In this document: one piece after another, positions 1 through 64,000 of the stretch | How positions within the stretch are numbered: the first letter of the stretch is position 1 | Layout: each line of letters starts with the position of its first letter | IMG/VR virus record: IMGVR_UViG_3300027985_000978 | Location: 17,680-81,679 of that record | Length of the DNA stretch: 64,000 nucleotides | Strand: one strand, 5' to 3' | Source: a virus | Translations under genes and position numbers: made by a program | The notes under the pieces: generated by a model | Seen by the model: the letters and a program-made list of their open reading frames with translations, nothing else | Database searches by the model: none | What the model was told of the DNA's origin: nothing

Positions 1-792
1 CGGATATGCAAACTCAAGAAATGATGTGCCGTAGTCTTGCGTTTCGATAGGCACGCGACGGTGCAGATCGTCATATAACGAATACTGTTTACCCGTCTGG
101 TTGAATGGCTCTTTAAAGATATTTGGTTGCCAGTACGGAACACGCAACGCCACCAGTTGCCACGGCTCAACTAATCGAACTTCCCCGCCGTTCACCTGTT
201 CTTTCAGGTATTCAGACGTATAGCCAGCACACTGACCGCCGCGCACGTACTCGCGTATATGCTGGGCCATCGTGTAATAGCTGGATTCGATATCGAACAC
301 GCCGCGCTTATTGTCTGCATAGGGCCGGATATAGTGCGTCCCAAAGGCAGCCATGATCTTACACCATGACGGTAAACCCTGATTTAACAGCACGCCCAGC
401 TCTGCCTGAAGGCTGGCCGCCAGCTCTTTGAATTCTGGTGTCTTGCTGGTGATTTCAAGAATATTTCCGGTCTGACTATCAACACTTAGCGCGTGTGATA
501 TGTGCATGTCCAGTGCGCCGGACAGAACCGGATCACAGACCATATCCTGAATAAGCCCGTACTTAGCAAAACGATCATCCGGCATCTTTTTATCTGCCAT
601 CCAATCCATTGTACCGGTTGCGCTGGTGGCGCTGTTACCGCTCGGATCAGTTGGCGTGTTATTTAGGCCATACATGACATTTGTACCGCCAGCCAGTAGC
701 GGCAATGACGGATCGTCTACATCGGCGGGGTTATACCCGCTAAAGGCTTGCTGAAATAAACTAACAAGCCCCTTTTTTGGTTTGTCTGCCAT
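1..792 (-). CDS. Portal protein, 5' part only (runs off the window)
   Basis: An open frame runs from an ATG at 792 down to position 1 with no stop: 264 codons of N-terminal sequence. The protein would form the dodecameric portal ring at the capsid vertex through which DNA is packaged and ejected. The order (dodecamer gene divergent from a darB-type gene) matches P1, where prt lies beside darB. Readable features include an acidic/polar N-terminus, a PTDPSGNSATSATGT linker and aromatic segments such as SWCKIMAAFGTHYIRPY, in the style of phage portals. The start has the GGGGGATTG Shine-Dalgarno in front. I identify it by context and general look rather than by a diagnostic motif; a virion protein of another kind is possible. 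Confidence 0.6.
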   Translation of the reverse strand, partial: MADKPKKGLVSLFQQAFSGYNPADVDDPSLPLLAGGTNVMYGLNNTPTDPSGNSATSATGTMDWMADKKMPDDRFAKYGLIQDMVCDPVLSGALDMHISHALSVDSQTGNILEITSKTPEFKELAASLQAELGVLLNQGLPSWCKIMAAFGTHYIRPYADNKRGVFDIESSYYTMAQHIREYVRGGQCAGYTSEYLKEQVNGGEVRLVEPWQLVALRVPYWQPNIFKEPFNQTGKQYSLYDDLHRRVPIETQDYGTSFLEFAYP

Positions 793-874
793 CAATCCCC
801 CACGGGTTGAGGCTAGGTGCAATCGGGCGAATTGCTAAGGACGGGAGCCGACTGTCAAGATCCACCAGCCGAAC

Positions 875-883
875 TGATTAGGA
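875..883 (+). repeat. TGATTAGGA dispersed element, copy between portal and darB
   Basis: This is one of ten copies of a short element whose full form is TGATTAGGAAGT. Here it reads TGATTAGGATGA, 42 bp before the darB start and 83 bp before the divergent portal start. The function is unknown; it may be a regulator site for late operons. Confidence 0.6.
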
Positions 884-924
884 TGATAGCATTAATGAAC
901 CTGTCAACGTAAAAAGGGCATTAA

Positions 925-3900
925 ATGAACGCTATCGTAAGCAAGGCGGTTGCGTCTGTAATAGCGGCTCGAACACTTGAGCAGCTGTTAGGGACGTATG
1001 ACGCGCTATTTCCATTACTCCACCAGCAGGACGAACCAGCGCCAGTGTTTGGCGTAGAAAAACAATCTGGTGTATCCATCGAACGAACACGAAAAGAAGC
1101 GAACGCGGCGGCGCAAGCTATTCTGAAGCGTGTCGGAACCGATCACACGTTACTGACCGAAGAAGACAAAGCTGTTCTACGCCAGTATTCAGGGTTAGGC
1201 GGGATTGGTGGCTCTATCCATGAATACTACACGCCGCAATGGGTGGCCGAAGGCATTTGGGACGCTATGGCCGCCAATGGCATGGGTGCGGGTAACTTCT
1301 TGGAACCGTCAGCCGGTGCGGGTGTTTTCCACGGAACCAAACCACGCGGCGCAATCATGACCGCAACCGAAATCGATCAAACCAGCTCACAGATCAACCA
1401 GCTGTTACACCCTGAAGATCGCGTCAACAATTCATCCTTTGAAACGCTGGCTGTCAGTTCTGAAGATGGAACGTGGGACGGTGTAGTGGGTAACGTTCCT
1501 TTCGGTGAAACTCGCGGTAGTTATGGCGCACTCGATCCAGAATACGCGCATGTAAAGTATGTCGATGCGTATTTTGTCACTCGTATGCTGGACAAAATCA
1601 AAGCCGGTTCGATGATGTGCGTAGTAGTTCCAATGCGTATCGTGTCCGGCGCAAAATTTAAAGCGTTCCGCAAAGAAATATCTCTCAAGGGCGAATTCTT
1701 AGGTGCACACCGTTTGCCGTCTGGAACGTTCAGCAACAACGGAACGGATACCGCCACAGATATTCTTGTCATGCGTAAGCATCCAGAAGAGTTTTCAGAT
1801 TTGGTGAACTCACGAAAAACCACCGATCTGAAAGCGGCTAACGTGTTATGGGATACATTCATCAATGGCAAATGGTTTGAGACCTCCGAAGGGAAACGTT
1901 TTATCCACGGTGAACAATCTACAACCGGATCAGGAAAGTTTGCCCGTGAAGTAGTTGATCGGGGAAATATCACTAATGCACAGATCAAAGAGAAATTAGC
2001 GCACAAGTTTGAAAGCCGTATTGATTGGTTATCACTGGAACTGTCAGAACCAGTTGCGCCGGTTTACGGTGAAGGTGACGAACGCCTGATTAATGGCCGC
2101 TGGAACCGTCTTGTCAATGGTCAATGGCAGGTTATTTCCCTGACTGCAAGCGACGGTGACACAATCGACGCGGGAACGTATGGCGTGAACTCTATCAGCC
2201 AGCTAACCACCATGATTAATCAATCCCCACTGAATGCACTGGAACTGTCATACGATCAAGTTATGGCTGTTGCGCGTGACTTCCCACGGGTGACAGAAGG
2301 CGTGATCGCTGATGCTATTAAACTTGCGAACGCACAAGATCCGAAGTATCGAGAGCGCATTATCCGTGGCGTGCTGATTGGTCAGCGTATCCGCGACATG
2401 AACGACGAAGTGAACCAGACCGGCATAATTCCGATTGCTACCGCAGCTGAATTGCGCGACTTGGTGAACAACGAGATCGGAAAATATGGTGTTTCAGCTG
2501 GTGATAAGAAGATCGCAGCGCTAACCGGTGGCACTTCTGCCGCTGGCGCATGGAACCAGTTTGTTAGTGCAACGGATATCAACGGCAAATTCTCTGCCCT
2601 GCTTACCGGTACACTGCAACGCGGGGACACGAAAGCCTTTGATGATACCGACGCATCCCAAACTGTCGCCTATTTGTTCGGTCAATTAAACCTGAACCCT
2701 GTCGATTTAAGCGACTTTAACGATCTGTACCGTGGCGCAACTCCACCTACCCTGTCAGACCTTGCCAAAGTATCCGGTATCGCTATCACACCAGACGGCA
2801 TGTTAGCGCCAATGGATCGGGCAACGTGCGGAAATGTCGTTGAAACAACCAACAAACTGATCGCAGCAATGGCAACCACCAGCGATCCGGCGATTCTCAG
2901 TAACTACCAAGCGCAGTTAGACATGATTAACAAGCGCCGTAAGTGGTCTAAAGTCGATGACATTGAGATCACCATGTCTGCTAAATGGCTGCCGCGCCGC
3001 TATGCGCTCGATTTCCTGAAAGAAGTCGGTTATGAGGCTTTTGAATACTCAAAAGTGACCGACGTTGACGGCGAACTGGTTGATGACAAGGAATACAACG
3101 GCTTTGATGGTGTCTTCAGTGGCTACGGTATCCGTGATGGGAAAAAGCGCTCAAACCAAAACGAGCAGTTTGAACGCCAGTTAGAGAACTATCTAAACGG
3201 GGTAACAGTTCGATCCAGTGATGCTGCCGCAGCTGCCGGTTATCGCGCCCGTATTGCTGATATCGAGAAGCGTTTTGCAATCTGGATTCGCCAGCATGAT
3301 GACGTTCAGAAACTAACCGATCTCTACAATGACAAATTCAATGGATACGTCCCATTTGATCATCATGATGGTGATTTAGAGCTAGGGGACGATTACCTGT
3401 CCGGTAAAGTTGTGCCGTTCGGTTATCAGTGTTCTGGCGTGCGCCGTCTGTCTGAAGATGGGCGCGGGATTCTGGCGTTTGATACCGGCCTTGGTAAAAC
3501 TGCATCTGCCCTGTCGCTGGTGGCGTATAACACGAAGCTGGGCCGCGCTAAACGTACTGCAATCGTCGTCCCGCTGGCTGTGTTCGAGAACTGGTATCAC
3601 GAAGCAAAAACAGTTTATAGCGCAAAATTCTTTGAACAGTGTTTGTTTGCTGGCATTGAACCGGTACACACTCAAGACGGCATGATTGAGCAGGAAGCCG
3701 TACTGGATGACGAAGGCAACCCACGAACCGGCGCGAACGGTGAACCACTGACCCGCGATAAGCTCCGCCAGCTGTCCGGCGCTGAAATCACAGCACGCAT
3801 GAACTCAATTCCGCAAACAAACAAAGCTGTCGTTGTCATGACTAAAGAGCAGTTTGCATCTATTCCTATGCGCCCTGAATCAATCGAAGCGCGTTCAGAA

Positions 3901-6900
3901 AAGATGGTGGACTTGGGTATTGATTCCGGCAAGCTGCAAGCAATGGCTAAGAACCACACGCAAGCCATGAAAAAAGAGCGTGCCAAGGAAAAAGCCGCTG
4001 ACACTGGAACCCTGAAAAAGCTCGATATTCCTTACTTCGAAGATATGGGATTCGATAACGTCGTGATCGACGAAGGCCATAACTACCGGAACAGCTACAA
4101 GGCAGGCCGCGAAAGCAGCAAACTTGCTTATTTGCCAACGGCGCAATCAGCAAAAACAGCTATCGATCTGGCGGTTAAATCTGACTATCTGCGCAACAAG
4201 TACGACGGGCGCGGCGTCACCTTGCTGACCGCAACCCCAACGGTGAATAGTCCGATCGACATTTTCAACATGCTCTCTCACGTATTAAGCCCTGAAGAAT
4301 GGCAGGCTTACGGTATCTATGACGCTGACGACTTTGTGAAAGTATTCGGGGAAACCGAAGAAGTCATGGTGCAGAAACTATCCGGCCAAGTTGAGAACAA
4401 GCAAGGCTTAACAGGGTTTAAAAACTTAACCGGCCTACGCTCACTCTTCCACCGCTGGGTAAATCTGAAAGACGCTAAATCAGTGTCAGATACGGTCAAA
4501 ATCCCTGAACTGGACGAGCAGAAAACTGAAGCGCCAATGACTGAAGAACAAGCGCAAATCTATGAAACATTGCGTAAACGCGCCGAAGACCTTAGTCACG
4601 CTAAAGCATTAGGCATTGTCGAAACAGACGAAAACGGCTGGCCGATCCCTGAAGATTCTATCTTTGCCATTATTCGAGACATGGATCGCGTCTGTACTGA
4701 TACTGACTTGTATTACAAGACTATGACGTTCCGATTCCCAGCAAACAAGCTGGAAGAGGTTAAGCAGCTGGCCGCCGATTTACCCACTTCAAAAACTATC
4801 AAAGCAACTGCCAGTGACAAAGAGGATGAAGAGGCCGACACGGAAAGTTTAACCACGGATAGCGGCGCTAAAATCACCCCCGACGAGCACGCGGTTACAT
4901 TGGTTGTTCACGAAGCGTTTGAAGATGAAGTCATGAAGCGACTGAAAAAGTTCGGACTTGATAAGAAAGACGTTTCACACCCCGTTACACCAAAATATGC
5001 GCGTCTGTTGGAAAACCTGAAAAATGCCTATGAGAACGGCGGCAAACAGATCATCTTCACTGAAGAAAAGAGCCAGCATAACAAGTTAGAGCGCATCATT
5101 GCGCATCACTTGGGGATTCCATCTGAAGAAATCAGCATCATCAATGCTGCCACCGTCAAGGGTAAAGGATCTGAAGATGATTTACGCGGATTAGAACTGA
5201 TTGGTGCAGCCTTCAACGAAGGCAAAGTAAAAATCCTGATCTGTAACAAAAAAGCCGAAGTGGGCGTGAACTTGCACCACGGCACAACTGATATCCATCA
5301 CCTGACCTTGCCTTGGACACCTGCAAGCATTAAGCAGCGTAACGGGCGCGGCGCTCGCGTGGGTTCAAAGCAAGACAAGGTGCGCGTCTGGTATTACGTG
5401 GGTAAAGGTTCGTTTGATGAATTCCGCTTAGAAACACTGAAACACAAGGCGAACTGGCAAAATGAACTATTCACCTCCGATGCGGAACGCATGAAAAATG
5501 CCGACGCAGACGATGGCGCAGAAGCATCTTTGCTACTGGCTCAAGACCCTGAACAGCGTAAAGCGCGTATCGCAGAGAACCAGCGTAAAGCTGAAGAGAA
5601 GATCAAACAGGCGGCAATAATCCGCGCCAATATCGACCTGCACAACTTCCTGAAAGCGGCGCATGATGCAGCTGGCGATCCTGAAGTGGTAGCCCGTGAT
5701 TTAGAGCAGGCCAAGGCATTAATGGCAACGCTAAACCGGACGTATCAGAACGCGGTAAATAACGCCAATCAAAACCGTGAATATGCAGCTGAGTCTACTA
5801 CCATGAAAGACTGGTATCTCAGAAATGCAAAAGACTATGATCGAAAAGCTAAAGCCGCTCTGCCTAAGCTGAACAGCGCCCGAAAAGACGTTGCACGCTT
5901 AGAGCGTCAGTCTACCCGTATCGCTTCAGCCACCAGCACAATGAAACGCTTACGGCCTGAACTGGAACGCGCCCAGCGTGACAACCTGTTAGAGATCACC
6001 AGTGACCTGTTAGACAACGGTAGCCAATACCTGACAGACGGCAAGAAACTAATCAAGGCTGGAAGCATCTATAACAGCGTATCCGGTGGCAAAATTGCGC
6101 GTGTCGAATCATTCAACTTTGACACCAAATCAGCCGAAGTCACGTTGCTGTACCTGAAGGGCGAATACCAAAGCAGCAAGTTAAATACGACGACTTGGTG
6201 GGGGCTTGAGATTTTCGGCAACGAAACCAGTATCAGCATGTCCGAGATAGAAAAACTTCAGAAAATGATGAGCTCACTGGATCTGACCAAAGCGGTTGAG
6301 TTACTGGATAAAGCCGAGTTCAGCGAATACTTACAAGATGGAACACTGACGCTAACCGGTAGCGGTTATGTTTTTTATGATGATGAAGCTGGGTTCCAGT
6401 ATGAATCGTCGTACAGGATGGATAAGAAAGACCTGTCAAAAGTCATCTATCCAGATCCAAAAGATGAAGCGCTGAAGGCGAAAATGGCCGCGTGGCTGTT
6501 GAAAGATCGCAGCATGTTAAGCGACTACCGCTCCGAATATAACTGGATCAAGGCGGTATTCGGTGACAAGCCAACTCAGGCGGTGGAGAACTACGGGGTT
6601 AAAGCGCCAGAGCAAGTCATTAATGAGTGGCTGGCAGGCCGTATGAAAGCCTACAAGGATGCAGCTGACACACAAGGCGAATTGGAGAAACTGAACCGGC
6701 TTGAATCTAATGTTTATGGATGGAGTTTTGATTCATTCGCATGGCGAAACATGGAAACCCCGCCAGAATATCAGAATATCAGTGACTTTGAGGCTGCCGT
6801 TCAGCGTGGTAAAGAGATCCTGAAGTCTGAAGCCAAGACACTGACTGATGCAGCACAGGCGCGTGCAGCGACGAAATGGCAGGCGAAATGGACGATTGCA

Positions 6901-7638
6901 GAATCTCAGACACCAGACCAGCGAAAAGACCGCCTGAACTGGTTAGATCTGCAACTCAAAAACGCCAGTTCCGCTTACACCAAATCCAAGGAACTGATCA
7001 AAGAAGCTGACACCCCATACACTGAAGACGGCGAATTTAACCTTGCGCTGGTGGTCAGTGATCTGAAGGCTGTCGGTTTCCTTGAGCGTGACCCGTCCGA
7101 GTTCACCCCTAAAGTGCTGATCGCTCAATTCCAGAGTGCGGCATTAGGGATTAACAGTTACAGCAACAAGGGCAAGATCTTTAACTGGATACTGGAACTG
7201 GAAAGCTCAAAAATCCCAGCACCGGAACCAGTGAAAGAGGACGCCCAGCCGGAACCGGAACCAGCCAAGGAAGAGGAAAAAACGGCGGCTGAAACAGTTG
7301 TCAAAGCAGTGAAGCAAACCGGCGAACTACCGCAGATTGGTAAATTAATCATGCGCGTGAACACTAAATCGTTCACAACTGGCGGCGGCAAATATAAATC
7401 CCGTGGCGGCTGGCGTACTTCCCCTACTCGCACAATGGAAGTGGGCGAATGGATTGGCATTCAAGATCCTGAAGCGTTTGAAGGTGTTCTGTATAAAAAC
7501 AAGGATACGCTCAAGAAACGGATCGGCATGGAAAATACAATCTTTGCTAAAAATGCGTCGTCTGAATATCCTGATGCGTGGTGGTTCATCCCAGCTGATA
7601 CCGACCCAGCATTACTAACTGAAATCTTAGGGAGCTAA
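925..7638 (+). CDS. darB: DarB-like anti-restriction protein: N6-methyltransferase plus strawberry-notch-type helicase
   Basis: A 2237-residue polyvalent virion protein, close to the roughly 2255 residues of P1 DarB. DarB is injected with phage DNA and shields it from type I restriction. The methyltransferase part shows motif I FLEPSAGAG (about 125-133) and motif IV NVPFG (190-194; N-x-P-F class). A superfamily 2 helicase follows, with Walker A DTGLGKT (853-859), DEGH (1049-1052) and motif VI QRNGRGARVG. Between them and after them lie long helical and coiled-coil-like stretches. The C-terminus has a proline/glutamate-rich linker before a small terminal domain. The ATG at 925 follows AAAAAGGGC. 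The gene stands alone with one small follower. Motif IV has V where NPPF/Y is usual, so catalysis should be tested, not assumed. Confidence 0.93.
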   Translation: MNAIVSKAVASVIAARTLEQLLGTYDALFPLLHQQDEPAPVFGVEKQSGVSIERTRKEANAAAQAILKRVGTDHTLLTEEDKAVLRQYSGLGGIGGSIHEYYTPQWVAEGIWDAMAANGMGAGNFLEPSAGAGVFHGTKPRGAIMTATEIDQTSSQINQLLHPEDRVNNSSFETLAVSSEDGTWDGVVGNVPFGETRGSYGALDPEYAHVKYVDAYFVTRMLDKIKAGSMMCVVVPMRIVSGAKFKAFRKEISLKGEFLGAHRLPSGTFSNNGTDTATDILVMRKHPEEFSDLVNSRKTTDLKAANVLWDTFINGKWFETSEGKRFIHGEQSTTGSGKFAREVVDRGNITNAQIKEKLAHKFESRIDWLSLELSEPVAPVYGEGDERLINGRWNRLVNGQWQVISLTASDGDTIDAGTYGVNSISQLTTMINQSPLNALELSYDQVMAVARDFPRVTEGVIADAIKLANAQDPKYRERIIRGVLIGQRIRDMNDEVNQTGIIPIATAAELRDLVNNEIGKYGVSAGDKKIAALTGGTSAAGAWNQFVSATDINGKFSALLTGTLQRGDTKAFDDTDASQTVAYLFGQLNLNPVDLSDFNDLYRGATPPTLSDLAKVSGIAITPDGMLAPMDRATCGNVVETTNKLIAAMATTSDPAILSNYQAQLDMINKRRKWSKVDDIEITMSAKWLPRRYALDFLKEVGYEAFEYSKVTDVDGELVDDKEYNGFDGVFSGYGIRDGKKRSNQNEQFERQLENYLNGVTVRSSDAAAAAGYRARIADIEKRFAIWIRQHDDVQKLTDLYNDKFNGYVPFDHHDGDLELGDDYLSGKVVPFGYQCSGVRRLSEDGRGILAFDTGLGKTASALSLVAYNTKLGRAKRTAIVVPLAVFENWYHEAKTVYSAKFFEQCLFAGIEPVHTQDGMIEQEAVLDDEGNPRTGANGEPLTRDKLRQLSGAEITARMNSIPQTNKAVVVMTKEQFASIPMRPESIEARSEKMVDLGIDSGKLQAMAKNHTQAMKKERAKEKAADTGTLKKLDIPYFEDMGFDNVVIDEGHNYRNSYKAGRESSKLAYLPTAQSAKTAIDLAVKSDYLRNKYDGRGVTLLTATPTVNSPIDIFNMLSHVLSPEEWQAYGIYDADDFVKVFGETEEVMVQKLSGQVENKQGLTGFKNLTGLRSLFHRWVNLKDAKSVSDTVKIPELDEQKTEAPMTEEQAQIYETLRKRAEDLSHAKALGIVETDENGWPIPEDSIFAIIRDMDRVCTDTDLYYKTMTFRFPANKLEEVKQLAADLPTSKTIKATASDKEDEEADTESLTTDSGAKITPDEHAVTLVVHEAFEDEVMKRLKKFGLDKKDVSHPVTPKYARLLENLKNAYENGGKQIIFTEEKSQHNKLERIIAHHLGIPSEEISIINAATVKGKGSEDDLRGLELIGAAFNEGKVKILICNKKAEVGVNLHHGTTDIHHLTLPWTPASIKQRNGRGARVGSKQDKVRVWYYVGKGSFDEFRLETLKHKANWQNELFTSDAERMKNADADDGAEASLLLAQDPEQRKARIAENQRKAEEKIKQAAIIRANIDLHNFLKAAHDAAGDPEVVARDLEQAKALMATLNRTYQNAVNNANQNREYAAESTTMKDWYLRNAKDYDRKAKAALPKLNSARKDVARLERQSTRIASATSTMKRLRPELERAQRDNLLEITSDLLDNGSQYLTDGKKLIKAGSIYNSVSGGKIARVESFNFDTKSAEVTLLYLKGEYQSSKLNTTTWWGLEIFGNETSISMSEIEKLQKMMSSLDLTKAVELLDKAEFSEYLQDGTLTLTGSGYVFYDDEAGFQYESSYRMDKKDLSKVIYPDPKDEALKAKMAAWLLKDRSMLSDYRSEYNWIKAVFGDKPTQAVENYGVKAPEQVINEWLAGRMKAYKDAADTQGELEKLNRLESNVYGWSFDSFAWRNMETPPEYQNISDFEAAVQRGKEILKSEAKTLTDAAQARAATKWQAKWTIAESQTPDQRKDRLNWLDLQLKNASSAYTKSKELIKEADTPYTEDGEFNLALVVSDLKAVGFLERDPSEFTPKVLIAQFQSAALGINSYSNKGKIFNWILELESSKIPAPEPVKEDAQPEPEPAKEEEKTAAETVVKAVKQTGELPQIGKLIMRVNTKSFTTGGGKYKSRGGWRTSPTRTMEVGEWIGIQDPEAFEGVLYKNKDTLKKRIGMENTIFAKNASSEYPDAWWFIPADTDPALLTEILGS

Positions 7639-7641
7639 AGA

Positions 7642-8064
7642 ATGATTTCTGAAACGATTATCCCAACCGCTGAAGACATGACCCCTTTGATGGAAGAGGC
7701 GTTAGCAGACGGGCGAACAGAAGAGGAATTTATCAGCGCGTTTACGGGTGGCCTATTGGCTACCCTTAAAGCTGACCCGCGCCAGTATCGCAGCTATGGG
7801 CCGTACTGGTGGCCGTTGAAATCTATGCTGATTGATGCCGGTTATGCTGGCGTTTTTGGCTCAGAACTTGAACAGGGAACGTTGCAGCATTACACGCTTG
7901 ATTCACAAGCTATGACACTGGCGGCGGCATGGGCCTATCAGCAATACCAGATCGGTGAAGGCAAATTGAGAACATCGAGCCACCAGTTAGAAATGGAAGA
8001 CGGCGAAACATACGAATATGAGTTAGCCGACACGGAAATGGAAATGTTTATCAGCAATCGCTAA
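7642..8064 (+). CDS. Small protein following darB, position of P1 Ulx
   Basis: A 140-residue acidic protein that starts 3 bp after the darB stop with the Shine-Dalgarno GGGAG inside the darB end, so it is translationally linked to darB. It is rich in E, Y and W (RQYRSYGPYWWPLKSMLIDAGY near residues 50-70) and has no recognisable catalytic motif or membrane segment. P1 carries a protein of about this size, Ulx, next to darB; the assignment here is by place and length only. A terminator follows at once. It may be a cofactor or chaperone of DarB. Confidence 0.6.
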   Translation: MISETIIPTAEDMTPLMEEALADGRTEEEFISAFTGGLLATLKADPRQYRSYGPYWWPLKSMLIDAGYAGVFGSELEQGTLQHYTLDSQAMTLAAAWAYQQYQIGEGKLRTSSHQLEMEDGETYEYELADTEMEMFISNR

Positions 8065-8070
8065 CCCTCA

Positions 8071-8100
8071 AGCCCTGATATCTAAATCAGGGCTTTTTTA
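8071..8100 (+). terminator. Rho-independent terminator of the darB operon
   Basis: A 9-bp stem AGCCCTGAT/ATCAGGGCT with a 6-nt loop is followed by TTTTTT. It lies 6 bp after the stop codon of the darB follower. Confidence 0.9.
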
Positions 8101-8113
8101 CGCCCCCTATTGT

Positions 8114-8156
8114 AATTCATGTCTGATATGAATTAATATCTACCCAATGGGCGTAT
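8114..8156 (+). promoter_or_regulatory. Two-dyad promoter, copy 1
   Basis: Dyad A (8114-8134) reads AATTCATGTC-T-GATATGAATT (arms 9 of 10 matching). Dyad B (8141-8151) is TACCCAATGGG, followed by CG and TATTAA (8153-8158), which can serve as a -10 box. The same pair of dyads, in the same order relative to the gene, precedes the genes starting at 53372 and 56126. Dyad B sits between likely -35 and -10 boxes, the usual place of a repressor operator. Confidence 0.7.
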
Positions 8157-8203
8157 TAATCGCCTTCCCACACATCAAGAAGCGGATTAACGGGGAGTTA
8201 CAC

Positions 8204-9001
8204 ATGAGCACACAAACAACCAAAGACCTTTTAAAGTCTGCCTTAGATTCAGCCGTTGCAACCATCGAAGCACGCGCCAAAGCACGCATGACCAAATGGA
8301 TCAAAGCTTGTGCAGCACTAAACGATGATTTAGAGCCGACTGTTGATAGCCTTGGCCGTCTGCACGCGCCTTGTAACGGTTATGAGTATGACGATCATAG
8401 CTACCAGAAAGGCGAATTTATTCACACTCCGCCTGAAGTGTACGAAGCGTTGATCGAAGAAGGTTTCATCATCAATGTTAGACAGCGTGACGAATTCCCG
8501 CACAAATTCAAAATCAAAGTGACCAGCAAGATCACTGAAGAACTGAAAGAGCTTTCAGCTAACTATCACTTTAAATGTTCATTCGGCAAAAGCTGGGAAG
8601 ACGGCGATAACAAGATCTGTTACGCCTACATTGAAACGGTAAACCCTGCTTATCAGCAAGAGTTGGAAAAGGCCATTACTGCCGCTATGAAAGGCATTGA
8701 AGGCCAAGTGGTGAAAGGTGATGCGCCAGCAGGAAAACAGACTGTAACAGGCCGTGTCGCCTGCATTAAACTGGAACCTAACCCATACGGCTATCGCGCC
8801 CAACCAACCCCAAAAGTGTTCGTAATTCTTGAGAATAACGCCACGGTTTACGGGACGTTACCCAGCAGCCTTTATGAAGCTGAATCAGGCACACTGATCA
8901 CATTTACCGCTACATTCGAGCACGCCAAGAATGACAGCACTCATGCCTATTTCAAGCGCCCAACTAAAGCGCAAATTATCAGCCAGCCAGAAACTAAATA
9001 A
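8204..9001 (+). CDS. Unknown protein with OB-fold-like C-terminal segment, first gene of operon
   Basis: 265 residues from the ATG at 8204, chosen because CGGGGAGTT lies at the right distance; the longer frame from 8147 would begin inside the dyad promoter. The N-terminal half is helical and mixed charge. The last 80 residues (from about 180: TVTGRVACIKLEPNPYG to FKRPTKAQI) read like a beta-barrel segment of the kind seen at the end of some phage and plasmid replication or DNA-processing proteins (pattern GRV-x-V-x-LEN-x-V-x-GTLPSS, FTATF, FKRPTK). It heads a four-gene operon and carries the same promoter type as two other operons in the window, so it is probably co-regulated early. I do not recognise the family. 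Confidence 0.75.
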   Translation: MSTQTTKDLLKSALDSAVATIEARAKARMTKWIKACAALNDDLEPTVDSLGRLHAPCNGYEYDDHSYQKGEFIHTPPEVYEALIEEGFIINVRQRDEFPHKFKIKVTSKITEELKELSANYHFKCSFGKSWEDGDNKICYAYIETVNPAYQQELEKAITAAMKGIEGQVVKGDAPAGKQTVTGRVACIKLEPNPYGYRAQPTPKVFVILENNATVYGTLPSSLYEAESGTLITFTATFEHAKNDSTHAYFKRPTKAQIISQPETK

Positions 9002-9013
9002 GGGGATCGCATC

Positions 9014-9571
9014 ATGGCAGTATTTATTTATCAGGAAGGCGATCATCCTCGCGGCTTCATCGGTGCAAGGGTAGCTACTACCCTTGGCAATGGTGAATAT
9101 TCGCAGATGTATTTTTCAGCTACATCCGTGTCGCTTAGTTTAGCCAAAGAACGCGCTGACGCTAAAAACAATGAATTAAGATCACAAGCTGAACTCAACA
9201 AGAAAACCGCCCGACTTGAGAAGACAGACAACACCGGCACGATTGCCGGAAACCTCCGCGCTATCATCAAGTGTGATGTGGAGCGCCTAGCCACCGGCAC
9301 AACCAAATATGTCTATCCGGCTTTTGTTGTTGGTTCTGGCAAATCCAAGAGAATTCCTATCGGCAATAAATACACGCTCGATGAAGCCTTTGCGCTGGCC
9401 GTTGATGAATACTGCAAGCGATACGAATACGACGACGAAGCCAAACAGGAACTATTGAGCCGCAAACCATCCAAAGAACTGTTTACCAACTGCCTGTATA
9501 ACGGCGCAATCAAAAACGGGATACCAGTTAACTTTAACGACCTATGCAAAAGATTAAACAAGGGGGATTGA
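9014..9571 (+). CDS. Unknown basic protein, possible AP2-like DNA-binding repeats
   Basis: 185 residues, 12 bp after the previous gene, with AAGGGGATCGC ahead of the ATG. Two segments (IGARVATTLGNGEYSQMYFS followed by an Ala/Lys helix, and YPAFVVGSGKSKRIPIG followed by TLDEAFALAVDEYCKR) look like the beta-sheet-plus-helix unit of AP2-type DNA-binding domains found in phage integrases and HNH enzymes. No nuclease motif is visible. The similarity is by eye and weak; it could equally be an unrelated small regulator. Confidence 0.65.
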   Translation: MAVFIYQEGDHPRGFIGARVATTLGNGEYSQMYFSATSVSLSLAKERADAKNNELRSQAELNKKTARLEKTDNTGTIAGNLRAIIKCDVERLATGTTKYVYPAFVVGSGKSKRIPIGNKYTLDEAFALAVDEYCKRYEYDDEAKQELLSRKPSKELFTNCLYNGAIKNGIPVNFNDLCKRLNKGD

Positions 9572-9574
9572 ATC

Positions 9575-9859
9575 ATGGGATTATCAGTAGTACAGCGCGA
9601 CACACTTGAAATTATGTATCTCATTCGCCAGCAGATCGGAGATAAGCCGATCCCATCCATGAAGCTGTTAGAGATCCTGAACGACACACGCTCACACCGC
9701 GTACTGCCGCAAAATTTCCGCACGTCCTGTCATACGCTGGCACGACATGAACTGATTGCGCTCACACGGCATGAAACCAGCCTTAAACTATCCTTTGCAC
9801 TCACTAAAAAGGGACTGAAACAAGCTGAAACAATCCACCAGCAAAGGAGTCCTGAATAA
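9575..9859 (+). CDS. Small winged-helix-like protein
   Basis: 94 residues beginning 3 bp after the previous stop, with AAGGGGG ahead. The helical N-terminus (QRDTLEIMYLIRQQ), the segment IPSMKLLEIL and a helix-plus-wing pattern (NFRTSCHTLARHELIALTRHETSLKLSFALTKKG) fit a winged helix-turn-helix regulator of about 90 residues. The last codons overlap the start of the next gene. It would be a candidate for the protein that binds the operon promoter dyads, but nothing in the sequence shows this directly. Confidence 0.65.
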   Translation: MGLSVVQRDTLEIMYLIRQQIGDKPIPSMKLLEILNDTRSHRVLPQNFRTSCHTLARHELIALTRHETSLKLSFALTKKGLKQAETIHQQRSPE

Positions 9860-10056
9860 TGGCTATCCAGTTCAGAAAGCGCGTGCGACTGTTGCCGTTC
9901 CTATGGCTCAATCTTGGCAAAACGGGCGTATCATTCACCCTTGGGGTGAAGCCTATCTTTTTCACTTTCAGTAAGCGTGGGATCGGCTTTAGTGCATCCC
10001 TGCCGCGTACCGGTCTAAGTTATCGAAAACAACTCACCAGAAGAAAACCACAATAA
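9859..10056 (+). CDS. DUF4236-like small protein
   Basis: 65 residues; its ATG overlaps the previous stop by one base and follows GCAAAGGAGT. The pattern FRKR-x-RLLPFLWLNLGKTGVSFTLG then FTFSKRGIGFSASLPRTGLSYRK matches the start of DUF4236 proteins (RxxKxGPxxxNxSKxGxSxSxG, RGxxxxxxxPGTGLSY). The function of that family is unknown; it occurs in phages and mobile elements. It ends the operon. Confidence 0.75.
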   Translation: MAIQFRKRVRLLPFLWLNLGKTGVSFTLGVKPIFFTFSKRGIGFSASLPRTGLSYRKQLTRRKPQ

Positions 10057-10071
10057 TTTCACTACATATTG

Positions 10072-10101
10072 TTGACGGGTGCGATATGGGTGCGATATAT
10101 T
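10072..10101 (+). promoter_or_regulatory. Sigma-70-type promoter with tandem GGTGCGATAT repeat
   Basis: TTGACG (10072-10077) and TATATT (10096-10101) are 18 bp apart. The spacer carries GGTGCGATAT twice in direct order, ending in the -10 box. It reads toward the gene at 10177. Confidence 0.6.
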
Positions 10102-10107
10102 CAAATC

Positions 10108-10122
10108 GTACTCATTGAGTAC
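10108..10122 (+). promoter_or_regulatory. Perfect 15-bp palindrome downstream of the promoter (operator candidate)
   Basis: GTACTCA-T-TGAGTAC is a perfect dyad just after the -10 box at 10096-10101, near the expected transcription start. This is a typical repressor operator position. No second copy was noticed in the window. Confidence 0.6.
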
Positions 10123-10176
10123 CTACTAATTTAAGACGCCAGCCAATACCGGCAAGGCATAAAAAGGAGTTCAACC

Positions 10177-11304
10177 ATGTACTTTTCTAACGCTGCTCAA
10201 GCCTACACTTTCCTTTCTGATAAAACCGCTTATAACGCGCATGTATCCGCTGTTGCTGCAATCAAAAATGAATTAGGCGTTAAGAATTTTAAGGCGCTGG
10301 CATCTTCTTATCGCCATACTCAATCTGCACAAAAAGAAGCCCTTAAAGCTGTTAAAGGCGGCAAAAAATGCACTCAGTCACGATTCGTTGAACTGTGCAA
10401 AGAATACAGCTCTTTGCTTGAGTATCGTAAAAATATTCAGGCAGCTAAACACGCTCGCGCATATACATCCAGCAACACACCACGTAAAAACTGCACTGTG
10501 TTTGCATGGAACGCGCACTATTCATCCCAAAAAATGGATAACAAAAAAGTGCGTGATATGGCAATCAATCAGGGCCGTTGCGGTACTGAAGCCATGAAAG
10601 CAAAACGCTTAGACATCATTCGCGGCATCATTAGCCGTGAAGTTGTTCCGTCTGTATCTGGCTCTGAATCAATCACTGTTTCACTGGTCACTGATCCTGC
10701 GCTGGTTTCTTATAATTCACGCACCGATAAAGGCGATCAATACAGCAAACGTTGTACTTTCCGTAAAACTGACTTGTATGTGCATGTAAAACTGCCTGCA
10801 CAATGGTACAGCCGCGTTTACAAGCGCGATCTGTATGAAATTGACGGCCTATTTAATCTGGACGTATCAACCGCCCTGCATGGCAATTACGGTGAAGGCG
10901 TTGAAGTGTTCGCCGCCACTTGGTTAGTTGATAGTCGCGGTACATCTAAAAACGTTGTGCGTGGCTTTATCGCTCGTCGTGGTATCTATGCTTTTCATGG
11001 CAAAACCTTAGCCAGCGCTGTGCAAGGATTGGCGCGGAAATGTGAAATTCAATCTCTGATTCAATCAGAGCCTAGCGACATCATTGAACGCGCTAAAAAA
11101 GTGGACGGCGTACTTCACCTATCTGATAGCTATGCAGTCGGTAACTGTGAATGGGGTACGCTTGATTTCTGCGCTCGTCACAATATCGCCGTAACCGGTG
11201 AAAACCCATCTATCACAGTCAAAGAACTGGCTCAAAAAGTCGCACTCGAACCGCGCCGTGAAGCGCTGGCGGTTCTGGTTCGTGCAATCAAAAAACACAT
11301 CTAA
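10177..11304 (+). CDS. Unknown 375-residue basic protein
   Basis: Starts at an ATG with a strong AAAAAGGAG Shine-Dalgarno and has its own promoter and palindrome. The product is basic, with many K/R in the first 140 residues, Cys-containing stretches (KKCTQSRFVELC, RKNCTVFAWN) and a mixed alpha/beta second half (DLYVHVKLPAQWYSRVYKRDLYEIDGLFNLD). No signal peptide or membrane helix. The serine/lysine-rich, Ala-poor composition differs from the neighbouring structural genes. I do not recognise it; a DNA- or RNA-binding accessory protein would fit the charge. Confidence 0.75.
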   Translation: MYFSNAAQAYTFLSDKTAYNAHVSAVAAIKNELGVKNFKALASSYRHTQSAQKEALKAVKGGKKCTQSRFVELCKEYSSLLEYRKNIQAAKHARAYTSSNTPRKNCTVFAWNAHYSSQKMDNKKVRDMAINQGRCGTEAMKAKRLDIIRGIISREVVPSVSGSESITVSLVTDPALVSYNSRTDKGDQYSKRCTFRKTDLYVHVKLPAQWYSRVYKRDLYEIDGLFNLDVSTALHGNYGEGVEVFAATWLVDSRGTSKNVVRGFIARRGIYAFHGKTLASAVQGLARKCEIQSLIQSEPSDIIERAKKVDGVLHLSDSYAVGNCEWGTLDFCARHNIAVTGENPSITVKELAQKVALEPRREALAVLVRAIKKHI

Positions 11305-11327
11305 TTCTAGTCCCCACTAGCAAACCT

Positions 11328-11354
11328 GCCGCGCCTGTTATGGTGCGGCCTTTT
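11328..11354 (+). terminator. Hairpin terminator or attenuator between two plus-strand genes
   Basis: GCCGCGCC pairs with GGTGCGGC (one G-T pair) around a 6-nt loop, followed by TTTT. The T run overlaps the leader of the next gene, whose Shine-Dalgarno TTGGAG follows directly, so it may attenuate rather than stop transcription. Confidence 0.65.
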
Positions 11355-11366
11355 GGAGTACCTATC

Positions 11367-11783
11367 ATGGCATCTGTAAAAAAATCTGTTCGTCTGATTG
11401 ATGCAACTATCCGTATTTGTCGCGTTATTTCCCGTATCAGCAAAGTAGCACCAGACAATGAAATTAACTGGTCTGGTTCGATTAACACTATGGCTGCCGA
11501 ATATGCGCTGATCATGGAAGAGAACAAACCAGAACTGACATTCAATCAATGGAACGCGCTTTACTGTCTGTATAACGGCTATATGCCGTCTGAATACCCT
11601 GAAAGAGAAGCACGGCTTTTGTGGTGGCACATTTCTGAAGGGTACACATGGGATGAACAGATAAAGGAATTCTTAGGCACGCAAGAAGCGGCGGCGGCCC
11701 TCATTGAAGAAGTGAAAGGATGGAACGTTGCCAAACAGCTATCAGCCATCTATCACGCCAAGGCGTTCTGGTCGGAGGTGTAA
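11367..11783 (+). CDS. Unknown 138-residue protein
   Basis: Start placed at the ATG at 11367 behind TTTTGGAG; the longer frame from 11340 would begin inside the terminator hairpin. The N-terminal 30 residues are basic (KKSVRLIDATIRICRVISRIS), the rest acidic and aromatic with LTFNQWNALYCLYNGY and a helical C-terminus. No membrane segment. It follows the 375-residue gene through an attenuator-like hairpin and precedes the endolysin. Family not recognised. Confidence 0.65.
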   Translation: MASVKKSVRLIDATIRICRVISRISKVAPDNEINWSGSINTMAAEYALIMEENKPELTFNQWNALYCLYNGYMPSEYPEREARLLWWHISEGYTWDEQIKEFLGTQEAAAALIEEVKGWNVAKQLSAIYHAKAFWSEV

Positions 11784-11823
11784 TCATGCAGCCACTAAAA
11801 ACACCTTTCACCACCTCACAGAT

Positions 11824-11832
11824 TGATTAGGA
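11824..11832 (+). repeat. TGATTAGGA dispersed element ahead of the endolysin
   Basis: TGATTAGGATAA, a member of the ten-copy family. It directly abuts the long inverted repeat that covers the endolysin start. Confidence 0.55.
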
Positions 11833-11874
11833 TAAGATCTCCCATTGGCTCGTAATGACAATGGGAGATCTTAT
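11832..11874 (+). promoter_or_regulatory. Perfect 16-bp hairpin covering the endolysin ribosome binding site
   Basis: ATAAGATCTCCCATTG (11832-11847) and its exact complement (11859-11874) flank an 11-nt loop. The 3' arm holds GGGAG, the Shine-Dalgarno of the ATG at 11876, so in mRNA the site would be fully paired. An alternative in-frame ATG (11855) lies in the loop. There is no T run on either strand, so it is not a terminator. Translation would need the stem to be opened, for example by upstream translation, a protein, an RNA or heat. Confidence 0.85.
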
Positions 11875-11875
11875 A

Positions 11876-12313
11876 ATGACAACCACATTACCCCGTGGGA
11901 TTCGCAACAATAACGCCGGTAATATTGATTATCACGCATCAGTTCAATGGCAGGGATTAGACCCCGCAAAACCTTCTGACGGTCGATTCTGCCGGTTCAT
12001 CAAACCTGAGTATGGTATCCGCGCTATTACTCGTATCCTGCGCAACTACACTAAGCGTGACGGCACAGCTGGCGTGGGACTGAAGGGCATTGATACCGTT
12101 TATGAAATTATCAATCGCTGGGCTCCGCCAACAGAAAACGACACGGGCGCTTATATCGCCGCAGTCGCTAAAAATGCAGGCGTTGATCCGAAAGAACACA
12201 TCGAACTGACAGAAGAAAAACTGCTAGTTCTGGTGAAAGCGATTGTGAAGCATGAAAACGGGATTCAGCCGTATTCAGATAGCACCATTTTGGCCGGTAT
12301 TAAGTTAGCTTAG
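11876..12313 (+). CDS. Endolysin / virion-type muramidase (structural protein P5-like)
   Basis: 145 residues from the ATG at 11876; a start at 11855 would add seven residues. The N-terminal signature PRGIRNNNAGNI and the following W-x-G-LD-x-G and F-x-x-x-x-x-GIRA patterns are those of the phage structural protein P5/lysozyme-like family, which cuts peptidoglycan. No signal peptide is visible, so release would depend on a holin; two holin-like genes lie elsewhere (21394 and 41565). It stands alone between hairpins and is the likely lysis enzyme, in the role of P1 Lyz, although it could be a virion muramidase. Confidence 0.8.
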   Translation: MTTTLPRGIRNNNAGNIDYHASVQWQGLDPAKPSDGRFCRFIKPEYGIRAITRILRNYTKRDGTAGVGLKGIDTVYEIINRWAPPTENDTGAYIAAVAKNAGVDPKEHIELTEEKLLVLVKAIVKHENGIQPYSDSTILAGIKLA

Positions 12314-12351
12314 AGCCGCTTAAAACGACTTATTTGCAATCTCTTAAAAAC

Positions 12352-12360
12352 TGATTAGGA
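12352..12360 (+). repeat. TGATTAGGA dispersed element after the endolysin
   Basis: TGATTAGGATAATCA; the ends TGATT and AATCA make a small dyad. It lies in the 136-bp gap between the convergent endolysin and dar operon. Confidence 0.5.
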
Positions 12361-12417
12361 TAATCAACGGGCAACTTACACAGTAACTTGAATAGGACAA
12401 GGCTGGGTAGGATGGGA

Positions 12418-12443
12418 AAAGGGCAGTCTTCGGACTGCCCTTT
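12418..12443. terminator. Bidirectional terminator with UUCG loop
   Basis: An 11-bp perfect stem AAAGGGCAGTC/GACTGCCCTTT closes a TTCG tetraloop. It has T runs on both strands and lies between the convergent endolysin gene and the end of the dar-type operon. Confidence 0.93.
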
Positions 12444-12449
12444 GTCTTT

Positions 12450-12806
12450 CTAGCGGTTCAACAAGTTCAATAACGCATTGTGTCGTCTGACATGGGCCGG
12501 AACCGATTCAAACATATCTGAATCACTTTCTTCCGAATGATTACCGTCTAAATCGTCGCTGGTGGCCTCTGTCAGCCCCGTTACAGTGATTCCGGCACTT
12601 TCAAGCGCCATAGATACCCCGATTGGCGTAAATGCGCCTACAGCCATTCTACAGCCTCGCCCGTCCTGTTCGCCGTCGCTCATACCCTCAATTGTTTCCT
12701 GATATTCTTCTGGTGTAACAATCATTGCGGCTGGTTCGTCGGATGATTCGACATCGAACCGACACACCACCAGCTGATCAAACAATGTAAATGATAGTTC
12801 CTGCAT
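12450..12806 (-). CDS. Small acidic protein ending the dar-type operon
   Basis: 118 residues; its ATG overlaps the ddrB stop (TAATG), so translation is coupled. Acidic, with ESSDEPAAMIVTPEEYQETIEGMSDGEQ near residues 18-45 and no recognisable motif. In P1 small genes of unknown role (iddA, iddB) follow ddrB; this would be an equivalent by position. It is the last gene before the strong terminator. Confidence 0.7.
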   Translation of the reverse strand: MQELSFTLFDQLVVCRFDVESSDEPAAMIVTPEEYQETIEGMSDGEQDGRGCRMAVGAFTPIGVSMALESAGITVTGLTEATSDDLDGNHSEESDSDMFESVPAHVRRHNALLNLLNR

Positions 12807-15800
12807 TACTTACCCTGCCCTTCCAGTGATAACCCCTGCTTCCCCAGCCGCTTAACAATAGCAAGCATGAGCGCCAAGTGTTCAGGATCTTTCTGTGCTA
12901 GTTCCGCAATCCCTTTATCTGAAGACAAGCACCCCATCCCCATTGAAACAACTTCAGTCCAGCTAACGTCCGGCCATGTACCATAAACCCGCCCAACGTA
13001 TGGTTCGAAAAATCCATCATTGATAGCAACCTCATTCTTGCCATAACCAGCGCTTTGACACATATCAGCTAATTTGCGGATCGGACGCGGATCAGAAATC
13101 CCCGCGTAACGGCGCTTTAGTAATGCCGTGGCTTGTTCAAATACCCACTTATTATGAAATTCAATGAAGTGCCCGAACTCATGCCACAGCGTTTCTTTTG
13201 TGAGCGCGTTCCCGACATTCAACACCAAATCATAGGGGTTTGCACTGGCGCGTTTTTTCTTATATGCCAAGGTGATTTCTTCTACATTGCCGCCTGATAA
13301 CTGGTAAAGCGTTGCTAAGTCATCCCGAACATCTGGGATTGAGTATGTGCCAGCTAAACGAGTGGACGTTATTTTTACGGGCGTATTCTTTGCGCGTGCC
13401 TGCGCTGCCTCTGGCGTAACAACTGAATTTGCTAATGTATCCGCAATGATTTCCTTTACAGGGTTTATCCCTGCAATGATGTCTGCATTCTTCGCTGAAG
13501 CGATCTCTCGGTTTACTTCCCCCATTAACTTATTAGCAATTTTGAGAATGAAAATACCTTCCGAACGATACTCTTTAAACCAAGCGTTCAGGCCGTCATA
13601 AACAGCATCACGCGACATTGGCGGGTTAGCCTTAACTTTTTCGATAATGTCTTTCACTTTAGCGCTTAATGCCGCTCTGGATGTGGCGCTCATCTGCTTT
13701 GCATCTTTAACGCGCTTAACGGACGCCGTTATCAGTGATTCGTTAATCTGTTTATCTAAATTGTCATCAAAAAACACCGACGCATCAATGGTTGCAATAG
13801 ACAAGCCTTTCACTATGTCATGTATGGCATCAATATCTTTTTCAAAGTCAGTTTTAAGGCCGGTTGATTTATCGAACCACTCCAACAGATCGGGTATTGC
13901 GCGTGCTTTTTTCACTTTCGGTTTATAGAAGTCAAGGTTTCTAAGCATCTGAAAACCAGTTGCTTCAAGCATCACCACCGGTTGATATGCGCCGGTTGTA
14001 TCGCCGGTATCTAACCACTCTTTGAAATCATTCATGTGCAGCTGGTGGATCGACTCGGCGGCGTTCCAGCCCGTTTCGTAGTTCGATAGATAAGCATCAT
14101 GGGCGCTATCTCTGTCAGAAAATCCCAGCATTACCTTATGTTCGTCAAAATGCCCTGTTTCTTGGTCAATTTGATTCACAATAAATACTTGGTCACTATC
14201 CAGTTCGTCACCCAAGAAGAAATCAACGTGATCGCCGTCTGCGCCTTCGGTTCGTTTGATATATCCGTAGTGGTGCATCATCTTGCTTTCCCACTCTTTG
14301 CCGGACGCATCAACACCCCGACGAACTGAGCCTTTTGGATTCTCATAAGTGAGCGGTAGCCCGTGAAAATCTACATGTCCTTTCGTGTAATTTCCGGCTA
14401 TCTGTTGCGCTGGCGTTGGATCGATATTCACCAGCATTGCAGCTGCCGCGATCTGGCGTGCTAACACTGAGTCAAACATTCCCAGCGTCATTCCTGCTTT
14501 GTCTCCGTACTGTTCTTGCATCTGCTCTGATACCCGCGCCAGAACGGTGATTAAATCAAGTGGCGGTGCACCAAACATATCACCGGCTGCCTGCCCTTGG
14601 TGGGTTAGTTCAGCGTTAATTTCACCAGCTAATAGCCTGAAGGCTTCGCCCATGCGTTTTGCAGATCGGTTGTTGTCAGCAATGAATTTAGCCAGTGCTG
14701 CCGCACTTGGATCGGTATCGCCAAACAATGCGCCCTGCGCTAAATATTCATCAATGTTCTGGCCGGTTGATTTAGCCGTTCTGACAATCGTTGCAGCGTC
14801 CACCAGTGCGGCCAATGCTTCATTATCCAGACTGCTGTTAATCTCGATACCATCAGCCACGTTACTAGCTGTTTGTTTGTGGGCCTCACCAGATAAGTAG
14901 CGCATAGCGATAAAATCAGGCGCGGCGGCGTTCAGGGCCGTTAGAACGTTGCGGATTTCTGGATCTGGTTCTTCAACTGACAGCTTTAGTAGCTTTTCGT
15001 TTTGATAGGCTTTCGCAAAGATAGCGCCTTGTATCCGGTCTACTACCTGCTTTGTCGGTCTGCCGTCTGCCGTCATATAACCGGCTGCCTGTTCGCTGCC
15101 AAGTTTTTGCATGAATGCTTGAATGAAAGGCAGGTTACTAGCCGCCAGCAAATCCCCGCCCTCGGACGGTGAAAATAACGACATGGTTTTTTCATCCAGA
15201 TTTTCAGCATCTACCCGCGCCAGTTCGACGGGGCTCATGGCCTGCAAGTCTGAAATGTTTGAATCCTTGGTGAACTGCAAGCGGTCTACATCATCGAGCC
15301 GGACGCGCACTAATACCGGCTGTTCCATGCGTTCAACATCAGCACGTTTAAGCCCGTAGAGTTCAGCGTTATCAATTAGATATTTCCGGTAACTGTCAGC
15401 GTTCCCGTCTGCATAGGCTTTGATAATTGCCATCGAGCGCCCGTTCCCTGACTCAACTACTCGATCACTGCCAACAATCGGCGCACCGTGGCTGGATAAG
15501 CCGGAATCCGCCAGCTGTACCGGCCTTAATGACTTCGATAGTTTGGTGATCTGCATGATACTGGCTGCACGGGTACGATCACGCGGTTGTAGCTCTTGCG
15601 GATAAGCTGCATTGATCTTGCCATCCAGTGAGTTAGACGTAATCAGATCGCTGGCGTCCACCAGCTTAAAGGCTGTTTTGACTTCTTGGCCCTTAACCGT
15701 CACGACATAGCTTACACGGCCATGCTCCACCTGATCGGCTTGCGATACCCATTCATCATTGGCTGGGTTTGTAGCTTGATTGAAGACGGCCAAAAGTGAC

Positions 15801-15859
15801 TTTAAATCACTGGCCCCATGAACGGCTTGCGCCGCCTGTTCGACGTTTAGTGACTGCAT
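12806..15859 (-). CDS. ddrB: DdrB-like polyvalent protein: ParB-like, pyrophosphatase-like and metallopeptidase domains
   Basis: 1017 residues, close to the length of P1 DdrB. Domains in order: a DdrB-type ParB-superfamily domain with VVESGNGRSMAI (135-146) and FTKDSNISDLQAMSP; an inorganic-pyrophosphatase-like domain with HHYGY and DGDHVDFFLG (around 541-550); and near the C-terminus a zinc metallopeptidase signature HEFGH (893-897). Such fused domains define the phage polyvalent proteins delivered with the DNA to resist host defences. It is fifth in the minus-strand dar-type operon and is preceded by a hairpin leader. DdrB in P1 is linked to anti-restriction but has no proven enzyme activity; the peptidase and pyrophosphatase roles are inferred from motifs. 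Confidence 0.88.
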   Translation of the reverse strand: MQSLNVEQAAQAVHGASDLKSLLAVFNQATNPANDEWVSQADQVEHGRVSYVVTVKGQEVKTAFKLVDASDLITSNSLDGKINAAYPQELQPRDRTRAASIMQITKLSKSLRPVQLADSGLSSHGAPIVGSDRVVESGNGRSMAIIKAYADGNADSYRKYLIDNAELYGLKRADVERMEQPVLVRVRLDDVDRLQFTKDSNISDLQAMSPVELARVDAENLDEKTMSLFSPSEGGDLLAASNLPFIQAFMQKLGSEQAAGYMTADGRPTKQVVDRIQGAIFAKAYQNEKLLKLSVEEPDPEIRNVLTALNAAAPDFIAMRYLSGEAHKQTASNVADGIEINSSLDNEALAALVDAATIVRTAKSTGQNIDEYLAQGALFGDTDPSAAALAKFIADNNRSAKRMGEAFRLLAGEINAELTHQGQAAGDMFGAPPLDLITVLARVSEQMQEQYGDKAGMTLGMFDSVLARQIAAAAMLVNIDPTPAQQIAGNYTKGHVDFHGLPLTYENPKGSVRRGVDASGKEWESKMMHHYGYIKRTEGADGDHVDFFLGDELDSDQVFIVNQIDQETGHFDEHKVMLGFSDRDSAHDAYLSNYETGWNAAESIHQLHMNDFKEWLDTGDTTGAYQPVVMLEATGFQMLRNLDFYKPKVKKARAIPDLLEWFDKSTGLKTDFEKDIDAIHDIVKGLSIATIDASVFFDDNLDKQINESLITASVKRVKDAKQMSATSRAALSAKVKDIIEKVKANPPMSRDAVYDGLNAWFKEYRSEGIFILKIANKLMGEVNREIASAKNADIIAGINPVKEIIADTLANSVVTPEAAQARAKNTPVKITSTRLAGTYSIPDVRDDLATLYQLSGGNVEEITLAYKKKRASANPYDLVLNVGNALTKETLWHEFGHFIEFHNKWVFEQATALLKRRYAGISDPRPIRKLADMCQSAGYGKNEVAINDGFFEPYVGRVYGTWPDVSWTEVVSMGMGCLSSDKGIAELAQKDPEHLALMLAIVKRLGKQGLSLEGQGK

Positions 15860-15862
15860 ATC

Positions 15863-15881
15863 GCCTCATAAAAAATAAGGC
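15863..15881 (-). promoter_or_regulatory. Hairpin leader with Shine-Dalgarno in its 3' arm (ddrB)
   Basis: In mRNA sense GCCTTAT-TTTTT-ATGAGGC forms a 7-bp stem (one G-U pair) ending three bases before the ddrB ATG. The 3' arm holds GAGG. Related hairpins precede the genes starting at 26692 and 41459, and all three have GATGGG or GATGGTCGGGCAAC just upstream. Confidence 0.6.
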
Positions 15882-15906
15882 TGGTGGATGGTCGGGCAAC
15901 TATCTT

Positions 15907-17451
15907 TTATGCAGCGTCAACGATTAGTGACGGGTTCGCATCAATCCATGACACTACGCCGCTTTTGACCACTTCAAAATCGAGCCCAGCATCAGCAACT
16001 TCAACGATTTTTTCACGGAATTTATCAGCCGGTAAATCGTTAAACTTGCCCTGTTGGTACTGGTCAAACAGAACGTTACCGCCTGTTTGTTCTGCTGGTG
16101 GCGTTGGTTCTGGCGCTGGATCTTGCGTTGCCTCACCAGTTGATTTTTTTAGCTCTACTACTGCTTTTGTTACTGTGCCAGCGGTTGCCTTTGCCTTGCC
16201 CTTCTTAACAGTGACTTCAGTGCCGTACTCGCCTTTCTTCAAATAGACTGAGTAATCACCGATCTCTTCATCAATCTTCAGATCGAGCACTTGTCGCTCT
16301 GCCATTTTTAAAGCGGCGAAAACCTGTGTTTGAAGGTACACGGGGATCTTGTCTCTTATATCCGAATAAGACAGTAAGCCGCCTTTCCAATCTTTCCAGT
16401 AGATCAGGAAATCACGATCTTCAATACCCTTTCTCGCCGTAGTATTCCACAGAATAGCGATACCAAGTTTTTCATTACTAAGAACAATATCAGCGTATTC
16501 ACCACCGCGAACACCAGACACAAAAGCATAGTGATTAGCGTTGAGCCCTTCAAATCCGACGACCGAACCAGACAGATCATCTTTTGCCTCTTGATCTGTA
16601 GATGTAACCATCAGGCGGCGACTTTCTCTATCCTTTGCCTTTTGGTACGCATCGGCAAAAGTATTGAGATATATAGAGTCAGCGGGGATTTCGCTAATCC
16701 ATTGCTCCGCGTCGTCACTAAAGAATGGTAATCGCCCCTGATCTCCCTCCGCTTTAAACAGCATCAGAGATAGCGCCATTGACGCGCTATGATAGTCCCC
16801 ATCCTCCATTAGTGCGGTTATTGCTGGCGCACCCCCACTTGCAGCCTGAAGGGTAGTTACAGCAATAGTAACGGTATCACCGAAAGATACCTGACCGTCC
16901 TTTTCTGCATATACATTCTTGGCCGCACGCTCCCAAGGGAAAGCAAGTAAAACACCGTCTTTCGTCTTCTTGGTTTTAATCAATGCTTCCACTGATTTTA
17001 GAGCGCGGTTTTTATAGCGTTGCGGCTGGGGAACATCCAAACCACCTTCACCACGAATGATTTCTAGTGAGTCACTATCAGCGCCTTTTTGCGGATTCCA
17101 GAATACCGCCAACTTCGCTTTGTCATGACTTAAAACTAAATCACGCTGCTGTGAGCCCTTGAATGACTTGATAATGTCCTTCGTGAATGGGGCATGTTTA
17201 ACGCCATTGAATGAAAACCCGATAATGCTTTCATTGATATCAACCGATTCACCGGCTGGTGGCGTTGGTTCTGGCGTTGGTTCCGGCTCAACTACCGGCG
17301 CGGCATCCCCTTTTAATTGCACCATGATTTCACGGCGCTGTTTCAGCTTTGCCAGTTTTTCCATTGCCTTTAAAGTACCGCTCTGAATTTCTTCCTTCAG
17401 AGCGTTTACCTGTTTTTGCAGTCGCATTTTTTCGAGTGCTTTGAGAGCCAT
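15907..17451 (-). CDS. Dar-operon protein with an internal duplicated domain
   Basis: 514 residues; the start overlaps the previous stop (TAATG). A coiled-coil N-terminus (1-45) is followed by a Pro/Glu linker (EPEPTPEPTPPA). Two copies of one domain then follow: IIGFSFNGVKHAPF...DLVLSHDKAKLAVFWN near 77-140 and VVGFEGLNANHYAF...DIVLSNEKLGIAILWN near 295-365. A second Pro linker (DPAPEPTPPAEQ) precedes a small C-terminal domain. It lies where P1 has ddrA but is much longer. It is probably a virion-delivered polyvalent protein; the duplicated domain is not one I can name. Confidence 0.75.
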   Translation of the reverse strand: MALKALEKMRLQKQVNALKEEIQSGTLKAMEKLAKLKQRREIMVQLKGDAAPVVEPEPTPEPTPPAGESVDINESIIGFSFNGVKHAPFTKDIIKSFKGSQQRDLVLSHDKAKLAVFWNPQKGADSDSLEIIRGEGGLDVPQPQRYKNRALKSVEALIKTKKTKDGVLLAFPWERAAKNVYAEKDGQVSFGDTVTIAVTTLQAASGGAPAITALMEDGDYHSASMALSLMLFKAEGDQGRLPFFSDDAEQWISEIPADSIYLNTFADAYQKAKDRESRRLMVTSTDQEAKDDLSGSVVGFEGLNANHYAFVSGVRGGEYADIVLSNEKLGIAILWNTTARKGIEDRDFLIYWKDWKGGLLSYSDIRDKIPVYLQTQVFAALKMAERQVLDLKIDEEIGDYSVYLKKGEYGTEVTVKKGKAKATAGTVTKAVVELKKSTGEATQDPAPEPTPPAEQTGGNVLFDQYQQGKFNDLPADKFREKIVEVADAGLDFEVVKSGVVSWIDANPSLIVDAA

Positions 17452-20339
17452 TATTTAACTTCCTCCGCATCCATCAGCGCCGTTAATTTGTCAGCAACGG
17501 TATTCATGAAATCGTTGTATTCATCAGCTTTACCGGCTGCATCGATATCATTGAATGCTGATTCCATTTTCATGAGATAGGCGTCAACGTTGGTTTCGTT
17601 GTCTAACAGGTTTTGAAGGTCTGCCAGTGCTTTAGTCACTGCTGAATCTTCACCAGTCGCAGTTAGCTCGTCATATAAGGCGTTAACCATACTGATAATG
17701 CCGCCCGTATATCCAGCCTCCTGAAACGCTAGTGTCAGCTGTTTAGGGTAATAAATACCAAGGCTGCTAAACGGACTATCATTAATCATTGAAGCGTTTG
17801 GCTTAATCGCTTCGTTAATGAATTCAGTCAGTGATTTATTCTGAAGGTATGAATTCATCCATTCTTTGAATGCAGCAAACTTTTCAGCGCGGGATTCTGG
17901 CGTCCACATTGGCTCTTTTAGCTCCACCAGCTCGTAGTCGCTGATTTCTTTATCTGTCAGTGGGCGATCATACGCAATAGCCCCCCAGCGCCATGCAGTA
18001 TCAGAAGGCATACCGCTAACAAGTTTGGCAGTTCTTGGATCTGTCATGACATTTTCTGACGCGATAGTGTCAACCTGCCCTGCTGGTTGCGCACCCACAC
18101 CCAACGGACGGGCGCGTAAGCCGTACCAGTAAAGAGATTGTTCTGTTGGTTGCGGCTCTGGCGTTGGTTCTGGTGTTACATTATTTTCTTTGGCTTTTGC
18201 GGCTATTCTTCTGCCTGCCATGCTGATCGCGTATGAGGCGGGATTTCTGTTTTCGATATTAAAATCACGCATCATCTTCTCAATCAGGGCATCTCTGACA
18301 CTCACATCAAAGAAGCCTGATTTATCAACTTTAGGGTTTACTTCCTGAATAACCTTATCAGCCATTGACGCATAATCTCGGTCATTCAAATCTTTAATAA
18401 TGATCCCCTTTTCCGTCGCGTCATCAGCCCACAGTAGCTCGCGGTCAAACTTCGATTGCCCCGCGCTATTTAGCTCTACGCTCCCGCTCCCAACCGCGCC
18501 GATAGTGTATTTTTTGCCGTCAATGGTGACTTTATCGCCCACATTAAACACGGTTCCGGCTGGTTCTGGATTGTCTTTTTGCGCTGCTCTGATTTCCATA
18601 TTACGGGCGTTAACTGCCTGTTGCGCACCATAGACCAAGCCGGTTGTATATTCAGAAACCTGTAATTTCTTCATGTAATCAACCAAGCGATCTTGTGTGG
18701 CAAAATCTAACGTGCCGTCAGGGTTTGTTGTGTGTTCAATGTCGCTTAATAAACCCTTTGCAAGATCTACATAATCTTCATCGTTCACACCACCAACAAT
18801 CACACCCATGCTGTTAAGCTGTTCGATAGAGTATTGGGTAGATGATGAATCACCATCCAATAGCAGGGCGGCGGAACCCATGCCAACCGATGTAACCTTG
18901 TATTTACTGCCGTCTGAGTCTGTCACCGTATCGCCAACACCTGCCGGTTTCGATTTTGGTAGATATGGTTGATCGCGTGGTAATACATCAGTCACCAGAT
19001 AACCGGCTGCTTTCCCTGCTTTGTACGCGGTGTATAGCTTTTTCGCGCCTTCGATCATGTCATCACCGGCATTGATTCGATAAGTTTTGTTTTTATCCAT
19101 CGAATCAAAAATCTCAACATACCAATCATCAAAATATTTAAAGCTGCTGACATGGGCGCTATTGTCCAGCACGTAAGAGTTGTCTTTTTCAAGCCCCTTG
19201 CGAACCAGCGTAAAGCTATCTGTTGGCGCGGTAGTGCTGTAAAACAATTCATCAAGCGAATTTCTTGATTTAGTCGTGCCGTCTTTCATCAGGTACATAC
19301 CTTTGTTTTTGTACCCTACCCCATCCCATGTATAGCGGGTTAATGTCTTGCGCGTGAAAGGGCCGTTATCTCGTTCAAGATCGATAGTCTTTGCAGATGA
19401 TTTAACAACCTTGTCTTCTGTTGACTCAAACACATATCCAGCTAACGGGCGATTGTCTTGATTCACTAGATTCGCAGCTTCAGTTGATAATTCAGGTTTG
19501 TTTTCATCCCCTTTAATCACTGGCTCCGGTACAACTGGATCGGCTGGCTTCATGCCGTCCAATTGCGCCTGTAACGCCTCGTTACGCGCTTTCTGCTTAT
19601 CAAGTAGGGTTTGCGTGCGTGCTACCGCGTCGGTTGCATCCTGTTGCTGCTTGTTCAGTTCATCAGCTTGTGTCGTGAGGTTTTCCGCTTCGGTTTGTAA
19701 CTGGCTGGTGGCGTCCTGAATCGTTTTTAACTCGTCTTGCTTCGCTTTGTTGTCAGCCTGTTTAGCCTGAAAGCGTTCGCTGTTGCGTTCGGCAAGGTTC
19801 GCCAGTACCAACGTTGTTTGTTTCAACGAGATATCCTGACCACCAGACGGCGCGACGACGTGGGTTACATCACGTTTATTCAGCAAGAAACGGAACGCCA
19901 CCAAATCATCGTTTTCTTTGATTTTTGACGGATCATTTGTTGGTGAATGAAAAATAATGCTGATTGCCTGACCATCAGAGAGCGGGAACTGCGCCGACAT
20001 CACGGCGAACTGACCGGCCTTGCGTGGTGCGCCGATTTCAGCTGTACCGGACTCAATGCCGGAGCCGTTCAGCTGGGCGTTCAGGGCGCGGTTAAATCCG
20101 GCCATCGTGCGATCAATGCGGTTTTTCTTGGTTGTGATTGCGTCATAGTATTTTGACTCTTCAACCGGCGCTGCATCCAGATCGTACAGGTATGTTGCGT
20201 CAACCTCTTCCAGCGTACAGCTTTCAAAAATCCGGTTATCATCACCCACGGCTGATAGGTACTGTTCGGTTGTCACCGGCTTTGCCATGTGATCAATCAC
20301 GTTTTTAATGTTGATTGCTTGGGATGGGTAATAACTCAT
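17451..20339 (-). CDS. DarA-like giant protein (DarA_C-type N-terminal domain)
   Basis: 962 residues, ATG overlapping the previous gene by 4 bp. Residues about 100-185 (FPLSDGQAISIIFHSP, DDLVAFRFLLNKRDVTHVVAP, DISLKQTTLVLANLAERN) match the pattern of the domain called DarA C-terminal in P1-type proteins. A coiled coil (200-260) and repeated beta-rich units with the pattern VGDTVTDSDGSKYKVTSVGMGSAAL and VGDKVTIDGKKYTIGAVGSGSVEL (about 470 and 610) follow. After a PTPEPQPTEQ linker comes WYGLRARPLGVGAQPAG, a signature seen in other phage polyvalent proteins. It is likely packaged and injected to oppose restriction, as P1 DarA (642 residues) is. The larger size and the extra repeats are unusual. 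Confidence 0.7.
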   Translation of the reverse strand: MSYYPSQAINIKNVIDHMAKPVTTEQYLSAVGDDNRIFESCTLEEVDATYLYDLDAAPVEESKYYDAITTKKNRIDRTMAGFNRALNAQLNGSGIESGTAEIGAPRKAGQFAVMSAQFPLSDGQAISIIFHSPTNDPSKIKENDDLVAFRFLLNKRDVTHVVAPSGGQDISLKQTTLVLANLAERNSERFQAKQADNKAKQDELKTIQDATSQLQTEAENLTTQADELNKQQQDATDAVARTQTLLDKQKARNEALQAQLDGMKPADPVVPEPVIKGDENKPELSTEAANLVNQDNRPLAGYVFESTEDKVVKSSAKTIDLERDNGPFTRKTLTRYTWDGVGYKNKGMYLMKDGTTKSRNSLDELFYSTTAPTDSFTLVRKGLEKDNSYVLDNSAHVSSFKYFDDWYVEIFDSMDKNKTYRINAGDDMIEGAKKLYTAYKAGKAAGYLVTDVLPRDQPYLPKSKPAGVGDTVTDSDGSKYKVTSVGMGSAALLLDGDSSSTQYSIEQLNSMGVIVGGVNDEDYVDLAKGLLSDIEHTTNPDGTLDFATQDRLVDYMKKLQVSEYTTGLVYGAQQAVNARNMEIRAAQKDNPEPAGTVFNVGDKVTIDGKKYTIGAVGSGSVELNSAGQSKFDRELLWADDATEKGIIIKDLNDRDYASMADKVIQEVNPKVDKSGFFDVSVRDALIEKMMRDFNIENRNPASYAISMAGRRIAAKAKENNVTPEPTPEPQPTEQSLYWYGLRARPLGVGAQPAGQVDTIASENVMTDPRTAKLVSGMPSDTAWRWGAIAYDRPLTDKEISDYELVELKEPMWTPESRAEKFAAFKEWMNSYLQNKSLTEFINEAIKPNASMINDSPFSSLGIYYPKQLTLAFQEAGYTGGIISMVNALYDELTATGEDSAVTKALADLQNLLDNETNVDAYLMKMESAFNDIDAAGKADEYNDFMNTVADKLTALMDAEEVK

Positions 20340-20962
20340 TCTGCTGTGCCTCCGAGTTGTTCAATTTGCTCAATCAGACGGTTTGTAGTGGCGCGTTCCA
20401 CGTCTAACTCTTTTTTCAGTGCATCCAGTTTGCTGTCAGCATCCGTTTTACTGGTCTGTGCAGCTGCAATGGCAGACGTGAGACGGTTCACGTTTTCCTG
20501 TGCCGTGGCTTGCGCGTTCTTGGCTTCAACAATCCGCGCCTGAACGGTTCGGCTTACTGGTTTTTTCTCAGACGTATCGATCACGCGCTTGGCATTTTTC
20601 GCCAGTGAGTCATCAAAACGCTGTTGATTGGCGGCAACTTTTCCGGCGACTTCTTTCACGTATTTATCCAGCGTTGAAAGGTCTTTCACCGGTAGCACGG
20701 TTGTATTCAGTTTGGTTTCAATCACATCACCCTGATCGCCCAGCGTGATTGTCACAGACTGACCATTTTCAAAGGTTAAAACGGCCTTCTTCGTGGCTAG
20801 GCCGTCTTTCTTGGTGACACGGTTTGTTGCGTCAACGTTCGCCACTTTGCAGTTGTTCTTTTCAAAGACTGCAATCAGTTTTTTCAGTCCCTTTTCGGTG
20901 ACATTGGCAAAGTCCAGCGTGAAATATTTCGCGCCGTTCTTGCTAAAACGTTCATCAGACAT
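20336..20962 (-). CDS. DarA_N-like domain plus coiled coil
   Basis: 208 residues. The first 100 (KYFTLDFANVTEKGLKKLI, TKKAVLTFENGQSVTITLGDQGDVIETKLN) fit the N-terminal domain of DarA-type proteins; the rest is a coiled coil ending in IEQIEQLGG. Its start overlaps the previous stop and its end overlaps the next start by 4 bp. In P1 the small gene hdf and darA lie here, so it may correspond to hdf or to the detached N-terminal part of DarA. It may act with the 962-residue neighbour as a two-chain DarA. Confidence 0.68.
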   Translation of the reverse strand: MSDERFSKNGAKYFTLDFANVTEKGLKKLIAVFEKNNCKVANVDATNRVTKKDGLATKKAVLTFENGQSVTITLGDQGDVIETKLNTTVLPVKDLSTLDKYVKEVAGKVAANQQRFDDSLAKNAKRVIDTSEKKPVSRTVQARIVEAKNAQATAQENVNRLTSAIAAAQTSKTDADSKLDALKKELDVERATTNRLIEQIEQLGGTAE

Positions 20963-21383
20963 TCAAGATCTCCACGGGTATTGTTTTCGATGTTTTCAAT
21001 GGGAAGTGAGAGTAAAAAAGCGGGTTTAACCGGTCTGTTGTTTCAATCTTCACGGTTAGTTCCCACTCGCCCAGCGTGAGCAAGTCACGGCGAATAAGCA
21101 GGTACTCATTGTTAATGCCAGCCGCACAACCGGAGATAGATCGCGTCTTGCCAGCGATAACCGTAGTCGGACACTTCTTGTCTCGGATCGAGTAGCTAAG
21201 TTCTGACCAATCGGGATCTTTTTTCACTTTGTACCGGAGTGCAAAACGTAAATAGTTCCCTTCCGGTTCGCCTTCTTCGAGTGAGATTATTTCAACCTCG
21301 CCGCGCTTCAGAACAAATCGATCAACGGCCCCGACAACCGCCGCGCCTAACGCCGTTATTAAAAACAGGCTGTTACCATCCAT
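20955..21383 (-). CDS. Membrane-anchored protein, position of P1 LydB
   Basis: 142 residues with an N-terminal hydrophobic segment (LFLITALGAAVVGAVDRFVL, about 5-24) and a soluble beta-rich remainder with Cys residues at CPTT and SGCAAG. It directly follows a LydA-type holin gene, 10 bp apart. In P1 lydA is followed by lydB (about 147 residues), which delays lysis. Place and length fit; I see no sequence motif to prove it. It could instead be a spanin-like or exclusion protein. Confidence 0.6.
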   Translation of the reverse strand: MDGNSLFLITALGAAVVGAVDRFVLKRGEVEIISLEEGEPEGNYLRFALRYKVKKDPDWSELSYSIRDKKCPTTVIAGKTRSISGCAAGINNEYLLIRRDLLTLGEWELTVKIETTDRLNPLFYSHFPLKTSKTIPVEILNV

Positions 21384-21393
21384 ATGAATTTAC

Positions 21394-21690
21394 TCACTGA
21401 TTTCTGTTAGTTAAGTTATTCAGCACACCATCAAAGAGCCGCGCCATTACAGCGCTACCCTTCGACGCGGCCACCAGCACGCAGAAACAGACCAGCGGCT
21501 CCGGCCATTTCTGCCATGTTCCGAGAAAGAACAAACTCCACCCAGCCACGGGCGCTGTCACCAGTTCAGCGGTGATATCCAGCCAACCGGCCTTCAATCG
21601 CCCATCCCGCCGCCCCTGAAGGTATGAAGCTGTGCCACTGATCACGGATATCACTGTAACTATCGCCGCCAGCGCTGGCTCTATCGTCAA
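21394..21690 (-). CDS. lydA: LydA-type holin
   Basis: 98 residues starting at a TTG (21690) with AAAGGGG eight bases upstream. Hydrophobic segments ALAAIVTVISVISGTASYL (6-24), GWSLFFLGTW and PLVCFCVLVAASKGSAVMARLF, with the basic turn QGRRDGRLKAG, match the LydA holin III pattern. It would open the inner membrane for the endolysin. It is the first gene of the dar-type operon, as in P1. The weak TTG start may keep the amount low. Confidence 0.72.
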   Translation of the reverse strand: MTIEPALAAIVTVISVISGTASYLQGRRDGRLKAGWLDITAELVTAPVAGWSLFFLGTWQKWPEPLVCFCVLVAASKGSAVMARLFDGVLNNLTNRNQ

Positions 21691-21720
21691 CTCAGCTACC
21701 CCTTTATTATTTTGGTTAAT

Positions 21721-21732
21721 TGATTAGGAAGT
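21721..21732 (+). repeat. TGATTAGGAAGT element upstream of the dar-type operon
   Basis: Exact 12-mer, 30 bp before the holin start and 11 bp before the end of the fibre assembly gene. Confidence 0.7.
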
Positions 21733-21743
21733 ATAACCCTATA

Positions 21744-22145
21744 TTAAACCAATACGATTTCTGGCATTTCCGGCCAATCAATCACACTCGGAAACTCCGC
21801 CTGTGCCGTGATATCACGCAATAACTGGCGGTATACCTTCACAGCTACCAGTGAGTCAGCACTGATCGGGTAATCCGGCATAAGCAGGTGATCTGTTTTT
21901 GTGATTAGCGCATCACGACAAGATCGCGCCGCCTCTGCCAGTTCGTCAGCTGTTTTCACTGGCGCAACAATATCAACAAAGCCTACCGCGCCGTCACTGG
22001 TGATCCCAACCCGCTTTAAGTTGCTTTGTTGATTAATCAAAGCATCTCGTTCTTCATGCGTGGTCTGGATCGCATCTTCTGGAATAACGGTATGAATATC
22101 TGTGTCGTAAAATCCACCCGTTGAAGGTGAGTAATAAATAGTCAT
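21744..22145 (-). CDS. Tail fibre assembly chaperone
   Basis: 133 residues with the family layout: N-terminal YYSPSTGGFYDTDIHTVIP, middle LAEAARSCRDALI helix and C-terminal PEMPEIVLV. These proteins help fold and trimerise the distal fibre, and the gene follows the fibre gene by 9 bp. It corresponds to P1 U in place. No second copy and no invertase follow, so the fibre set looks fixed. Confidence 0.85.
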   Translation of the reverse strand: MTIYYSPSTGGFYDTDIHTVIPEDAIQTTHEERDALINQQSNLKRVGITSDGAVGFVDIVAPVKTADELAEAARSCRDALITKTDHLLMPDYPISADSLVAVKVYRQLLRDITAQAEFPSVIDWPEMPEIVLV

Positions 22146-22154
22146 AACTACCCC

Positions 22155-25100
22155 TTAATAACCAATCGCAATATAGAGAATCTTCATGGTTTCGCTGCCA
22201 CCATTTGAACCAGTAATACGAGTTGCAACGAATGTTGCGCCGGTTGTGGATACGGAACCAACCGCTGCGGAATGCTCACTCCCTTCCGTATAGCTGCTAT
22301 TAGCGGCAGAAGGTGAAATACCGAGTAGTGCAGTTGGGAACGCGATAGGAAAAGTGACATTAGCCGAAAATTGAGGGTGAAGGTGATCTACGCTACTATT
22401 CGCGCTTCCGCCGGTATAAGCTGGCGGCGTAACTGTGATATACCCCCACTGAATAATTAAACCGCTTGGCAGTTTCTCATAACCATTTGAGGATCTGTTT
22501 TTTGTTCCTAGACCGTCATGCCAGATATTACCACCATCCCAAGTGATCCCACCTGAAGAGATCTGAAGGGTTTTCCTTGTTCCCCATGAAGCCCAATTAT
22601 CAGGAGTTACATGCAGGAAAATACCGCTCTCTGCGCCAATGTGCATCGCTTCGCCAGCGCTGCCAGCGTTGGTATACATGATTCCGGTTGATTCCCCCGC
22701 ACCAATAAATACGCAGTCATCCCCCCCTATCCCGATTGATCTGTTGTTATCACCACTATATCGACGGATAACCGGCACTCCGTCAAACGTCATTGCAGCT
22801 CCGCCTACCACCCCATACTCATGTGACCCAATGAATTTAGGCGCGGTTACTTGTACCGGAAATGAGGTGTTCCCTGATCCATCCAGTAACGTTGCGGTTC
22901 TCGTCAGTGAAACAAAATCCCCCGAATACTGGCGTACATAAATTGGTTCGATGCCGTTGTCGGCAGTGGCAATTTCCGCCCAGCCAAGGTCATCAGTTGC
23001 CCCTCCTACAACAATACGAAACCAATCATTGGTTGCCATTTTTCCGCGCACCAGTTCAGCTATTTCACCAACATCAGCCGTCGCCGTTACCTTGGTAGCG
23101 GTTCCCGCGTTGCCGGTAATATTGAATCCGGTATATGTACCGGAAAGGTTAGCGTTCGGAACGACCCCGCTTAGCTTGGTTGCATCCAGTGAGGTAACGG
23201 CGATTGAAATGTTTGCTGTACCGTCAAACCCTGTCGCTGTGCCGGTTGCACCACCACTGATCGCAATGGTTCGAGCTGTTGTCAGCTTGGTAGCCGTTGC
23301 CGCGTTGCCACCAATGTTAGTGACTATCGTATTAGTGGACGGGTTATAGCCTAGTCCAACATCAATATTCAGGCGTTGGTGTCCATCTGTGGCACTGTCT
23401 ACAAACGTTAAATAGCGCGTAGCATTGGTTGAATCGTCGCGCTCGATATACGGCTCCACCACGATATTGGCTGAACCATCAAAGGATACCGTGTTGATCG
23501 TTCTGGCGGTTGCTAACTTGGTTGCAGTCGAAGCGTTGCCGGTCAGTTCGCCAGATAAGCCATTGCTGAATGTAACTAAACCTGTTCCCATGTTGACCTG
23601 AATAGGCCGCAAGGCGTTGTAGTTCCCGTATTGATCGGCTGAATTAGTGACCAACAGGTATAACGTTGAGTTGTAGTTACGCCAGAACGACCCATACGTT
23701 TCACCAATCATGCGGTATGAGTTAGTGCTCTTGGTGATAATCTCCGCGTTGTTGGTTAGTTTGCCGGTTGCATCAATCGAGAGATACGCGCCAGCGTCGC
23801 CAACTTGGAACGTCCCATCTGTTCGCAGAACCCCTGCGCCGCAATAAATCCCACTGGTAAAATCACTGCGTGGGTTCAATCTCAACCATGTATCAATCTG
23901 ACCACCAATCGCCGTTTTACCGTTGTACGCTAACCCCTGCCCTGAAGCTGCACCGGTAGCGTTCCACGTCGCCGCATTCGCCTTGCCGTAAGCATCAAAG
24001 GTATATGACCAATACGTGGTATTTGCGGATTCCGAAGACCCAACCACCAGCGCCGCTTGAGAGAACGCACCGCCACCATAACGATACATCCCCAGCGAGA
24101 CACGAGACCCATAGCCGTAGGTTGTCGCCGTACTTGATCCGTCAATGATCGGGTAGTAATCATCTGTACCGGATACCGTGCCAAAGTTTACAGTGATCGG
24201 TGAGGAAACCTGACGTAAGGCCGCAACGGTATGTGTGGTATTCGCTGCCAGCCATGACGTGGCATTTACTGTGAGACTTAAATCAGTCTTTACGCCGCCC
24301 GTAGTGTAAATCGCATCACTGGCCGTGTTTCCTACCAGTAATTTTTTACCGCCATAGGTACGAATCCACGTTGTATCGGTCATGTATAGACCGCCGCCGT
24401 AGGTATCATTCACCCAGCCGGTTGCACCCGTCGAGTGATACCAGTTATTGGCGTAAAACTTCGGTGAGGTTACTTGTACCGGAAAATCGGTATTGCCCGA
24501 CGCATCCAGTAACGTTGCGGTTCTATTTATCGAGCCTGTTAATGGCGTTCCGTCGTACTGGCGAACATAGATCGGCTCAGTGCCATTATCACCGGTCGAG
24601 ATCTCCATATAGCCTGCATCTGAAGAAGTAGAACTGCCACCAACAAACCAGTAATCATTTGTTCCTGCTGTGCCAAATATGCCACGCTTTACGCCGTCAG
24701 CTACCACGGGGAAAGAGAGATTCCCGTTAAGTGTGAGCGGTGAATCAATCAGAACACTAGGCCATTCCGCCGCAGGGTTAATAATCAGCTGTGACGCGGA
24801 TTCACCGGATAGAATGGTTCTTGCACCAGATTTAAGCGTTTGGCTTGAAGCTGAAATATAGGAGTTATTCAGCACGTCGGCACTACGGGCCGAATCGACG
24901 CGCACCCCATAGGTACTTGTCCCGTTCCAGCCCATCAGAACCGGTGAACCTGCCGTCCATTGTACTGTCGCGTTAGTGTTATCGACCGCGCCACCACTTG
25001 GAGATAGAGAGTTCGATGCATCAAAGATCGTTGAATTGTTGCCGTTCTTTTGCCATGCCAGCTGCCCGATCACATGCGCTAGAATTCCTTTGCTGGCCCA

Positions 25101-25289
25101 ATCAGTTCGCAAGGCAATCGGTACTTTTGTTGCTGCATAATCGTATGTTGTTTTGACCGCCGCCGCCGTCGCATACGTGGTTGTGCTTGAATCATTTACG
25201 GCGCTGGTGGCTTGCCAGTTATTCACTAGGTCAACCGCCAGATCCAGCCGTAGCAATGATTTCACATCAATTTGCGCAATGTCTGTCAT
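22155..25289 (-). CDS. Tail fibre protein
   Basis: 1044 residues, Gly/Ser/Thr/Asn-rich, with repeated fibre units such as GNASTATKLATARTI, GNAATATKLTTARTI and GNAGTATKVTAT. The C-terminus (LPSGLIIQWGYITVTPP to the end) is a receptor-binding tip of the type QWG...FP-x-AFPTA. A longer module, DNG-x-EPIYVRQY...RTATLLD-x-SGNT-x-FPVQVT-x-PKF, occurs twice (about 230-275 and 775-815), a duplication visible also in the DNA at 22847-22960 and 24467-24600. The protein would bind the host surface, as P1 S does, and is followed by its assembly chaperone. Confidence 0.88.
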   Translation of the reverse strand: MTDIAQIDVKSLLRLDLAVDLVNNWQATSAVNDSSTTTYATAAAVKTTYDYAATKVPIALRTDWASKGILAHVIGQLAWQKNGNNSTIFDASNSLSPSGGAVDNTNATVQWTAGSPVLMGWNGTSTYGVRVDSARSADVLNNSYISASSQTLKSGARTILSGESASQLIINPAAEWPSVLIDSPLTLNGNLSFPVVADGVKRGIFGTAGTNDYWFVGGSSTSSDAGYMEISTGDNGTEPIYVRQYDGTPLTGSINRTATLLDASGNTDFPVQVTSPKFYANNWYHSTGATGWVNDTYGGGLYMTDTTWIRTYGGKKLLVGNTASDAIYTTGGVKTDLSLTVNATSWLAANTTHTVAALRQVSSPITVNFGTVSGTDDYYPIIDGSSTATTYGYGSRVSLGMYRYGGGAFSQAALVVGSSESANTTYWSYTFDAYGKANAATWNATGAASGQGLAYNGKTAIGGQIDTWLRLNPRSDFTSGIYCGAGVLRTDGTFQVGDAGAYLSIDATGKLTNNAEIITKSTNSYRMIGETYGSFWRNYNSTLYLLVTNSADQYGNYNALRPIQVNMGTGLVTFSNGLSGELTGNASTATKLATARTINTVSFDGSANIVVEPYIERDDSTNATRYLTFVDSATDGHQRLNIDVGLGYNPSTNTIVTNIGGNAATATKLTTARTIAISGGATGTATGFDGTANISIAVTSLDATKLSGVVPNANLSGTYTGFNITGNAGTATKVTATADVGEIAELVRGKMATNDWFRIVVGGATDDLGWAEIATADNGIEPIYVRQYSGDFVSLTRTATLLDGSGNTSFPVQVTAPKFIGSHEYGVVGGAAMTFDGVPVIRRYSGDNNRSIGIGGDDCVFIGAGESTGIMYTNAGSAGEAMHIGAESGIFLHVTPDNWASWGTRKTLQISSGGITWDGGNIWHDGLGTKNRSSNGYEKLPSGLIIQWGYITVTPPAYTGGSANSSVDHLHPQFSANVTFPIAFPTALLGISPSAANSSYTEGSEHSAAVGSVSTTGATFVATRITGSNGGSETMKILYIAIGY

Positions 25290-25292
25290 TCG

Positions 25293-26267
25293 TTAAAATC
25301 TCCACCCGTCAGACTCATATGTAAAAATCACGTCTACATCGACATTCACCTGTACCGCCAAGGCGTTACCGGCTCTTGTAATGACTCGACCCCCACCCTC
25401 AACCACCACCAAACAGACCGCACCGGACGCCAGCAAATCAGGGGAAATTCGCACGCGCACATGTTCACCCACGACAACGCCGGTTGTCGGTAGCGTGAGC
25501 GTGCCAGCTGTCATAAAGAGATAAGCGCCTTGGGGCTTTGCGGTAGCGCCTGCCGCTTCCACGAACTTGGCCGCTGGCTGCAACGTGCCACCGATCCGGT
25601 TGCCATAACCTGCCGCGATCCGCCCGTCATCCGTGGTAAGGCCCAACTCGCCATCAAACAGGATCATTTCTTCCCGTTCGGTAGAGTCGCCTCGTCGGAT
25701 CTGAATAGTGGTTGTGCCAAGTGGGGTATTGACGAACGCGCCGCCGTTGATTTTAAGGACACCTGTTAGATCTACGTCCATGCGTTCGCTGGCGTCGATA
25801 TGAGAGATCGTGAGTTCGGTAGTTCCTGCAGGAACGTTTAGGCCGTACAGGATGATATGGTGATCTTGCAGGTCTGCCGTTGCTACCAACTGAAGAGTGG
25901 CGGCATCAATTACCGAATCCGTGGACACCTGTTTCGTAATTGTTCCCACGGCATACAGCGCCTCAAGGACGACATAACCGACAAAGCCAGCGGTCACGGT
26001 TAGATCAACCGGTAACACGTTCTGAACGGTTAAACAGGCGTTGTTACGCTCAACAATGGCTGTCCCCACAAGGTTTTCACCAATGCGTAACACCATTCCA
26101 CCCGCCAGCGTATAACGGAAACCGCGATAGATACCTGCCGGAACGACGCCAAAAAATTTACGGTTAAGCGCTTCTGATCCCATTGGTTCCAGATATTGAA
26201 CATCTGTCAGTAATGGCATCGTGGAAATATCAGCCGACGTAGGCGGCATTAAGACAATTTCAGTCAT
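25293..26267 (-). CDS. Baseplate-to-fibre connector protein
   Basis: 324 residues, beta-rich, starting MTEIVLMPPTSADISTMPLLTDVQYLEP. It sits between the collar-type protein and the fibre, 3 bp before the fibre start. The segment PAGIYRGFRYTLAGGMVLRIGENLVGTAIVER recurs in fibre-attachment proteins of contractile phages. It probably links baseplate and fibre. It has no close positional partner that I recall in P1 and may be a module taken from another phage. Confidence 0.65.
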   Translation of the reverse strand: MTEIVLMPPTSADISTMPLLTDVQYLEPMGSEALNRKFFGVVPAGIYRGFRYTLAGGMVLRIGENLVGTAIVERNNACLTVQNVLPVDLTVTAGFVGYVVLEALYAVGTITKQVSTDSVIDAATLQLVATADLQDHHIILYGLNVPAGTTELTISHIDASERMDVDLTGVLKINGGAFVNTPLGTTTIQIRRGDSTEREEMILFDGELGLTTDDGRIAAGYGNRIGGTLQPAAKFVEAAGATAKPQGAYLFMTAGTLTLPTTGVVVGEHVRVRISPDLLASGAVCLVVVEGGGRVITRAGNALAVQVNVDVDVIFTYESDGWRF

Positions 26268-26275
26268 ATGTCACC

Positions 26276-26692
26276 TTACGCAATGTTGGTATCAATGTAG
26301 CCTTCGACGACTAACGAGCGCTTGTCGTTGATCCAAATCGGTGTACTGGCTAATACCGCTACCAATCCGCCTTGGTCATCGAGCACGCCCAATGCCGTAA
26401 ACTTGCTTTGTGTTCCTTCTGCCACGGAACCAGCAGGCAGCACAGCGCGGATCGTAATGCGACCATTGGCATAGGTATAAATTGGATCATTAGTGAGGAA
26501 AATATCAGGGATGGCCGCCGTATCGAGCGGGATTGTCGCCACGGACGGTTGACCGTCTACCGTGTCTTCAAAGCCATCACCCCAGACAACCTGCCCCAAC
26601 TTAAAATCAGAGATCAAATTGATTGACGCTTGAGCACGACGCTCATAATAGCGCGTCATTAGTTGCGCATCGTAAAGTACGACTGTTGACAT
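26276..26692 (-). CDS. Tail-collar / proximal fibre protein (position of P1 R)
   Basis: 138 residues with features of the tail-collar fibre N-terminal domain: ERRAQASINLISDFKLGQVVWGDG, then T-x-x-x-x-NDPIYTY and a C-terminal ALGVLDDQGGLVAVLAST. The length equals that remembered for P1 R, which lies upstream of S. A perfect hairpin leader precedes the ATG. Confidence 0.65.
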   Translation of the reverse strand: MSTVVLYDAQLMTRYYERRAQASINLISDFKLGQVVWGDGFEDTVDGQPSVATIPLDTAAIPDIFLTNDPIYTYANGRITIRAVLPAGSVAEGTQSKFTALGVLDDQGGLVAVLASTPIWINDKRSLVVEGYIDTNIA

Positions 26693-26698
26693 ATTTAA

Positions 26699-26716
26699 GC
26701 CTCATGGGAATGAGGC
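26699..26716 (-). promoter_or_regulatory. Hairpin leader with Shine-Dalgarno in its 3' arm (collar gene)
   Basis: In mRNA sense GCCTCAT-TCCC-ATGAGGC is a perfect 7-bp stem with a 4-nt loop ending six bases before the ATG at 26692. The only good Shine-Dalgarno, GAGG, is in the 3' arm. Confidence 0.65.
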
Positions 26717-26780
26717 CGGAAAGGATGGGAAACGGGCTTTGTTATGCTATCACAGCATCCTGTTTAACATGGGAAAGTGG

Positions 26781-27626
26781 TTAGCCAGCAGGCAACGGGC
26801 GATCCACTGTCCAAGCATCAAGCGGGTACGCATCAAACCTCGCCTGATAGTTATACCGGTACTCACAGCTGTTATTCATTACCGGCATGTATTGAGTCGG
26901 GGTATCAGCCTGATAGGTACTGGTTTCAACGTTTTCCGCCACCACGGGGATCAGCTGTTCAATGTCTGCCGTTCCTCGCGTAAAGATTTCCTCAAGCTCC
27001 ACCAGCGTATAAGTGAAGTAATACCGCGTTCCGTCATACACGATATGCAGCGGGATCATGGGCGTAACAAGTCGCGTCAGTGTCTCTTCAAAGAGCGCCA
27101 CCTGTTCATCCACACTTTGCGCTTCGGGGAATACTTTCACCAGTTCAGTGACAGGGATATACAGCACACCACGCGCTGTTAAGAACCACTGATCGGCTGG
27201 TATGGTTTCATATTCCAACTGCGCTTCCGTGGCAAAGTATGAACCATACGGATAGTTAATTTGATCCATTGGTGCATACAGGGGCCGCCACTCAATCTGC
27301 AAGCCGGAAAACTCACGGCTGATCGCGCTTTCCATCGGGTACTTGGTTTTTTTCAGCCGGATCTCGTCTTGGCGCTGCATCAATGCCAGCGGCCAATCTT
27401 CAATCTCTACGCGGTCTGAAATCGCAAAGAAACTGCCTAATTCAGCAACCTTTTTGCGTAAGTCTTCCTCGGTCATAGCAAAGGTACTGCTCATACCTCG
27501 GAGCCGATCAATCAGCGGTTCCACCTGTTGCTCGAATATCTCTTGAATTGAATCTGCAAGCTCCGTCCACATCGGGGAGTTTTGCTTTGCGGCGGTTAGC
27601 CGGTCACGTAACCAGTTTGTTTTCAT
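26781..27626 (-). CDS. Baseplate protein, position of P1 gp16
   Basis: 281 residues; start overlaps the J-like gene stop. The N-terminus is helical (WLRDRLTAAKQNSPMWTELADSIQEIFEQQVEPLIDRLRG), then mixed alpha/beta with many aromatic residues. The order J-like, this protein, collar, fibre is that of contractile baseplates, where a gpI/gp6-side protein joins wedge to fibre. Function inferred from place. Confidence 0.65.
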   Translation of the reverse strand: MKTNWLRDRLTAAKQNSPMWTELADSIQEIFEQQVEPLIDRLRGMSSTFAMTEEDLRKKVAELGSFFAISDRVEIEDWPLALMQRQDEIRLKKTKYPMESAISREFSGLQIEWRPLYAPMDQINYPYGSYFATEAQLEYETIPADQWFLTARGVLYIPVTELVKVFPEAQSVDEQVALFEETLTRLVTPMIPLHIVYDGTRYYFTYTLVELEEIFTRGTADIEQLIPVVAENVETSTYQADTPTQYMPVMNNSCEYRYNYQARFDAYPLDAWTVDRPLPAG

Positions 27627-29020
27627 CAGTCTTCATACACCATGTTGTAGGTTGAATTTTCTTCATCCAAGTAGATGTAATCCGCCAGCAACGGATCAGC
27701 CTTTTTGTCAGTCACAATGATCTTGAAATCTTCCATCACATCGAGCGCGTCAACTGCCGTCCAGATATCCTTTTCCAGAATATCGGAGTCTTTGTCTGTT
27801 GTGATATCACGCCCAAAGGTATCTCTGAGCATCAACTGAATAGCTTGCGCAACGGTTTCCGGTTGCTGGCGTGCAGCGATAACGCCGTTTACCGTCACCG
27901 TGAACGGGCATAAGTTACAGTTCACATAGGAATAGCGCCGGTTCAGTTCCTCGGTTGTCGCAAACAGATCAAGGATTTTTTCAGAAAGGGCGGTCTGGTC
28001 TTCCGTTGGTGAGTATGCACTGATAAAAATCCGCCCGATATTATCTAGGCTATATCCGCTTTCCGCTTCCTGTTGCACTTCACCCCATACGCGAACCCAC
28101 GTCAGATCGCCTATGTTGTTGCGAATGAATTGTTGATAATCGTTATCCCACACGATCTGATTGTCGTATGGTGTGGCGTAGATTGCACCGGCTCGGATCT
28201 CTTCGGTAGATTCCCCCGCCGCACCGCCCGTGATTGGCGTTGTGGTGACGACGGTTACTGATTTTGCTTGATCGGCGGTCAGGTCATCAAAGGTTAATGT
28301 CTGCCCTTGCAGCAAGGTTGTTTCGCCACTGGTACACCAGACGTGTAGCGTAATAGTTGAGCCAGCATCAGGAATACGGCCCGACACGCCATTACCAAAC
28401 CTGATCCCCAGCTGTTCTGTTGGTTTGTAAAACTCTGCATACACTTGGCTGGTGGACACGGCACGACGAAACAGAAAACGTTTTTCCCATTGCTCCGTCC
28501 CTTTGTTTGGTAATGTCACCATCACATCGACACTTGCCGCCTCTGCCGTCACCTCCTTGGATAACAACACTTCAAGCCATTTCTGTGACGCGGTAACGGT
28601 TGTCGTGAATACCTTCTCTTCCAGCTGGGAGATCTCCGCTTCCAGTGTTTCTCCAATCTCTACCCGCACCGATTCAGCCAGAATGTAAGGTAGCCGGTTC
28701 GGTGCGGTAATGGTTGCGCCGTAAGGCAGTAGCAGGGCCGCATTGGTATTATTGGTGATATTGATTTTACCGGTGGACGGCGTGATTTTTCGGCCCACAT
28801 AACCGCGATCTTCAGCCGCCGCCAGAATTGAAGCCCGTTTCACTGCCGTACTCATGAACGCTTCTTGTAGCAGGCGCGTTGCCAGCGTTTCGCAACGGGA
28901 AACCATTTGCCCCACAAACAGCGCCAGCCCTACTGCAAACTGAGATCCCAGCAGACGCGCCCACCACGTCTGCTTGCTCAATGATTCATTGAATGAATCT
29001 ATATTGTCTTGATAGCTCAT
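27626..29020 (-). CDS. Baseplate J-like wedge protein
   Basis: 464 residues. It has the J-like layout: early VKRASILAAAEDRGYVGRKITPSTGKINITN, middle GIRFGNGVSGRIPDAGSTITL and the region ITGGAAGESTEEIRAGAIYATPYDNQIVWDNDYQQFI; the C-terminal part ends with a V-x-V-x-G domain. The protein is the main baseplate wedge component, as BplA (about 474 residues) is thought to be in P1. It follows the gp25-like gene by 10 bp, the standard order in contractile tails. Confidence 0.88.
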   Translation of the reverse strand: MSYQDNIDSFNESLSKQTWWARLLGSQFAVGLALFVGQMVSRCETLATRLLQEAFMSTAVKRASILAAAEDRGYVGRKITPSTGKINITNNTNAALLLPYGATITAPNRLPYILAESVRVEIGETLEAEISQLEEKVFTTTVTASQKWLEVLLSKEVTAEAASVDVMVTLPNKGTEQWEKRFLFRRAVSTSQVYAEFYKPTEQLGIRFGNGVSGRIPDAGSTITLHVWCTSGETTLLQGQTLTFDDLTADQAKSVTVVTTTPITGGAAGESTEEIRAGAIYATPYDNQIVWDNDYQQFIRNNIGDLTWVRVWGEVQQEAESGYSLDNIGRIFISAYSPTEDQTALSEKILDLFATTEELNRRYSYVNCNLCPFTVTVNGVIAARQQPETVAQAIQLMLRDTFGRDITTDKDSDILEKDIWTAVDALDVMEDFKIIVTDKKADPLLADYIYLDEENSTYNMVYED

Positions 29021-29030
29021 ACCCGACCTC

Positions 29031-29375
29031 TTACACGTTTAACTGAGTTGAAATCGCGCCTGCATTGGTCACGATATTCACATTGTACTGATCCATCACG
29101 GATGTATCAGGATTGCAAAGAATGGAGTAGATTTTCACGCCCTGTACGTCCCGTGGGAGCCCGTTTAGGATCATGTTTTCTAGCCCGATTGCGGTTGTTT
29201 CGTTGTGTGGTTCGTGCCGGAACGAATTGAAATCATGGCCCCAATCAGGGTTTCCGTAGACTTGACCCCGTGGCGTATCCATCCATTCCTGAATGTTGTT
29301 CGCCATTGCCTCGCCTTCGTCATCAAACATGACGACGCCCGATTCATCGAGCGACATTAGATAATTGATTTCCAT
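29031..29375 (-). CDS. gp25-like baseplate wedge protein
   Basis: 114 residues with the GPW/gp25 family core: NNIQEWMDTPRGQVYGNPDWGHDF, then GLENMILNGLPRD and a C-terminal beta pair. It would bind sheath and J-like protein at the tube-side of the wedge. It lies 2 bp before the J-like neighbour set and directly after the transglycosylase gene. Confidence 0.85.
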   Translation of the reverse strand: MEINYLMSLDESGVVMFDDEGEAMANNIQEWMDTPRGQVYGNPDWGHDFNSFRHEPHNETTAIGLENMILNGLPRDVQGVKIYSILCNPDTSVMDQYNVNIVTNAGAISTQLNV

Positions 29376-29377
29376 GC

Positions 29378-32300
29378 TTACCCCCTATCCCGCGCCAAGT
29401 CGCTCATGTGGCCTGATACATAGTCATGACCTGATACCGTTGGATTCCTGCCGGTCTCCTTCGTGCTGGTCGTGCTGCCGCCCTGCCCTTTGTTCTGTTG
29501 CTTCAGCAGGGATTCAATGTTGCTTAATGATTTACCCATTGCCGGATCAAGTTTTGCCACCAGCGGCGGTTGTTCTTTTTGTGCTTCGGCTTTGTCTTTC
29601 GCTTCGTTGCGTTTCTGGATATCAACCGGCGTAGCTGGTGGACGTTGCAGCAATAACGGAACGGTACTAGCTGTAACCTGTGTCGCCGGTTTAGCTTGTG
29701 GTTCTGGTGCTGCCAGCATTGGCGGGATACCTTTCACGCCCTTGCTATCTGCGCCCACTTTGAGCGGGGCCGCCGTCTGGTTTGCAGCAAACTGGCGATC
29801 ATATTTACCCATCTGTAACTCGGCAAACTGCCGCGCCGTCATGTTGGCATTCCCGCCGTTTTGCAATACCGCCTGTTTCCCCACAACACTAGAAGCCAGC
29901 GCATCGGGATTTTTCAGTAACTTCGTACCACCAGCCATCCCTTGTTGGTGCATCAGGTACAACTCACGGCCTGTTGCATCCCGACCCATGTTTTTCTGGA
30001 AATAGGCCGCGTTTTGGCGGGTAAAGTCCACCATTGCCTTTGTTGAGGCTTCGGGATCAAACGGGTTAAAGCCACCCATTGCCGACGCGGTAGACGGCAT
30101 AAACTGGAACAACCCAGTTGCACCGGATTTATTGTGCGCTAATGGATTGCCGCCCGATTCCACACCAGCCACCGCATTTAGATAACCGTCTGGTAATGCT
30201 GCCTCTTTCCCCATCTGTGACAGTGCAAGTGGGATCTGAACGCCATTCGGCATCTTGCCGCTATACTGGCCGCTCCAGTTCGACGGCGTTGAATAGCTGG
30301 TATTGTTAATCGTGGTATCCCCGTTATCACCGCCCACCTTCACGACGCTGATCAGATCCTTGATTGCATCCACAATCGAATCAGAATTGAAGTCACCCAC
30401 GGATTTAGCCAATGAACCAAGTGCGCCCTTATCACTGAATGGGGCGTAAATCGTTTTTGCCAGTGTTCCCGCGTCAAAGTTCATTGCATTTTTAGCGCCC
30501 TTGATTCCGGCATCTTCAGCGACCGATCCAACTGTTTTCGCAAGGAATGAGGTTAAACCGCCCATATCGATCACACTGGCTGTACCAGACGCTAGTTTCT
30601 GGCCGATTGTCATGTTCTCGCCATCTTTCAGGCCCATTGCCTTTCGTGCAGATCCCCCACTCATGCTGTCATACATGGCTTTTGCGATATCACCAGAATC
30701 AAACGTGAGCGCGTCTTGCGTATTCTTCATCCCAGCCCAGCCAGCCAGATCGCCAGCTAATCCAGATATGCCAGATGTGAGACCGCCCATGTCTAACACG
30801 TTCGCAGCTGCCGTTGATGATTTCTGCCCCGTGGTGGCTTGCTGGCCGTCCTTCAGGTTGAAGATACCCTTTTGCGCTTCCGTGTCGTTATAGCCGTTGT
30901 AAGCATCATATCCGGCCATCCCCAGCGCCAAGGCTTGCCCGACCAAAGGCAGAGCACGCGCCCCCGCTAACACACCTTTACCGGTCAATTCGGCTGCACC
31001 CTTGCCAACGGATAACAAACCTTTACCGGTCATTTTGGCCGCGTTCTTGCCAACACTGGCGGCGCTGGCAACTGAAGGGATCTCACTGATTGCTTTCGGG
31101 ATAGCGCCAGTGACACGGGATAACAGGCCGGTTTTTCGTACCAGACCTTTGCTGTTGCGGCCCAGCGTTGGTGTTTTCCGGCCCCGTGCCATTGCCTTTC
31201 TTTCGGCCTTGGTTTTGGCCACCGTGCTTCGTTCAGCCTTGGCGGTTTTGCCGGTTTTCTCTTTGCCGGTTGTCTTGGTTTTGTCCTTGCCAGTTCCGTT
31301 ATTGTTAATGTCGATCCCTTGGCTGTTATCCAAGTCATCCAACACTTCTTCAGCGGTATCCAGCAGTCCACCAGCTGCACGACCAACACGACCCCGCTTA
31401 GTGGTTGCCTTCCGGCTAACCTTGCGTGTGCTGCCGCGTCTGCCGCCTACTGTGCCACGTTGACCACGACGGCCCCGCGTCATATCCCATAGCTGTTTAC
31501 CACCACCCAGCAGCGAATCAACCAGCCCTTTTTGCTTCGGCTTCAGTTCATCCAGAATTTCTTCTAAAACTTGCTGGGTTTGCTCATGATTGGCTTCGAT
31601 AACATTGATCTGTTTCTCTGCCCGTGCATCATCAGCTTTTGTTTTCACGCCCTGCTCAAAGGCAGTTTTAGAACCGCTAACCGGTGCAGCTGGCGTTTTT
31701 GCTGGCGCAGCTGGTGGCGTTGCGGTTGTCTCCTGTTTCCGGCCTGTCACCCGATTGAATAGCGCTTTACCGGCACGAACCGGCGCAGTTACCACCCGTT
31801 TTACGCCACGCGCTTTATTGCTGGCGTATTCCTTCACCCCTTTGACGGATGTTAGTTTTCTTAGGCGTAGTGACTCCTTGAAGTTCGACGCCATTTCTGC
31901 GACTTCTTTTGCTGCCAGCCAGTAACTGCCACCAGCCGCCACGCCTGCCGCGTTGGTGGCGTCTGTTTCTGCCGCCTTACCGGTTAGCCGCCCGATAGCC
32001 TTTGCCAAGAAACCCATCTGTGCGCCGTTGGCGTTGGCTCGTTTTGCGGCGGTCTTTTCGTCTACGTCCTGATTCTGTTCATTGTGGTAGCGGCGTAACT
32101 CTACCTTGCTGGCAAACTTGCCATCTGGACGGCGCAGCCTGCCGTTCGCATCCACGTAGTAGCCGTTATTCTTGCTGTCCTGTGCTGGTGGCGTTTCCGG
32201 TTTAGCTGGCGCAGCTGCACGCGCTGGCACAACTTCAGCTGCCGGAGCATCAATCTCAATCGTGCGGTTCCGGCGTGCCGTTTTCGGATCGTAGGGTTTG

Positions 32301-32806
32301 TTTTTGCCTGTAACCGGTACAGAACCAGTGGGTTTTGGTGTGGTATTTTTTGGTTCTTTTTTGGCTTGTTTTGGCGTTTCCTCTGCAATAATTTGGCGGC
32401 TTGCTTTTACCTGTTGCAGTCCTGAAATACCTTTTCTTGCCGTTTCAATGCCACTTTCAGCGGTATTAATCACTGATTGGTTAATACTGGTATCAGGTGT
32501 GCCAGTATTGGTATTTCTGCTTTGTTGCTTTTGTGATTGCTTCTGCTCTTTTTGGCCTGAATTAATGCCAGAAGAGACACTGTTTTGCACAGTGCCTTTT
32601 TGCATGGTTCGGGCGTTCTGGATGTTCGATTGACGCATCAGGGCGCGTAACTGTTTCTCGCCTTGCTTCTCAAGCGTGCTGGTCAAGTCAGCCAGATCGA
32701 GATAAACGTTAGTCTTCAATTCCTGCACAGTCATTGTGCCAACGTCTAAAGCGTCAACCGTCTGGATATCTGGATTGTCTATGTTGTCGTTTACGTTCTC
32801 AGCCAT
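29378..32806 (-). CDS. sit: Sit-like tail protein with lytic transglycosylase domain
   Basis: 1142 residues, nearly the length remembered for P1 Sit (structural injection transglycosylase). A long Ala/Lys/Thr-rich low-complexity part (1-520, with KTKTTGKEKTGKTAKAERS) and Gly-rich hydrophobic repeats (GKGLLSVGKGAAELTGKGVLAG; GLKDGENMTIGQKLASGTASVIDMGGLTS) come first. The SLT domain starts near 870 with catalytic Glu 883 in AGVESGGNP, then SGATGLFQFMPSTA. The C-terminus is basic and Gln-rich. It probably doubles as tape measure and cell-wall enzyme ejected into the periplasm. It follows the baseplate-chaperone-like pair, the normal place of a tape measure gene. Confidence 0.85.
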   Translation of the reverse strand: MAENVNDNIDNPDIQTVDALDVGTMTVQELKTNVYLDLADLTSTLEKQGEKQLRALMRQSNIQNARTMQKGTVQNSVSSGINSGQKEQKQSQKQQSRNTNTGTPDTSINQSVINTAESGIETARKGISGLQQVKASRQIIAEETPKQAKKEPKNTTPKPTGSVPVTGKNKPYDPKTARRNRTIEIDAPAAEVVPARAAAPAKPETPPAQDSKNNGYYVDANGRLRRPDGKFASKVELRRYHNEQNQDVDEKTAAKRANANGAQMGFLAKAIGRLTGKAAETDATNAAGVAAGGSYWLAAKEVAEMASNFKESLRLRKLTSVKGVKEYASNKARGVKRVVTAPVRAGKALFNRVTGRKQETTATPPAAPAKTPAAPVSGSKTAFEQGVKTKADDARAEKQINVIEANHEQTQQVLEEILDELKPKQKGLVDSLLGGGKQLWDMTRGRRGQRGTVGGRRGSTRKVSRKATTKRGRVGRAAGGLLDTAEEVLDDLDNSQGIDINNNGTGKDKTKTTGKEKTGKTAKAERSTVAKTKAERKAMARGRKTPTLGRNSKGLVRKTGLLSRVTGAIPKAISEIPSVASAASVGKNAAKMTGKGLLSVGKGAAELTGKGVLAGARALPLVGQALALGMAGYDAYNGYNDTEAQKGIFNLKDGQQATTGQKSSTAAANVLDMGGLTSGISGLAGDLAGWAGMKNTQDALTFDSGDIAKAMYDSMSGGSARKAMGLKDGENMTIGQKLASGTASVIDMGGLTSFLAKTVGSVAEDAGIKGAKNAMNFDAGTLAKTIYAPFSDKGALGSLAKSVGDFNSDSIVDAIKDLISVVKVGGDNGDTTINNTSYSTPSNWSGQYSGKMPNGVQIPLALSQMGKEAALPDGYLNAVAGVESGGNPLAHNKSGATGLFQFMPSTASAMGGFNPFDPEASTKAMVDFTRQNAAYFQKNMGRDATGRELYLMHQQGMAGGTKLLKNPDALASSVVGKQAVLQNGGNANMTARQFAELQMGKYDRQFAANQTAAPLKVGADSKGVKGIPPMLAAPEPQAKPATQVTASTVPLLLQRPPATPVDIQKRNEAKDKAEAQKEQPPLVAKLDPAMGKSLSNIESLLKQQNKGQGGSTTSTKETGRNPTVSGHDYVSGHMSDLARDRG

Positions 32807-32817
32807 GATTCACCGCG

Positions 32818-33015
32818 CTATTTGTATTTTTCCACAAGCCCTTCATTCATCATTTCCACCAGCGGGACGGAACTCTTTAGAATGCTGTCGATTGGCTGTT
32901 GCCCGTATATCGTCAGGTTCTTCAGGATCACGTACCAATCACGGAGCCTATAGCGTTGGTATGAAGTCGATAGGCCGAAATCGGAGCAGTAGAACGGTTG
33001 CCGGTACTGGCTCAC
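32818..33015 (-). CDS. Small protein nested in the end of the gp26-like gene, GTG start
   Basis: 65 residues overlapping the 3' end of the upstream gene by 68 bp in another frame. The GTG at 33015 has an excellent Shine-Dalgarno TAAGGAGG nine bases upstream, inside the upstream gene, which supports real translation. The product (LRDWYVILKNLTIYGQQPIDSILKS, VEMMNEGLVEKYK) is helical. Paired overlapping small genes just before the tape measure are typical of tail assembly chaperones and of the T4 gp51/gp26 pair. It fills the otherwise empty 141 bp before the Sit-like start. Confidence 0.7.
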   Translation of the reverse strand: MSQYRQPFYCSDFGLSTSYQRYRLRDWYVILKNLTIYGQQPIDSILKSSVPLVEMMNEGLVEKYK

Positions 33016-33766
33016 CCTCTACTGCCTCCTTAGCTTTCGTATCGCAATACAACGGCGGGGAAACTACATCTACCTGTCCATCATGCAACTCAACCGGTAA
33101 GCCGTGGCGCAACTCTTCAGCAGCCACTAAACAGCGTGCCACCAGCGGTTGAAACTCACTCACGCGATCCATATTGCGCACCATGTCTAACTTGGCTTCG
33201 GTGGCTTCTTCCCATGACAAGCCTTCGTGCTGTTGCAGGCTGAACGAATGCACAACTTCCAGCACTTTGATTTCAGCTTTCAGGCGTCTGGTTTGCGCTT
33301 CGTCAGCGCCGGTTAGTTCAAACCGCTTCTCTTCCAGATGGGTGACGGCGCGACCGTCTAACGGATGGAAACGGGCCGGTAATTCTTTGTCCTGATAGAA
33401 AACAACGTCTTCAATGAACGGATCACCGCTCAAGGTCAGTACGCCATCATCCAGTTCAAGCAGATCGATATCGACATGATGTGTTTCACCGCAATGAGAA
33501 CACTCATAGCTGTACGCAAGGCGCGTATCGTCATGAATACCTATATAAATCCACCAAAGCGCTGTACGGCGATCCTGTGCCGTCCAAATGAGCGGATCGG
33601 GACTGCCTTCACTGGTCATTAGCTGGCGCAGATAATCCGTAGTCGCGGATTCTTCGAGTTCGGGCCGGATACCGGTAAAATCAATCGTGTCAGCCACGGT
33701 CGGCGCTCGAAACTGGATCTTAACTTTTGGCTGGCTAGGCAATGGAAACGGGGGGATAGAAAGCAT
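32948..33766 (-). CDS. gp26-like baseplate hub / tail assembly protein
   Basis: 272 residues with a CxxC pair in YECSHCGETHHVDIDLLEL (about 106-124), a Pro-rich N-terminus (MLSIPPFPLPSQPKVKIQFRAP) and helical second half. The CxxC-plus-HHVDI pattern and the place before the tape measure gene are those of T4 gp26-type proteins that help build the baseplate hub. It overlaps the small GTG-started gene at its end. Probably an assembly factor not present in the finished virion. Confidence 0.7.
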   Translation of the reverse strand: MLSIPPFPLPSQPKVKIQFRAPTVADTIDFTGIRPELEESATTDYLRQLMTSEGSPDPLIWTAQDRRTALWWIYIGIHDDTRLAYSYECSHCGETHHVDIDLLELDDGVLTLSGDPFIEDVVFYQDKELPARFHPLDGRAVTHLEEKRFELTGADEAQTRRLKAEIKVLEVVHSFSLQQHEGLSWEEATEAKLDMVRNMDRVSEFQPLVARCLVAAEELRHGLPVELHDGQVDVVSPPLYCDTKAKEAVEGEPVPATVLLLRFRPIDFIPTL

Positions 33767-33776
33767 TTAAAGCCCC

Positions 33777-34370
33777 TTATGATCGGTGACATTCAAAAGT
33801 AACTGGATACGACACGAACTGATTCAGTTCAGCGCGGGAACGGGAAACCTCGTAGCCGCCAATCGAGACACGCCACTCTGATTCAAGTACCTCTTTGTCA
33901 CTGGATAAAATGCGATACATGCGCATCTTGGTTAGATACTTGCTCGATAGGTTTACCGTGCCGTCTGCATTCGTGACCTTATCCGCCATGCTGTCGAAAT
34001 ACTTCATGAGGCGGCCATCTTCGTGATCGCGCACTGTCAGGGAGATTTCTGTAATGGTTCGGTTGATCGGGGAGTTAATGGAAATACTGCCGATCTGCTT
34101 GGTTTCATACTCAACGGTTAATTGGCCGTAAGTCACATCCCGCACATACATATCAAAATCAGTCGGCGCACCGTCGATCTCGATTCGGAATTGCCAGCCT
34201 TGCTGAAAGGGTGTCTCGATCAGCTGTTTGACAATCCGGCGTTGTGATTGCAGATATTTACCGGCTGTACTGCCGCCGTACTTGTTGGGTTGCAGCATAC
34301 CCAGCAGGGACGACGACGAACTAGAAGACGACGAACTAAACAGGGAAAGGATCGAGCTAACAATGGACAT
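33777..34370 (-). CDS. Tail-tube-like / baseplate junction protein
   Basis: 197 residues. The N-terminus is hydrophobic then a run of ten serines (SSSSSSSSSS, about 11-20). The folded part (GWQFRIEIDGAPTDFDMYVRDVTYGQLTVEYETKQIGSISINSP...ISLTVRDHEDGRLMKYFDSM) has the two-sheet tube pattern of gp48/gp54 or tube proteins. It lies between the tube gene region and the chaperone-like gene. It may cap the tube at the baseplate. Confidence 0.65.
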   Translation of the reverse strand: MSIVSSILSLFSSSSSSSSSSLLGMLQPNKYGGSTAGKYLQSQRRIVKQLIETPFQQGWQFRIEIDGAPTDFDMYVRDVTYGQLTVEYETKQIGSISINSPINRTITEISLTVRDHEDGRLMKYFDSMADKVTNADGTVNLSSKYLTKMRMYRILSSDKEVLESEWRVSIGGYEVSRSRAELNQFVSYPVTFECHRS

Positions 34371-34379
34371 GAGCCCCCC

Positions 34380-34955
34380 TTAGAGCGGCTGGATCGTAAT
34401 GATTGGCAGGATTGCCCGTTGTGCCTTCATTGCTTCACGCAAGGCGGTTAATTGCGCCTCTCGGTCTTGTGGTGACGGAATGCGGGAGATATCCATGCGT
34501 CCAGCTTCTTGCACCCGTGCTGTGCGCTCGTCGTTCGGAATAGCGATCAGCACTTCTAAGTAGTCCTGAATCATACCAATGCTGGTGGCGGGTAACTGGT
34601 AAGTGTCCTGATCGATAGCGCGTAGATTGACCAGATACATAAACCGCACCGGAAACACGGTGGATTCGTCCAGTTCAAGCGTCAAAGCGCCTTGCTCGTC
34701 GGTCAGCACGTCCACCGGCACATAGTCACCGTTCGCACCGGTAGCAACGATAGGCGCTAAGTAATCATCAGGCAGAGAGTAGGTTGCGGGTAAAACTGAA
34801 TCGGCTGGCTCTGATAAACGCACAACCTTTGTCACACCCGCTAAATCTTGGTATTGGCCTAGTGCATCAGTCAGTAATTGATGTTGCTGGGTTTCATCCA
34901 CCAGCAACACCGAAAAGCGACGAACTACACCAGCTAAAAGCTCGGTAGCAGTCAT
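34380..34955 (-). CDS. Probable tail or neck completion protein
   Basis: 191 residues, acidic, helical N-terminus (ATELLAGVVRRFSVLLVDETQQHQLLTDALGQYQ) then beta-rich, with YSLPDDYLAPIV and C-terminal helix REAMKAQRAILPI. The N-terminal layout is that of head-tail adaptor and terminator proteins, but the position amid tube genes suggests a tail role. Not assigned further. Confidence 0.6.
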   Translation of the reverse strand: MTATELLAGVVRRFSVLLVDETQQHQLLTDALGQYQDLAGVTKVVRLSEPADSVLPATYSLPDDYLAPIVATGANGDYVPVDVLTDEQGALTLELDESTVFPVRFMYLVNLRAIDQDTYQLPATSIGMIQDYLEVLIAIPNDERTARVQEAGRMDISRIPSPQDREAQLTALREAMKAQRAILPIITIQPL

Positions 34956-34961
34956 CGTTTA

Positions 34962-35462
34962 TTATTCCCACTCGTACCAGTTGTAAGTGATAGTCATGTT
35001 AGGTTTAACCAGCGCTTGCACGTCTTCAGTTGCCAGATCGATTGCATCACAACGGATCTTGCAGTGCTCAAGGCGGCAAGTAGTCCCTGTCGGGCTTTTA
35101 CCGGCTAATGATTCAGGCGTAGGGCGGATAGTGATATCAACGTATTTCTTACCGCGTACCAAGTCAGTAACGAAAGGAACCACGATACCCTTAATGGTTT
35201 CTACACAGCTAACGGTCACTTCGCCTTTGTTTTCAAGCGGCCCAGCTTGCGTGAAGCTCACACCCATTGGGCCGAAATCTTCAACGTCAGCGCGGCCCTG
35301 AGCCGGTAACTGAGTAGTGCGCACTAATACGGTCATGTTTGGATTGTTGTTAAAAACCATCTCAAACTCTGCACCGCTCATTTTCTCGCCAGCGTCTAAG
35401 TTTTTGCGAAACTGTTGTTTCACAAAGCTCATGTTGCCTTTTGCGTTGCTATGTCCAGACAT
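34962..35462 (-). CDS. Tail tube protein
   Basis: 166 residues. After a short basic N-terminus comes a tube-type beta barrel: MVFNNNPNMTVLVRTTQLPAQGRADVEDFGPMGVSFTQAGPLENKGEVTVSCVET and a C-terminal ITYNWYEWE. The P-x-QGRxxVE and NKG patterns are those of the gp19/Hcp-like inner tube of contractile tails. It would be the counterpart of P1 Tub. Strong Shine-Dalgarno AGGAGC. Confidence 0.72.
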   Translation of the reverse strand: MSGHSNAKGNMSFVKQQFRKNLDAGEKMSGAEFEMVFNNNPNMTVLVRTTQLPAQGRADVEDFGPMGVSFTQAGPLENKGEVTVSCVETIKGIVVPFVTDLVRGKKYVDITIRPTPESLAGKSPTGTTCRLEHCKIRCDAIDLATEDVQALVKPNMTITYNWYEWE

Positions 35463-35477
35463 AGAAAAAAGCTCCTG

Positions 35478-36074
35478 TTATGTATACAGATTCGGGATTT
35501 CTGAACGATTGATCATTTGGAACGGCGTTAGGGATAAGTTGACCGTGTTTCGGGTCATGTATCCGTCTTTCGTGCGGGGAGCATCTAACTCTGATTGCAC
35601 CTCAAGGATCAGAACGTTGGTCATCACAAAGCGGCGGCCAACGTTGACCGTGACAGACAACGGCGTTAAGCCTGAAGCCTTGGTTAAATCAATGCCTGAT
35701 ACGTTCCCCAGCTGGGGGGAGGCCATCTGTTCCAGCGCCATGATTGCCAGATCTACTTCCATCTGTGCGTTGTTGACGGCCTGAAAATACAGGGGCAGGG
35801 ATAGTGTGGGCGGCGTTGTGCCTTCCCACACCATACGGGAGTTAAACTGTGTAACCAGTGTTTGGCCCGTGCCTGCCTGTAACAGATCGGATACCTTATC
35901 CAGACCTGCCGCTTTACCGGCTGTATCGCTCTCAAACGGTGAAGTCCAGTTGGAGGTCAGCGACTTGCTGGCCCCATCCCCGATATAACCAGTAACCATC
36001 ACGCCACCCTGAGAAATGCGGCATTTTAGGTACTGACTGATCCCGTCGTTGTTTGACACTCCATATTGCGGCAT
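35478..36074 (-). CDS. Tail-tube-initiator-like protein
   Basis: 198 residues. The segment WTSPFESDTAGKAAGLDKVSDLLQAGTGQTLVTQFNSRMVWEGTTPPTLSLPLYFQAVNNAQMEVDLAIMALEQMASP resembles in pattern the tube-baseplate junction proteins (W-G...P...LPL-x-F-x-A...EV). The C-terminal NRRFVMTNV...LTPFQMIN is beta-rich. It follows the acidic/basic protein with 12 bp between and has the Shine-Dalgarno AAGGGG. Confidence 0.6.
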   Translation of the reverse strand: MPQYGVSNNDGISQYLKCRISQGGVMVTGYIGDGASKSLTSNWTSPFESDTAGKAAGLDKVSDLLQAGTGQTLVTQFNSRMVWEGTTPPTLSLPLYFQAVNNAQMEVDLAIMALEQMASPQLGNVSGIDLTKASGLTPLSVTVNVGRRFVMTNVLILEVQSELDAPRTKDGYMTRNTVNLSLTPFQMINRSEIPNLYT

Positions 36075-36086
36075 GTCTAAAACCCC

Positions 36087-36785
36087 TTACAGGCCGCGTT
36101 TAGCGCGGATCTTCATGGATTTTTTGCGTGCCAGTTTCGCCGCGCCGGTATTCGCTTTCATGCGTGCTTTTTTCAAAGCTGCTCGCTGTGCTGAAGACAG
36201 ACGTTTTTTGCGCAGTGGGCGGCGGATCTGTTTCAGTACGCCATTGCGAACCACTTTCACCAGCGATTCCAGCATGACTGATTCACGGACAGAGAATTCA
36301 CCGATCAGGGTGTCTTCGTCTGCACCGTCAGCGTCCAGCGCGTCACCAGCAGCGATAAACGCTTGCGCGGCTGCCGTGTCATCACCGGACATTGCATCGT
36401 TCGCAACTTTGGCCGGAACGCCTAAATACGCCAGCGCTTCGCCCATCAGAGACAAGTAGTTTTCGTACTCGCCCTGTTCATCGTCTGGTGATACTTCGCC
36501 GTCTTCGTCAACGTCAGCCATGCCTTGCGCTAATGCGTCCAGCGCGTCGGCTGAATCATCACCTTCAGCAACCCATTCCATGATCAGTGCCATAGAGTCA
36601 GCACGGATAGATTGCAGCGCCGCAGTCGTCATTGCGTCATCCATTGCCGCACCCGCTTCAGCAGATTCAAAGAATTGCTTCTCTGTCACTTCCGCAGCTG
36701 GCGCAGCTTTTGGATCTAAGCCTTCAAACATACGGCTGAAAATTTGCGCAGCTGGTGTGCCGCGCTTCATATCTTCAAATTTCAT
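36087..36785 (-). CDS. Protein with acidic body and very basic tail, after the sheath gene
   Basis: 232 residues. The first 170 are strongly acidic (GDDSADALDALAQGMADVDEDGEVSPDDEQG), the last 45 are almost all K/R/A (RRPLRKKRLSSAQRAALKKA...RKKSMKIRAKRGL). Such a split charge is seen in scaffold or internal head proteins that bind DNA or capsid, and the basic tail could bind DNA. The place after the sheath gene recalls P1 gp21. I do not recognise a family. Confidence 0.6.
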   Translation of the reverse strand: MKFEDMKRGTPAAQIFSRMFEGLDPKAAPAAEVTEKQFFESAEAGAAMDDAMTTAALQSIRADSMALIMEWVAEGDDSADALDALAQGMADVDEDGEVSPDDEQGEYENYLSLMGEALAYLGVPAKVANDAMSGDDTAAAQAFIAAGDALDADGADEDTLIGEFSVRESVMLESLVKVVRNGVLKQIRRPLRKKRLSSAQRAALKKARMKANTGAAKLARKKSMKIRAKRGL

Positions 36786-36795
36786 GAGTTAGCCC

Positions 36796-38409
36796 TTAAC
36801 GGATTAAAGAAGGTGAGCCCAAAATGCGACGTGCAGTGCCGGTTACACAGCAGCCCCATTGAACGTTCCATGAGTCAATCGCGGTTTGTTCAACGATCAG
36901 GGTGTAAGGACTATCGCCGTCATCATCTGGATAACGTGGCGTAACCAGCGCTTCCGCAGTCACAAAGTTTTCCAGCACTTCAGTCATGCCACGGGTTAAG
37001 CCGCGCTCGGTGATACCGTCAGGACTGTGCTTCAGCTGGCGTGCAAGGTCATAGAACTGGCGTGAAATCGCGTTCATCACAGAGGAAACATGCTGAAAGC
37101 GCAGATAGTCTTCAGTTGAGCGGCAAGTAATCGCGTCATCAATCATCAGTAAGCCGGTTGAAGACAGACCAAGTTTGTTGATACGGGCCTTATACATGGC
37201 CTTCTCGTCAGCAGTGCCGATACCAGACAGGACTTTGATTTCACGACGGTTAATGATGCCGCGATCTTCACCCGCTGGTGAGTAATGCCAGCCACCGACA
37301 GAACCGGTAGAAATCGCCACGCCTTCCGCTTTCGCCTGAAACGCAATACCGGAGATACCCCACACAGCGCGACCACCTGAATGTGGATCTTTGGCTGAAT
37401 ACGGGAAGTGGTAGAAACACATGTCATGATTGTTCAGATTCATATCTGACATGAATGTGAGCGCACCCGCGTAGCTGGTGGCTGGTGGAATGTCGAAGAA
37501 TGAATCAATACGGCGGCCTGAAGCTAAATCGCCCAGCGCTTCGATCACGGTTGTATCGTAGCAACCTAAGCCCAGCACGGCGGTAAAGCCCACCAGCGCA
37601 TTGTTTAACACTTCAATCGCTTTATCATATTGCGTTGCAGAGATAGTTTTCTGATCGCCTAAATCACCACCAGCAAAAGCAGTTTTCGTAATACCAGTTG
37701 CAAACGCGCTTAAATCCGCGCCGTCAGCGATTGCGATAGATAAGCATTCGCTCTGTGACTGCAAACGGTTTTCGATGTAGGACGTAACACCCATATCGTC
37801 CACGGCATCCAGATTGAAAGATACTTCCAATTCTTCAACCGTGTATTCCACACCAAACTTATCTAGTGCCGATAAAGTCAGCGTGAATGACCCATCTTTG
37901 CCATCAATCGGCGTCATTTCGATGAAGCGGCCTGATACGTCACCATCTTTTGGATAGAGAACGAATAAATCACCTTCAGAGCTGACACTTGGAATCACAC
38001 CAAAAGCAGCTGTACTTCCTACTGGTGTAACTGGAACTGGATCACCCTCAAGTGGATTATTTGCCGCGTTCAATTCAACGTCAGTTACGCGCAGATATGG
38101 GAAAATAGCTTCTTCAGCCACCACACGCACAACGTAGCCTGAACCACCTTCCACCGCGTCAGCAACGTGACGTAATGGCTCTGCAATAACGCTGCCTAAT
38201 GATGGGTGATACGGTAAACCCAGCTTGCTTTTCCAAGTCGATTTGTCGATCTGGATGATTTCAAACGGCTGGCCCTTTTCACTGATCACGACACCAGCGA
38301 AAATTGACTCACTACCCGTGCCGCCCGTGGAAATGGTAGTGCTGGCGTTGATTGCCTGCACTGCCACTTGTGCCACGTTCGACAGGGTTAATGGAATCGC
38401 GTTATTCAT
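36796..38409 (-). CDS. Tail sheath protein
   Basis: 537 residues with the sheath layout: N-terminal ESIFAGVVISEKGQPFEIIQID, variable beta domain, then ALGDLASGRRIDSFFDIPPATSYAGAL, FYHFPYSAKDPHSGGRAVWGISG, GVAISTGSVGGWHYSPAGEDRGIINRRE and the C-terminal SSVMNAISRQFYDLARQLKHSPDGITERGL. It forms the contractile outer tube, as P1 gp22 does. Neighbours are the capsid gene upstream and tube genes downstream, as in P1 23-22-21. Confidence 0.9.
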   Translation of the reverse strand: MNNAIPLTLSNVAQVAVQAINASTTISTGGTGSESIFAGVVISEKGQPFEIIQIDKSTWKSKLGLPYHPSLGSVIAEPLRHVADAVEGGSGYVVRVVAEEAIFPYLRVTDVELNAANNPLEGDPVPVTPVGSTAAFGVIPSVSSEGDLFVLYPKDGDVSGRFIEMTPIDGKDGSFTLTLSALDKFGVEYTVEELEVSFNLDAVDDMGVTSYIENRLQSQSECLSIAIADGADLSAFATGITKTAFAGGDLGDQKTISATQYDKAIEVLNNALVGFTAVLGLGCYDTTVIEALGDLASGRRIDSFFDIPPATSYAGALTFMSDMNLNNHDMCFYHFPYSAKDPHSGGRAVWGISGIAFQAKAEGVAISTGSVGGWHYSPAGEDRGIINRREIKVLSGIGTADEKAMYKARINKLGLSSTGLLMIDDAITCRSTEDYLRFQHVSSVMNAISRQFYDLARQLKHSPDGITERGLTRGMTEVLENFVTAEALVTPRYPDDDGDSPYTLIVEQTAIDSWNVQWGCCVTGTARRILGSPSLIR

Positions 38410-38412
38410 TCA

Positions 38413-38790
38413 TTACTCCTTGGTTTCAGTAACGGTTTGAGATTTGCGGCTGGTGGATTTCTTGTGTGCCGGTTTCGCGGGTTTCGCTGGTTCTTCCGCT
38501 GCCGTTTCCGGTTTAACTTCCGGCTCCGCTACTGGCGCTAATTCCTGAACCGGCGCAACTTCGACGGCTGGCGCTTCTTGCGCAACCGCATCACCAATCA
38601 CTTTGATTTGCACTGAAGGGATTGACGCTTTGATGTGACGGGTTAGCCAATCCGCGTGCTCTTGGCTGGCAACGTCAAACACCTGAAGCCCCCGCGTTGC
38701 GAACAGTGAGCGCACGGTGATACCGGCAAACTTGCCCGTACCATGCACGACAGCACGGCTACCAGTAGGGTTATAAACAGATAATTTCAT
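38413..38790 (-). CDS. Small protein between capsid and sheath
   Basis: 125 residues. Residues 1-70 are a small folded domain (MKLSVYNPTGSRAVVHGTGK...HIKASIPSVQIKVIGD); the rest is a Pro/Ala/Glu tail ending in KKSTSRKSQTVTETKE. Such tails are common in decoration or linker proteins. The 2-bp gap to the sheath start suggests co-translation. Role unknown. Confidence 0.6.
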   Translation of the reverse strand: MKLSVYNPTGSRAVVHGTGKFAGITVRSLFATRGLQVFDVASQEHADWLTRHIKASIPSVQIKVIGDAVAQEAPAVEVAPVQELAPVAEPEVKPETAAEEPAKPAKPAHKKSTSRKSQTVTETKE

Positions 38791-38844
38791 TGATATTTAC
38801 CCTCGTTACAGGCGCGGCCAATCAGCCGCACCTATGCGCCACGA

Positions 38845-40488
38845 TTAAGCCGGTTGTGTGAAGGTCAGTTTGGTGAAGTAACGGCCACCGTCATTAGGGT
38901 GAACGTCGCAGTAAGCCAGTTCCCACAAGGTATTGCGGTCAACCAATGCTTTAGTGGTTTCGTGGTTGTAAAGCGTTGCAGGAACCGCATCACCGGCTAC
39001 GATACCGGCTTGGGTGTGCTGTTCGCCGCGTGCATAGCACAGACAGTCCCACGCGCCCAGCTTGGTATCTGTATCGCCTTTGATTGCTTCAACTTCAGTA
39101 GGTACTTCAAAGATTTTGAACTGACCAAACAGCACGCCGACATAGTGGATACGCGGTACTTGTTTATAGTTCGGGGCCATCTGGAAGAAGGTAGAGTCCA
39201 GCGATTTGATAACTGCACATGCCGCAGCACCCATGAACAGACCCACCAGACCAGAAACTTTTGTACGCACCAGCATGTCTTGAGACAGAGTGAGTAAAGT
39301 CTGATTCAGTGATTCGTAATGTTCAGAAGGTTTCAGGCCATCCGGTACGGTCAGATCGAATGAAGCGGTATCAGTTGCCGCGATCAACATTTTACGCAGG
39401 TTGCGTAAGTCTTTTTCATACGCAAGATAGTTGCGTAAATGGTTCATCTGCATAGAGCGCATATCGAGAGAGAATTCACGATTCATTGCCCAATACGCTT
39501 GAATGGTGTGCTCTGCCGCGATCACGGATTCATGCGGTTTCAGTTTCCATGATTGCATGTCATGAGTGATAGTCGGGATCAGGTCTGCTTTTGCTTCGAT
39601 GTCTACATCGAATTCCAGCATCAGCTTCATACCAGATGGCAGTTCAGCACCAGAAGTGATAACCGCAACACCTGTTGCATAGGTCAGTGTGGCGTTCAGG
39701 GTAATTTCAGTTTCACCAACGGTGACAGAACCAAACAACTTCGCTGATTGACCGTCGATTTCGGTAGCAACTACTTTGCGGTTTGCCAGCAGTTTGACCG
39801 TGCCTTTTTTGAACGGAACAACAGTCTGGAAGCCAGCAGTTGAAGAGTCGTAAGTGAAAGATGTTTTCACGCCATCCGGTTGTTGGTCAGCCAAGAACGG
39901 GTAGATCTGGTTCATTGACGCATATTGACCATTCGCAAACAGGCCGATTTCATCACCCGCTGTGTAGTCACCGAAGGTTGAGCCAGCCACGCGGCGGATT
40001 TCAAAAATTTCAGTTTCGTTTGCTTGTGCTGGGATGTAAGTTACAGCGTCAGAAGTTGCCGCCATCAGCATAACAGGCAGGATCAGACCGGCTTGTTTAG
40101 CGCGGATTTCAACACCTTCAGAAGTGGACAGGGAAGTACCGATACTTTCCAACATCTTCACATTACCGTCAGCTGAAATGCCGGTAGTGATATTGCGTAA
40201 TGATTGCGCCGCAGACGCTAAGATCTCGTCAGAAGGCAGCGTACCGTAGCAGTCATAGAATTCTTTGATAGCAGAACCCCACGCCACCGCAACACCACCA
40301 GCATGAGCGCCTAACGCTTCAAACATGGGATGTTTTTCAGCCATTGCAGCGATAGCGTTCATACGCGCTTTGTCGTCAGCGATAAAACCAGACTGATCAA
40401 ACATTGCATCGACACAAACGGCGCGGATCTGTTCCGAATCTTGAGTAATAGCAGCGACTCGCGCCGCGTGTTTTTGTTTAGCAGACAT
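38845..40488 (-). CDS. Major capsid protein
   Basis: 547 residues from the ATG at 40488 behind AGGGGCAATTCA; the frame extends to 40587 but that part lacks a start context. P1 gp23 has about 558 residues and lies just before the sheath gene, as here. The long helix rich N-terminus (DSEQIRAVCVDAMFDQSGFIAD) and the core (GIGTSLSTSEGVEIRAKQAGLILPVMLMAATSDAVTYIPAQ...FTYDSSTAGF) fit a T4/HK97-type capsid. In P1 the head proteins are matured by a protease; a cut in the N-terminal 120 residues would be expected but cannot be placed. Confidence 0.85.
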   Translation of the reverse strand: MSAKQKHAARVAAITQDSEQIRAVCVDAMFDQSGFIADDKARMNAIAAMAEKHPMFEALGAHAGGVAVAWGSAIKEFYDCYGTLPSDEILASAAQSLRNITTGISADGNVKMLESIGTSLSTSEGVEIRAKQAGLILPVMLMAATSDAVTYIPAQANETEIFEIRRVAGSTFGDYTAGDEIGLFANGQYASMNQIYPFLADQQPDGVKTSFTYDSSTAGFQTVVPFKKGTVKLLANRKVVATEIDGQSAKLFGSVTVGETEITLNATLTYATGVAVITSGAELPSGMKLMLEFDVDIEAKADLIPTITHDMQSWKLKPHESVIAAEHTIQAYWAMNREFSLDMRSMQMNHLRNYLAYEKDLRNLRKMLIAATDTASFDLTVPDGLKPSEHYESLNQTLLTLSQDMLVRTKVSGLVGLFMGAAACAVIKSLDSTFFQMAPNYKQVPRIHYVGVLFGQFKIFEVPTEVEAIKGDTDTKLGAWDCLCYARGEQHTQAGIVAGDAVPATLYNHETTKALVDRNTLWELAYCDVHPNDGGRYFTKLTFTQPA

Positions 40489-40679
40489 TGAATTGCCCCT
40501 ATTGTTTAAAAAACGGCTAAGAGCTGGTTCTGACCAACTCCAAATAGGGCAACAAATTGTATGGGGGATGGGAGTGTAACCACTCAAGGGTCGTAAGCCG
40601 ATCTCTTGATTAGGAAGTGATTACACTGCAATCATATAACAAAGTTTTTGATCAGTGGTGAAACCTGTTTTTACAGGGG
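40489..40679 (-). promoter_or_regulatory. Leader region of the capsid-sheath operon
   Basis: A 191-bp gap with no open frame. It holds the dispersed 12-mer (40607-40618), the dyad-like GATTACACTGCAATC and a T/A-rich run (TTTGTTATATGATTG in mRNA sense). A promoter for the capsid and tail operon probably lies here; no clear -35/-10 pair stood out. Confidence 0.5.
40607..40618 (+). repeat. TGATTAGGAAGT element upstream of the capsid gene
   Basis: Exact 12-mer in the 191-bp gap before the capsid gene, followed by GATTACACTGCAATCA, an extra TGATT-AATCA dyad. Confidence 0.7.
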
Positions 40680-41459
40680 TTATGAGTTCAGGTAGTCGTT
40701 CATTACTGTTTTCGCATCATCCGGCATCATGGCTTCAGCAGCCGCCTGAAGACACGGATTTTTAAGGACGGACATCAGGACAGATGTTTGTACTGCCTGC
40801 TCAAATGAGCTGTATAAATCACTCCACATAGCTTCAGCTTCAGACACCATGCTTTGCAGGGTACTGGACGATCCGATCATGCTGGCTATCTTTGTGCCGA
40901 TATCATCCATAAGCGCCGCCAGCTGATCGATTTCCGGTTGTGTGAGTTCTTCCACGACACCCACGACACTGACAAAAAACGCCTCAATATCATCGAGCGG
41001 TAACAGGCCCAACAACTCGCGTATATCATCCGTGTTTCCGGTTGATGTCAGCACAGAGAACGCCGCACCCAACGGGCCGCAGCCACCCTCTACCTCACTC
41101 ATGTTTTGCGCAATGGTTGAGGCGACACCCATCACAGCCAGATTGCCAGCCGGATCGCTCATGCGGGTACTAATTGCTGCACTCAATGAATCCAGCACTA
41201 ACCCTGTGCCGGTCACACTGCCTTGGTGTGTCTTTAGTGTCTCTGCCGCCGCCAGCACTTCAGGCGGGACGTTCATCGGTAATTGCGTCAGTTCGTCGAT
41301 TGGCGGGTTATCCGAGATATCTGTAATGGCTTGAATTTGAGCAACAGCGCTATCCACATCACCACGCGCTGCCGTTGCTTTTGCACCAGCCGGAGAACTG
41401 AGACCGCCAGCCGCTTTCAGGGCGCGGTACATATCTTGCGAATAGATATTTTCTAACAT
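40680..41459 (-). CDS. Unknown 259-residue protein upstream of the capsid operon
   Basis: Ala/Ser/Met/Asp-rich and largely helical, with PIDELTQLPMNVPPEVLAAAETLKTHQG, CGPLGAAFSVLTSTGNTDDIRELLGLLPLDDIEAFF and LMSVLKNPCLQAAAEAMMPDDA. The composition is that of phage virion-associated helical proteins; no motif is recognised. A GCCTC-GAGGC hairpin covers its ribosome binding site. Confidence 0.65.
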   Translation of the reverse strand: MLENIYSQDMYRALKAAGGLSSPAGAKATAARGDVDSAVAQIQAITDISDNPPIDELTQLPMNVPPEVLAAAETLKTHQGSVTGTGLVLDSLSAAISTRMSDPAGNLAVMGVASTIAQNMSEVEGGCGPLGAAFSVLTSTGNTDDIRELLGLLPLDDIEAFFVSVVGVVEELTQPEIDQLAALMDDIGTKIASMIGSSSTLQSMVSEAEAMWSDLYSSFEQAVQTSVLMSVLKNPCLQAAAEAMMPDDAKTVMNDYLNS

Positions 41460-41466
41460 TTCTTGA

Positions 41467-41480
41467 GCCTCTTTTGAGGC
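41467..41480 (-). promoter_or_regulatory. Hairpin leader with Shine-Dalgarno in its 3' arm
   Basis: In mRNA sense GCCTC-AAAA-GAGGC, a 5-bp stem with a 4-nt loop ending seven bases before the ATG at 41459. Third member of the hairpin-leader set. Confidence 0.6.
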
Positions 41481-41564
41481 GGGTAGGGATGGTCGGGCAA
41501 CCTGTTAGCGTACTATTTTTTTACACAGAAAATTATACACCACCTGAGTAGTGTCTATACACCA

Positions 41565-41972
41565 CTAGCCACCAACAGAAACGCCCATCAACTGGCCCAA
41601 CACATTCAGGATCATGCTTACACTTAACGGGGACGCGGGAACGTCAGCCGGTAATACGTGAAACGCCATGATCACAAAGTCTCGGATCAGCAGGTTGTAC
41701 GTCAGAGAAGCCACCAGCGCATAAATCAACGTCGCACGGGCCGCAGCAATGTACTTGCTTGAATTCTTCTCTTCGTTCGCTGTAATCACCGCCTGAATCA
41801 TGGCCGGTGATTGCTTGGCTTTTTCCATCAGTACAGACCACTGAGCCTTTTCTTCGTCGCTGGTAAACAGTTTGTCGCCAGCGTCCCCGATTGCCTCAAT
41901 GACACCAACAGCGCCATTTTCTACGCTGGTGGCCGTTGGAGCGCCCAACCCTAACATGCTTAATAAACCCAT
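41565..41972 (-). CDS. Holin-like membrane protein (GTA_holin / 3TM type)
   Basis: 135 residues. A Gly-rich N-terminus (GLLSMLGLGAPTATSVENG) and the LFTSDEEKAQW motif (36-46) precede two to three hydrophobic segments (YIAAARATLIYALVASLTYNLL and FVIMAFHVLPADVPASPLSVSMILNVLGQLMG). This layout is typical of 3TM phage holins. A second holin-type gene (lydA-like) exists at 21394. Confidence 0.75.
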   Translation of the reverse strand: MGLLSMLGLGAPTATSVENGAVGVIEAIGDAGDKLFTSDEEKAQWSVLMEKAKQSPAMIQAVITANEEKNSSKYIAAARATLIYALVASLTYNLLIRDFVIMAFHVLPADVPASPLSVSMILNVLGQLMGVSVGG

Positions 41973-41983
41973 AGATCAACCCC

Positions 41984-42268
41984 TTATGCTATTTGAAATG
42001 ATTCGTCACCCGTCACAATGACCGATCCACACGAAACAACGTCACCCATAATACAGACCTTATCGCCGTTGATGGTAAACGGCACAGAACCGATCCCAAT
42101 CCCGCCATGAGGTGGACTGTTTGGCTTTGTGTGCATGGCCCAATTATCGCCGTCACAATGCACCGCCACCCCATTTACACGAAACAACGGCTGTCCCTCA
42201 ATCGACGGGCGCGGCGGATAACCACCGTGACCGGAACAGATAGAACCCTCAAGCGCTACGCCTGCCAT
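41984..42268 (-). CDS. PAAR-type spike tip protein
   Basis: 94 residues with the PAAR repeat pattern: GSICSGHGGYPPRPSIEG, NGVAVHCDGDNWAMHT, PHGGIGIGSVPFTINGDKVCIMGDVVSCGSVIVTG. The H and C residues would bind the tip metal ion. It follows the spike gene by 3 bp, the standard order, and sharpens the spike that pierces the outer membrane. Confidence 0.9.
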   Translation of the reverse strand: MAGVALEGSICSGHGGYPPRPSIEGQPLFRVNGVAVHCDGDNWAMHTKPNSPPHGGIGIGSVPFTINGDKVCIMGDVVSCGSVIVTGDESFQIA

Positions 42269-42271
42269 ACA

Positions 42272-42949
42272 TTACCCCAGCGTCCAATCAGCATTACTGC
42301 CGCTAAATTCCAGTGCGCCACCAGCTGTAACACTGAACTTGCCACCAGCTGTCACAGCAAAATCTCCTTCGGTTTCCATCGTGACATTGCCGGTTATTTT
42401 TACTTGCTGTTTTCCGGTAGCGGATAGATAGATATCGCTTTCAGCGTGCAACACGATCTTTCCGTCTTTGTTGATTTCAACCGCTGAACCCGACGCCTTT
42501 TGTGTAACCCGATACGCACCCGATTTTTCAATTTCTATCAAGACTCCATTCAGTGATAAAACCGTGTTTTTATGGTATTCCACCGCGTCGGGCGTTGGTT
42601 CGCCTTCTGCTCGTTTGTGCTGGTACGCTTCCGATCCGGCGATTGCCTCATGTGGCAGGTTCGGGACTTTATTAGGCGCATACAAACAACTACCGGTAAT
42701 GATCGGGGCGCGGGTATCGTCATGCTCGAACTGCACCCACACCAGATCGCCCACTTCAACCGGACAAGCCACACCACTATTAGCCCGTGCGCCTAGCGGT
42801 AGCTCGTATTCAGCCCACGGGAGCGCGGATACTGGCAGATCGTCCCATAGCCCCAACACACGGATCTGAACCATGTAATACTTTTCAGGGTGCGCCGTGT
42901 TTTCGACGCTGGCCCGATACCGGCCTGATAGTTTTCCGGTCATGCTCAT
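42272..42949 (-). CDS. Baseplate spike protein (gp5/VgrG-type OB domain)
   Basis: 225 residues from the ATG at 42949 (ATGA overlap with the previous stop; Shine-Dalgarno GGGGGTG). The OB-fold part (YMVQIRVLGLWDDLPVSALPWAEYELPLG, CPVEVGDLVWVQFEHDDTRAPIITGSC) is followed by a beta-helix C-terminus (IVLHAESDIYLSATGKQQVKITGNVTMETEGDFAVTAGGKF). It is the central membrane-piercing spike, capped by the PAAR protein. Confidence 0.88.
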   Translation of the reverse strand: MSMTGKLSGRYRASVENTAHPEKYYMVQIRVLGLWDDLPVSALPWAEYELPLGARANSGVACPVEVGDLVWVQFEHDDTRAPIITGSCLYAPNKVPNLPHEAIAGSEAYQHKRAEGEPTPDAVEYHKNTVLSLNGVLIEIEKSGAYRVTQKASGSAVEINKDGKIVLHAESDIYLSATGKQQVKITGNVTMETEGDFAVTAGGKFSVTAGGALEFSGSNADWTLG

Positions 42950-43944
42950 GATTGGATCACCCCCGTAGTTACCTTGCACTTGTAGCTCTTTTTATCCCCG
43001 ATATGACTAACCAGCGTGATTAGCTGGCGTGCTGGCATGGATTCATCCAGTACAGCATTTTCAGAGAACCGGTTTAAGCGAACACCGATAGTCATTCCAG
43101 CCGTATATGAACCATTCCCCAGCATGTCAGCCAACATGCACGGGACGACATGCACATGAAGGTTATTCAGTGCCTCTAATGGGACTTGCGGGAGTATTTG
43201 CGGCGGCGCGTCAGGGTTCGCCGTTGATTTCTGCATACCGTTGACGATATCCCACGATATATAGCATTTTGTCGCTTGTCGGGCGGCGGCTTCCGCTACG
43301 TGGATCGCTTGATAGGCATAGATTGGATGGTCTGTTTTCTGGCCCTGATATTCCAGTACCGGATAATCCTTTTCCTGATTCCCCAGCATGGTGAGCGGCG
43401 CACAGTAAACCGTCCCGCGTGCCACCCAAATAGCAGCCCCCAAGTCACGGCAAACTTTGCGCAGCATGGCAGCTGGCGTTGATCCGGCTGTGACATGCTG
43501 ATACAGCTTGTTTTTCATGCTGGTGGCATTGCTGGCGATTGAAATCTTATAACCGGCGAATAGTTCAGCCAGAATATCCGCGATCTTGTCACCGTTAAAA
43601 AACATGGCTGTCTTCACTGGTTGCTTGAGCGCGTAGACCTGCTTTTCTATCGCTTCCACGCGCAGCCGATCACCCTGTACGATTGGATGGCCCACAACAA
43701 AATCAGTCGTAAAATAAGCATCACCGCGCCCGTTCGGATCGCCCATTTTGACGCTTAATACCGCGCCATCCACCAGCCCGTAGTTATCGCGTAGTGTGCC
43801 GTCCACATCATAGAAATTGAGAATGAGTAACGGCCCCTCAAGGTTGATACCCTCAATGTAAGTACCACTATCAAGGTTATAGATCGGGATCTCCGTGCCG
43901 TTCACGGTGATTTTCTGGAAAAAGAGTTGCTGAAGTTCAGCCAT
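42946..43944 (-). CDS. Baseplate hub protein (gpD/gp27-like)
   Basis: 332 residues from the ATG at 43944, preceded by GGGGGCTTG. Beta-rich with GTEIPIYNLDSGTYIEGINLEGPLLILNFYD and a C-terminal VSHIGDKKSYKCKVTTGV, fitting the gp27/gpD hub that carries the spike; the ATGA overlap with the spike gene supports co-assembly. P1 lists hub proteins in this cluster but I cannot match the gene name. Confidence 0.72.
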   Translation of the reverse strand: MAELQQLFFQKITVNGTEIPIYNLDSGTYIEGINLEGPLLILNFYDVDGTLRDNYGLVDGAVLSVKMGDPNGRGDAYFTTDFVVGHPIVQGDRLRVEAIEKQVYALKQPVKTAMFFNGDKIADILAELFAGYKISIASNATSMKNKLYQHVTAGSTPAAMLRKVCRDLGAAIWVARGTVYCAPLTMLGNQEKDYPVLEYQGQKTDHPIYAYQAIHVAEAAARQATKCYISWDIVNGMQKSTANPDAPPQILPQVPLEALNNLHVHVVPCMLADMLGNGSYTAGMTIGVRLNRFSENAVLDESMPARQLITLVSHIGDKKSYKCKVTTGVIQS

Positions 43945-43946
43945 GA

Positions 43947-44753
43947 TCAAGCCCCCATGTCAAAAACAGGGATCGGTTCTAACAGGTTGTAATTCACTTC
44001 CTGTTCGTTGGCATAAACCCCCTCATAAACCGGCGCAACCACTTCAACCGTCGCAGTCAGGCACAACAGGCGATCACTTTCGATATCAGGGCTCATATCG
44101 TCCCATGAAATCGTGTTAGGCAGGATATCCACCGTGCCGTCAATCGCCAGCCCAAACACCCGCGATTGCACTAGGAATGTTCGGGCGTGTAGCCGGAAAT
44201 AACTTGCATACAGTGTCGCCATACGGGAAAGCGTGACTTCATCCCATGCCAGCAAATACACCTGATACGTCAGGTTTAAGTGGTGCTGGTGGACATATGC
44301 GCCCAGCGTTTCCGTTTCATCTTCATTCACTGTGCCTAAGTCAGCGATCTGGCGAACTGGAATATACCGATCCCCTTCCGCGTTCGAGAAGCCCAGCTTT
44401 CGGTTAAAGAACACGATTGGTAGCGCCTGTAAGTTGATTGCAGGCTTATTGCCGGTTTCAGCGATAGAACTTGCCACCTCGTCAGTGCGGCCCTTTGCAG
44501 ACGCCCTCAGAGCCCGTAGAAACGATTTCGGATCTTGATAGGGAGATTTCTTCACCTGATCTTTCGGGGCGCGTTCCAAGAATGACAGAAACGCCTCGTA
44601 TTGCTTGGCTGTACTGGACACTTGCGCACCTTGCAGGATTGCCACCAGCAAATTACCGAAGCCGATATCTACCGGCTGGAAATCATGCGTTTCCCGTTCC
44701 GTTCCCAGCGTTGCAACAAACTCAGTCCATGAAACAATAATTGGATCAGACAT
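43947..44753 (-). CDS. Baseplate or tail terminator-like protein
   Basis: 268 residues starting at a TAATG overlap. The C-terminal part (YASYFRLHARTFLVQSRVFGLAIDGTVDILPNTISWDDMSPDIESDRLLCLTATVEVVAPVYEG) resembles the pattern of tail completion and terminator proteins. N-terminal helix region has no motif. Place among baseplate genes suggests a baseplate part. Confidence 0.6.
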   Translation of the reverse strand: MSDPIIVSWTEFVATLGTERETHDFQPVDIGFGNLLVAILQGAQVSSTAKQYEAFLSFLERAPKDQVKKSPYQDPKSFLRALRASAKGRTDEVASSIAETGNKPAINLQALPIVFFNRKLGFSNAEGDRYIPVRQIADLGTVNEDETETLGAYVHQHHLNLTYQVYLLAWDEVTLSRMATLYASYFRLHARTFLVQSRVFGLAIDGTVDILPNTISWDDMSPDIESDRLLCLTATVEVVAPVYEGVYANEQEVNYNLLEPIPVFDMGA

Positions 44754-45295
44754 TAGGCGGCCCCCTCAAGGATTGCGGCGGCGGCTTCTTGCTGGGCCGA
44801 TTCCAGATCGCCACATGGGATACAGATATGCAGCGCACCAGCTGAAGCTGTACCGATCACATCCACTGAATGCACATACCACCAGACAAGGCGGTTTTCG
44901 CCGTTGCTGTCCTCTTCGGCCCACTCCAAGATCGAACCGACCGGCGCTTGACCAGCTGATAACAGCACAGTGAGCGTGCCGCTTGCACCGTCACCCGTAC
45001 TGTCTGGTTCGTCCCACATACCGGAGAATGCGGGATCATCCAGTGTCGCCACTAAGCACGATCCGAATTGTGGCAAATCATATGAGATTGCGTGCTGGTG
45101 GATATCCACATCACCAAATAGCGCGGTTTCATCCGTGGGTTCTTCAGGTGTGTTTTGTGTCCCGTTCGGGATGTAAATCAGCACATCAAAACTGTCAGGA
45201 TGGATCTCAATTAAGCGCCGCCAATCATCACGGATCTGGTTGTTGAGTGGGGAGTGTCCGGCATTCCTCGCCCTTGTTAATACCGCTTCGGTCAT
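44753..45295 (-). CDS. Unknown baseplate-cluster protein
   Basis: 180 residues, acidic, starting at an ATGA overlap (45292-45295). It has EPDSTGDGASGTLTVLLSAGQAPVGSILEWAEEDSNGENRLVWWYVHSVD, i.e. a beta-rich core, and ends IPCGDLESAQQEAAAAILEG. No motif recognised; tightly coupled to its neighbours, so probably structural. Confidence 0.6.
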   Translation of the reverse strand: MTEAVLTRARNAGHSPLNNQIRDDWRRLIEIHPDSFDVLIYIPNGTQNTPEEPTDETALFGDVDIHQHAISYDLPQFGSCLVATLDDPAFSGMWDEPDSTGDGASGTLTVLLSAGQAPVGSILEWAEEDSNGENRLVWWYVHSVDVIGTASAGALHICIPCGDLESAQQEAAAAILEGAA

Positions 45296-46515
45296 TTCAA
45301 TAATTCCTCCAATTTCGACACGGTGATTTTTTTCTCTTTGGCGAAAGCGGCCATTGCTTGCGCTTGGGTCATTCCGACGACTCGGAACGCATCAGCAAAT
45401 GATTGGTATTGCAATTTCAGCCGGTCTCTTGCCAGCGCTACCGCCTCTTTTCGGGCGGCTTGTCGGGCTTTCGTGGCGGCCTTTTCCGCGTCGATTGCGC
45501 GTTTCTCGGCTGCCTTGGCTGACTTGCGTGCTTTCACCAGTTTTTCGCGTTCTTTTTCAATGGATTTCTTATCGGTTTTGAACTTGCGGGATAGGGCTTG
45601 CTGCCGGTTCTGGTACTCCTGCCAACGGGCCTTCAGTTTTTCCGCATCCACTTCACCGGAGCGGTTCTTATCTAGTTTTTTCTGCTCGTCTTTGTTGAAC
45701 ACCACCTGTGAGCGCTTGTCGTCGCCATAGCCGGATTTTCTGGCCTGTATTTCCATCTGCTTTGCTAGGGCGCGTTGCCACACCACAGACTGCAACATGG
45801 ACATAGATTTAATGACGTGCTTACACGCAAGGCCGGTTAGTTCAGGGTTACGGATTTTCGGAAAGGCGAACTCTTTGGGGGGCGCTAGGCAGTAGTTCCC
45901 CAGCGTTGCCATGTAGCGGTAACGGTATTGATGATCGCCACAGTCACAATCAAACGAGACTCGGCCTGCACATGCGTATTTAGCCGCCTTCTGGTAGCCT
46001 TTATCTGTGCCGTCAGCGTCAGCTAACAGTTCATCCCACTCTTCGAGCCGGATCTTGACTCGGTGCTCTTGGTGGACTGACTTCTCCGACGCTTTCACGC
46101 GCAACGTGATGATATTGGCCCTGATACCCAGCAATGAGGCTTTGCTGATCCCGCGCCGGTCATTAGATCGGTTGCTGGCTCGGTCAATACGGATCGAGCT
46201 GGAACGCCCAGCGATTTCAAGCCAAGTTATGCCGGTGACACCGCCACGGCGTTTCTTAAACCGGAGTCGCATCTTGTTCATGCGGTCGAGTTCTTCTAAG
46301 GTGAACTCTGTTCCATCCGATTTCTTACCTAACCGTACAATCTCTTCAATGGATTTACGGCGCGACAGAATGCGCGGCGTGAGCGTGCGACGGGCGTCAC
46401 GGCGTTTCTTTGTGTTCTTCTTGGCGATCTGGTTGAACGCCCTCACAAAGTCTTTGCTGTTCAGCCCCAGCGTATTAAAACGACCGTTCTTGTCCTGTTC
46501 GAGTTCAGTAGGCAT
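45292..46515 (-). CDS. Baseplate-cluster protein with SWIM-like zinc motif
   Basis: 407 residues, very basic. The N-terminal region is rich in R/K (TKKRRDARRTLTPRILSRRKS). A CxC pair (FDCDCGD, Cys190 and Cys192) and, 38 residues on, CKH (Cys231, His233) give the CxCx(n)CxH spacing of a SWIM zinc finger. Then a long K/A/E coiled coil (260-365) leads to a helical end. SWIM fingers bind DNA or protein. Its neighbours overlap it at both ends, so it is expressed with the baseplate genes. The role in a virion is unknown. Confidence 0.68.
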   Translation of the reverse strand: MPTELEQDKNGRFNTLGLNSKDFVRAFNQIAKKNTKKRRDARRTLTPRILSRRKSIEEIVRLGKKSDGTEFTLEELDRMNKMRLRFKKRRGGVTGITWLEIAGRSSSIRIDRASNRSNDRRGISKASLLGIRANIITLRVKASEKSVHQEHRVKIRLEEWDELLADADGTDKGYQKAAKYACAGRVSFDCDCGDHQYRYRYMATLGNYCLAPPKEFAFPKIRNPELTGLACKHVIKSMSMLQSVVWQRALAKQMEIQARKSGYGDDKRSQVVFNKDEQKKLDKNRSGEVDAEKLKARWQEYQNRQQALSRKFKTDKKSIEKEREKLVKARKSAKAAEKRAIDAEKAATKARQAARKEAVALARDRLKLQYQSFADAFRVVGMTQAQAMAAFAKEKKITVSKLEELLK

Positions 46516-46838
46516 TACAGACCGCCCCCGTCTGCAAAGTGGCGGATCTGTTCACGTAACCAGACAATCGACGGGAACCGGAACACGGAACCAATCGGCA
46601 AAGGATCTGCCTCGTCTTCAACGTCAGCCAGTAAACTAACCACCCAGCGCAGATCGGGCGTCTTATACAATCGCTGGGAAACCAAATCAGGCCGGTATTC
46701 TTCGTCCTGTTTGATCTCGTACTCGGTGTAATCTGTATTTGTCTTGTCGTTCGCCTGCTCTAAGACAGTTTTAAACAGATAGCCTCGTAAAATTTCATCA
46801 TCAACGTTTAGCGGGGATAATCTGGATATATTGCTCAT
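46515..46838 (-). CDS. gp53-like baseplate wedge protein
   Basis: 107 residues from the ATG at 46838, which forms an ATGA overlap with the previous stop; a GTG at 46844 is a worse choice. The segment RPDLVSQRLYKTPDLRWVVSLLADVEDEADPLPIGSVFRFPS has the gp53 pattern (Y-x-T-x-x-L-W/R-x-VV...DP...G). gp53 links wedges in the baseplate. Confidence 0.7.
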   Translation of the reverse strand: MSNISRLSPLNVDDEILRGYLFKTVLEQANDKTNTDYTEYEIKQDEEYRPDLVSQRLYKTPDLRWVVSLLADVEDEADPLPIGSVFRFPSIVWLREQIRHFADGGGL

Positions 46839-47476
46839 AGCCACCTTTTCCGTGTACCGGCATAAACTGGATAGTTATCGTCGGTTAGGAATTGGCTTGC
46901 GGTAGGTAATGGGATAAATGTTCGGGCAACATTTTCTTGTTCGCCCATCATGGAAAATAGGCTTTCCAGATAGGCTTCGTGCATCGGGTTTTGACACATA
47001 GCGCCATAGATTGCGATCAGCAATGCACGGCATGGATCTTTGAGTTGTGACCAGTCAATTTCATAAACGGTTTTCCCGTTATCAGTCACCTTCACGTTCA
47101 ACATAGAATCGTTGATCGCGTATTCGTTCTCTCGGCCTTCTGGAAACAGGATACCCCCGACACTGGTTAGTGCGCGGTAGCGTTCCAGCCCTAACGCCAG
47201 TACGGGCCGGTTATCCATTGTTTTGTCATCCAGCCGCACGCCATAACCTAACCCAGCCAGTAGCGACGTTGGATCTTCAACAAACAGGGTTAGATTGCGT
47301 TCTTTGGCACGCTTCACCAGCGTTTCCAGCGTGTTTCGGAGTTTTTTGATAGAACGGGGTAGGGCGTCACATGAAATGACGTGTAAAGCGTTATCCGTGA
47401 GTGTAGCGGTTAGCATCACGGGGGCGTTCTTGGTTGCAATCGTCACGGCAACCACGTTGATCGACGTATTCTGCAT
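46835..47476 (-). CDS. Unknown protein, first gene of the baseplate operon
   Basis: 213 residues from the ATG at 47476 (a second ATG at 47488 adds four residues; neither has a good Shine-Dalgarno). Beta-rich N-terminus (INVVAVTIATKNAPVMLTATLTDNALHVISCDALP) then helical. It lies 20 bp after a terminator-like hairpin, so it may be under attenuation, and it starts the operon of hub, spike and wedge genes. Function unknown. Confidence 0.6.
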   Translation of the reverse strand: MQNTSINVVAVTIATKNAPVMLTATLTDNALHVISCDALPRSIKKLRNTLETLVKRAKERNLTLFVEDPTSLLAGLGYGVRLDDKTMDNRPVLALGLERYRALTSVGGILFPEGRENEYAINDSMLNVKVTDNGKTVYEIDWSQLKDPCRALLIAIYGAMCQNPMHEAYLESLFSMMGEQENVARTFIPLPTASQFLTDDNYPVYAGTRKRWL

Positions 47477-47493
47477 GACTAAAACCATTCTGA

Positions 47494-47521
47494 TAAAAAA
47501 ACAGCGCCGCTAGGGGCGCTG
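47494..47521 (-). terminator. Terminator-like hairpin before the baseplate operon
   Basis: In mRNA sense CAGCGCC-loop-GGCGCTG (7 bp, 6-nt loop) then TTTTTTT. It stops minus-strand transcription coming from ref or attenuates it before the gene starting at 47476. Confidence 0.8.
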
Positions 47522-47573
47522 GCGAAACAACGATAAGGAATACAAGCGAACATCCAGACCACTAAAGGAAATT

Positions 47574-47642
47574 CACCTTTAAGGGTGGGTCGGCGCTTAG
47601 GGGGCTCGTATCAACCTAAACGCCTTCCTTCCCTTAAAGGTG
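47574..47642 (-). ncRNA. Large two-part stem-loop between ref and the baseplate operon
   Basis: CACCTTTAAGGG (47574-47585) pairs perfectly with CCCTTAAAGGTG (47631-47642). Inside, GGCGCTTAGG (47592-47601) pairs with CCTAAACGCC (47615-47624), 9 of 10, around a 13-nt loop. Six unpaired bases on each side make an internal loop. No gene covers it. A structured leader, a small RNA or a protein-binding DNA site are all possible. The terminator hairpin lies just downstream in minus-strand direction. Confidence 0.6.
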
Positions 47643-47735
47643 CTCACTCAGCGAGAATGAGAACCCTGTGCGATCTGACTCTTAACTAAACACCGGAAAT
47701 AACAATGATTCAAAGAGCACGTAGTCATAATGCAC

Positions 47736-48437
47736 TTATTGATTAGGAAGTTCAAACAAGTCGATTTTCGGGTATCTTTCGTGCCAGTTTTCCCGCGTCT
47801 TCTGATCCTGTTTTGCCAGTTCAGCGGCGATTAATTCAACCAGCCCCAGCCGTTGCCAGATAACCACCAGCATGTCTTCAGCTGTGCCGAATTGTTTTGT
47901 CCACGCGGCCTTTCCGCCGTGGCTACCCTTGGCATGAGTCGGGATCAAGTCGGGGTATTTTGTCAGGGCTTCTTTGTCGGCTGGCGTGTCGTGATGCCAG
48001 CAACAAACAGGCAAGACTTCAACGTGTGCCAGTGGCGCTGTTCTGCCATTGACGTGGTGCAGACTGATAACCGGCATATCTCGGCCCACGCGGTTACAGC
48101 ATTCACATGACAACTTCCCGATCTGATTCATAACGCGCTTCTCAAAGGCGGTAGGCGTGCGGCCTAACATCCCTTTGCTGGTGGCTGGTTTGGTCTTCTT
48201 GGGTGCTGCCGGTTTGCTGCTGGTGGCTTTGGCTGGTTTTGGTTGCGCCTGTGCTTCTTTGCGCTTGGCGATCTGGTTTTCTCGGTAACGCTGGGCGGCG
48301 GCTAACTGCTTCTCTCGTTGCGCTTGCTGCCATGCTGGATCGGCTCGTTTTGCGCGGTCTTTTTCGATCTGGCGTGCGCGTTGTTTGTTCGCTCGTTCAC
48401 GCTGCTGTTCAAATGTGGTTGTACCTAATTGTCCCAT
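47736..48437 (-). CDS. ref: Ref-like RecA-dependent HNH nuclease
   Basis: 233 residues. The N-terminal 90 are disordered and K/R/A/Q-rich (DNA-binding in P1 Ref). The folded part has the Ref zinc/HNH arrangement: CECC (111-114), SLHHVNG (125-131), LPVCCWHHD (142-150), then KGSHGGKAAWTKQFG. P1 Ref (186 residues) uses RecA filaments to make targeted double-strand breaks and stimulates recombination. The extra N-terminal length is notable. Its last codons (ELPNQ stop) are encoded by the dispersed 12-mer at 47740-47751. Confidence 0.9.
   Translation of the reverse strand: MGQLGTTTFEQQRERANKQRARQIEKDRAKRADPAWQQAQREKQLAAAQRYRENQIAKRKEAQAQPKPAKATSSKPAAPKKTKPATSKGMLGRTPTAFEKRVMNQIGKLSCECCNRVGRDMPVISLHHVNGRTAPLAHVEVLPVCCWHHDTPADKEALTKYPDLIPTHAKGSHGGKAAWTKQFGTAEDMLVVIWQRLGLVELIAAELAKQDQKTRENWHERYPKIDLFELPNQ
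47740..47751 (+). repeat. TGATTAGGAAGT element in the ref stop region
   Basis: Exact 12-mer whose complement encodes the last ref residues LPNQ. It precedes the leader of the baseplate operon. Confidence 0.7.
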
Positions 48438-48490
48438 GACGTATGATTCCTTTGCTTCTTGATGTCGGTGTAACGAACCGCGTCAATTTC

Positions 48491-48514
48491 AGAAACCCGC
48501 TTCGGCGGGTTTTT
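48491..48514 (+). terminator. Hairpin terminator between ref and its upstream neighbour
   Basis: A 7-bp stem AACCCGC/GCGGGTT with a TTCG loop, TTTTT on the plus strand and TTT on the minus strand. It lies 40 bp after the stop of the minus-strand gene ending at 48554. Confidence 0.75.
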
Positions 48515-48553
48515 GTCTATCTGGCCCCCTCACAAATGAGGGAACCACCGGCC

Positions 48554-49105
48554 TTATTCTGTTACCGGTACAGCTTCAGCGGCCTGCTCTGGCGCAGCTT
48601 CAGCGGGTAACGACTCCGCCTGTTCTGCTTCGGCTGCTGGTACTGCTTCTTCTGGTGCTGGTGGGAATACTTCATTACGCAATGCCATGATCTGGTTATG
48701 CGTGAATGCTTGGAAATCCGCGTCTGCTTCATCACGCATACGGCCTAACAGCATATTGATCTTGTTGTTACGGCTGGCCGCCACCGCCCACGCACCCATC
48801 AGCTGATCTGCCAGCGTCGAGCCATCATCAAAGCCCACGGTAGCGATAGCATTTGCAATCACACCAATGGCCTGTTGGATATCACCCTGATTAAATGTCG
48901 CCACCAGCAACTCATTCAGCGCGACTTTGACGCCTTCCATTGCTGGGTTTTCAACTTTTTCGGCTACGGCTGCATTTACGCAATGCTGCACAAAGTTTTG
49001 CGCCATGACTTGGCGAAACATAGCAACCGGATCAACTTCCGGTGCTGGCTGTTTTGCGGCTTGTTCTACTGCTTGAGCAATGGGTGTCTTTTTCACTTCT
49101 TCCAC
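48554..49105 (-). CDS. Unknown acidic helical protein, GTG start
   Basis: 183 residues from a GTG at 49105 preceded by AAGGATTGAACC. Helical core (AMFRQVMAQNFVQHCVNAAVAEKVENPAMEGVKVALNELLVATFNQGD...) and a long Ala/Glu/Pro tail (AVPAAEAEQAESLPAEAAPEQAAEAVPVTE). No motif recognised; tails like this occur in scaffold-type and virion-internal proteins. Confidence 0.6.
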   Translation of the reverse strand: MEEVKKTPIAQAVEQAAKQPAPEVDPVAMFRQVMAQNFVQHCVNAAVAEKVENPAMEGVKVALNELLVATFNQGDIQQAIGVIANAIATVGFDDGSTLADQLMGAWAVAASRNNKINMLLGRMRDEADADFQAFTHNQIMALRNEVFPPAPEEAVPAAEAEQAESLPAEAAPEQAAEAVPVTE

Positions 49106-49129
49106 GGTTCAATCCTTAAAGGGCTTGGG

Positions 49130-49564
49130 TTAAATCAGTTTGTAAAGTTCGGCTTCCCGTTTAGTGGCTAGTTCTGCCAGTGGGGAACCCTTCATGAGAT
49201 CGCCTTGCACTATCATCAGTGTTCGGCGGGTATCGTTGCCGTTACTCAATGCGTCAGTGAATAACGGGTGATATTGGGTATTGACCATGACCATTGCTTT
49301 TTTCACACCAGACACGTTGCTTTTGGCGATCAGCGCATGGTTGTAACGATGGTCATAGGACATAGAATTCATATGACAGATCACGTCATGGATGGCTTCA
49401 GCGGCTTTCTTGTTCTGGACTACCACCAGCAATGAGAGATCGTCATCAATGCGCGTGAGCAGGCTTCTAACCAGATGGTGCGCCATTGATAAGAGAAAGT
49501 TCTTCGGCTGGCCGTTATCCGGTTCGGCTTCACTTCCCAGCGATTCAAGGCTTAACTCATACAT
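49130..49564 (-). CDS. Unknown 144-residue protein
   Basis: Follows the ART-like gene by 5 bp with GAAGAGGAATAA ahead of its ATG. Mixed alpha/beta: LLSMAHHLVRSLLTRIDDDLSLLVVVQNKKAAEAIHDVICHMNSM, then VSGVKKAMVMVNTQYHPLFTDALSNGNDTRRTLMIVQG. No recognised family. Being downstream of the ADP-ribosyltransferase-like gene, it might be its partner or control protein. Confidence 0.6.
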   Translation of the reverse strand: MYELSLESLGSEAEPDNGQPKNFLLSMAHHLVRSLLTRIDDDLSLLVVVQNKKAAEAIHDVICHMNSMSYDHRYNHALIAKSNVSGVKKAMVMVNTQYHPLFTDALSNGNDTRRTLMIVQGDLMKGSPLAELATKREAELYKLI

Positions 49565-49569
49565 GCGGT

Positions 49570-50247
49570 TTATTCCTCTTCTTCAATCAGGGCGCTGGCA
49601 TATATGCGCGGCGCGGCGGCCATGACGATCTCAAACTGTCCATCGAGATTAATCAGGGCGGCAATATCGGACTTATTAACCGTGGCTGTCAGGTAACGCT
49701 TGCCTTGGTAATGACGACTGAACTCTTCCGCCACCAGCGGCGATAATGTCCAGCTAAGGCCGGAGCGCGGCCATTTGCGGCCCACACCACGATAGATAAC
49801 AACTTCATCAGGCAGGCTATTAAGGCGTGAACGTTCGCTAACGGACATGAGTAGTTCCCGCTCGTCCACATCAGACAGGATCGCAGTCAGCGCCGATTCA
49901 AAAGGCCAAATCTCTATCAGCGAATCCCACATAGCCCTAACCAGCTTCCAGTAACCATGCACGCCCAGCCGGTCTGACTTTTCGCGTAGCTGGTTCACTG
50001 CTGGTAAGCGCCAATGCGGTTCGTACATTTGCAAAGCATCCATATACCGGCCATAAGCAAGCATTCGCTCAATGCGTTTAGCGCGGTAATTGATGATGTT
50101 TTTTAGATGGGCCTTACAAACAAGGTGCGTGATCCCAGCAATTGGAAATCCACCGGCTGGGATCGTGTTTGTTTCGATCTGGTGTAACCAATGAGCGACG
50201 ATTTCACGCCACTCTGAAGGATTAGTCGCAATGATTGGGCGATTCAT
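49570..50247 (-). CDS. ADP-ribosyltransferase-like protein
   Basis: 225 residues from the ATG at 50247; the frame continues upstream through the dispersed 12-mer to a TTG at 50286. The C-terminal 80 residues have the phage ART pattern: VVIYRGVG (Arg153), GLSWTLSPLVAEEFSRHYQG (Ser165-Trp166-Thr167), V-x-KSDIAALI and GQFEIVM (Glu206), the R-S-E triad of ADP-ribosyltransferases. The N-terminal helical part has no known motif. Such enzymes modify host RNA polymerase, ribosomes or defence proteins, or act as toxins. No signal peptide. The identification is by eye; motif spacing is right but Glu206 lacks the usual second Glu. Confidence 0.55.
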   Translation of the reverse strand: MNRPIIATNPSEWREIVAHWLHQIETNTIPAGGFPIAGITHLVCKAHLKNIINYRAKRIERMLAYGRYMDALQMYEPHWRLPAVNQLREKSDRLGVHGYWKLVRAMWDSLIEIWPFESALTAILSDVDERELLMSVSERSRLNSLPDEVVIYRGVGRKWPRSGLSWTLSPLVAEEFSRHYQGKRYLTATVNKSDIAALINLDGQFEIVMAAAPRIYASALIEEEE

Positions 50248-50258
50248 GCAAAAATACC

Positions 50259-50320
50259 TGATTAGGAAGTGGTTAGAGAATAACAACCGATCAATGATTT
50301 TGGAATACTGATTAGGAAGT
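50259..50320 (+). repeat. Two TGATTAGGAAGT elements exactly 50 bp apart
   Basis: Exact copies at 50259-50270 and 50309-50320 in the 107-bp gap between the gene ending at 50355 and the ART-like gene. This is the only tandem pair. Confidence 0.75.
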
Positions 50321-50354
50321 TAGCGTAGATTAATTTCCCCGAATCCGCCCCGCG

Positions 50355-50663
50355 TCACTTTCTGCCACTCATTCCGCGCCAGTTCCGTGACGGTTCTTTA
50401 GCGCGGGTGAGGGCGTTCTCCATCATATCCACCAGCGCCGCATCTTGTTTAAGTTGTTCAAAAGCCTTTCTAAATCGCTCGTCATCGGCGGTTTCAACCC
50501 ATCGGCACGCATTGGCCCATACCGTCATCGGGTAAGTGATGGTCACGGCTTTGACATTGCAGCCGGTACGCCACCATGTCGCCTGTACTGCTACTTTCAA
50601 ATCAGAATTATTCACAGCCCGTAAGGTGACTCGTTCGCCGTCGATAAAGCCTGTTTTCTTCAT
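50355..50663 (-). CDS. Unknown small protein
   Basis: 102 residues from the ATG at 50663 with GGTGGAAATC ahead; the longer frame crosses a dispersed element. A beta-rich start (MKKTGFIDGERVTLRAVNN) is followed by RTGCNVKAVTITYPMTVWANACRWVET and a helical end. No motif recognised. Confidence 0.55.
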   Translation of the reverse strand: MKKTGFIDGERVTLRAVNNSDLKVAVQATWWRTGCNVKAVTITYPMTVWANACRWVETADDERFRKAFEQLKQDAALVDMMENALTRAKEPSRNWRGMSGRK

Positions 50664-50676
50664 GATTTCCACCGGT

Positions 50677-50688
50677 AGATTAGGAAGT
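50677..50688 (+). repeat. AGATTAGGAAGT dispersed element (one mismatch)
   Basis: One-base variant of the 12-mer, 13 bp before the ATG at 50663. Confidence 0.6.
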
Positions 50689-50782
50689 GTGGACAACCAA
50701 AAGCAAACAGAGTTATCCACATAAATTGTTCATATCCTGTGACTAAGATTTAATCACTTTTCTGGCTGGTTGCATGATGCCA

Positions 50783-51388
50783 TTACCAATCGGCGCTTGC
50801 CATCAGGCGCAGCGTGAGCATTTCTTCGCAGTCGTCCTGCTTCCAGCATCCCTGCCAATCGCAGATCTGCCGGTACTTCTCTGTCAGCGTGTCCATTTCG
50901 TCCACGTTATCGGGTGAAATGAAACTCCATATGTCATGCCACACGACATCATAGTGCGCCCGTGCTGGTGGCTCGAACCGGAACGCGGATTCGTGAACAA
51001 TCGTCAATTTCGGGTGATGCTGGTACGTTGGTGCGACTAACTTGATCACGTCTTCCGATAACTCAACCACAGTAACAGCCTTCACTTCTGGCTTATCCAG
51101 AATCGCCGTCAGCACCATACCGATCCCCAGCCCATTGATTAGCACGTTTCCCTTGGCCCGATTGATGAAATCACGGTTAGAATTGATTTCCATTTGTGAG
51201 TTAGACATTACGATTTCACGCCCGTTCTTGAGCATCTTATAGTTACCGGCTTCGATCATTTCGTCGCGCCGACCGCTAACAATGGCGCGGATCATGGTTA
51301 GCTTTGATTGTTCTGGCGTGATAGTGAAATCTGTCACCGTCCAATCGCCGGATTTACCAGCCGGTACAACTACGTCAATTTTGTTCAT
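50783..51388 (-). CDS. SAM-dependent methyltransferase-like protein (spermidine synthase fold)
   Basis: 201 residues from the ATG at 51388, overlapping nothing and 5 bp after the HTH gene stop. Motif I VLINGLGIGMVL (82-93), VTVVELSEDVI (106-115, with the acidic Glu109) and YDVVWHDIWSF (146-156) match a class I methyltransferase core of the spermidine synthase type. Small molecule or nucleic acid substrate unknown. It may alter host metabolism or modify DNA or RNA. Confidence 0.7.
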   Translation of the reverse strand: MNKIDVVVPAGKSGDWTVTDFTITPEQSKLTMIRAIVSGRRDEMIEAGNYKMLKNGREIVMSNSQMEINSNRDFINRAKGNVLINGLGIGMVLTAILDKPEVKAVTVVELSEDVIKLVAPTYQHHPKLTIVHESAFRFEPPARAHYDVVWHDIWSFISPDNVDEMDTLTEKYRQICDWQGCWKQDDCEEMLTLRLMASADW

Positions 51389-51393
51389 ATCAA

Positions 51394-51669
51394 TTACTCT
51401 GCTTCTTGATTGGTTTGTTTTGCGCTGGTGGCGCAATGCTTCCGCCATACGTCGAACGCTGGCACTTTCATATCTTGGGCCGCCTTCATGCACAACAGCA
51501 TGTTAATTGCGGTTTTCGCGCTGGAACTCATGCGTCGTTCCCCACGCGCCCATTTGCCATAGGTGGCATAGTCTACGCCGTCCAGTAATGCCACGATCCC
51601 CGTGGCATTCATTCCTAATGTTTGGGCGGCATGAGCTAAAAACTCAACCTGCTTTTGCTTCTGACTCAT
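51394..51669 (-). CDS. Helix-turn-helix-like small protein
   Basis: 91 residues, helical. NATGIVALLDGVDYATYGKWARGERRMSSSAKTAINMLL (about 21-59) has the layout of an XRE-type helix-turn-helix with the recognition helix near YATYGKWARGE. A candidate regulator of the operon that starts at 53372. Confidence 0.65.
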   Translation of the reverse strand: MSQKQKQVEFLAHAAQTLGMNATGIVALLDGVDYATYGKWARGERRMSSSAKTAINMLLCMKAAQDMKVPAFDVWRKHCATSAKQTNQEAE

Positions 51670-51678
51670 TACAGCCCC

Positions 51679-52098
51679 TTAGAATTTACCGGTTAAAATG
51701 ATGTTCGCTTTCTTAGCGCTTGGCTCGTTGGTGTCGTAGGCTTGAAGGTCTTTCAATCCAAACTCACGCGCAAAAGATTCTAAATCGGTGTCGCCTTCAT
51801 TGAATAACGCCACCAGCGACTTGAGCATTGGTTGAAGCCAGTCATCAGCAAAACGATCCGCAGTCATCAGGTCATGCGCCGCACGAATTGGATCAGTGAT
51901 TGGTGATTTAAAGCTATAAGAACTGTCAAAGTCGGCGCTGCCAACGGCGGGGATTTTCTTTGCTTTGGTGACAACCAGATCACCCACAAGAAACTCAAAG
52001 TTATACGCCGCAATCAGCATGAACGGACGCGCACCGATCACGTTGATTGTGAATGTACCGTCATTTGCCATTGAGTAACGCTGTAATTGATTTTGCAT
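51679..52098 (-). CDS. Unknown 139-residue protein
   Basis: Start at the ATG at 52098 behind CAAGGAGC; the frame to 52173 has no start context. Segments FTINVIGARPFMLIAAYNFEFLVGDLVVTKAKK and a helical middle (DPIRAAHDLMTADRFADDWLQPMLKSLVALFNEGD). No recognised family. Confidence 0.65.
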   Translation of the reverse strand: MQNQLQRYSMANDGTFTINVIGARPFMLIAAYNFEFLVGDLVVTKAKKIPAVGSADFDSSYSFKSPITDPIRAAHDLMTADRFADDWLQPMLKSLVALFNEGDTDLESFAREFGLKDLQAYDTNEPSAKKANIILTGKF

Positions 52099-52148
52099 AA
52101 TATATTGCTCCTTGGTGTAAGTGAGGGCGGCGAACCGCCCAGCTTGTT

Positions 52149-53372
52149 TTATTTCGCTTGAGAACGCGCCCACTCAATCATCTCTGCTTCTGACATGGCA
52201 CGCTTAACCAATGCGCCACCAGCTGCAAAAACACCTTTAAAGCGGCATGGAAAGCGGGTAAATGGTTTGCCGTAAATGCTATGTGACCATTCCAGACTTG
52301 TTTTTGCGGTATAGGCGCGGCCATCGTTATAGCGAACGCTGATTAACCCTTCCAGATAACCTGAACTTGAGTCGTGACTGCTTTTGATTTCATCCGGTAC
52401 ACCCATCAGATCCACCAGCGCACCCAGCTTGCCGATCATTTTGAATACATAACGGTTTACAACTAAATCCGCCTGTTTTTCTGCTTCCTGCTGGATCTTT
52501 TCATCTGTGTGGGCGTGACGGGTAAATTTTGTTTCGCCGCGTTTGCAGTCAAAGAACATCGACACAAAAAACATCATTTGGGAAATCTGACCACGGGATA
52601 ATTGTTCAAATTCTTCAGTGCTGATAGCTGTGTAGTCAGCCAGTGTGCGATTAAACAGGCCGGTGTAACTCTCAATCAGTTTTGCTTTGTGTTCTTGAGC
52701 CATTTCAGAAAGCATTACTTCAACTTTCTTACCGGTAGCGCTCGATACAAACACCTGTACCGGATCTTTGTGTTCAGCTGGCGCACATTCGCCACGCTGC
52801 CCGATCTTATTTTTGTATGACATGACGCGGTTCAACAGGGCTTTGTTATCAGCCAGAATTTGCAGACCTTTTTCAGCGGTAGTTTTTGCCAGTGCTGAAA
52901 TGTCCTTTTTTTCCAGAATCGCATTCAGTTTCTTTTCGGTGGCGGCGAACGTGTGGGATTCAGGTTGATAAATCCAGTAAATTTCGTCCAGCCATTTATC
53001 ACTGTTATCTTTTCTGCACGCCTCTTTGATTTCGCCCCATGCGAATGACATACAATCGTTGAATCTAACGCGCAGATCTTTAAATGCTGTCTGAGTGATT
53101 TTTTCGGATTTACTGATTTCAGCCAGCGCTGACGCTAACTTGTTGCGTGTGTATTGCTCTTGTGTTGCCACGTCCTGTAAAGCTGCCTCGATCATCTCAA
53201 CTGCTGAAGGCTCAAAGAAGCTAAACACGGTATGCAGGCGTTCACCAATCCACGCCTTTTTATCTTCCGCTTTTAAGTACATACCTTTCGGGAAAGAAAC
53301 ACTGTGACGACGAGATACCCCAGCAACAACATAGTATGGGTGTTTTACAACTTTGAATTCTTGGTCTGACAT
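52149..53372 (-). CDS. Unknown 407-residue protein with the two-dyad promoter
   Basis: Start at the ATG at 53372 behind CAAGGAGCGCG. Helical and K/E-rich in the middle (LASALAEISKSEKITQTAFKDLRVRFNDC, KLNAILEKKDISALAKTTAEKGLQIL), with QISQMMFFVSMFFDCKRGETKFTRH and a C-terminal beta segment ending SEAEMIEWARSQAK. No recognised domain. It is first of an operon (with a 139-residue protein, an HTH-like protein and a methyltransferase-like protein) whose promoter has the same dyads as those at 8114 and 56200. Confidence 0.72.
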   Translation of the reverse strand: MSDQEFKVVKHPYYVVAGVSRRHSVSFPKGMYLKAEDKKAWIGERLHTVFSFFEPSAVEMIEAALQDVATQEQYTRNKLASALAEISKSEKITQTAFKDLRVRFNDCMSFAWGEIKEACRKDNSDKWLDEIYWIYQPESHTFAATEKKLNAILEKKDISALAKTTAEKGLQILADNKALLNRVMSYKNKIGQRGECAPAEHKDPVQVFVSSATGKKVEVMLSEMAQEHKAKLIESYTGLFNRTLADYTAISTEEFEQLSRGQISQMMFFVSMFFDCKRGETKFTRHAHTDEKIQQEAEKQADLVVNRYVFKMIGKLGALVDLMGVPDEIKSSHDSSSGYLEGLISVRYNDGRAYTAKTSLEWSHSIYGKPFTRFPCRFKGVFAAGGALVKRAMSEAEMIEWARSQAK

Positions 53373-53418
53373 TTTCGCGCTCCTTGATGCCAACTGAACC
53401 GATTTCCACTTTAAGATA

Positions 53419-53466
53419 TACCCATTGGGTACATATAACAAGGATTTATTCATATCAGATATGAAT
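53419..53466 (-). promoter_or_regulatory. Two-dyad promoter, copy 2
   Basis: In gene direction: dyad A ATTCATATC-T-GATATGAAT (53448-53466, perfect), 16 bp, then dyad B TACCCA-A-TGGGTA (53419-53431, perfect), then TATATC as possible -10. It drives the gene starting at 53372. Confidence 0.75.
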
Positions 53467-53497
53467 TATCAGCCACCAGCACGCGGGAACCAGACAA

Positions 53498-53519
53498 TAA
53501 AAAACCCGCTCTTGCGGGT
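53498..53519 (-). terminator. Terminator of the 56126-53595 operon
   Basis: In mRNA sense ACCCGC-AAGA-GCGGGT then TTTTTT. It ends the three-gene operon before the next promoter. Confidence 0.88.
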
Positions 53520-53570
53520 CTTAGTGGTAAAGCTGTAATGCTAATTCCTTTTGTTGATTGCGTTAAAAGG

Positions 53571-53584
53571 CCACCAGCTGGTGG
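53571..53584. repeat. Palindrome made of two opposed Chi sites
   Basis: CCACCAGCTGGTGG (14 bp, perfect palindrome) holds a Chi octamer on each strand sharing the central AGCT. It lies in the 222-bp intergenic gap 53373-53594, just after the stop codon at 53595. Confidence 0.9.
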
Positions 53585-53594
53585 CGATTAATCA

Positions 53595-54092
53595 TTAAAA
53601 TAGTTTCTGTGCCGCTTCATCATCGGCGTACTTGGCTTGGTGCTTCTTGGCTACCTTCCCAGCCTTGGTTAAACACTCCTGAAATGCTGCCACCCTAGCC
53701 AGATCGTCATCAGTTGGTAATCGAGAGATTATTAAACCCTCTGGAATCACGATCCTTGAGTTTGGCGTTTCAAGCACAATGCACATAACGTCCACCCATT
53801 CGCCGTTTACGCTTTTCTTAATGCCGCTAGGGTCACGACTGATTGAATTCACTGTGAAGCGCTTTGAAGCTGACGAAAGGCGATAGCGGCCACCAACAAC
53901 CGCGTCTGTCGCTGGGATTTCAAGAATGGATTCTAAATAGCTGTAGGCGGCCTGACCTCTTTTTGTAAACACCACTTTCGCGCCGTGACATTTGAAACAG
54001 GTGCGCCCGTACATTGAAGTGTATGAATACTCGCCCGTGCCATAACATCTAGGGCAGGTTTCGTGCTCTAAAATATCAATCACTCTAGCCAT
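53595..54092 (-). CDS. Small protein with DnaJ-type zinc finger
   Basis: 165 residues. The N-terminus has CPRCYGTGEYS and TCFKCHGAKV: CxxCxGxG then CxxCxG (Cys13, Cys16, Cys32, Cys35), the paired zinc-finger motif of DnaJ. The rest has no known motif. It ends the operon with the genes from 56126 and 54799. May be a chaperone-like or RNA-binding small protein; no J domain is present. Confidence 0.72.
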   Translation of the reverse strand: MARVIDILEHETCPRCYGTGEYSYTSMYGRTCFKCHGAKVVFTKRGQAAYSYLESILEIPATDAVVGGRYRLSSASKRFTVNSISRDPSGIKKSVNGEWVDVMCIVLETPNSRIVIPEGLIISRLPTDDDLARVAAFQECLTKAGKVAKKHQAKYADDEAAQKLF

Positions 54093-54157
54093 GATATGTA
54101 TTCCTTGCTCATTAGAAGGCCACCAGCACGGGCGGCCATGCGATTAATTAGATAACA

Positions 54158-54799
54158 TCAGATGGTGATTTCCTTTAGTTCTGGACAATTAACCCAATCA
54201 TCAAACTCATGCTTCAGTGAGTAATAATCTTCCCTGATCGAACTGATATAGTCGTATGTCCCGCAGCAATACGCCTTCGCCAGTAATGCTGTTCTGATTG
54301 ATTCACGCCACTGGTTCGGCGTTAAATCCCATTCCTGCATATCTCCGTGGTCTGGATTCATCGTTAAGCCTTCCGCCAGCTCTTTGACGCTATTCTCATT
54401 GACGCAAGCCTCAACGAACGGCGACATACCCTGTGCCGCTTCTTCCATCTTGCAAAGCACACCACGGAGATCCAGACCTTCCACCAGCGAATCGACATGT
54501 GCATCTTGCAGAGCGGTTTTAATCAGCAAGCCAGCAATCACGCGGCGTTTCTCTATGCGTTGCATCAATGACACTTCAACCAGACTTGCCGCGATCTCGC
54601 TTATCAGTTCTGACCCGTACCGTTCGCCGGTCATTTCAGCGATCCACGCTAACTTCTCTTCATAATCGCAGTGCTGGTGATAGTCAGTGACTTTTAACTC
54701 TTTGACTGTCTCCAATGGATTGAAAAAGAAGTCATTCGACTTTTCACCGAACGGGAAGTAAACGAGAACGCTGTGTAGGGTTTTATGTACTGTTGCCAT
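54158..54799 (-). CDS. Unknown 213-residue protein
   Basis: Acidic and helical; sequences KSNDFFFNPLETVKELKVTDYHQHCDYEEKLAWIAEMTGER and GLTMNPDHGDMQEWDLTPNQWRESIRTALLAKAYC suggest several helices. The leader GGAATACACATC before the ATG nearly repeats that of its neighbours. Family unknown. Confidence 0.68.
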   Translation of the reverse strand: MATVHKTLHSVLVYFPFGEKSNDFFFNPLETVKELKVTDYHQHCDYEEKLAWIAEMTGERYGSELISEIAASLVEVSLMQRIEKRRVIAGLLIKTALQDAHVDSLVEGLDLRGVLCKMEEAAQGMSPFVEACVNENSVKELAEGLTMNPDHGDMQEWDLTPNQWRESIRTALLAKAYCCGTYDYISSIREDYYSLKHEFDDWVNCPELKEITI

Positions 54800-54860
54800 G
54801 ATGTGTATTCCTTATGCTTCTTGGATTGGTTAGAGCCACCAGCGGCGGCCCTCATGCCTG

Positions 54861-56126
54861 TTATTCGATGATATCTACTGAGCCAGCGATCTGATTCATA
54901 AACCATTCAGTCGCGGCTTCTTTACCGAATACTTCAAATACTTCGTCGTTAGTGTCACCACACATACCCCAATCCATGCCGGAATCCTCCTCTTTGACAA
55001 CCGGCAGGAATTCATATTCAAATTCGCCTATCTCCCGTCTTTCTAAGCAAGCGGCCATGTTGTATCCCTTGCCTTCATGCTGGAACTTAACAACGATAAA
55101 GCCATCCTCTGACCTTATTTCAGTATCAACATTTTCAGCTTCGTTAATGTCCTTCAATTCGCGGCTCCATTCTTCCGGCCACGGAGCACGATCCCACAAT
55201 TCACGGCAAAAGCTAATTGCTCTATCAGTCTCCGCCTGATTGTCCGATTCAATGATGCTGGTTATTGTTGAGTTATCGCTTACTACTTCTATAACCGCCT
55301 CTGGAAACGCTTCTGTTAGCTGGTTATGAGCCCATGAGCGATAGTTAGACGCTTCGATTTCGGTTACATCACCCATTGTGTCGATTGGTGCAAAGTAATT
55401 GATTTTTGTTACTTTTGATTCTGTCATTTCCGCTTCCTCTTCTTCTTCAACTACTGGTACGGCTTCTGGTTGTGCTGGTTCGTCGTCTGGATAGACATAG
55501 ACGGTTGCACAAGCGCTGCCCGTCCAAGGTTCGTAGTTGTCATTCATCATTTCGCATGGTGATTCCGCAGAGTCACAACCTACCTCTGCATCAATGAATT
55601 TCACCGTTGGATAAAGCTCTTTGACGCGCTTCAGATCTGCCAGCCATTGCTTTTTGGTTTTCGGGAAGTCCCAATCTTCAGCGGTTCCGAATAACAATTC
55701 GTCTTTATCGTCACGCGCCACTAAGAACGTGCCACGAAAGCGGATAGTTCTGTATTCAAACTCTTTACGAGCGTTGTCTTTAGCTTCCGATCTCAGGTCT
55801 TTTAAAACAGCCTGCATGTCGGCCCATGTTTCAGGAAGAGATTCTCCCTCTTCCTGCTCAGGGGTAGTTTCAGCCCATACCACATCAATTCTTGCATTGT
55901 TCCCAATGCTGGTAGCTTTCAGCGCTTGATATGGCGCAATTACATCAACTGCTTCAGCTTCAGTGAACATTTGCAGTGAACCGTCAGCACGGCGCGTACC
56001 GTTCACGCAGATACAGGAATAAGCCACGTCAACCACATAACCCTTTGCGCGTAGTTCGTTGGCGATTGCTTTTACCTGTTCACCCATTGAGCCTTGTCTT
56101 TCTAAGTAGATAACGTTGCTTGGCAT
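54861..56126 (-). CDS. Unknown acidic 421-residue protein with the two-dyad promoter
   Basis: ATG at 56126 with GGAATCTATATC. Residues 1-50 are a small alpha/beta unit (SNVIYLERQGSMGEQVKAIANELRAKGYVVDVAYS); the middle has a very acidic stretch (EAVPVVEEEEEAEMTES) and the C-terminal half another alpha/beta domain. First gene of a three-gene operon. The acidic stretch could mimic DNA, as in anti-restriction inhibitors, but this is a guess. Confidence 0.65.
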   Translation of the reverse strand: MPSNVIYLERQGSMGEQVKAIANELRAKGYVVDVAYSCICVNGTRRADGSLQMFTEAEAVDVIAPYQALKATSIGNNARIDVVWAETTPEQEEGESLPETWADMQAVLKDLRSEAKDNARKEFEYRTIRFRGTFLVARDDKDELLFGTAEDWDFPKTKKQWLADLKRVKELYPTVKFIDAEVGCDSAESPCEMMNDNYEPWTGSACATVYVYPDDEPAQPEAVPVVEEEEEAEMTESKVTKINYFAPIDTMGDVTEIEASNYRSWAHNQLTEAFPEAVIEVVSDNSTITSIIESDNQAETDRAISFCRELWDRAPWPEEWSRELKDINEAENVDTEIRSEDGFIVVKFQHEGKGYNMAACLERREIGEFEYEFLPVVKEEDSGMDWGMCGDTNDEVFEVFGKEAATEWFMNQIAGSVDIIE

Positions 56127-56158
56127 GATATAGATTCCTTATCTGGTGGCTGGTGGCG

Positions 56159-56166
56159 CTGTAGTT
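56159..56166 (+). repeat. Chi octamer in the promoter gap of the 56126 gene
   Basis: An intergenic GCTGGTGG preceded by CTGGTG, that is a near-tandem copy; no coding constraint applies here. Confidence 0.75.
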
Positions 56167-56199
56167 GTCCGGTTCAAATGAACCATTGAGATAACAATA

Positions 56200-56246
56200 T
56201 ACCCAATGGGTACATGCTGCAATATATTTTTCATGTCTGATATGAA
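56200..56246 (-). promoter_or_regulatory. Two-dyad promoter, copy 3
   Basis: In gene direction: dyad A TTCATATC-A-GACATGAA (56230-56246, 7 of 8), 17 bp, then dyad B TACCCA-T-TGGGTA (56200-56212, perfect), then TATATT as -10. It drives the gene starting at 56126. Confidence 0.72.
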
Positions 56247-56259
56247 TTATTTAAACAGA

Positions 56260-56280
56260 AAAGCCCCATAACGGGGCTTT
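56260..56280 (-). terminator. Terminator after cre
   Basis: An 8-bp stem AAAGCCCC/GGGGCTTT with a 5-nt loop and TTTT in minus-strand direction, 47 bp after the cre stop. Confidence 0.88.
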
Positions 56281-56327
56281 GTTCTATCTTGATAACCAAC
56301 TATTAGGCTATTCCGAATGGTTCACCG

Positions 56328-57440
56328 CTACACTTTACCGGCACGCCGGATCGCCATTGCGCTATCTTTTACGAACATATCCCGACAATACCGGATCACC
56401 ATACGTTCACTGGCCCAGCGCCCAGCCTGCATGATCTGAAGGGCGTTGAACCCAGCCGCCGCCAAGTCTTGCGCCGCACCGACACGGGCAGAGTGACCAG
56501 ACAGGCACGGGATACCGTAGTATTGCAGCCCCAGCACTTCCCACACACGGGCGAACACGCGCTCAATGGTTTTCACCGATAGCGGCTCATTACCGGTGCT
56601 TGGTTTGTTGTACCGGTTCACCTTGCCGAAGAGTGGCACGTCTTCACCCAGCTTACGGCCTGACAATGACAGGTAATCAATAATGATACTTACGGCCTGC
56701 CGTGACAGGGCCGCTTTGTCTGGTTCGCCCGAATGGTTTGTTTTGGTGATTGGGATAGTCAAAACACCTGTACCGTCTGAAAACACTTTGATATGACGCC
56801 CCCGAACCCGCGCCAATTCTTGAGCGCGTAGCATGGATTCATAAGCCACGGCCATGATTGCCAGATCGCGCCGGTTCGCTATGCTTTCACTGTATCGCCA
56901 CATATCCACCAACTGATCTAAATTGTGCTCATGAAAGCCTGCCGCCTGCTCTACTGTTTCTTCATGCTGGACTTTGTTTCTGACAATGCCCTCATAAGTA
57001 CCTTTGAATAGTTCGTCATTCGTTGGATCGGGGCAGCCGGTTACTTTATGGATTCTTGAGATCGCCCAGCGGTCAATCGCCAGTGTATTTCTATGCACCA
57101 GCTGGCCGCGTTGTTTGATGTAAATCTCTGCCGTTCCGACACTGGCCGGTAACGAACACGCGCCCACATCGAGACACCAACGATCAAACCGTTCCCATGC
57201 GCTTTTGATAGATTGCATCGTTCTGGCTGAATATCTATCGCCGCGCTCATGGAACCCGATCAAGAACCGGTTGATCGCGTCCTGTACTGGCTGATAGTTC
57301 TGGATCTCAATTCCGCGCAATTGCGCATTAGCAATCAGACCTGAAAGCGCTTCCGTGGTGATATTCTCGAATGCGACCTGATTTAGCACATTTTCCACGT
57401 TGGCTAAATTGCTGGTGGTAGTTACTAAGTTTTGAGCCAT
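56328..57440 (-). CDS. cre: Cre-family tyrosine recombinase (VCre/Vika-like)
   Basis: 370 residues. Catalytic residues visible: Arg205 (ESMLRAQELA), Lys233 (ITKTNHSG), His316 and Arg319 (SGHSARVGAAQDL), Trp342 (AGRWASERM) and nucleophile Tyr351 (VIRYCRD). The stretches HRNTLAIDRWAISRIHKVTGCPDP and LTIPITKTNHSGEPD are very like remembered VCre sequence and less like P1 Cre. In phage-plasmids the enzyme circularises redundant DNA and resolves plasmid dimers. It stands alone with a terminator after it and a 34-bp lox-like site 65 bp upstream. Confidence 0.93.
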   Translation of the reverse strand: MAQNLVTTTSNLANVENVLNQVAFENITTEALSGLIANAQLRGIEIQNYQPVQDAINRFLIGFHERGDRYSARTMQSIKSAWERFDRWCLDVGACSLPASVGTAEIYIKQRGQLVHRNTLAIDRWAISRIHKVTGCPDPTNDELFKGTYEGIVRNKVQHEETVEQAAGFHEHNLDQLVDMWRYSESIANRRDLAIMAVAYESMLRAQELARVRGRHIKVFSDGTGVLTIPITKTNHSGEPDKAALSRQAVSIIIDYLSLSGRKLGEDVPLFGKVNRYNKPSTGNEPLSVKTIERVFARVWEVLGLQYYGIPCLSGHSARVGAAQDLAAAGFNALQIMQAGRWASERMVIRYCRDMFVKDSAMAIRRAGKV

Positions 57441-57494
57441 AGAACACCTATTTTTCTAATTAATTGGGCGCGTCAGATTATATACCCCCATAGT

Positions 57495-57550
57495 GAGAAT
57501 ATCTATCAATGTCTAATAATTGCCATTGTACGACATTAAGATAAGTTCTC
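57495..57550. other. lox-like recombination site upstream of cre
   Basis: A 56-bp imperfect dyad. Its 34-bp core is TCAATGTCTAATA (57506-57518), spacer ATTGCCAT (57519-57526), TGTACGACATTAA (57527-57539): arms match 9 of 13 and the outer GAGAA-type flanks extend the symmetry to 19 of 28 positions. The core has the lox size (13-8-13) and shares arm bases with remembered VloxP (TCAATTTC...) and SloxP (...TGTCCGATA). It lies 66 bp before the cre start. Alternative: an operator for cre. Confidence 0.7.
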
Positions 57551-57929
57551 ATTCTCAACTAAAGGCCGGTCTTGGTGGCTGACCGGAAAGGGTTCATTCA
57601 GCGCTTAAAAGGGGTAGGGCGGTTATTTGGTCTGACTGGTAAAAATTTATCATGGATGAATGTTAAGGTTTGACCAATTCGACGACAATTATTTTACATA
57701 TATCCGAAACTATATATTTCCGATTTAGTTTTTATATCCAATGGTGGTTATTTTTAAAGTAATTAAATTTAATCCGGTATTGTTTGTAACCGTTGGATAT
57801 ATTTGGGTCATTAACTCGGTTGAGTCTGGTGTATTCTGAGCGGTTAATTATTTGCCATCTTTACATGATTCAGGGTTTATTTATAACGCCAAAACGAGTA
57901 TAAATTTGCGCTTACAAAAACTAACAATT
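57551..57929. promoter_or_regulatory. AT-rich control region between cre and the plus-strand accessory genes
   Basis: No credible gene. It holds a hairpin CCGGTC/GACCGG (57566-57586), the imperfect inverted repeat TATATCCAATGGT / ACCGTTGGATATA (57733-57745 and 57789-57801, 12 of 13 matching) and several TATATCC or TATATTTCC units. A promoter such as TTGAGT-18-TTAATT near 57820 may drive the plus-strand genes. Uncertain. Confidence 0.5.
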
Positions 57930-58142
57930 ATGAGCCTGAATATGACCTCTGATTTACCTCGATTCGATATTGAATCATTAGTAGCGAACACCGGAACCGA
58001 AAACCCGTTAGATCTCTGGCTGGCGTATCAAAGCAATATCCCCGCAAGTACACCAATCAATGTATTATCCCAAATGAAAGCTGAATTTCTTAATCAGGTG
58101 TCCGACTTACTATCAGGTTATCAGGAGATAATGGATGACTAG
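57930..58142 (+). CDS. Unknown 70-residue protein
   Basis: Start placed at the ATG at 57930 (second in-frame ATG at 57942); there is no clear Shine-Dalgarno. Mixed composition (DLPRFDIESLVANTGTENPLDLWLAYQSNIPASTP). It overlaps the next gene by 8 bp, so the two form one unit. No match recognised. Confidence 0.5.
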   Translation: MSLNMTSDLPRFDIESLVANTGTENPLDLWLAYQSNIPASTPINVLSQMKAEFLNQVSDLLSGYQEIMDD

Positions 58143-58455
58143 CGAACGCGCTACCAGCGTAAAGGAACTTGTTTCCACCATTTTAGCCCTTACTGGCGGC
58201 GTGCTTATCGCTGCCGGATTCGTAAATGTAGCTGATTATGCTGGAATACCGATACTTGCCGGTATTTTATTTGTTATTCTCAGCTTCCTAACCATTCCTC
58301 CAATCTTTATTTCATGCGTGAGTGCTGGCCTGATGCTGTGCGCCATGACAGTGAATCACCTGTACGCGCACGACACACTAACGGTATGTCTGGTATATCT
58401 GGCGTTTCTAATCTTAGACCTGTTCTGCGCCGATCAAGTTTTAAAGAAATTCTGA
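58135..58455 (+). CDS. Small multi-pass membrane protein
   Basis: 106 residues, almost all hydrophobic: three to four membrane segments (STILALTGGVLIAAGFV, IPILAGILFVILSFL, IFISCVSAGLMLCAMTV, LTVCLVYLAFLILDLF). Translationally coupled to the upstream 70-residue gene. It could be an exclusion or holin-like protein; no family assigned. Confidence 0.65.
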   Translation: MTSERATSVKELVSTILALTGGVLIAAGFVNVADYAGIPILAGILFVILSFLTIPPIFISCVSAGLMLCAMTVNHLYAHDTLTVCLVYLAFLILDLFCADQVLKKF

Positions 58456-58530
58456 CACCCCTCTCTTTTGTGCGCTTTGCTTATCTTTTGTCCGGTTCTA
58501 TCCTAATCATATTGATTCTAAAATCCGGTT

Positions 58531-58550
58531 GTGCGTTACTTGTAACGCAC
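58531..58550 (+). promoter_or_regulatory. Operator-like dyad with GTTAC-GTAAC core, copy 1
   Basis: GTGCGTTAC-TT-GTAACGCAC, 9-bp perfect arms, 48 bp before the ATG at 58598. Its core is the reverse complement of the dyad upstream of parM (62535-62546). Confidence 0.7.
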
Positions 58551-58597
58551 CACTGAACTAAAAAAATAGATGCAACGATAAACAGGAGTAGAGAACC

Positions 58598-59332
58598 ATG
58601 TCACAGGATGTAGCGCTCTTTATGGAGTTTTGCGAACTCCGAGAAGCCATCATTGAAGAGATCAAAGCGATTGCCGTTTTTTCTGAAGAGAAGAACGGTA
58701 AAACCGTGCGCCCGATTGGGGTCATTAAAACCAATGCTGAATATTTTAAATTTGAGAAATATTTAGCAAGGTGGCGTGAACTGGTTAATCAATTAAATGA
58801 AATTAACCCTGTTCGCTATCCGTTAAATGCTGAGAAGTTTTCTTTAATGCCGCAATTATATACCGGCGTTGAATCATTCTCTGTTTATATTTCCCCTGCT
58901 ACGCTCTCTCGCAAATATGAGAAAGCGAAAATAGTTTCCCGCATGGAAAAATATATTGATTCATTATCCCATGATTCCCGTAATACAGGCGACTGGACAA
59001 TTACCAATCGCGTGAAACATGAATTGGAGGTCATGAATAAAGATAAGGAAACCTATTACCGGCTGCGGAATACTTGCAGCACAGATATGACTTGCGTATT
59101 AACGTATGAGAACGGATTAACTGATAAAGTAAAAATCCCGTTTTGCGGCGCGTTATTATTTAATAATGAAAGATTGATAGATTTAAAACCGACGAAAAAA
59201 TTAAATACCCGTACCGACAGTTTTGATTATTTAGGCGTGAACCCTATCGCCTGTTCGTTGTCATTGGCTGGCAACCTGTACCGTGAATCAGAAATAATAA
59301 AAGCGCGGGAACGTCGCGCCATGAGTAAATAA
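58598..59332 (+). CDS. Unknown 244-residue protein
   Basis: ATG behind AACAGGAGTAGAG. Helical and K/E-rich with several Asn-rich, AT-rich codons; segments LFMEFCELREAIIEEIKAIAVFSEEKNGK and SFSVYISPATLSRKYEKAKIVSRMEKYIDSL. Its codon use is more AT-rich than the tail genes, suggesting recent acquisition. No domain recognised. Confidence 0.65.
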   Translation: MSQDVALFMEFCELREAIIEEIKAIAVFSEEKNGKTVRPIGVIKTNAEYFKFEKYLARWRELVNQLNEINPVRYPLNAEKFSLMPQLYTGVESFSVYISPATLSRKYEKAKIVSRMEKYIDSLSHDSRNTGDWTITNRVKHELEVMNKDKETYYRLRNTCSTDMTCVLTYENGLTDKVKIPFCGALLFNNERLIDLKPTKKLNTRTDSFDYLGVNPIACSLSLAGNLYRESEIIKARERRAMSK

Positions 59333-59365
59333 CATCATGATCTTGTGTATTCCAGTTGGTGGCGG

Positions 59366-60871
59366 TTAAACCTCTTCCGCCATCAAGTCTTTCGCCCAAC
59401 CAGAAACACTCTCCCGTTCTTCGCGCATTTCATCCGTGATGACCATGTTGGCTGGCGTATAATCCGCTAAAAGTGAGAAGCAGTAGGTATCCCAGCGATC
59501 AGGAGATGGTAAGCCTAACTGCTGTCTCATTTTCTCTTTCGGCATCATGCACCACTGGCCGGATTCGTTGATTTTGCACGGCATACGGGACGCCTGATCG
59601 AGCGTCTTCTCATGTCCATCTAGGCGCATCCGTCCCGACTTCACCGCATCCCGCGCCATGATGTTGGCGAACGCACGTTTATTCAGGAACCGGCTCTTAT
59701 CATCCGTATTGAAACACGGCGCACCCCAGCGGATACGGATCACGTTAAACCCAGCCTCTTCAAGAATGGTTGCGGTATCTGCACCAACCCCGTCGCCATC
59801 CACGCAAACCGTGATGTTTGGATATTTTTCTTTGGGATATTCAGCGGCCACCAGCCGCCCGAAATTAACCGGATCAATCGTACCGGCCCATTCTTTAATT
59901 TCAGACGGAACAACACGCCTTTCATATCTTGCACCAGACATCCGCACTAAATTAGCCACAGAACTATCTCGGCCATTCCCCACGTCCACCAGCAACACCC
60001 AGCCCCAGCCTTTTTCTAGTTTAGGCATTGCTTTAGTAGCTTTTTCGCATTCATCCCGACTTAATAAGTTACCGGAAACACTACGCGGAAATTCCCCACG
60101 GACTTTAATTAAATATTCCGGCGCATCCCGACTGCCGCCATATTCCCTTAATTTAACCTTGATAAATTGCACGGTAACTAAAGGCGATTCTTCTGAGTTA
60201 AGTTTTATTGCGGTATAGCCGTCTTTATCGTCTTTATTTCTTTTTGCTAACCGGTGATGTGTGTCATAGAAATAACCGCTTGGGCGTGTCGGCTGGGACA
60301 ATAATAATATTCTGTTATCATCCTGTGTTAATGCGCCGGTAATAACGCCGAATGCTTTGTCAGATACACCTGAAGCCTCGTCAATAATATAAAACAGGTG
60401 ATCGGCGTGCTCACCGGCCAACGATTCTTCATTCCCTAAACGACACCCTTTCGGAGATGTAAACCATACGCCTTTATGCGTGTTCTCGTAGAACATGGTT
60501 TCTGTAATGGTGAAGTATTGACGTATCCACGGATGACGGCGGCAAAGCTCGTTATAATTGATTTTCAGATATTTCCATACAACCTGTTGCACCTGTGCGA
60601 TCTTGTTCGCCACGATGATTACACGGGCATTTGGGAACAACAGCATATACAGCAATACCATGATTGATGTCATGTCTGATTTACCTGTACCGTGCCCTGA
60701 ACTCACCGATGTTTTCGAGCCGGTCTGCTGGGTCGATTCAATGATTAATTCCTGCTGCCAAGTTGGTTCTTTGCCGAATAGCTCCACGGCGGCCTGTATC
60801 CAGTTATACCGGTACTTCATCACCAGTTCGGGATAGCGCGGGTCTTTAGTGATGGTGCGTAGCTTTGCCAT
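59366..60871 (-). CDS. pacB: Terminase large subunit (PacB)
   Basis: 501 residues (P1 PacB about 494). Walker A GHGTGKS (59-65), Walker B LFYIIDE (159-165), coupling motif LLLSQPT and a nuclease core with VLLVDVGNGRDSS and VCVDGDGVGAD, the acidic metal ligands. It pumps DNA into the procapsid and cuts it. The ATG overlaps the pacA stop (TAATG). Confidence 0.93.
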   Translation of the reverse strand: MAKLRTITKDPRYPELVMKYRYNWIQAAVELFGKEPTWQQELIIESTQQTGSKTSVSSGHGTGKSDMTSIMVLLYMLLFPNARVIIVANKIAQVQQVVWKYLKINYNELCRRHPWIRQYFTITETMFYENTHKGVWFTSPKGCRLGNEESLAGEHADHLFYIIDEASGVSDKAFGVITGALTQDDNRILLLSQPTRPSGYFYDTHHRLAKRNKDDKDGYTAIKLNSEESPLVTVQFIKVKLREYGGSRDAPEYLIKVRGEFPRSVSGNLLSRDECEKATKAMPKLEKGWGWVLLVDVGNGRDSSVANLVRMSGARYERRVVPSEIKEWAGTIDPVNFGRLVAAEYPKEKYPNITVCVDGDGVGADTATILEEAGFNVIRIRWGAPCFNTDDKSRFLNKRAFANIMARDAVKSGRMRLDGHEKTLDQASRMPCKINESGQWCMMPKEKMRQQLGLPSPDRWDTYCFSLLADYTPANMVITDEMREERESVSGWAKDLMAEEV

Positions 60872-62193
60872 TACCAGACCTCTTCCACGGGTTCGTCTTC
60901 AGAACTGCCGTCAAGGTCTTCCTGAAACTCTGCCAGCCCTTCCGTGGCTTCGTCCTCGTCTATCTCTTGGTATTCCCCTTCTGTGAGCATGTCGCCGCGC
61001 TGGTGGGCCTGTTCATCTGCAAACAGTTGGGCGATCTCGGCGCGACGGCTTGGCAACCAGCTATCATGAATTTCCTTCTGTTTTTCTTGGTAATCACGGG
61101 ACAGGCGTTCCAGTTCTGCATCCGTGATCCCCACATCCTCGTCAACTGGTGGTGTGAGCCATGAGATTTCTTTCTGTAACTCAAGTTTGAGTGATTCAGG
61201 CAGTTTGATACCGCGCATTTCAAATACCTGTGCGGTCTTATGCGCTGACCAGCCAGCACGCTGACGGGCAATCATGATTTTTCGGGTAAGGTCGATCTGC
61301 TGGGTGCGCGTGAGTGGGTGCGCGTCCCGTTCTTCCATGTCTAACTTGCGACTGACTAACAGACTGCGATTGATGGATGATTCTAAGCTGGTGAACTGTT
61401 CGCTAGAGCCAAATATACACTCAGCCTTGGCCCGTGAGCGGGGGATATCATTTCCCAGCGCATCCTTCCACGGTTTGCCGTTGTCATAATCCCGATCAAT
61501 ACCCGCCAGAGTATCGGCTTTAGCACGCATCATTTGCATGTATCGTGCGGTCTGGATCTGGATAATGTGTTTATCCACACTCATGGCAATCGCCATCTCT
61601 TGGATATCCGGCTCCATTCCCACAAAGGCAGCGCAATGACCCCACATCAGACTAGCATCAGCCCTTAACCGATCACGATCAGAAAATTGATCGCCTTCAG
61701 GCTCGGCCAATAACTGATCAAAATCGTCGCTCTGCGCTGCTGTGCCTTCCGCCCCCGTGAGAGCTATTTCGTAACTATTTGATTCTTCTGGTGTTTCATT
61801 TTCTGCATGATCGCTTTGCTGGGTGATCGCTTTTTCAGGTGATCGCTTTTGATTGTCAGAAATGTGATCGCTTTTCGGGGTTTGATCGCTTTTTACAGGC
61901 TGATCGCTCGTCTTCTTACGCTGTTCTGATCGCTTTTTACGGCCTTCTGCCACTGCGCGGCGCACATACTTCGGGATCGCCTGCTTCACTGCACCATTGA
62001 TCGGATCGTCTTCACCTTTCTTTTTAGCTGGCTTTTTCGGCTCCGGTTTCTCTACTTTGATTGAGTTAAATTCACGTCGAACACTATTGACTGACAAGCC
62101 GTGAAGCCTTGCGTACTCTGCCTTCGTTACACCATTCGGGGCGTAATCTTTAGCAAACTGTTCTTTGTGGAATTCCCAATCAATAGTAGCCAT
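60871..62193 (-). CDS. pacA: Terminase small subunit (PacA) containing the pac site
   Basis: 440 residues (P1 PacA about 448). The N-terminus is a helix-turn-helix-like region (TKAEYARLHGLSVNSVRREFNSI), then a linker in which SDQ and SDH recur (KSDQP, KSDQTP, KSDHI, QQSDHA). These are the translation of TGATCG repeats on the DNA. The C-terminal half is helical with an acidic end (DEDEATEGLAEFQEDLDGSSEDEPVEE). In P1 PacA binds and helps cut pac inside its own gene when GATC is Dam-methylated. Place, lengths and pac content agree. Confidence 0.9.
   Translation of the reverse strand: MATIDWEFHKEQFAKDYAPNGVTKAEYARLHGLSVNSVRREFNSIKVEKPEPKKPAKKKGEDDPINGAVKQAIPKYVRRAVAEGRKKRSEQRKKTSDQPVKSDQTPKSDHISDNQKRSPEKAITQQSDHAENETPEESNSYEIALTGAEGTAAQSDDFDQLLAEPEGDQFSDRDRLRADASLMWGHCAAFVGMEPDIQEMAIAMSVDKHIIQIQTARYMQMMRAKADTLAGIDRDYDNGKPWKDALGNDIPRSRAKAECIFGSSEQFTSLESSINRSLLVSRKLDMEERDAHPLTRTQQIDLTRKIMIARQRAGWSAHKTAQVFEMRGIKLPESLKLELQKEISWLTPPVDEDVGITDAELERLSRDYQEKQKEIHDSWLPSRRAEIAQLFADEQAHQRGDMLTEGEYQEIDEDEATEGLAEFQEDLDGSSEDEPVEEVW
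61808..62003. other. pac-like site: cluster of TGATCG hexamers
   Basis: TGATCG on the plus strand at 61808, 61824, 61840, 61865, 61883, 61901, 61927 and 61998. The first seven span 125 bp with spacings 16, 16, 25, 18, 18 and 26. P1 pac consists of seven TGATCA/G hexamers within pacA, controlled by Dam methylation of GATC. Outliers on the same strand occur at 61688 and (as TGATCA) 61715. All are Dam sites. Confidence 0.85.
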
Positions 62194-62213
62194 TGAAACC
62201 CGTCGCCGCCTTC

Positions 62214-62225
62214 ACTTCCTAATCA
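62214..62225 (-). repeat. TGATTAGGAAGT element upstream of pacA
   Basis: Exact 12-mer, here on the minus strand, 21 bp before the pacA start. The only copy on the minus strand. Confidence 0.7.
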
Positions 62226-62248
62226 ATCACCCAAACATCATACATGAC

Positions 62249-62304
62249 TGATCGCATTGTTTGGATAGTTAAGCGATCACGACATGATCGCCGCCACGCG
62301 ATCA
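62249..62304. other. Second GATC hexamer cluster between pacA and parM
   Basis: TGATCG at 62249 and 62285 and CGATCA at 62274 and 62299: two per strand in 56 bp, in the divergent gap. Could be an outer part of pac, a Dam/SeqA-type control site or a promoter switch. Confidence 0.6.
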
Positions 62305-62323
62305 CCTTGGCTGACTGTTTTCC

Positions 62324-62520
62324 CAATGGTTAGAAATGGTTATGAACTGGTACAAAACGGAATTGAACTGGATTAATCAGGCGCTCAGTAGGCATGAATC
62401 AGAACCAACGGAACCGATCAATAAACCAGCAAACGGTTAGAAATGGTTGTTTTGTGACTATTTCAGCGCGTGAAATAGCAACAAATAAACCGTTTATGGC
62501 TTGAAATGGTATTCGTTTGG
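62324..62520 (+). repeat. Helically phased AATGGT repeats upstream of parM (parC candidate)
   Basis: At 62321-62370 successive 10-mers end AATGGT, AATGGT, AACTGG, AAACGG and GAACTG, one per helical turn. GGTTAGAAATGGTT recurs at 62329 and 62435, with further variants AAACCGTTTATGG and GAAATGGTATTCG to 62520. In plasmid R1 the ParR-binding centromere parC is a set of about 11-bp direct repeats just before parM. Divergence of the units makes borders uncertain. Confidence 0.6.
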
Positions 62521-62528
62521 CATAAAAT
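62501..62528 (+). promoter_or_regulatory. parM promoter
   Basis: TTGAAA (62501-62506), 16 bp, TAAAAT (62523-62528). It lies at the end of the phased repeats, as in plasmids whose ParR binds parC and represses. Confidence 0.7.
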
Positions 62529-62534
62529 GAAAGG

Positions 62535-62546
62535 GTTACAAGTAAC
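62535..62546 (+). promoter_or_regulatory. Operator-like dyad GTTAC-AA-GTAAC, copy 2
   Basis: A perfect 12-bp dyad just after the parM -10 box; the same core is at 58531-58550. Confidence 0.7.
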
Positions 62547-62568
62547 GCCTTATCCGGCGTTTATTTTT
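62544..62568 (+). terminator. Attenuator-like hairpin in the parM leader
   Basis: AACGCC-TTATCC-GGCGTT then TTATTTTT, 20 bp before the parM ATG. It overlaps the preceding dyad and could end most transcripts from the promoter. Confidence 0.6.
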
Positions 62569-62587
62569 CACATCAAGGAGCAACGTA

Positions 62588-63691
62588 ATGTCTAAAGAGA
62601 ATCAAGAATTTATCGCACTGGTAGCACTGGACGACGGTTCAGGTAATATTGCGTGCCGGTTTGAAGACACTGATAAACAGGTGTTTGAGAAGTACATCCC
62701 CGCCCGTATCGAACGCGGTTCAGCGGCTGGTTTAGGCGGCTCCGGCATGTCTGCCAACGTATGGGAAACCGAAGAAGGGAATCGTTTCACTGTTCGGAAA
62801 AACCCACTGAAACCCGTATCAACCCTCGATCCAGACTATCAGCTATCTGAAGCAAACCGCGTTCTAGCCCTGCACACCATGAGCAAGGCCGGTTTAGGTG
62901 ATGTGCCTTGCGTTGTTGGCTGTACCATGCCAGCTGAACAGTTCTACAACAAAGGGGACGATCACAACCCTTTTGATGAAGAGCGCCAGAAAGCCAAGGG
63001 CCGCAACCTAATGAAACGGATAACAAACGTTTACGGCGGCATTAAACCCCCTCGCGTTCTGATTGTTCAGGCATTCCCTGAAGGTTTACCGGCGTTTTTC
63101 TGGCTGGCTTATGGTGAACGCCACGGCGAACGCCCTAAATACACAGAAAATCAGACTACACTCATTGTCGATCTTGGTGAGTTCACCGCAGATTTAGCAC
63201 TGGTGGGTTCTGGCGCTGAAGATGAAGTTTTAGCCTATAGCACACATGAGCACGGCATCCACGTCATGGTTGAACGCTTCAGAGCCTTGCTTGCACGGGA
63301 AGGCATACAGGACGCCAAATCAATTCCTACTGCTAACCTTAAAAATATTATCCAGTGCGGCTATATCGGAACTGATCTCGAAACGCCTGAAGCAATCGCG
63401 GCGCGTGTGGATATATCCCACTTGGTAGCTGAAGCGGCTGAATACCTGAATGATTTATTACTGGAAGATATCAGAGAATTAACCCGTGGCGTACAGCTAA
63501 CCCGTATCGGCTTTGTTGGCGGTGGTGCTTACTGGCTGGGTGGTTTAGCGCGTAAAACTTGGAAATATCCGGTTGATATTCCAGACGAGCCAGAATTAGC
63601 CATTGTGCGCGGCGTTCATCTGCTTATGCAGAACGATCAAGCGGCCCTGCTGAAACAGGCACGCGCAAAACTCGCAAAGGAGACTGAATAA
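62588..63691 (+). CDS. parM: ParM/StbA-type actin-like partition ATPase
   Basis: 367 residues, ATG behind CAAGGAGCAACGTA. Actin-fold motifs: phosphate 1 ALDDGSGNI (13-21), phosphate 2 LIVDLGEFTADLAL (about 191-204) and adenosine motif GFVGGGAYWLGG. The protein would form filaments that push plasmid copies apart after binding ParR at parC. P1 itself uses ParA/ParB; an actin system here is a clear difference. The stop TAA is followed directly by the parR-candidate ATG. Confidence 0.9.
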   Translation: MSKENQEFIALVALDDGSGNIACRFEDTDKQVFEKYIPARIERGSAAGLGGSGMSANVWETEEGNRFTVRKNPLKPVSTLDPDYQLSEANRVLALHTMSKAGLGDVPCVVGCTMPAEQFYNKGDDHNPFDEERQKAKGRNLMKRITNVYGGIKPPRVLIVQAFPEGLPAFFWLAYGERHGERPKYTENQTTLIVDLGEFTADLALVGSGAEDEVLAYSTHEHGIHVMVERFRALLAREGIQDAKSIPTANLKNIIQCGYIGTDLETPEAIAARVDISHLVAEAAEYLNDLLLEDIRELTRGVQLTRIGFVGGGAYWLGGLARKTWKYPVDIPDEPELAIVRGVHLLMQNDQAALLKQARAKLAKETE

Positions 63692-64000
63692 ATGAGCGTT
63701 AGCGCAAGAGTAACGATCCCTTTTGCATCTGAAGATGGCGGCGTTCTTGGCCGCCTCGGAGATCGCTATGAATCCGGCAAGGATGGGAAAAAGACATTAA
63801 TCAATCAATGCCTTGCTGGTGGCTTCATTCTCAAGGAGTGCGGCCTGATTGATATCGCTCTTGAACTGGATGAACTACCAGCATTCAGGAACGGTAACGC
63901 CAGCCAGCGCCGTGCTATTTTTCTTGCAGAGATGGCTAGACTCATGGGAACCGCTACGACTGTCACTATGCCACCAGCAACAGAGCCGGTACATACAGCC
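63692..64000 (+). CDS. ParR candidate, 3' end outside the window
   Basis: 103 codons open to the window edge; ATG immediately after the parM stop, with AAAGGAG inside parM. The product MSVSARVTIPFASEDGGVLGRLGDRYESGKDGKKTLINQ begins with a beta strand and helix, has a ribbon-helix-helix-like middle (KKTLINQCLAGGFILKECGLI) and an acidic part. This gene order (parM, parR) is that of type II partition systems. The protein would bind the phased repeats upstream and cap the filament. Confidence 0.7.
   Translation, partial: MSVSARVTIPFASEDGGVLGRLGDRYESGKDGKKTLINQCLAGGFILKECGLIDIALELDELPAFRNGNASQRRAIFLAEMARLMGTATTVTMPPATEPVHTA

What the first reader, a model, noticed from the sequence alone, without database searches (positions are those of the whole stretch)
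862..63978. Extreme Chi (GCTGGTGG) enrichment
About 73 GCTGGTGG/CCACCAGC by hand count in 64 kb (about 2 expected by chance; the E. coli chromosome has roughly 0.2 per kb, so this is several times denser). Many are in intergenic gaps (862, 15880, 53473, 53571, 54120, 54836, 56159), and 37474/37481 overlap as a double site. The phage seems to have accumulated the sequence as protection of linear ends from RecBCD or to direct recombination during circularisation, in place of an inhibitor. Orientation is mixed (31 plus, 42 minus).
Basis: partly seen in the sequence, partly recalled or inferred. Interest (0 to 1): 0.82.

Follow-up and report, generated by a model that had tools for sequence, protein, structure and literature searches.

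The report
Chi-rich P1-like phage-plasmid genome
This bacterial virus, a distant relative of phage P1, carries about five times more copies than an E. coli chromosome of the eight-letter "stop chewing, start repairing" signal (Chi) read by the bacterial DNA-degrading machine RecBCD; such enrichment was already known for P1, but comparison with relatives shows that on one side of the DNA-packaging site nearly all signals point the same way, as if to protect the loose DNA end that packaging leaves behind.

Summary
The window has 74 Chi octamers (32 GCTGGTGG, 42 CCACCAGC). Its source record is a complete circular 81.5-kb P1-like phage-plasmid with 94 Chi (1.15/kb). P1 has 0.53/kb and E. coli about 0.2/kb. 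Chi is the commonest octamer. In genes, 77 are seen against 12.1±2.9 after codon shuffling, and every one-mismatch variant occurs only 0-14 times.

Chi is also the top octamer in all 14 complete P1-like genomes counted here, from Enterobacterales, Aeromonas, Vibrio and Photobacterium hosts. It is absent from lambda, P22 and Mu, and low in plasmid relatives that lack most virion genes. No RecT, Erf, lambda-Exo or Gam homologue is detectable. Chi over-representation in P1-like phages is already published (Bobay 2013), as is the RecBCD/circularisation reading for P1. This phage is therefore the densest complete example counted of a known kind.

What may be new: orientation is not simply mixed. 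On the unpackaged side of pac, Chi points so as to stop RecBCD entering at the pac cut. The ratio is 169:41 in 12 genomes and 120:18 in 20 independent loci (p≈2e-8, stratified by gene strand), with no such bias in one-mismatch controls. The window phage alone is not significant (16:6). Function is inferred, not tested.

The parts
1..64000 (.). 74 Chi octamers. + strand (GCTGGTGG): 622, 3516, 7047, 12558, 14041, 15880, 16094, 17255, 19704, 25203, 28448, 29634, 31710, 32184, 34581, 37474, 37481, 38449, 41925, 43519, 44285, 45094, 48177, 48219, 48657, 50964, 51424, 53577, 56149, 57411, 60999, 63815. - strand (CCACCAGC): 862, 1020, 2876, 5930, 9835, 12767, 15658, 17924, 21471, 24044, 26999, 29557, 29928, 31368, 31929, 32856, 33139, 34898, 37590, 37667, 40295, 41711, 42318, 42342, 43770, 44642, 47864, 48901, 49423, 49731, 50429, 51810, 52216, 52412, 53473, 53571, 54120, 54481, 54836, 59848, 59986, 63971
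   Evidence: exact count; top octamer; codon-shuffle z = 22 for the genome's genes
53571..53584 (.). two-way Chi, perfect palindrome CCACCAGCTGGTGG, intergenic
37474..37488 (+). two overlapping Chi in the same direction, GCTGGTGGCTGGTGG
61808..62008 (-). probable pac site: array of GCGATCA repeats (seven TGATCGC at 61808-61933 on the + strand) inside pacA, at the same place in the gene as the TGATC[A/G] hexamers of P1 pac
60871..62193 (-). PacA (small terminase/pacase A)
   Evidence: phrog_1711 E 4e-21
59366..60871 (-). PacB (large terminase), 76-78% identical to Aeromonas phage-plasmids, 57% to P1
47736..48437 (-). Ref-like RecA-dependent nuclease, a host-RecA recombination accessory
   Evidence: PF16786 E 9e-21; present in 12 of 17 records searched
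56328..57440 (-). tyrosine recombinase in the position of P1 Cre
   Evidence: PF00589 E 2e-13; 27-55% identity to those of relatives
925..7638 (+). DarB-like antirestriction methylase/helicase
   Evidence: phrog_1685 E 0
38845..40587 (-). major capsid protein homologue (P1 gp23 type)
   Evidence: phrog_1014 E 6e-135; 36% to P1
62588..63691 (+). ParM/StbA-type plasmid partition protein
   Evidence: PF06406 E 4e-13

Best explanation
This is a P1-like phage-plasmid that depends on the host RecBCD/RecA pathway and has been selected to carry Chi about every 870 bp. P1-like phages package DNA by the headful from pac on a concatemer. Packaging pulls one side of the pac cut into the head and leaves the other side as a bare double-strand end; infection later delivers linear DNA whose two ends are also bare. 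RecBCD loads on such ends and degrades DNA until it meets Chi in the right orientation, then makes a RecA-coated 3' strand. Dense Chi limits the loss to a kilobase or two and turns each end into a recombination end, which rebuilds concatemers and circles. On the unpackaged side of pac most Chi point to stop RecBCD coming from pac. On the packaged side, where headful ends of both directions should fall, Chi are dense in both orientations. Shown: enrichment, exactness of the octamer, family breadth, lack of known recombinases and Gam, polarity at pac across the family. Inferred: that RecBCD acts at the pac-left end, and that the benefit is end protection plus recombination.
For: Enrichment and exactness. 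Family-wide: Chi is the first-ranked octamer in 14 P1-like genomes (window phage, P1, P7, D6, JK004, Citrobacter, Serratia, three Aeromonas, Photobacterium, three Vibrio), 0.50-1.15/kb; lambda, P22 and Mu have 0, T7 7. Two Leclercia plasmids with 77% identical PacB but almost no virion genes drop to 0.33 and 0.17/kb, so the signal follows lytic growth. No RecT/Erf/YqaJ/Gam; Ref nuclease kept. Polarity: 20 kb on the unpackaged side of pac, 169 vs 41 in 12 genomes; the pivot scan peaks at pac; none of 20,000 random pivot sets reaches it. Stratified by genome and gene strand OR 3.1, p 7e-8, one-mismatch controls OR 1.26, p 0.07. Independent set of 20 non-redundant PacB loci: 120 vs 18 left of pac, 116 vs 95 right, OR 5.7, p 2e-8, controls OR 1.06, p 0.78; 18 of 18 untied loci agree; in minus-strand genes left of pac 22 vs 4. 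Density is higher for 5-27 kb on the packaged side, where headful ends should fall.
Against: The window phage alone does not show significant polarity (16 vs 6 against 41 vs 31 elsewhere, p 0.14). A peptide-preserving shuffle reproduces the polarity within genes (0.80 expected against 0.82 seen, p 0.26), but about 70% of the shuffled Chi on that side fall on real Chi positions, so that test is partly circular. Some sites are shared by descent between close relatives (18 of 35 between two Vibrio plasmids). The packaging direction is taken from P1 biology, not measured here. No wet-lab evidence.
Confidence: 0.75

Rival explanations
1. Chi is dense only because of coding bias: leucine/valine/glycine/alanine-rich proteins and host-like codon use make GCTGGTGG common.
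For: Chi contains frequent codons CTG and GTG; sense-strand sites are favoured in several relatives.
Against: Codon shuffles give 12 against 77; one-mismatch octamers are rare; intergenic density is higher than genic.
Confidence: 0.02
2. Chi serves only the injected linear DNA: it protects virion ends and promotes circularisation.
For: Known RecA/RecBCD circularisation of P1 (PMC10028697); dense Chi in both orientations 5-27 kb on the packaged side of pac.
Against: Does not predict one-way orientation on the unpackaged side of pac.
Confidence: 0.15
3. Chi was picked up to stabilise the prophage plasmid or to look like 'self' to the host (replication-fork repair, avoidance of CRISPR spacer capture), not for the lytic cycle.
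For: E. coli chromosomes also over-represent Chi (PMC3784561); Chi limits CRISPR adaptation in E. coli (established knowledge).
Against: Plasmid relatives that lack most virion genes have low Chi; density exceeds the E. coli chromosome about fivefold; polarity switches at pac, not at an origin (P1 origins lie 28-39 kb away).
Confidence: 0.06

Closest known systems
Escherichia phage P1 (NC_005856)
   Same: Same core gene set (DarB, DarA, DdrB, Ulx, Sit, gp23, tail, Ref, PacA/PacB), Chi as top octamer, pac repeats inside pacA, polarity left of pac 12:5.
   Different: P1 has 50 Chi (0.53/kb) against 94 (1.15/kb); partition is ParA/ParB in P1 and ParM-like here; most shared proteins are only about 25-60% identical.
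Aeromonas phage-plasmids NZ_CP121796 and NZ_CP110646
   Same: Nearest complete relatives (47-49 shared proteins, PacB 76-78%), Chi top octamer at 0.90-0.93/kb.
   Different: Higher G+C (57-59% against 49%); Chi positions mostly not shared (3 of 10 and 3 of 13 in alignable DNA).
Chi-rich lambdoid, T5-like and P1-like phages lacking recombinases (Bobay et al. 2013, PMC3784561)
   Same: No recombinase or Gam, Chi over-represented; the paper already names P1-like phages among the strongest cases.
   Different: In the passages read, that paper tests abundance and map position in lambdoids, not orientation relative to pac.
Cronobacter phage JK004
   Same: P1-like with almost the same density (103 Chi, 1.10/kb).
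   Different: Different host and larger genome (93.8 kb).

Membership tests
P1-like phage-plasmid (punavirus relatives) | P1-type pacase (PacA + PacB) with pac repeats inside pacA | tested here: met
   PacB 57% to P1 over 97% of its length; PacA phrog_1711; repeat array at pacA nt 190-386 against 193-374 in P1
P1-like phage-plasmid (punavirus relatives) | P1-type virion genes and defence proteins (gp23, sheath, Sit, DarA, DarB, DdrB) | tested here: met
   34 proteins with P1 homologues
P1-like phage-plasmid (punavirus relatives) | Plasmid maintenance genes | tested here: met
   ParM/StbA-like partition gene; a ParA/ParB pair as in P1 was not seen
P1-like phage-plasmid (punavirus relatives) | Cre/lox-type circularisation | tested here: inconclusive
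   Tyrosine recombinase in the Cre position, but no clear lox-like repeat found
Chi-dependent (Rec-, Inh-) phage | No phage recombinase | tested here: met
   RecT, ERF and YqaJ absent, controls found; other recombinase families not searched one by one
Chi-dependent (Rec-, Inh-) phage | No RecBCD inhibitor | tested here: inconclusive
   Gam absent; Abc2, gp5.9-like or unknown inhibitors not excluded
Chi-dependent (Rec-, Inh-) phage | Chi over-represented beyond composition and codon use | tested here: met
Chi-dependent (Rec-, Inh-) phage | Phage growth depends on RecBCD acting at Chi | not testable with these tools
   needs infection experiments

The most novel reading that the evidence does not exclude
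P1-like headful phages as a family (enterobacteria, Aeromonas, Vibrio) carry a direction-coded Chi barrier on the unpackaged side of pac: selection sets orientation as well as density, so that RecBCD entering at the end abandoned by the packaging motor is switched to recombination within 1-2 kb. The genome thereby records the direction of packaging and where free DNA ends arise. The same phages also reveal the Chi sequence used by hosts where it was uncertain (GCTGGTGG in Vibrio and Aeromonas).
Probability: 0.6. Interest if true: 0.65.

Novelty: new member of a known kind. Interest (0 to 1): 0.52.

Why it matters
It shows that a phage can live with RecBCD by writing the host's own 'repair' signal about once per kilobase, and it gives a sequence-only readout of where free ends arise in a phage life cycle. 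The pac-linked polarity turns an old question, which DNA ends RecBCD attacks during headful packaging, into a direct test. Because the enrichment holds in Vibrio and Aeromonas relatives, such phages can help to settle which Chi sequence those hosts use; Buton and Bobay (PMC8022716) detected no polarised Chi in Vibrionaceae and called the Aeromonas signal a possible false positive.

Tried and rejected
1) Compositional artefact: rejected by codon shuffle, one-mismatch controls and intergenic density. 2) Mobile or repeated element carrying Chi: the contexts of the 17 intergenic Chi are unrelated. 3) Simple pooling of polarity was challenged with a peptide-preserving shuffle, which explained it; that shuffle proved partly circular, so gene-strand-stratified tests with one-mismatch controls and an independent set of loci were used instead. 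4) Strictly intergenic Chi: too few to test polarity (5:3). 5) Polarity of the Pseudomonas Chi (GCTGGCGC) in a Pseudomonas relative: 12:2 left of pac, not significant. 6) Capsid-protein scans of viral and genome collections found no relatives; PacB was used instead. 7) Nucleotide search of phages and plasmids: no match. 8) lox-like site: none convincing. 9) The P1 genome paper (Lobocka et al. 2004) is not held, so I could not check whether it already notes Chi orientation near pac.

Full report
WHAT IS THERE. The window holds 32 GCTGGTGG and 42 CCACCAGC, 74 Chi in all; Chi is its commonest octamer. The window is positions 17680-81679 of a virus record of 81,679 bp. The record's first and last 144 bases are identical, so it is a complete circular genome of 81,535 bp with 94 Chi, 1.15 per kb. 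E. coli has about 0.2 per kb (PMC3784561) and P1 50 in 94.8 kb, 0.53 per kb.

IS IT MORE THAN CHANCE. Low-order Markov models expect 2-9 sites in the whole genome. High-order models expect more only because Chi itself supplies the words. Shuffling synonymous codons while keeping protein sequence, codon use and codon-boundary bases gives 12.1±2.9 in genes against 77 observed. All 24 one-mismatch neighbours occur 0-14 times against 94, so selection sees the exact octamer. Intergenic density is twice the genic one, the contexts of intergenic sites are unrelated, and no Chi-free gap exceeds 2.8 kb.

WHAT CARRIES IT. The genome is a distant relative of phage P1: DarB and Ulx, DarA, PacA and gp23-type capsid, PacB and Ref nuclease, and DdrB. 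It has a tyrosine recombinase in the place of Cre and a ParM-type partition gene. A repeat array of GCGATCA lies within pacA where P1 has its pac hexamers. Closest complete relatives are Aeromonas phage-plasmids (PacB 76-78%, 47-49 shared proteins). The host is unknown.

FAMILY COMPARISON. In 14 P1-like genomes from Enterobacterales, Aeromonas, Vibrio and Photobacterium, GCTGGTGG is the first-ranked octamer, at 0.50-1.15 per kb; the window phage is the densest complete genome counted, JK004 next with 1.10. Some 20-kb loci reach 1.35-1.40, so the window phage is not unique. Lambda, P22 and Mu have none, T7 has 7, SSU5 31. Two Leclercia plasmids with a 77% identical PacB but few virion genes have 0.33 and 0.17 per kb. 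Relatives in Psychrobacter, Moraxella, Desulfovibrio and Halomonas-type (Vreelandella) hosts show no enrichment of this octamer. In a Pseudomonas relative the commonest octamer by count is GCTGGCGC (71), the Chi determined for P. syringae (PMC5959072), though it is not outstanding after composition correction in that GC-rich record.

RECOMBINATION FUNCTIONS. Searches for RecT, ERF, Gam and YqaJ families find lambda or P22 as they should, and nothing in the window phage or its relatives. The Ref RecA-dependent nuclease is kept in 12 of 17 records searched. This is the 'no recombinase, no inhibitor' class in which Bobay et al. (PMC3784561) reported Chi over-representation, naming P1-like phages among the strongest cases. 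PMC10028697 states the RecA/RecBCD circularisation reading for P1 and its 50 Chi.

ORIENTATION. I oriented each genome with PacB on + and set pac at zero. In P1, packaging runs from pac towards pacB and lox (established knowledge: lox, a few kb from pac on that side, lies in the terminal redundancy of first headfuls). A pac cut therefore leaves a bare end on the other side. RecBCD entering there meets GCTGGTGG in its active orientation only if it is on the + strand. In the 20 kb on that side 12 genomes have 169 + against 41 - (80% +), against 64% + on average for random 20-kb stretches; the bias peaks at pac and none of 20,000 random pivot sets reaches it. Genes on that side are mostly on +, so I stratified by genome and gene strand: OR 3.1, p 7e-8, while one-mismatch octamers give 1.26, p 0.07. 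A peptide-preserving shuffle accounts for the bias, but most of its expected sites are the real Chi positions, so it cannot decide. I then took an independent set: PacB loci from viral and genome collections, reduced to 39 non-redundant loci not in the first set, 20 of them with at least 8 Chi. Left of pac 120 + against 18 -, right 116 against 95; OR 5.7, p 2e-8; one-mismatch controls OR 1.06, p 0.78; 18 of 18 untied loci agree; in minus-strand genes left of pac 22 + against 4 -. The window phage alone is 16 against 6, not significant.

MECHANISM. Most likely the phage relies on RecBCD/RecA instead of its own recombinase and uses Chi to limit end loss and to make recombinogenic ends. The one-way Chi on the unpackaged side of pac suggests that the end abandoned by the packaging motor is a major substrate. 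The dense two-way Chi 5-27 kb on the packaged side fit the zone where ends of successive headfuls fall: the P1 head holds about 112% of the genome (PMC10999674) and about four genome copies are packaged per concatemer (PMC5557969). Enrichment, family breadth, missing recombinases and polarity are shown; the biochemical steps are inferred.

VERDICT. Observation confirmed. The basic phenomenon is already known for P1-like phages, and this is an extreme new member. The pac-linked polarity is, as far as I could check in the held library, not described there, but the P1 genome paper was not available.

Noticed in passing
window 876, 11825, 12353, 21722, 40608, 47741, 50260, 50310, 50678, 58501, 62217 (17 copies in the genome): A repeated motif TTGATTAGGAAGT, nearly all intergenic, probably the operator of a C1-like repressor; relatives have variants such as GTTAGGAA and ATTCCTAA among their top octamers.
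   Followed up: partly
window 62588-63691: ParM/StbA-type actin-like partition gene next to pac, in place of P1's ParA/ParB.
   Followed up: partly
G000 1-17679 (L003): Several kb of small minus-strand genes with no homologue in any of the relatives compared, lying on the unpackaged side of pac.
   Followed up: no
L227, L229 (Psychrobacter loci with a P1-like PacB): CGCTGGCA/GCTGGCAAG is the top octamer, a possible Chi candidate for Moraxellaceae; mostly from two loci.
   Followed up: partly
NZ_CP102376 and NZ_CP031103 (Leclercia plasmids): P1-like pac and partition regions on plasmids without most capsid and tail genes; PacB of NZ_CP031103 matches in two pieces.
   Followed up: partly
Pseudomonas plasmid NZ_CP070504: P1-like PacB relative in which GCTGGCGC, the P. 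syringae Chi, is the commonest octamer by count (71).
   Followed up: partly

What the first reader, a model, noticed from the sequence alone, without database searches (positions are those of the whole stretch)
11832..11874. 16-bp perfect hairpin that buries the endolysin ribosome binding site
ATAAGATCTCCCATTG and its exact complement, with an 11-nt loop, place the Shine-Dalgarno GGGAG of the lysis gene inside a stem. This is not a terminator (no T run). It is a likely translational switch for lysis timing, for example opened by heat, by a small RNA or by coupling to an upstream AUG in the loop (11855).
Basis: partly seen in the sequence, partly recalled or inferred. Interest (0 to 1): 0.78.

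Follow-up and report, generated by a model that had tools for sequence, protein, structure and literature searches.

The report
RNA hairpin hiding a lysin's ribosome site
In a P1-like phage-plasmid, the message for the cell-wall-cutting lysis enzyme folds into an unusually strong hairpin that should hide its ribosome landing site, and a tiny 14-codon gene ending one base before the hairpin is the likeliest device for opening it.

Summary
The hairpin is real: arms 11832-11847 and 11859-11874, 16 of 16 pairs, 11-nt loop. It is the longest perfect short-loop inverted repeat in the 81.7-kb viral record; shuffled windows reach at most 11 bp. It covers the Shine-Dalgarno (GGGAG, 11863-11867) of an Enc34-type endolysin (11876-12313) that has the family's catalytic Glu. 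The phage is P1-like (Cre, DarB, LydA/LydB, PacA/PacB homologues). None of about 90 sampled lysin relatives has such a hairpin. RBS sequestration is a strong prediction (about -24 kcal/mol). A thermometer is unlikely, because predicted SD accessibility stays near 0 up to 70 C.

(1) A 14-codon ORF (ATG 11786, TAG 11828-11830) with a GGAGGT Shine-Dalgarno ends 1 nt before the hairpin, so a ribosome terminating there should melt most of the 5' arm. (2) The 5' arm overlaps one of 16 copies of an operator-like site, TGATTAGGA, that resembles P1's C1-operator network.

Preferred model: translational coupling of the lysin to the leader ORF. Main rival: T4 gene-e control, with a promoter in the 5' arm. 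Both are known kinds of control. No step is tested experimentally and no relative conserves the element.

The parts
11340..11783 (+). upstream gene of the same operon, 147 aa, unknown function; its end carries the leader's Shine-Dalgarno
   Evidence: ORF; 66% identical relative on L005; no Pfam or PHROG hit
11774..11779 (+). Shine-Dalgarno GGAGGT of the leader ORF, 6 nt before ATG 11786
   Evidence: sequence; SD plus ATG after a gene end is found at 0.18% of random coding positions
11786..11830 (+). 14-codon leader ORF, MQPLKTPFTTSQID*, stop TAG 11828-11830, 1 nt before the hairpin
   Evidence: read from the sequence; translation expected from start and SD, not shown
11824..11835 (+). operator-like site TGATTAGGATAA; overlaps the leader stop and the first 4 nt of the 5' arm
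   Evidence: core TGATTAGGA 10 times in the window against 0.44 expected, 16 times in the record
11828..11833 (+). candidate weak -10 element TAGGAT (rival, T4 gene-e-like model)
   Evidence: score 5.6, in the top 0.6% of plus-strand positions; no strong -35; the simple scan finds no promoter
11832..11847 (+). 5' arm of the hairpin
11848..11858 (+). loop GCTCGTAATGA, with an in-frame ATG at 11855 lacking an SD
11859..11874 (+). 3' arm of the hairpin, containing the lysin SD
11863..11867 (+). Shine-Dalgarno GGGAG of the lysin
   Evidence: sequence; predicted unpaired probability about 0
11876..12313 (+). Enc34-type endolysin, 145 aa
   Evidence: phrog_873 E=7e-57; PDB 7q47 E=1e-24; family invariants W82, Y93, E127 present
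12352..12363 (+). second exact copy of TGATTAGGATAA, just after the lysin gene
12418..12443 (.). intrinsic-terminator-like hairpin between convergent operons

Best explanation
The hairpin is a cis-acting translational lock on the endolysin gene, the last gene of the darB-side operon of a P1-like phage-plasmid. On any RNA that contains both arms, the Shine-Dalgarno is held in a 16-bp helix and 30S subunits cannot bind (strong prediction). The most likely key is the 14-codon leader ORF (11786-11830). Ribosomes finishing the gene at 11340-11783 reinitiate 2 nt downstream, or start at GGAGGT, and terminate at TAG 11828-11830. There they cover roughly 11812-11840, removing most of the 5' arm and cutting the helix from about -24 to between -11 and -7 kcal/mol. 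The SD, 33 nt further on, can then be bound by a second ribosome. Lysin output would thus depend on ribosome traffic through the leader (RNA-unfolding type of translational coupling), and RNA not translated there would stay silent. Steps inferred: leader translation, melting in vivo, dependence of lysin on it.
For: The hairpin exceeds chance and buries the SD. Of 83 gene starts scored in the record as listed, its RBS is the second least accessible, and with the true start 11876 it is lower than all of them (0.13 against median 0.48). No comparable hairpin occurs in 80 viral-contig relatives (longest arm 9 bp, accessibility 0.24 or more) or in 9 others, so it is specific to this locus. The leader has a 6-nt SD (GGAGGT) at good spacing, 2 nt after a gene stop, a pattern at 0.18% of random coding positions. 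Its stop lies 1 nt before the stem. Truncating the 5' arm by 8, 9, 10 or 11 nt leaves -11.4, -9.8, -6.7 or -3.4 kcal/mol. With 11812-11841 blocked, three of the five SD bases become mostly unpaired. The stop-to-start spacing (+45 nt) resembles the coupled rpmI-rplT pair (+52 nt; PMC12548453).
Against: No relative conserves leader or hairpin, so there is no covariation or selection evidence. The leader's own SD is predicted to pair with leader sequence (accessibility below 0.1), so its translation may need reinitiation. A terminating ribosome reaching only to 11840 leaves a 7-bp stem that still holds part of the SD. A leader stop near the hairpin in a given frame is not itself rare (my estimate 10-20%). 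If upstream traffic always opens the hairpin, it would set a ratio rather than a time. Folding energies and ribosome footprint are model values.
Confidence: 0.4

Rival explanations
1. T4 gene-e type control. Long read-through RNAs carry both arms and are silent; a dedicated late or induced promoter in the 5' arm region (-10 TAGGAT 11828-11833 or TAAGAT 11833-11838) makes short RNAs lacking the 5' arm, which are translated.
For: Documented for T4 e (about 100-fold), soc, 49 and I-TevI, with late promoters in the DNA of the 5' strand (PMC3014915, PMC2988022). The TGATTAGGA site, found upstream of several operons including lydA, the major capsid gene, pacA and mat, lies on this spot. TAGGAT scores 5.6, within the range of P1 late promoters on the same matrix (1.5 to 6.1).
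Against: No sigma-70-like promoter at 9/12. No P1 Lpa homologue found and no Lpa box seen here. A start about 7 nt after TAGGAT (near 11840) would keep an 8-bp stem with the SD still mostly paired. A translated leader would defeat silencing of the long RNA.
Confidence: 0.28
2. The repeat works mainly as DNA: part of an operator or promoter region next to the TGATTAGGA site (repressor, accessory protein or recombinase site); RBS burial is a side effect.
For: The two longest perfect short-loop repeats in the record (this one and a 12-bp one at L006 5147-5186) both start inside an exact TGATTAGGATAA copy. The phage encodes a Cre homologue.
Against: Arm sequences are unrelated and recur nowhere at 3 or fewer mismatches. 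16-11-16 is not lox geometry (13-8-13). Exact coverage of an SD would be coincidence.
Confidence: 0.13
3. No regulatory role: a perfect palindrome recently made by template switching during replication, tolerated because lysin is made in excess or translated anyway.
For: Perfect identity and absence in all relatives fit a recent origin.
Against: A -24 kcal/mol helix over the RBS of the only lysis-type endolysin found should cost expression unless there is a way to open it; the leader is placed to do so.
Confidence: 0.12
4. The helix is an RNase III or other processing site; cleavage in the stem frees the RBS.
For: A perfect dsRNA stem between genes of an operon is the type of site used in phage leaders (general knowledge).
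Against: 16 bp is short for RNase III; no processing data.
Confidence: 0.04
5. RNA thermometer or small-RNA-opened switch.
For: Formal resemblance: hidden RBS.
Against: Predicted SD accessibility 0.003 or less from 20 to 70 C; no Rfam match; no complementary stretch over 10 nt in the record.
Confidence: 0.03

Closest known systems
T4 gene e (lysozyme) leader hairpin (PMC3014915)
   Same: A helix sequesters the Shine-Dalgarno of a phage lysis enzyme; the gene can be reached by long upstream transcripts
   Different: T4 has mapped late promoters in the 5' strand and measured repression; here no such promoter is recognised, and a leader ORF ends at the stem
RNA-unfolding translational coupling, e.g. 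MS2 coat-lysis, rpmI-rplT, f1 VII-IX (PMC12548453)
   Same: A ribosome on an upstream ORF melts a helix over the downstream RBS; +45 nt spacing is near the +52 nt of rpmI-rplT
   Different: The upstream ORF is only 14 codons and ends before the stem; coupling untested
Enc34-type endolysin, PHA02564 (PMC8943055, PDB 7q47)
   Same: Homologous catalytic domain with aligned catalytic Glu and conserved Trp/Tyr
   Different: 145 aa without the C-terminal transmembrane domain of Enc34; encoded in a P1-like phage away from the holin genes
P1 C1 operator network (annotated in AF234173)
   Same: About 15 dispersed asymmetric sites with a CTAAT core; one copy at the 3' end of the ref homologue upstream of mat matches Omat in position
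   Different: Core TCCTAATCA instead of GCTCTAAT (0 copies here); no C1 homologue found by tblastn
Gifsy-1 isrK-orf45-anrP (PMC4825925)
   Same: Prophage mRNA in which translation of a short upstream ORF is needed for the next gene
   Different: orf45 overlaps the anrP start and is itself controlled by an sRNA in trans

Membership tests
T4 gene-e type translational control | Helix including the Shine-Dalgarno | tested here: met
   Predicted SD unpaired probability about 0; in silico only
T4 gene-e type translational control | Promoter whose start excludes the 5' strand | tested here: inconclusive
   Only weak -10 candidates at 11828 and 11833; none in the strict scan
T4 gene-e type translational control | Short RNAs translated, long RNAs silent | not testable with these tools
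   Needs RNA and reporter data
Translational coupling by RNA unfolding | Upstream ORF with its own initiation signal, ending where a ribosome would disrupt the helix | tested here: met
   ORF 11786-11830, GGAGGT, stop 1 nt before the 5' arm
Translational coupling by RNA unfolding | Helix lost and SD exposed when the upstream ORF is occupied | tested here: inconclusive
   Partial: blocking to 11841 exposes 3 of 5 SD bases; residual -6.7 to -11.4 kcal/mol
Translational coupling by RNA unfolding | Downstream expression requires upstream translation | not testable with these tools
   Needs start-codon mutants
Enc34-type endolysin (PHA02564) | Homologous catalytic domain with catalytic Glu | tested here: met
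   7q47 E=1e-24, E127 aligned; E127, W82 and Y93 invariant in A1
Enc34-type endolysin (PHA02564) | C-terminal transmembrane domain (a feature of Enc34 itself, not of every family member) | tested here: not met
   Protein ends at the catalytic domain, as in the Nonagvirus lysins; not a defining feature of the family
RNA thermometer | Helix melting in a physiological temperature range | tested here: not met
   SD closed from 20 to 70 C
Intrinsic terminator | GC-rich stem followed by a U run | tested here: not met
   AATGACAACC follows; not listed
P1 C1 operator | Consensus ATTGCTCTAATAAATTT and a C1 repressor gene | tested here: not met
   GCTCTAAT 0 copies here, 15 in P1; no C1 hit

The most novel reading that the evidence does not exclude
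A leader-peptide attenuator of phage lysis: a 14-codon leader, whose stop codon lies inside a lysogeny-type operator site, unlocks an otherwise closed lysin RBS, so that lysin synthesis reads out ribosome traffic or stalling in the leader, with transcriptional (operator) and translational control fused in about 100 nt.
Probability: 0.15. Interest if true: 0.65.

Novelty: new member of a known kind. Interest (0 to 1): 0.42.

Why it matters
RBS-hiding hairpins on lysis genes are classic in T4 and in RNA phages. Finding one on an unrelated Enc34-type lysin in a P1-like phage-plasmid suggests independent evolution of the same safeguard. Phage-plasmids stay in the cell as plasmids, so keeping the lysin silent matters. 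The leader ORF at the stem base makes a specific, cheap test possible: does translating 14 codons unlock lysis?

Tried and rejected
Exact-pattern scan for the hairpin in viral contigs: none. Lysin and upstream-gene searches in genome contigs: no relatives. DNA search in plasmids and E. coli genomes: none. The upstream-gene relative on L005 has neither lysin nor hairpin behind it. P1-like relatives L007 and L012 carry an amidase near the same slot and no such hairpin there. Considered and rejected: terminator; thermometer; a known RNA family; lox-type site (arms unrelated to anything near cre); start at AUG 11855 (no SD, and homologues favour 11876). The idea that TGATTAGGA is a P1 Lpa-type activator box was left open: several copies sit at late-gene promoters, but copies also precede a RepL-like gene and a helix-turn-helix gene, the -22/-10 geometry does not fit, and one copy is placed like P1 Omat, so a repressor operator is favoured. 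The sigma-70 matrix is approximate, from general knowledge.

Full report
WHAT WAS CLAIMED AND WHETHER IT IS THERE. The claimed 16-bp perfect hairpin is present exactly at 11832-11874. A systematic scan finds it to be the longest perfect inverted repeat with a loop of 30 nt or less in the window; the next is the 11-bp terminator at 12418-12443, and shuffled windows reach 9-11 bp. The leader RNA folds 4.5 standard deviations below shuffles. The hairpin alone is worth about -24 kcal/mol, and the SD GGGAG (11863-11867) has a predicted unpaired probability of about 0. Among 83 gene starts scored in the record, the median accessibility of the RBS region is 0.48; the lysin with its true start (11876) has 0.13.

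WHERE IT IS. The window is 17680-81679 of an 81,679-base viral record. P1 proteins find homologues of DarB, Ulx, DdrB, DarA, Hdf, LydA, LydB, gp16, gp23, gp26, Ref, Mat, portal (Prt), Pro, PacA and the protein encoded after PacA. A 370-aa protein (56328-57440, minus) matches Cre (E = 7e-28), and 62588-63691 is ParM-like. It is a P1-like phage-plasmid. P1's Lyz, C1 and Lpa gave no hit. The lysin sits at the end of the plus-strand operon that starts with darB, next to the convergent ddrB operon. The same neighbourhood holds an amidase in the P1-like relatives L012 and L007.

THE ENZYME. 11876-12313 encodes 145 aa of the Enc34 family (phrog_873; PDB 7q47 E = 1e-24). The Enc34 paper assigns catalysis to Glu131, with Trp79 and Tyr95 (PMC8943055). 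The aligned E127, and W82 and Y93, are invariant in ten relatives. The nearest relatives, single-domain lysins of Nonagvirus-type phages, lie in spanin-lysin-holin cassettes, so 'endolysin' is a fair name. Homologues begin a few residues before PRGIRNNN, which supports start 11876 and not the loop AUG 11855.

First, a leader ORF. Two nucleotides after the stop of the upstream gene lies ATG 11786, preceded by GGAGGT at 11774-11779, opening MQPLKTPFTTSQID* with its stop at 11828-11830, one nucleotide before the 5' arm (the script printed this ORF one base out of frame, corrected here by reading the sequence). An SD plus ATG in that relation occurs at 0.18% of random coding positions, so the start is unlikely to be chance; the position of the stop is less improbable (my estimate 10-20%). 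Second, a dispersed site. TGATTAGGA occurs 10 times in the window (0.44 expected) and 16 times in the record, 13 outside long ORFs. Its other strand, ACTTCCTAATCAA, shares the CTAAT core with P1's C1 operators (GCTCTAAT: 15 in P1, 0 here). One copy lies at the 3' end of the ref homologue, upstream of the mat homologue, where P1 has Omat. I read it as the operator of this phage's own master repressor (about 70%). The copy TGATTAGGATAA at 11824-11835 supplies the leader's stop codon and the first four bases of the 5' arm; a second exact copy follows the lysin at 12352.

MECHANISM. The lock is a strong in-silico result. For the key, I prefer termination on the leader. A ribosome with TAG in the A site should cover to about 11840 (footprint from general knowledge). 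Removing 8 to 11 nt of the 5' arm leaves -11.4 to -3.4 kcal/mol, and blocking to 11841 exposes three of five SD bases. The SD lies far enough downstream to be loaded at the same time, as in rpmI-rplT (+52 nt) against +45 nt here (PMC12548453). The chief rival is the T4 gene-e design, in which upstream transcripts are silent and late transcripts begin inside the 5' arm (PMC3014915). TAGGAT at 11828 is a possible weak -10, but a start about seven bases on would keep an 8-bp stem with the SD mostly paired. The models are not exclusive in evolution but make opposite predictions for a leader-ATG mutation. Heat opening is not supported (SD closed from 20 to 70 C).

CONSERVATION. None of 80 viral-contig relatives of the lysin has an RBS inverted repeat over 9 bp or accessibility below 0.24; nine phage, plasmid and viral-contig relatives also lack it. 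The element is therefore particular to this phage or its unsampled kin. No covariation test was possible. This is the main weakness: perfection of the stem may reflect recent origin rather than selection.

UNEXPLAINED. The two longest perfect short-loop repeats in the record both start within an exact TGATTAGGATAA copy (L006 5138-5186), with unrelated arms, and the second does not cover an SD. Given that both are intergenic I estimate about a 1% coincidence. This is why a DNA-level role keeps 13%.

NOVELTY AND SCORE. An RBS-hiding hairpin on a phage lysis gene is a known kind (T4 e, MS2 L). The lysin family, phage type and leader-stop arrangement make this a new member. Interest 0.42: solid and testable, but a variation on textbook themes with no functional data.

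Noticed in passing
whole record; in the window e.g. 875, 11824, 12352, 21721, 40607, 47740, 50259, 50309, 58501, 62217: Sixteen exact copies of TGATTAGGA (consensus on the other strand ACTTCCTAATCAA), mostly intergenic, upstream of lydA, the major capsid gene, pacA, mat, a RepL-like gene and an HTH gene: a probable master-repressor operator network analogous to P1 C1 but with a different core.
   Followed up: partly
whole record: 95 Chi sites (GCTGGTGG, 37 plus and 58 minus; about 2 expected by composition); P1 has 50 in the sequence used. Suggests strong selection for RecBCD protection and a host with E. coli-type Chi.
   Followed up: partly
L006 5138-5186: A 12-bp perfect inverted repeat with a 16-nt loop starting inside another exact TGATTAGGATAA copy, upstream of minus-strand genes.
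   Followed up: partly
L005 4490-4566: Two type I-F CRISPR-like repeats (GTTTACTGCCGCATAGGCAGCTTAGAAA and GTTCACTGCCGCACAGGCAGCTTAGAAA) only about 20 nt apart on a viral contig, outside any array seen: possible mini-array or RNA anti-CRISPR.
   Followed up: no
12352-12450: A TGATTAGGATAA copy followed about 60 nt later by a good terminator in a convergent region with no gene: could encode a short RNA of about 75 nt.
   Followed up: no
58524-58557 and 62451-62486: Near-perfect inverted repeats with 2- to 8-nt spacers in intergenic DNA near cre and pacA; candidates for a lox-like site of the Cre homologue.
   Followed up: no
L007 9743-10210, L012 16790-17257: The neighbourhood of the ddrB-side small gene holds an amidase in P1-like relatives and an Enc34-type lysin here: a lysin-exchange hot spot.
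   Followed up: partly
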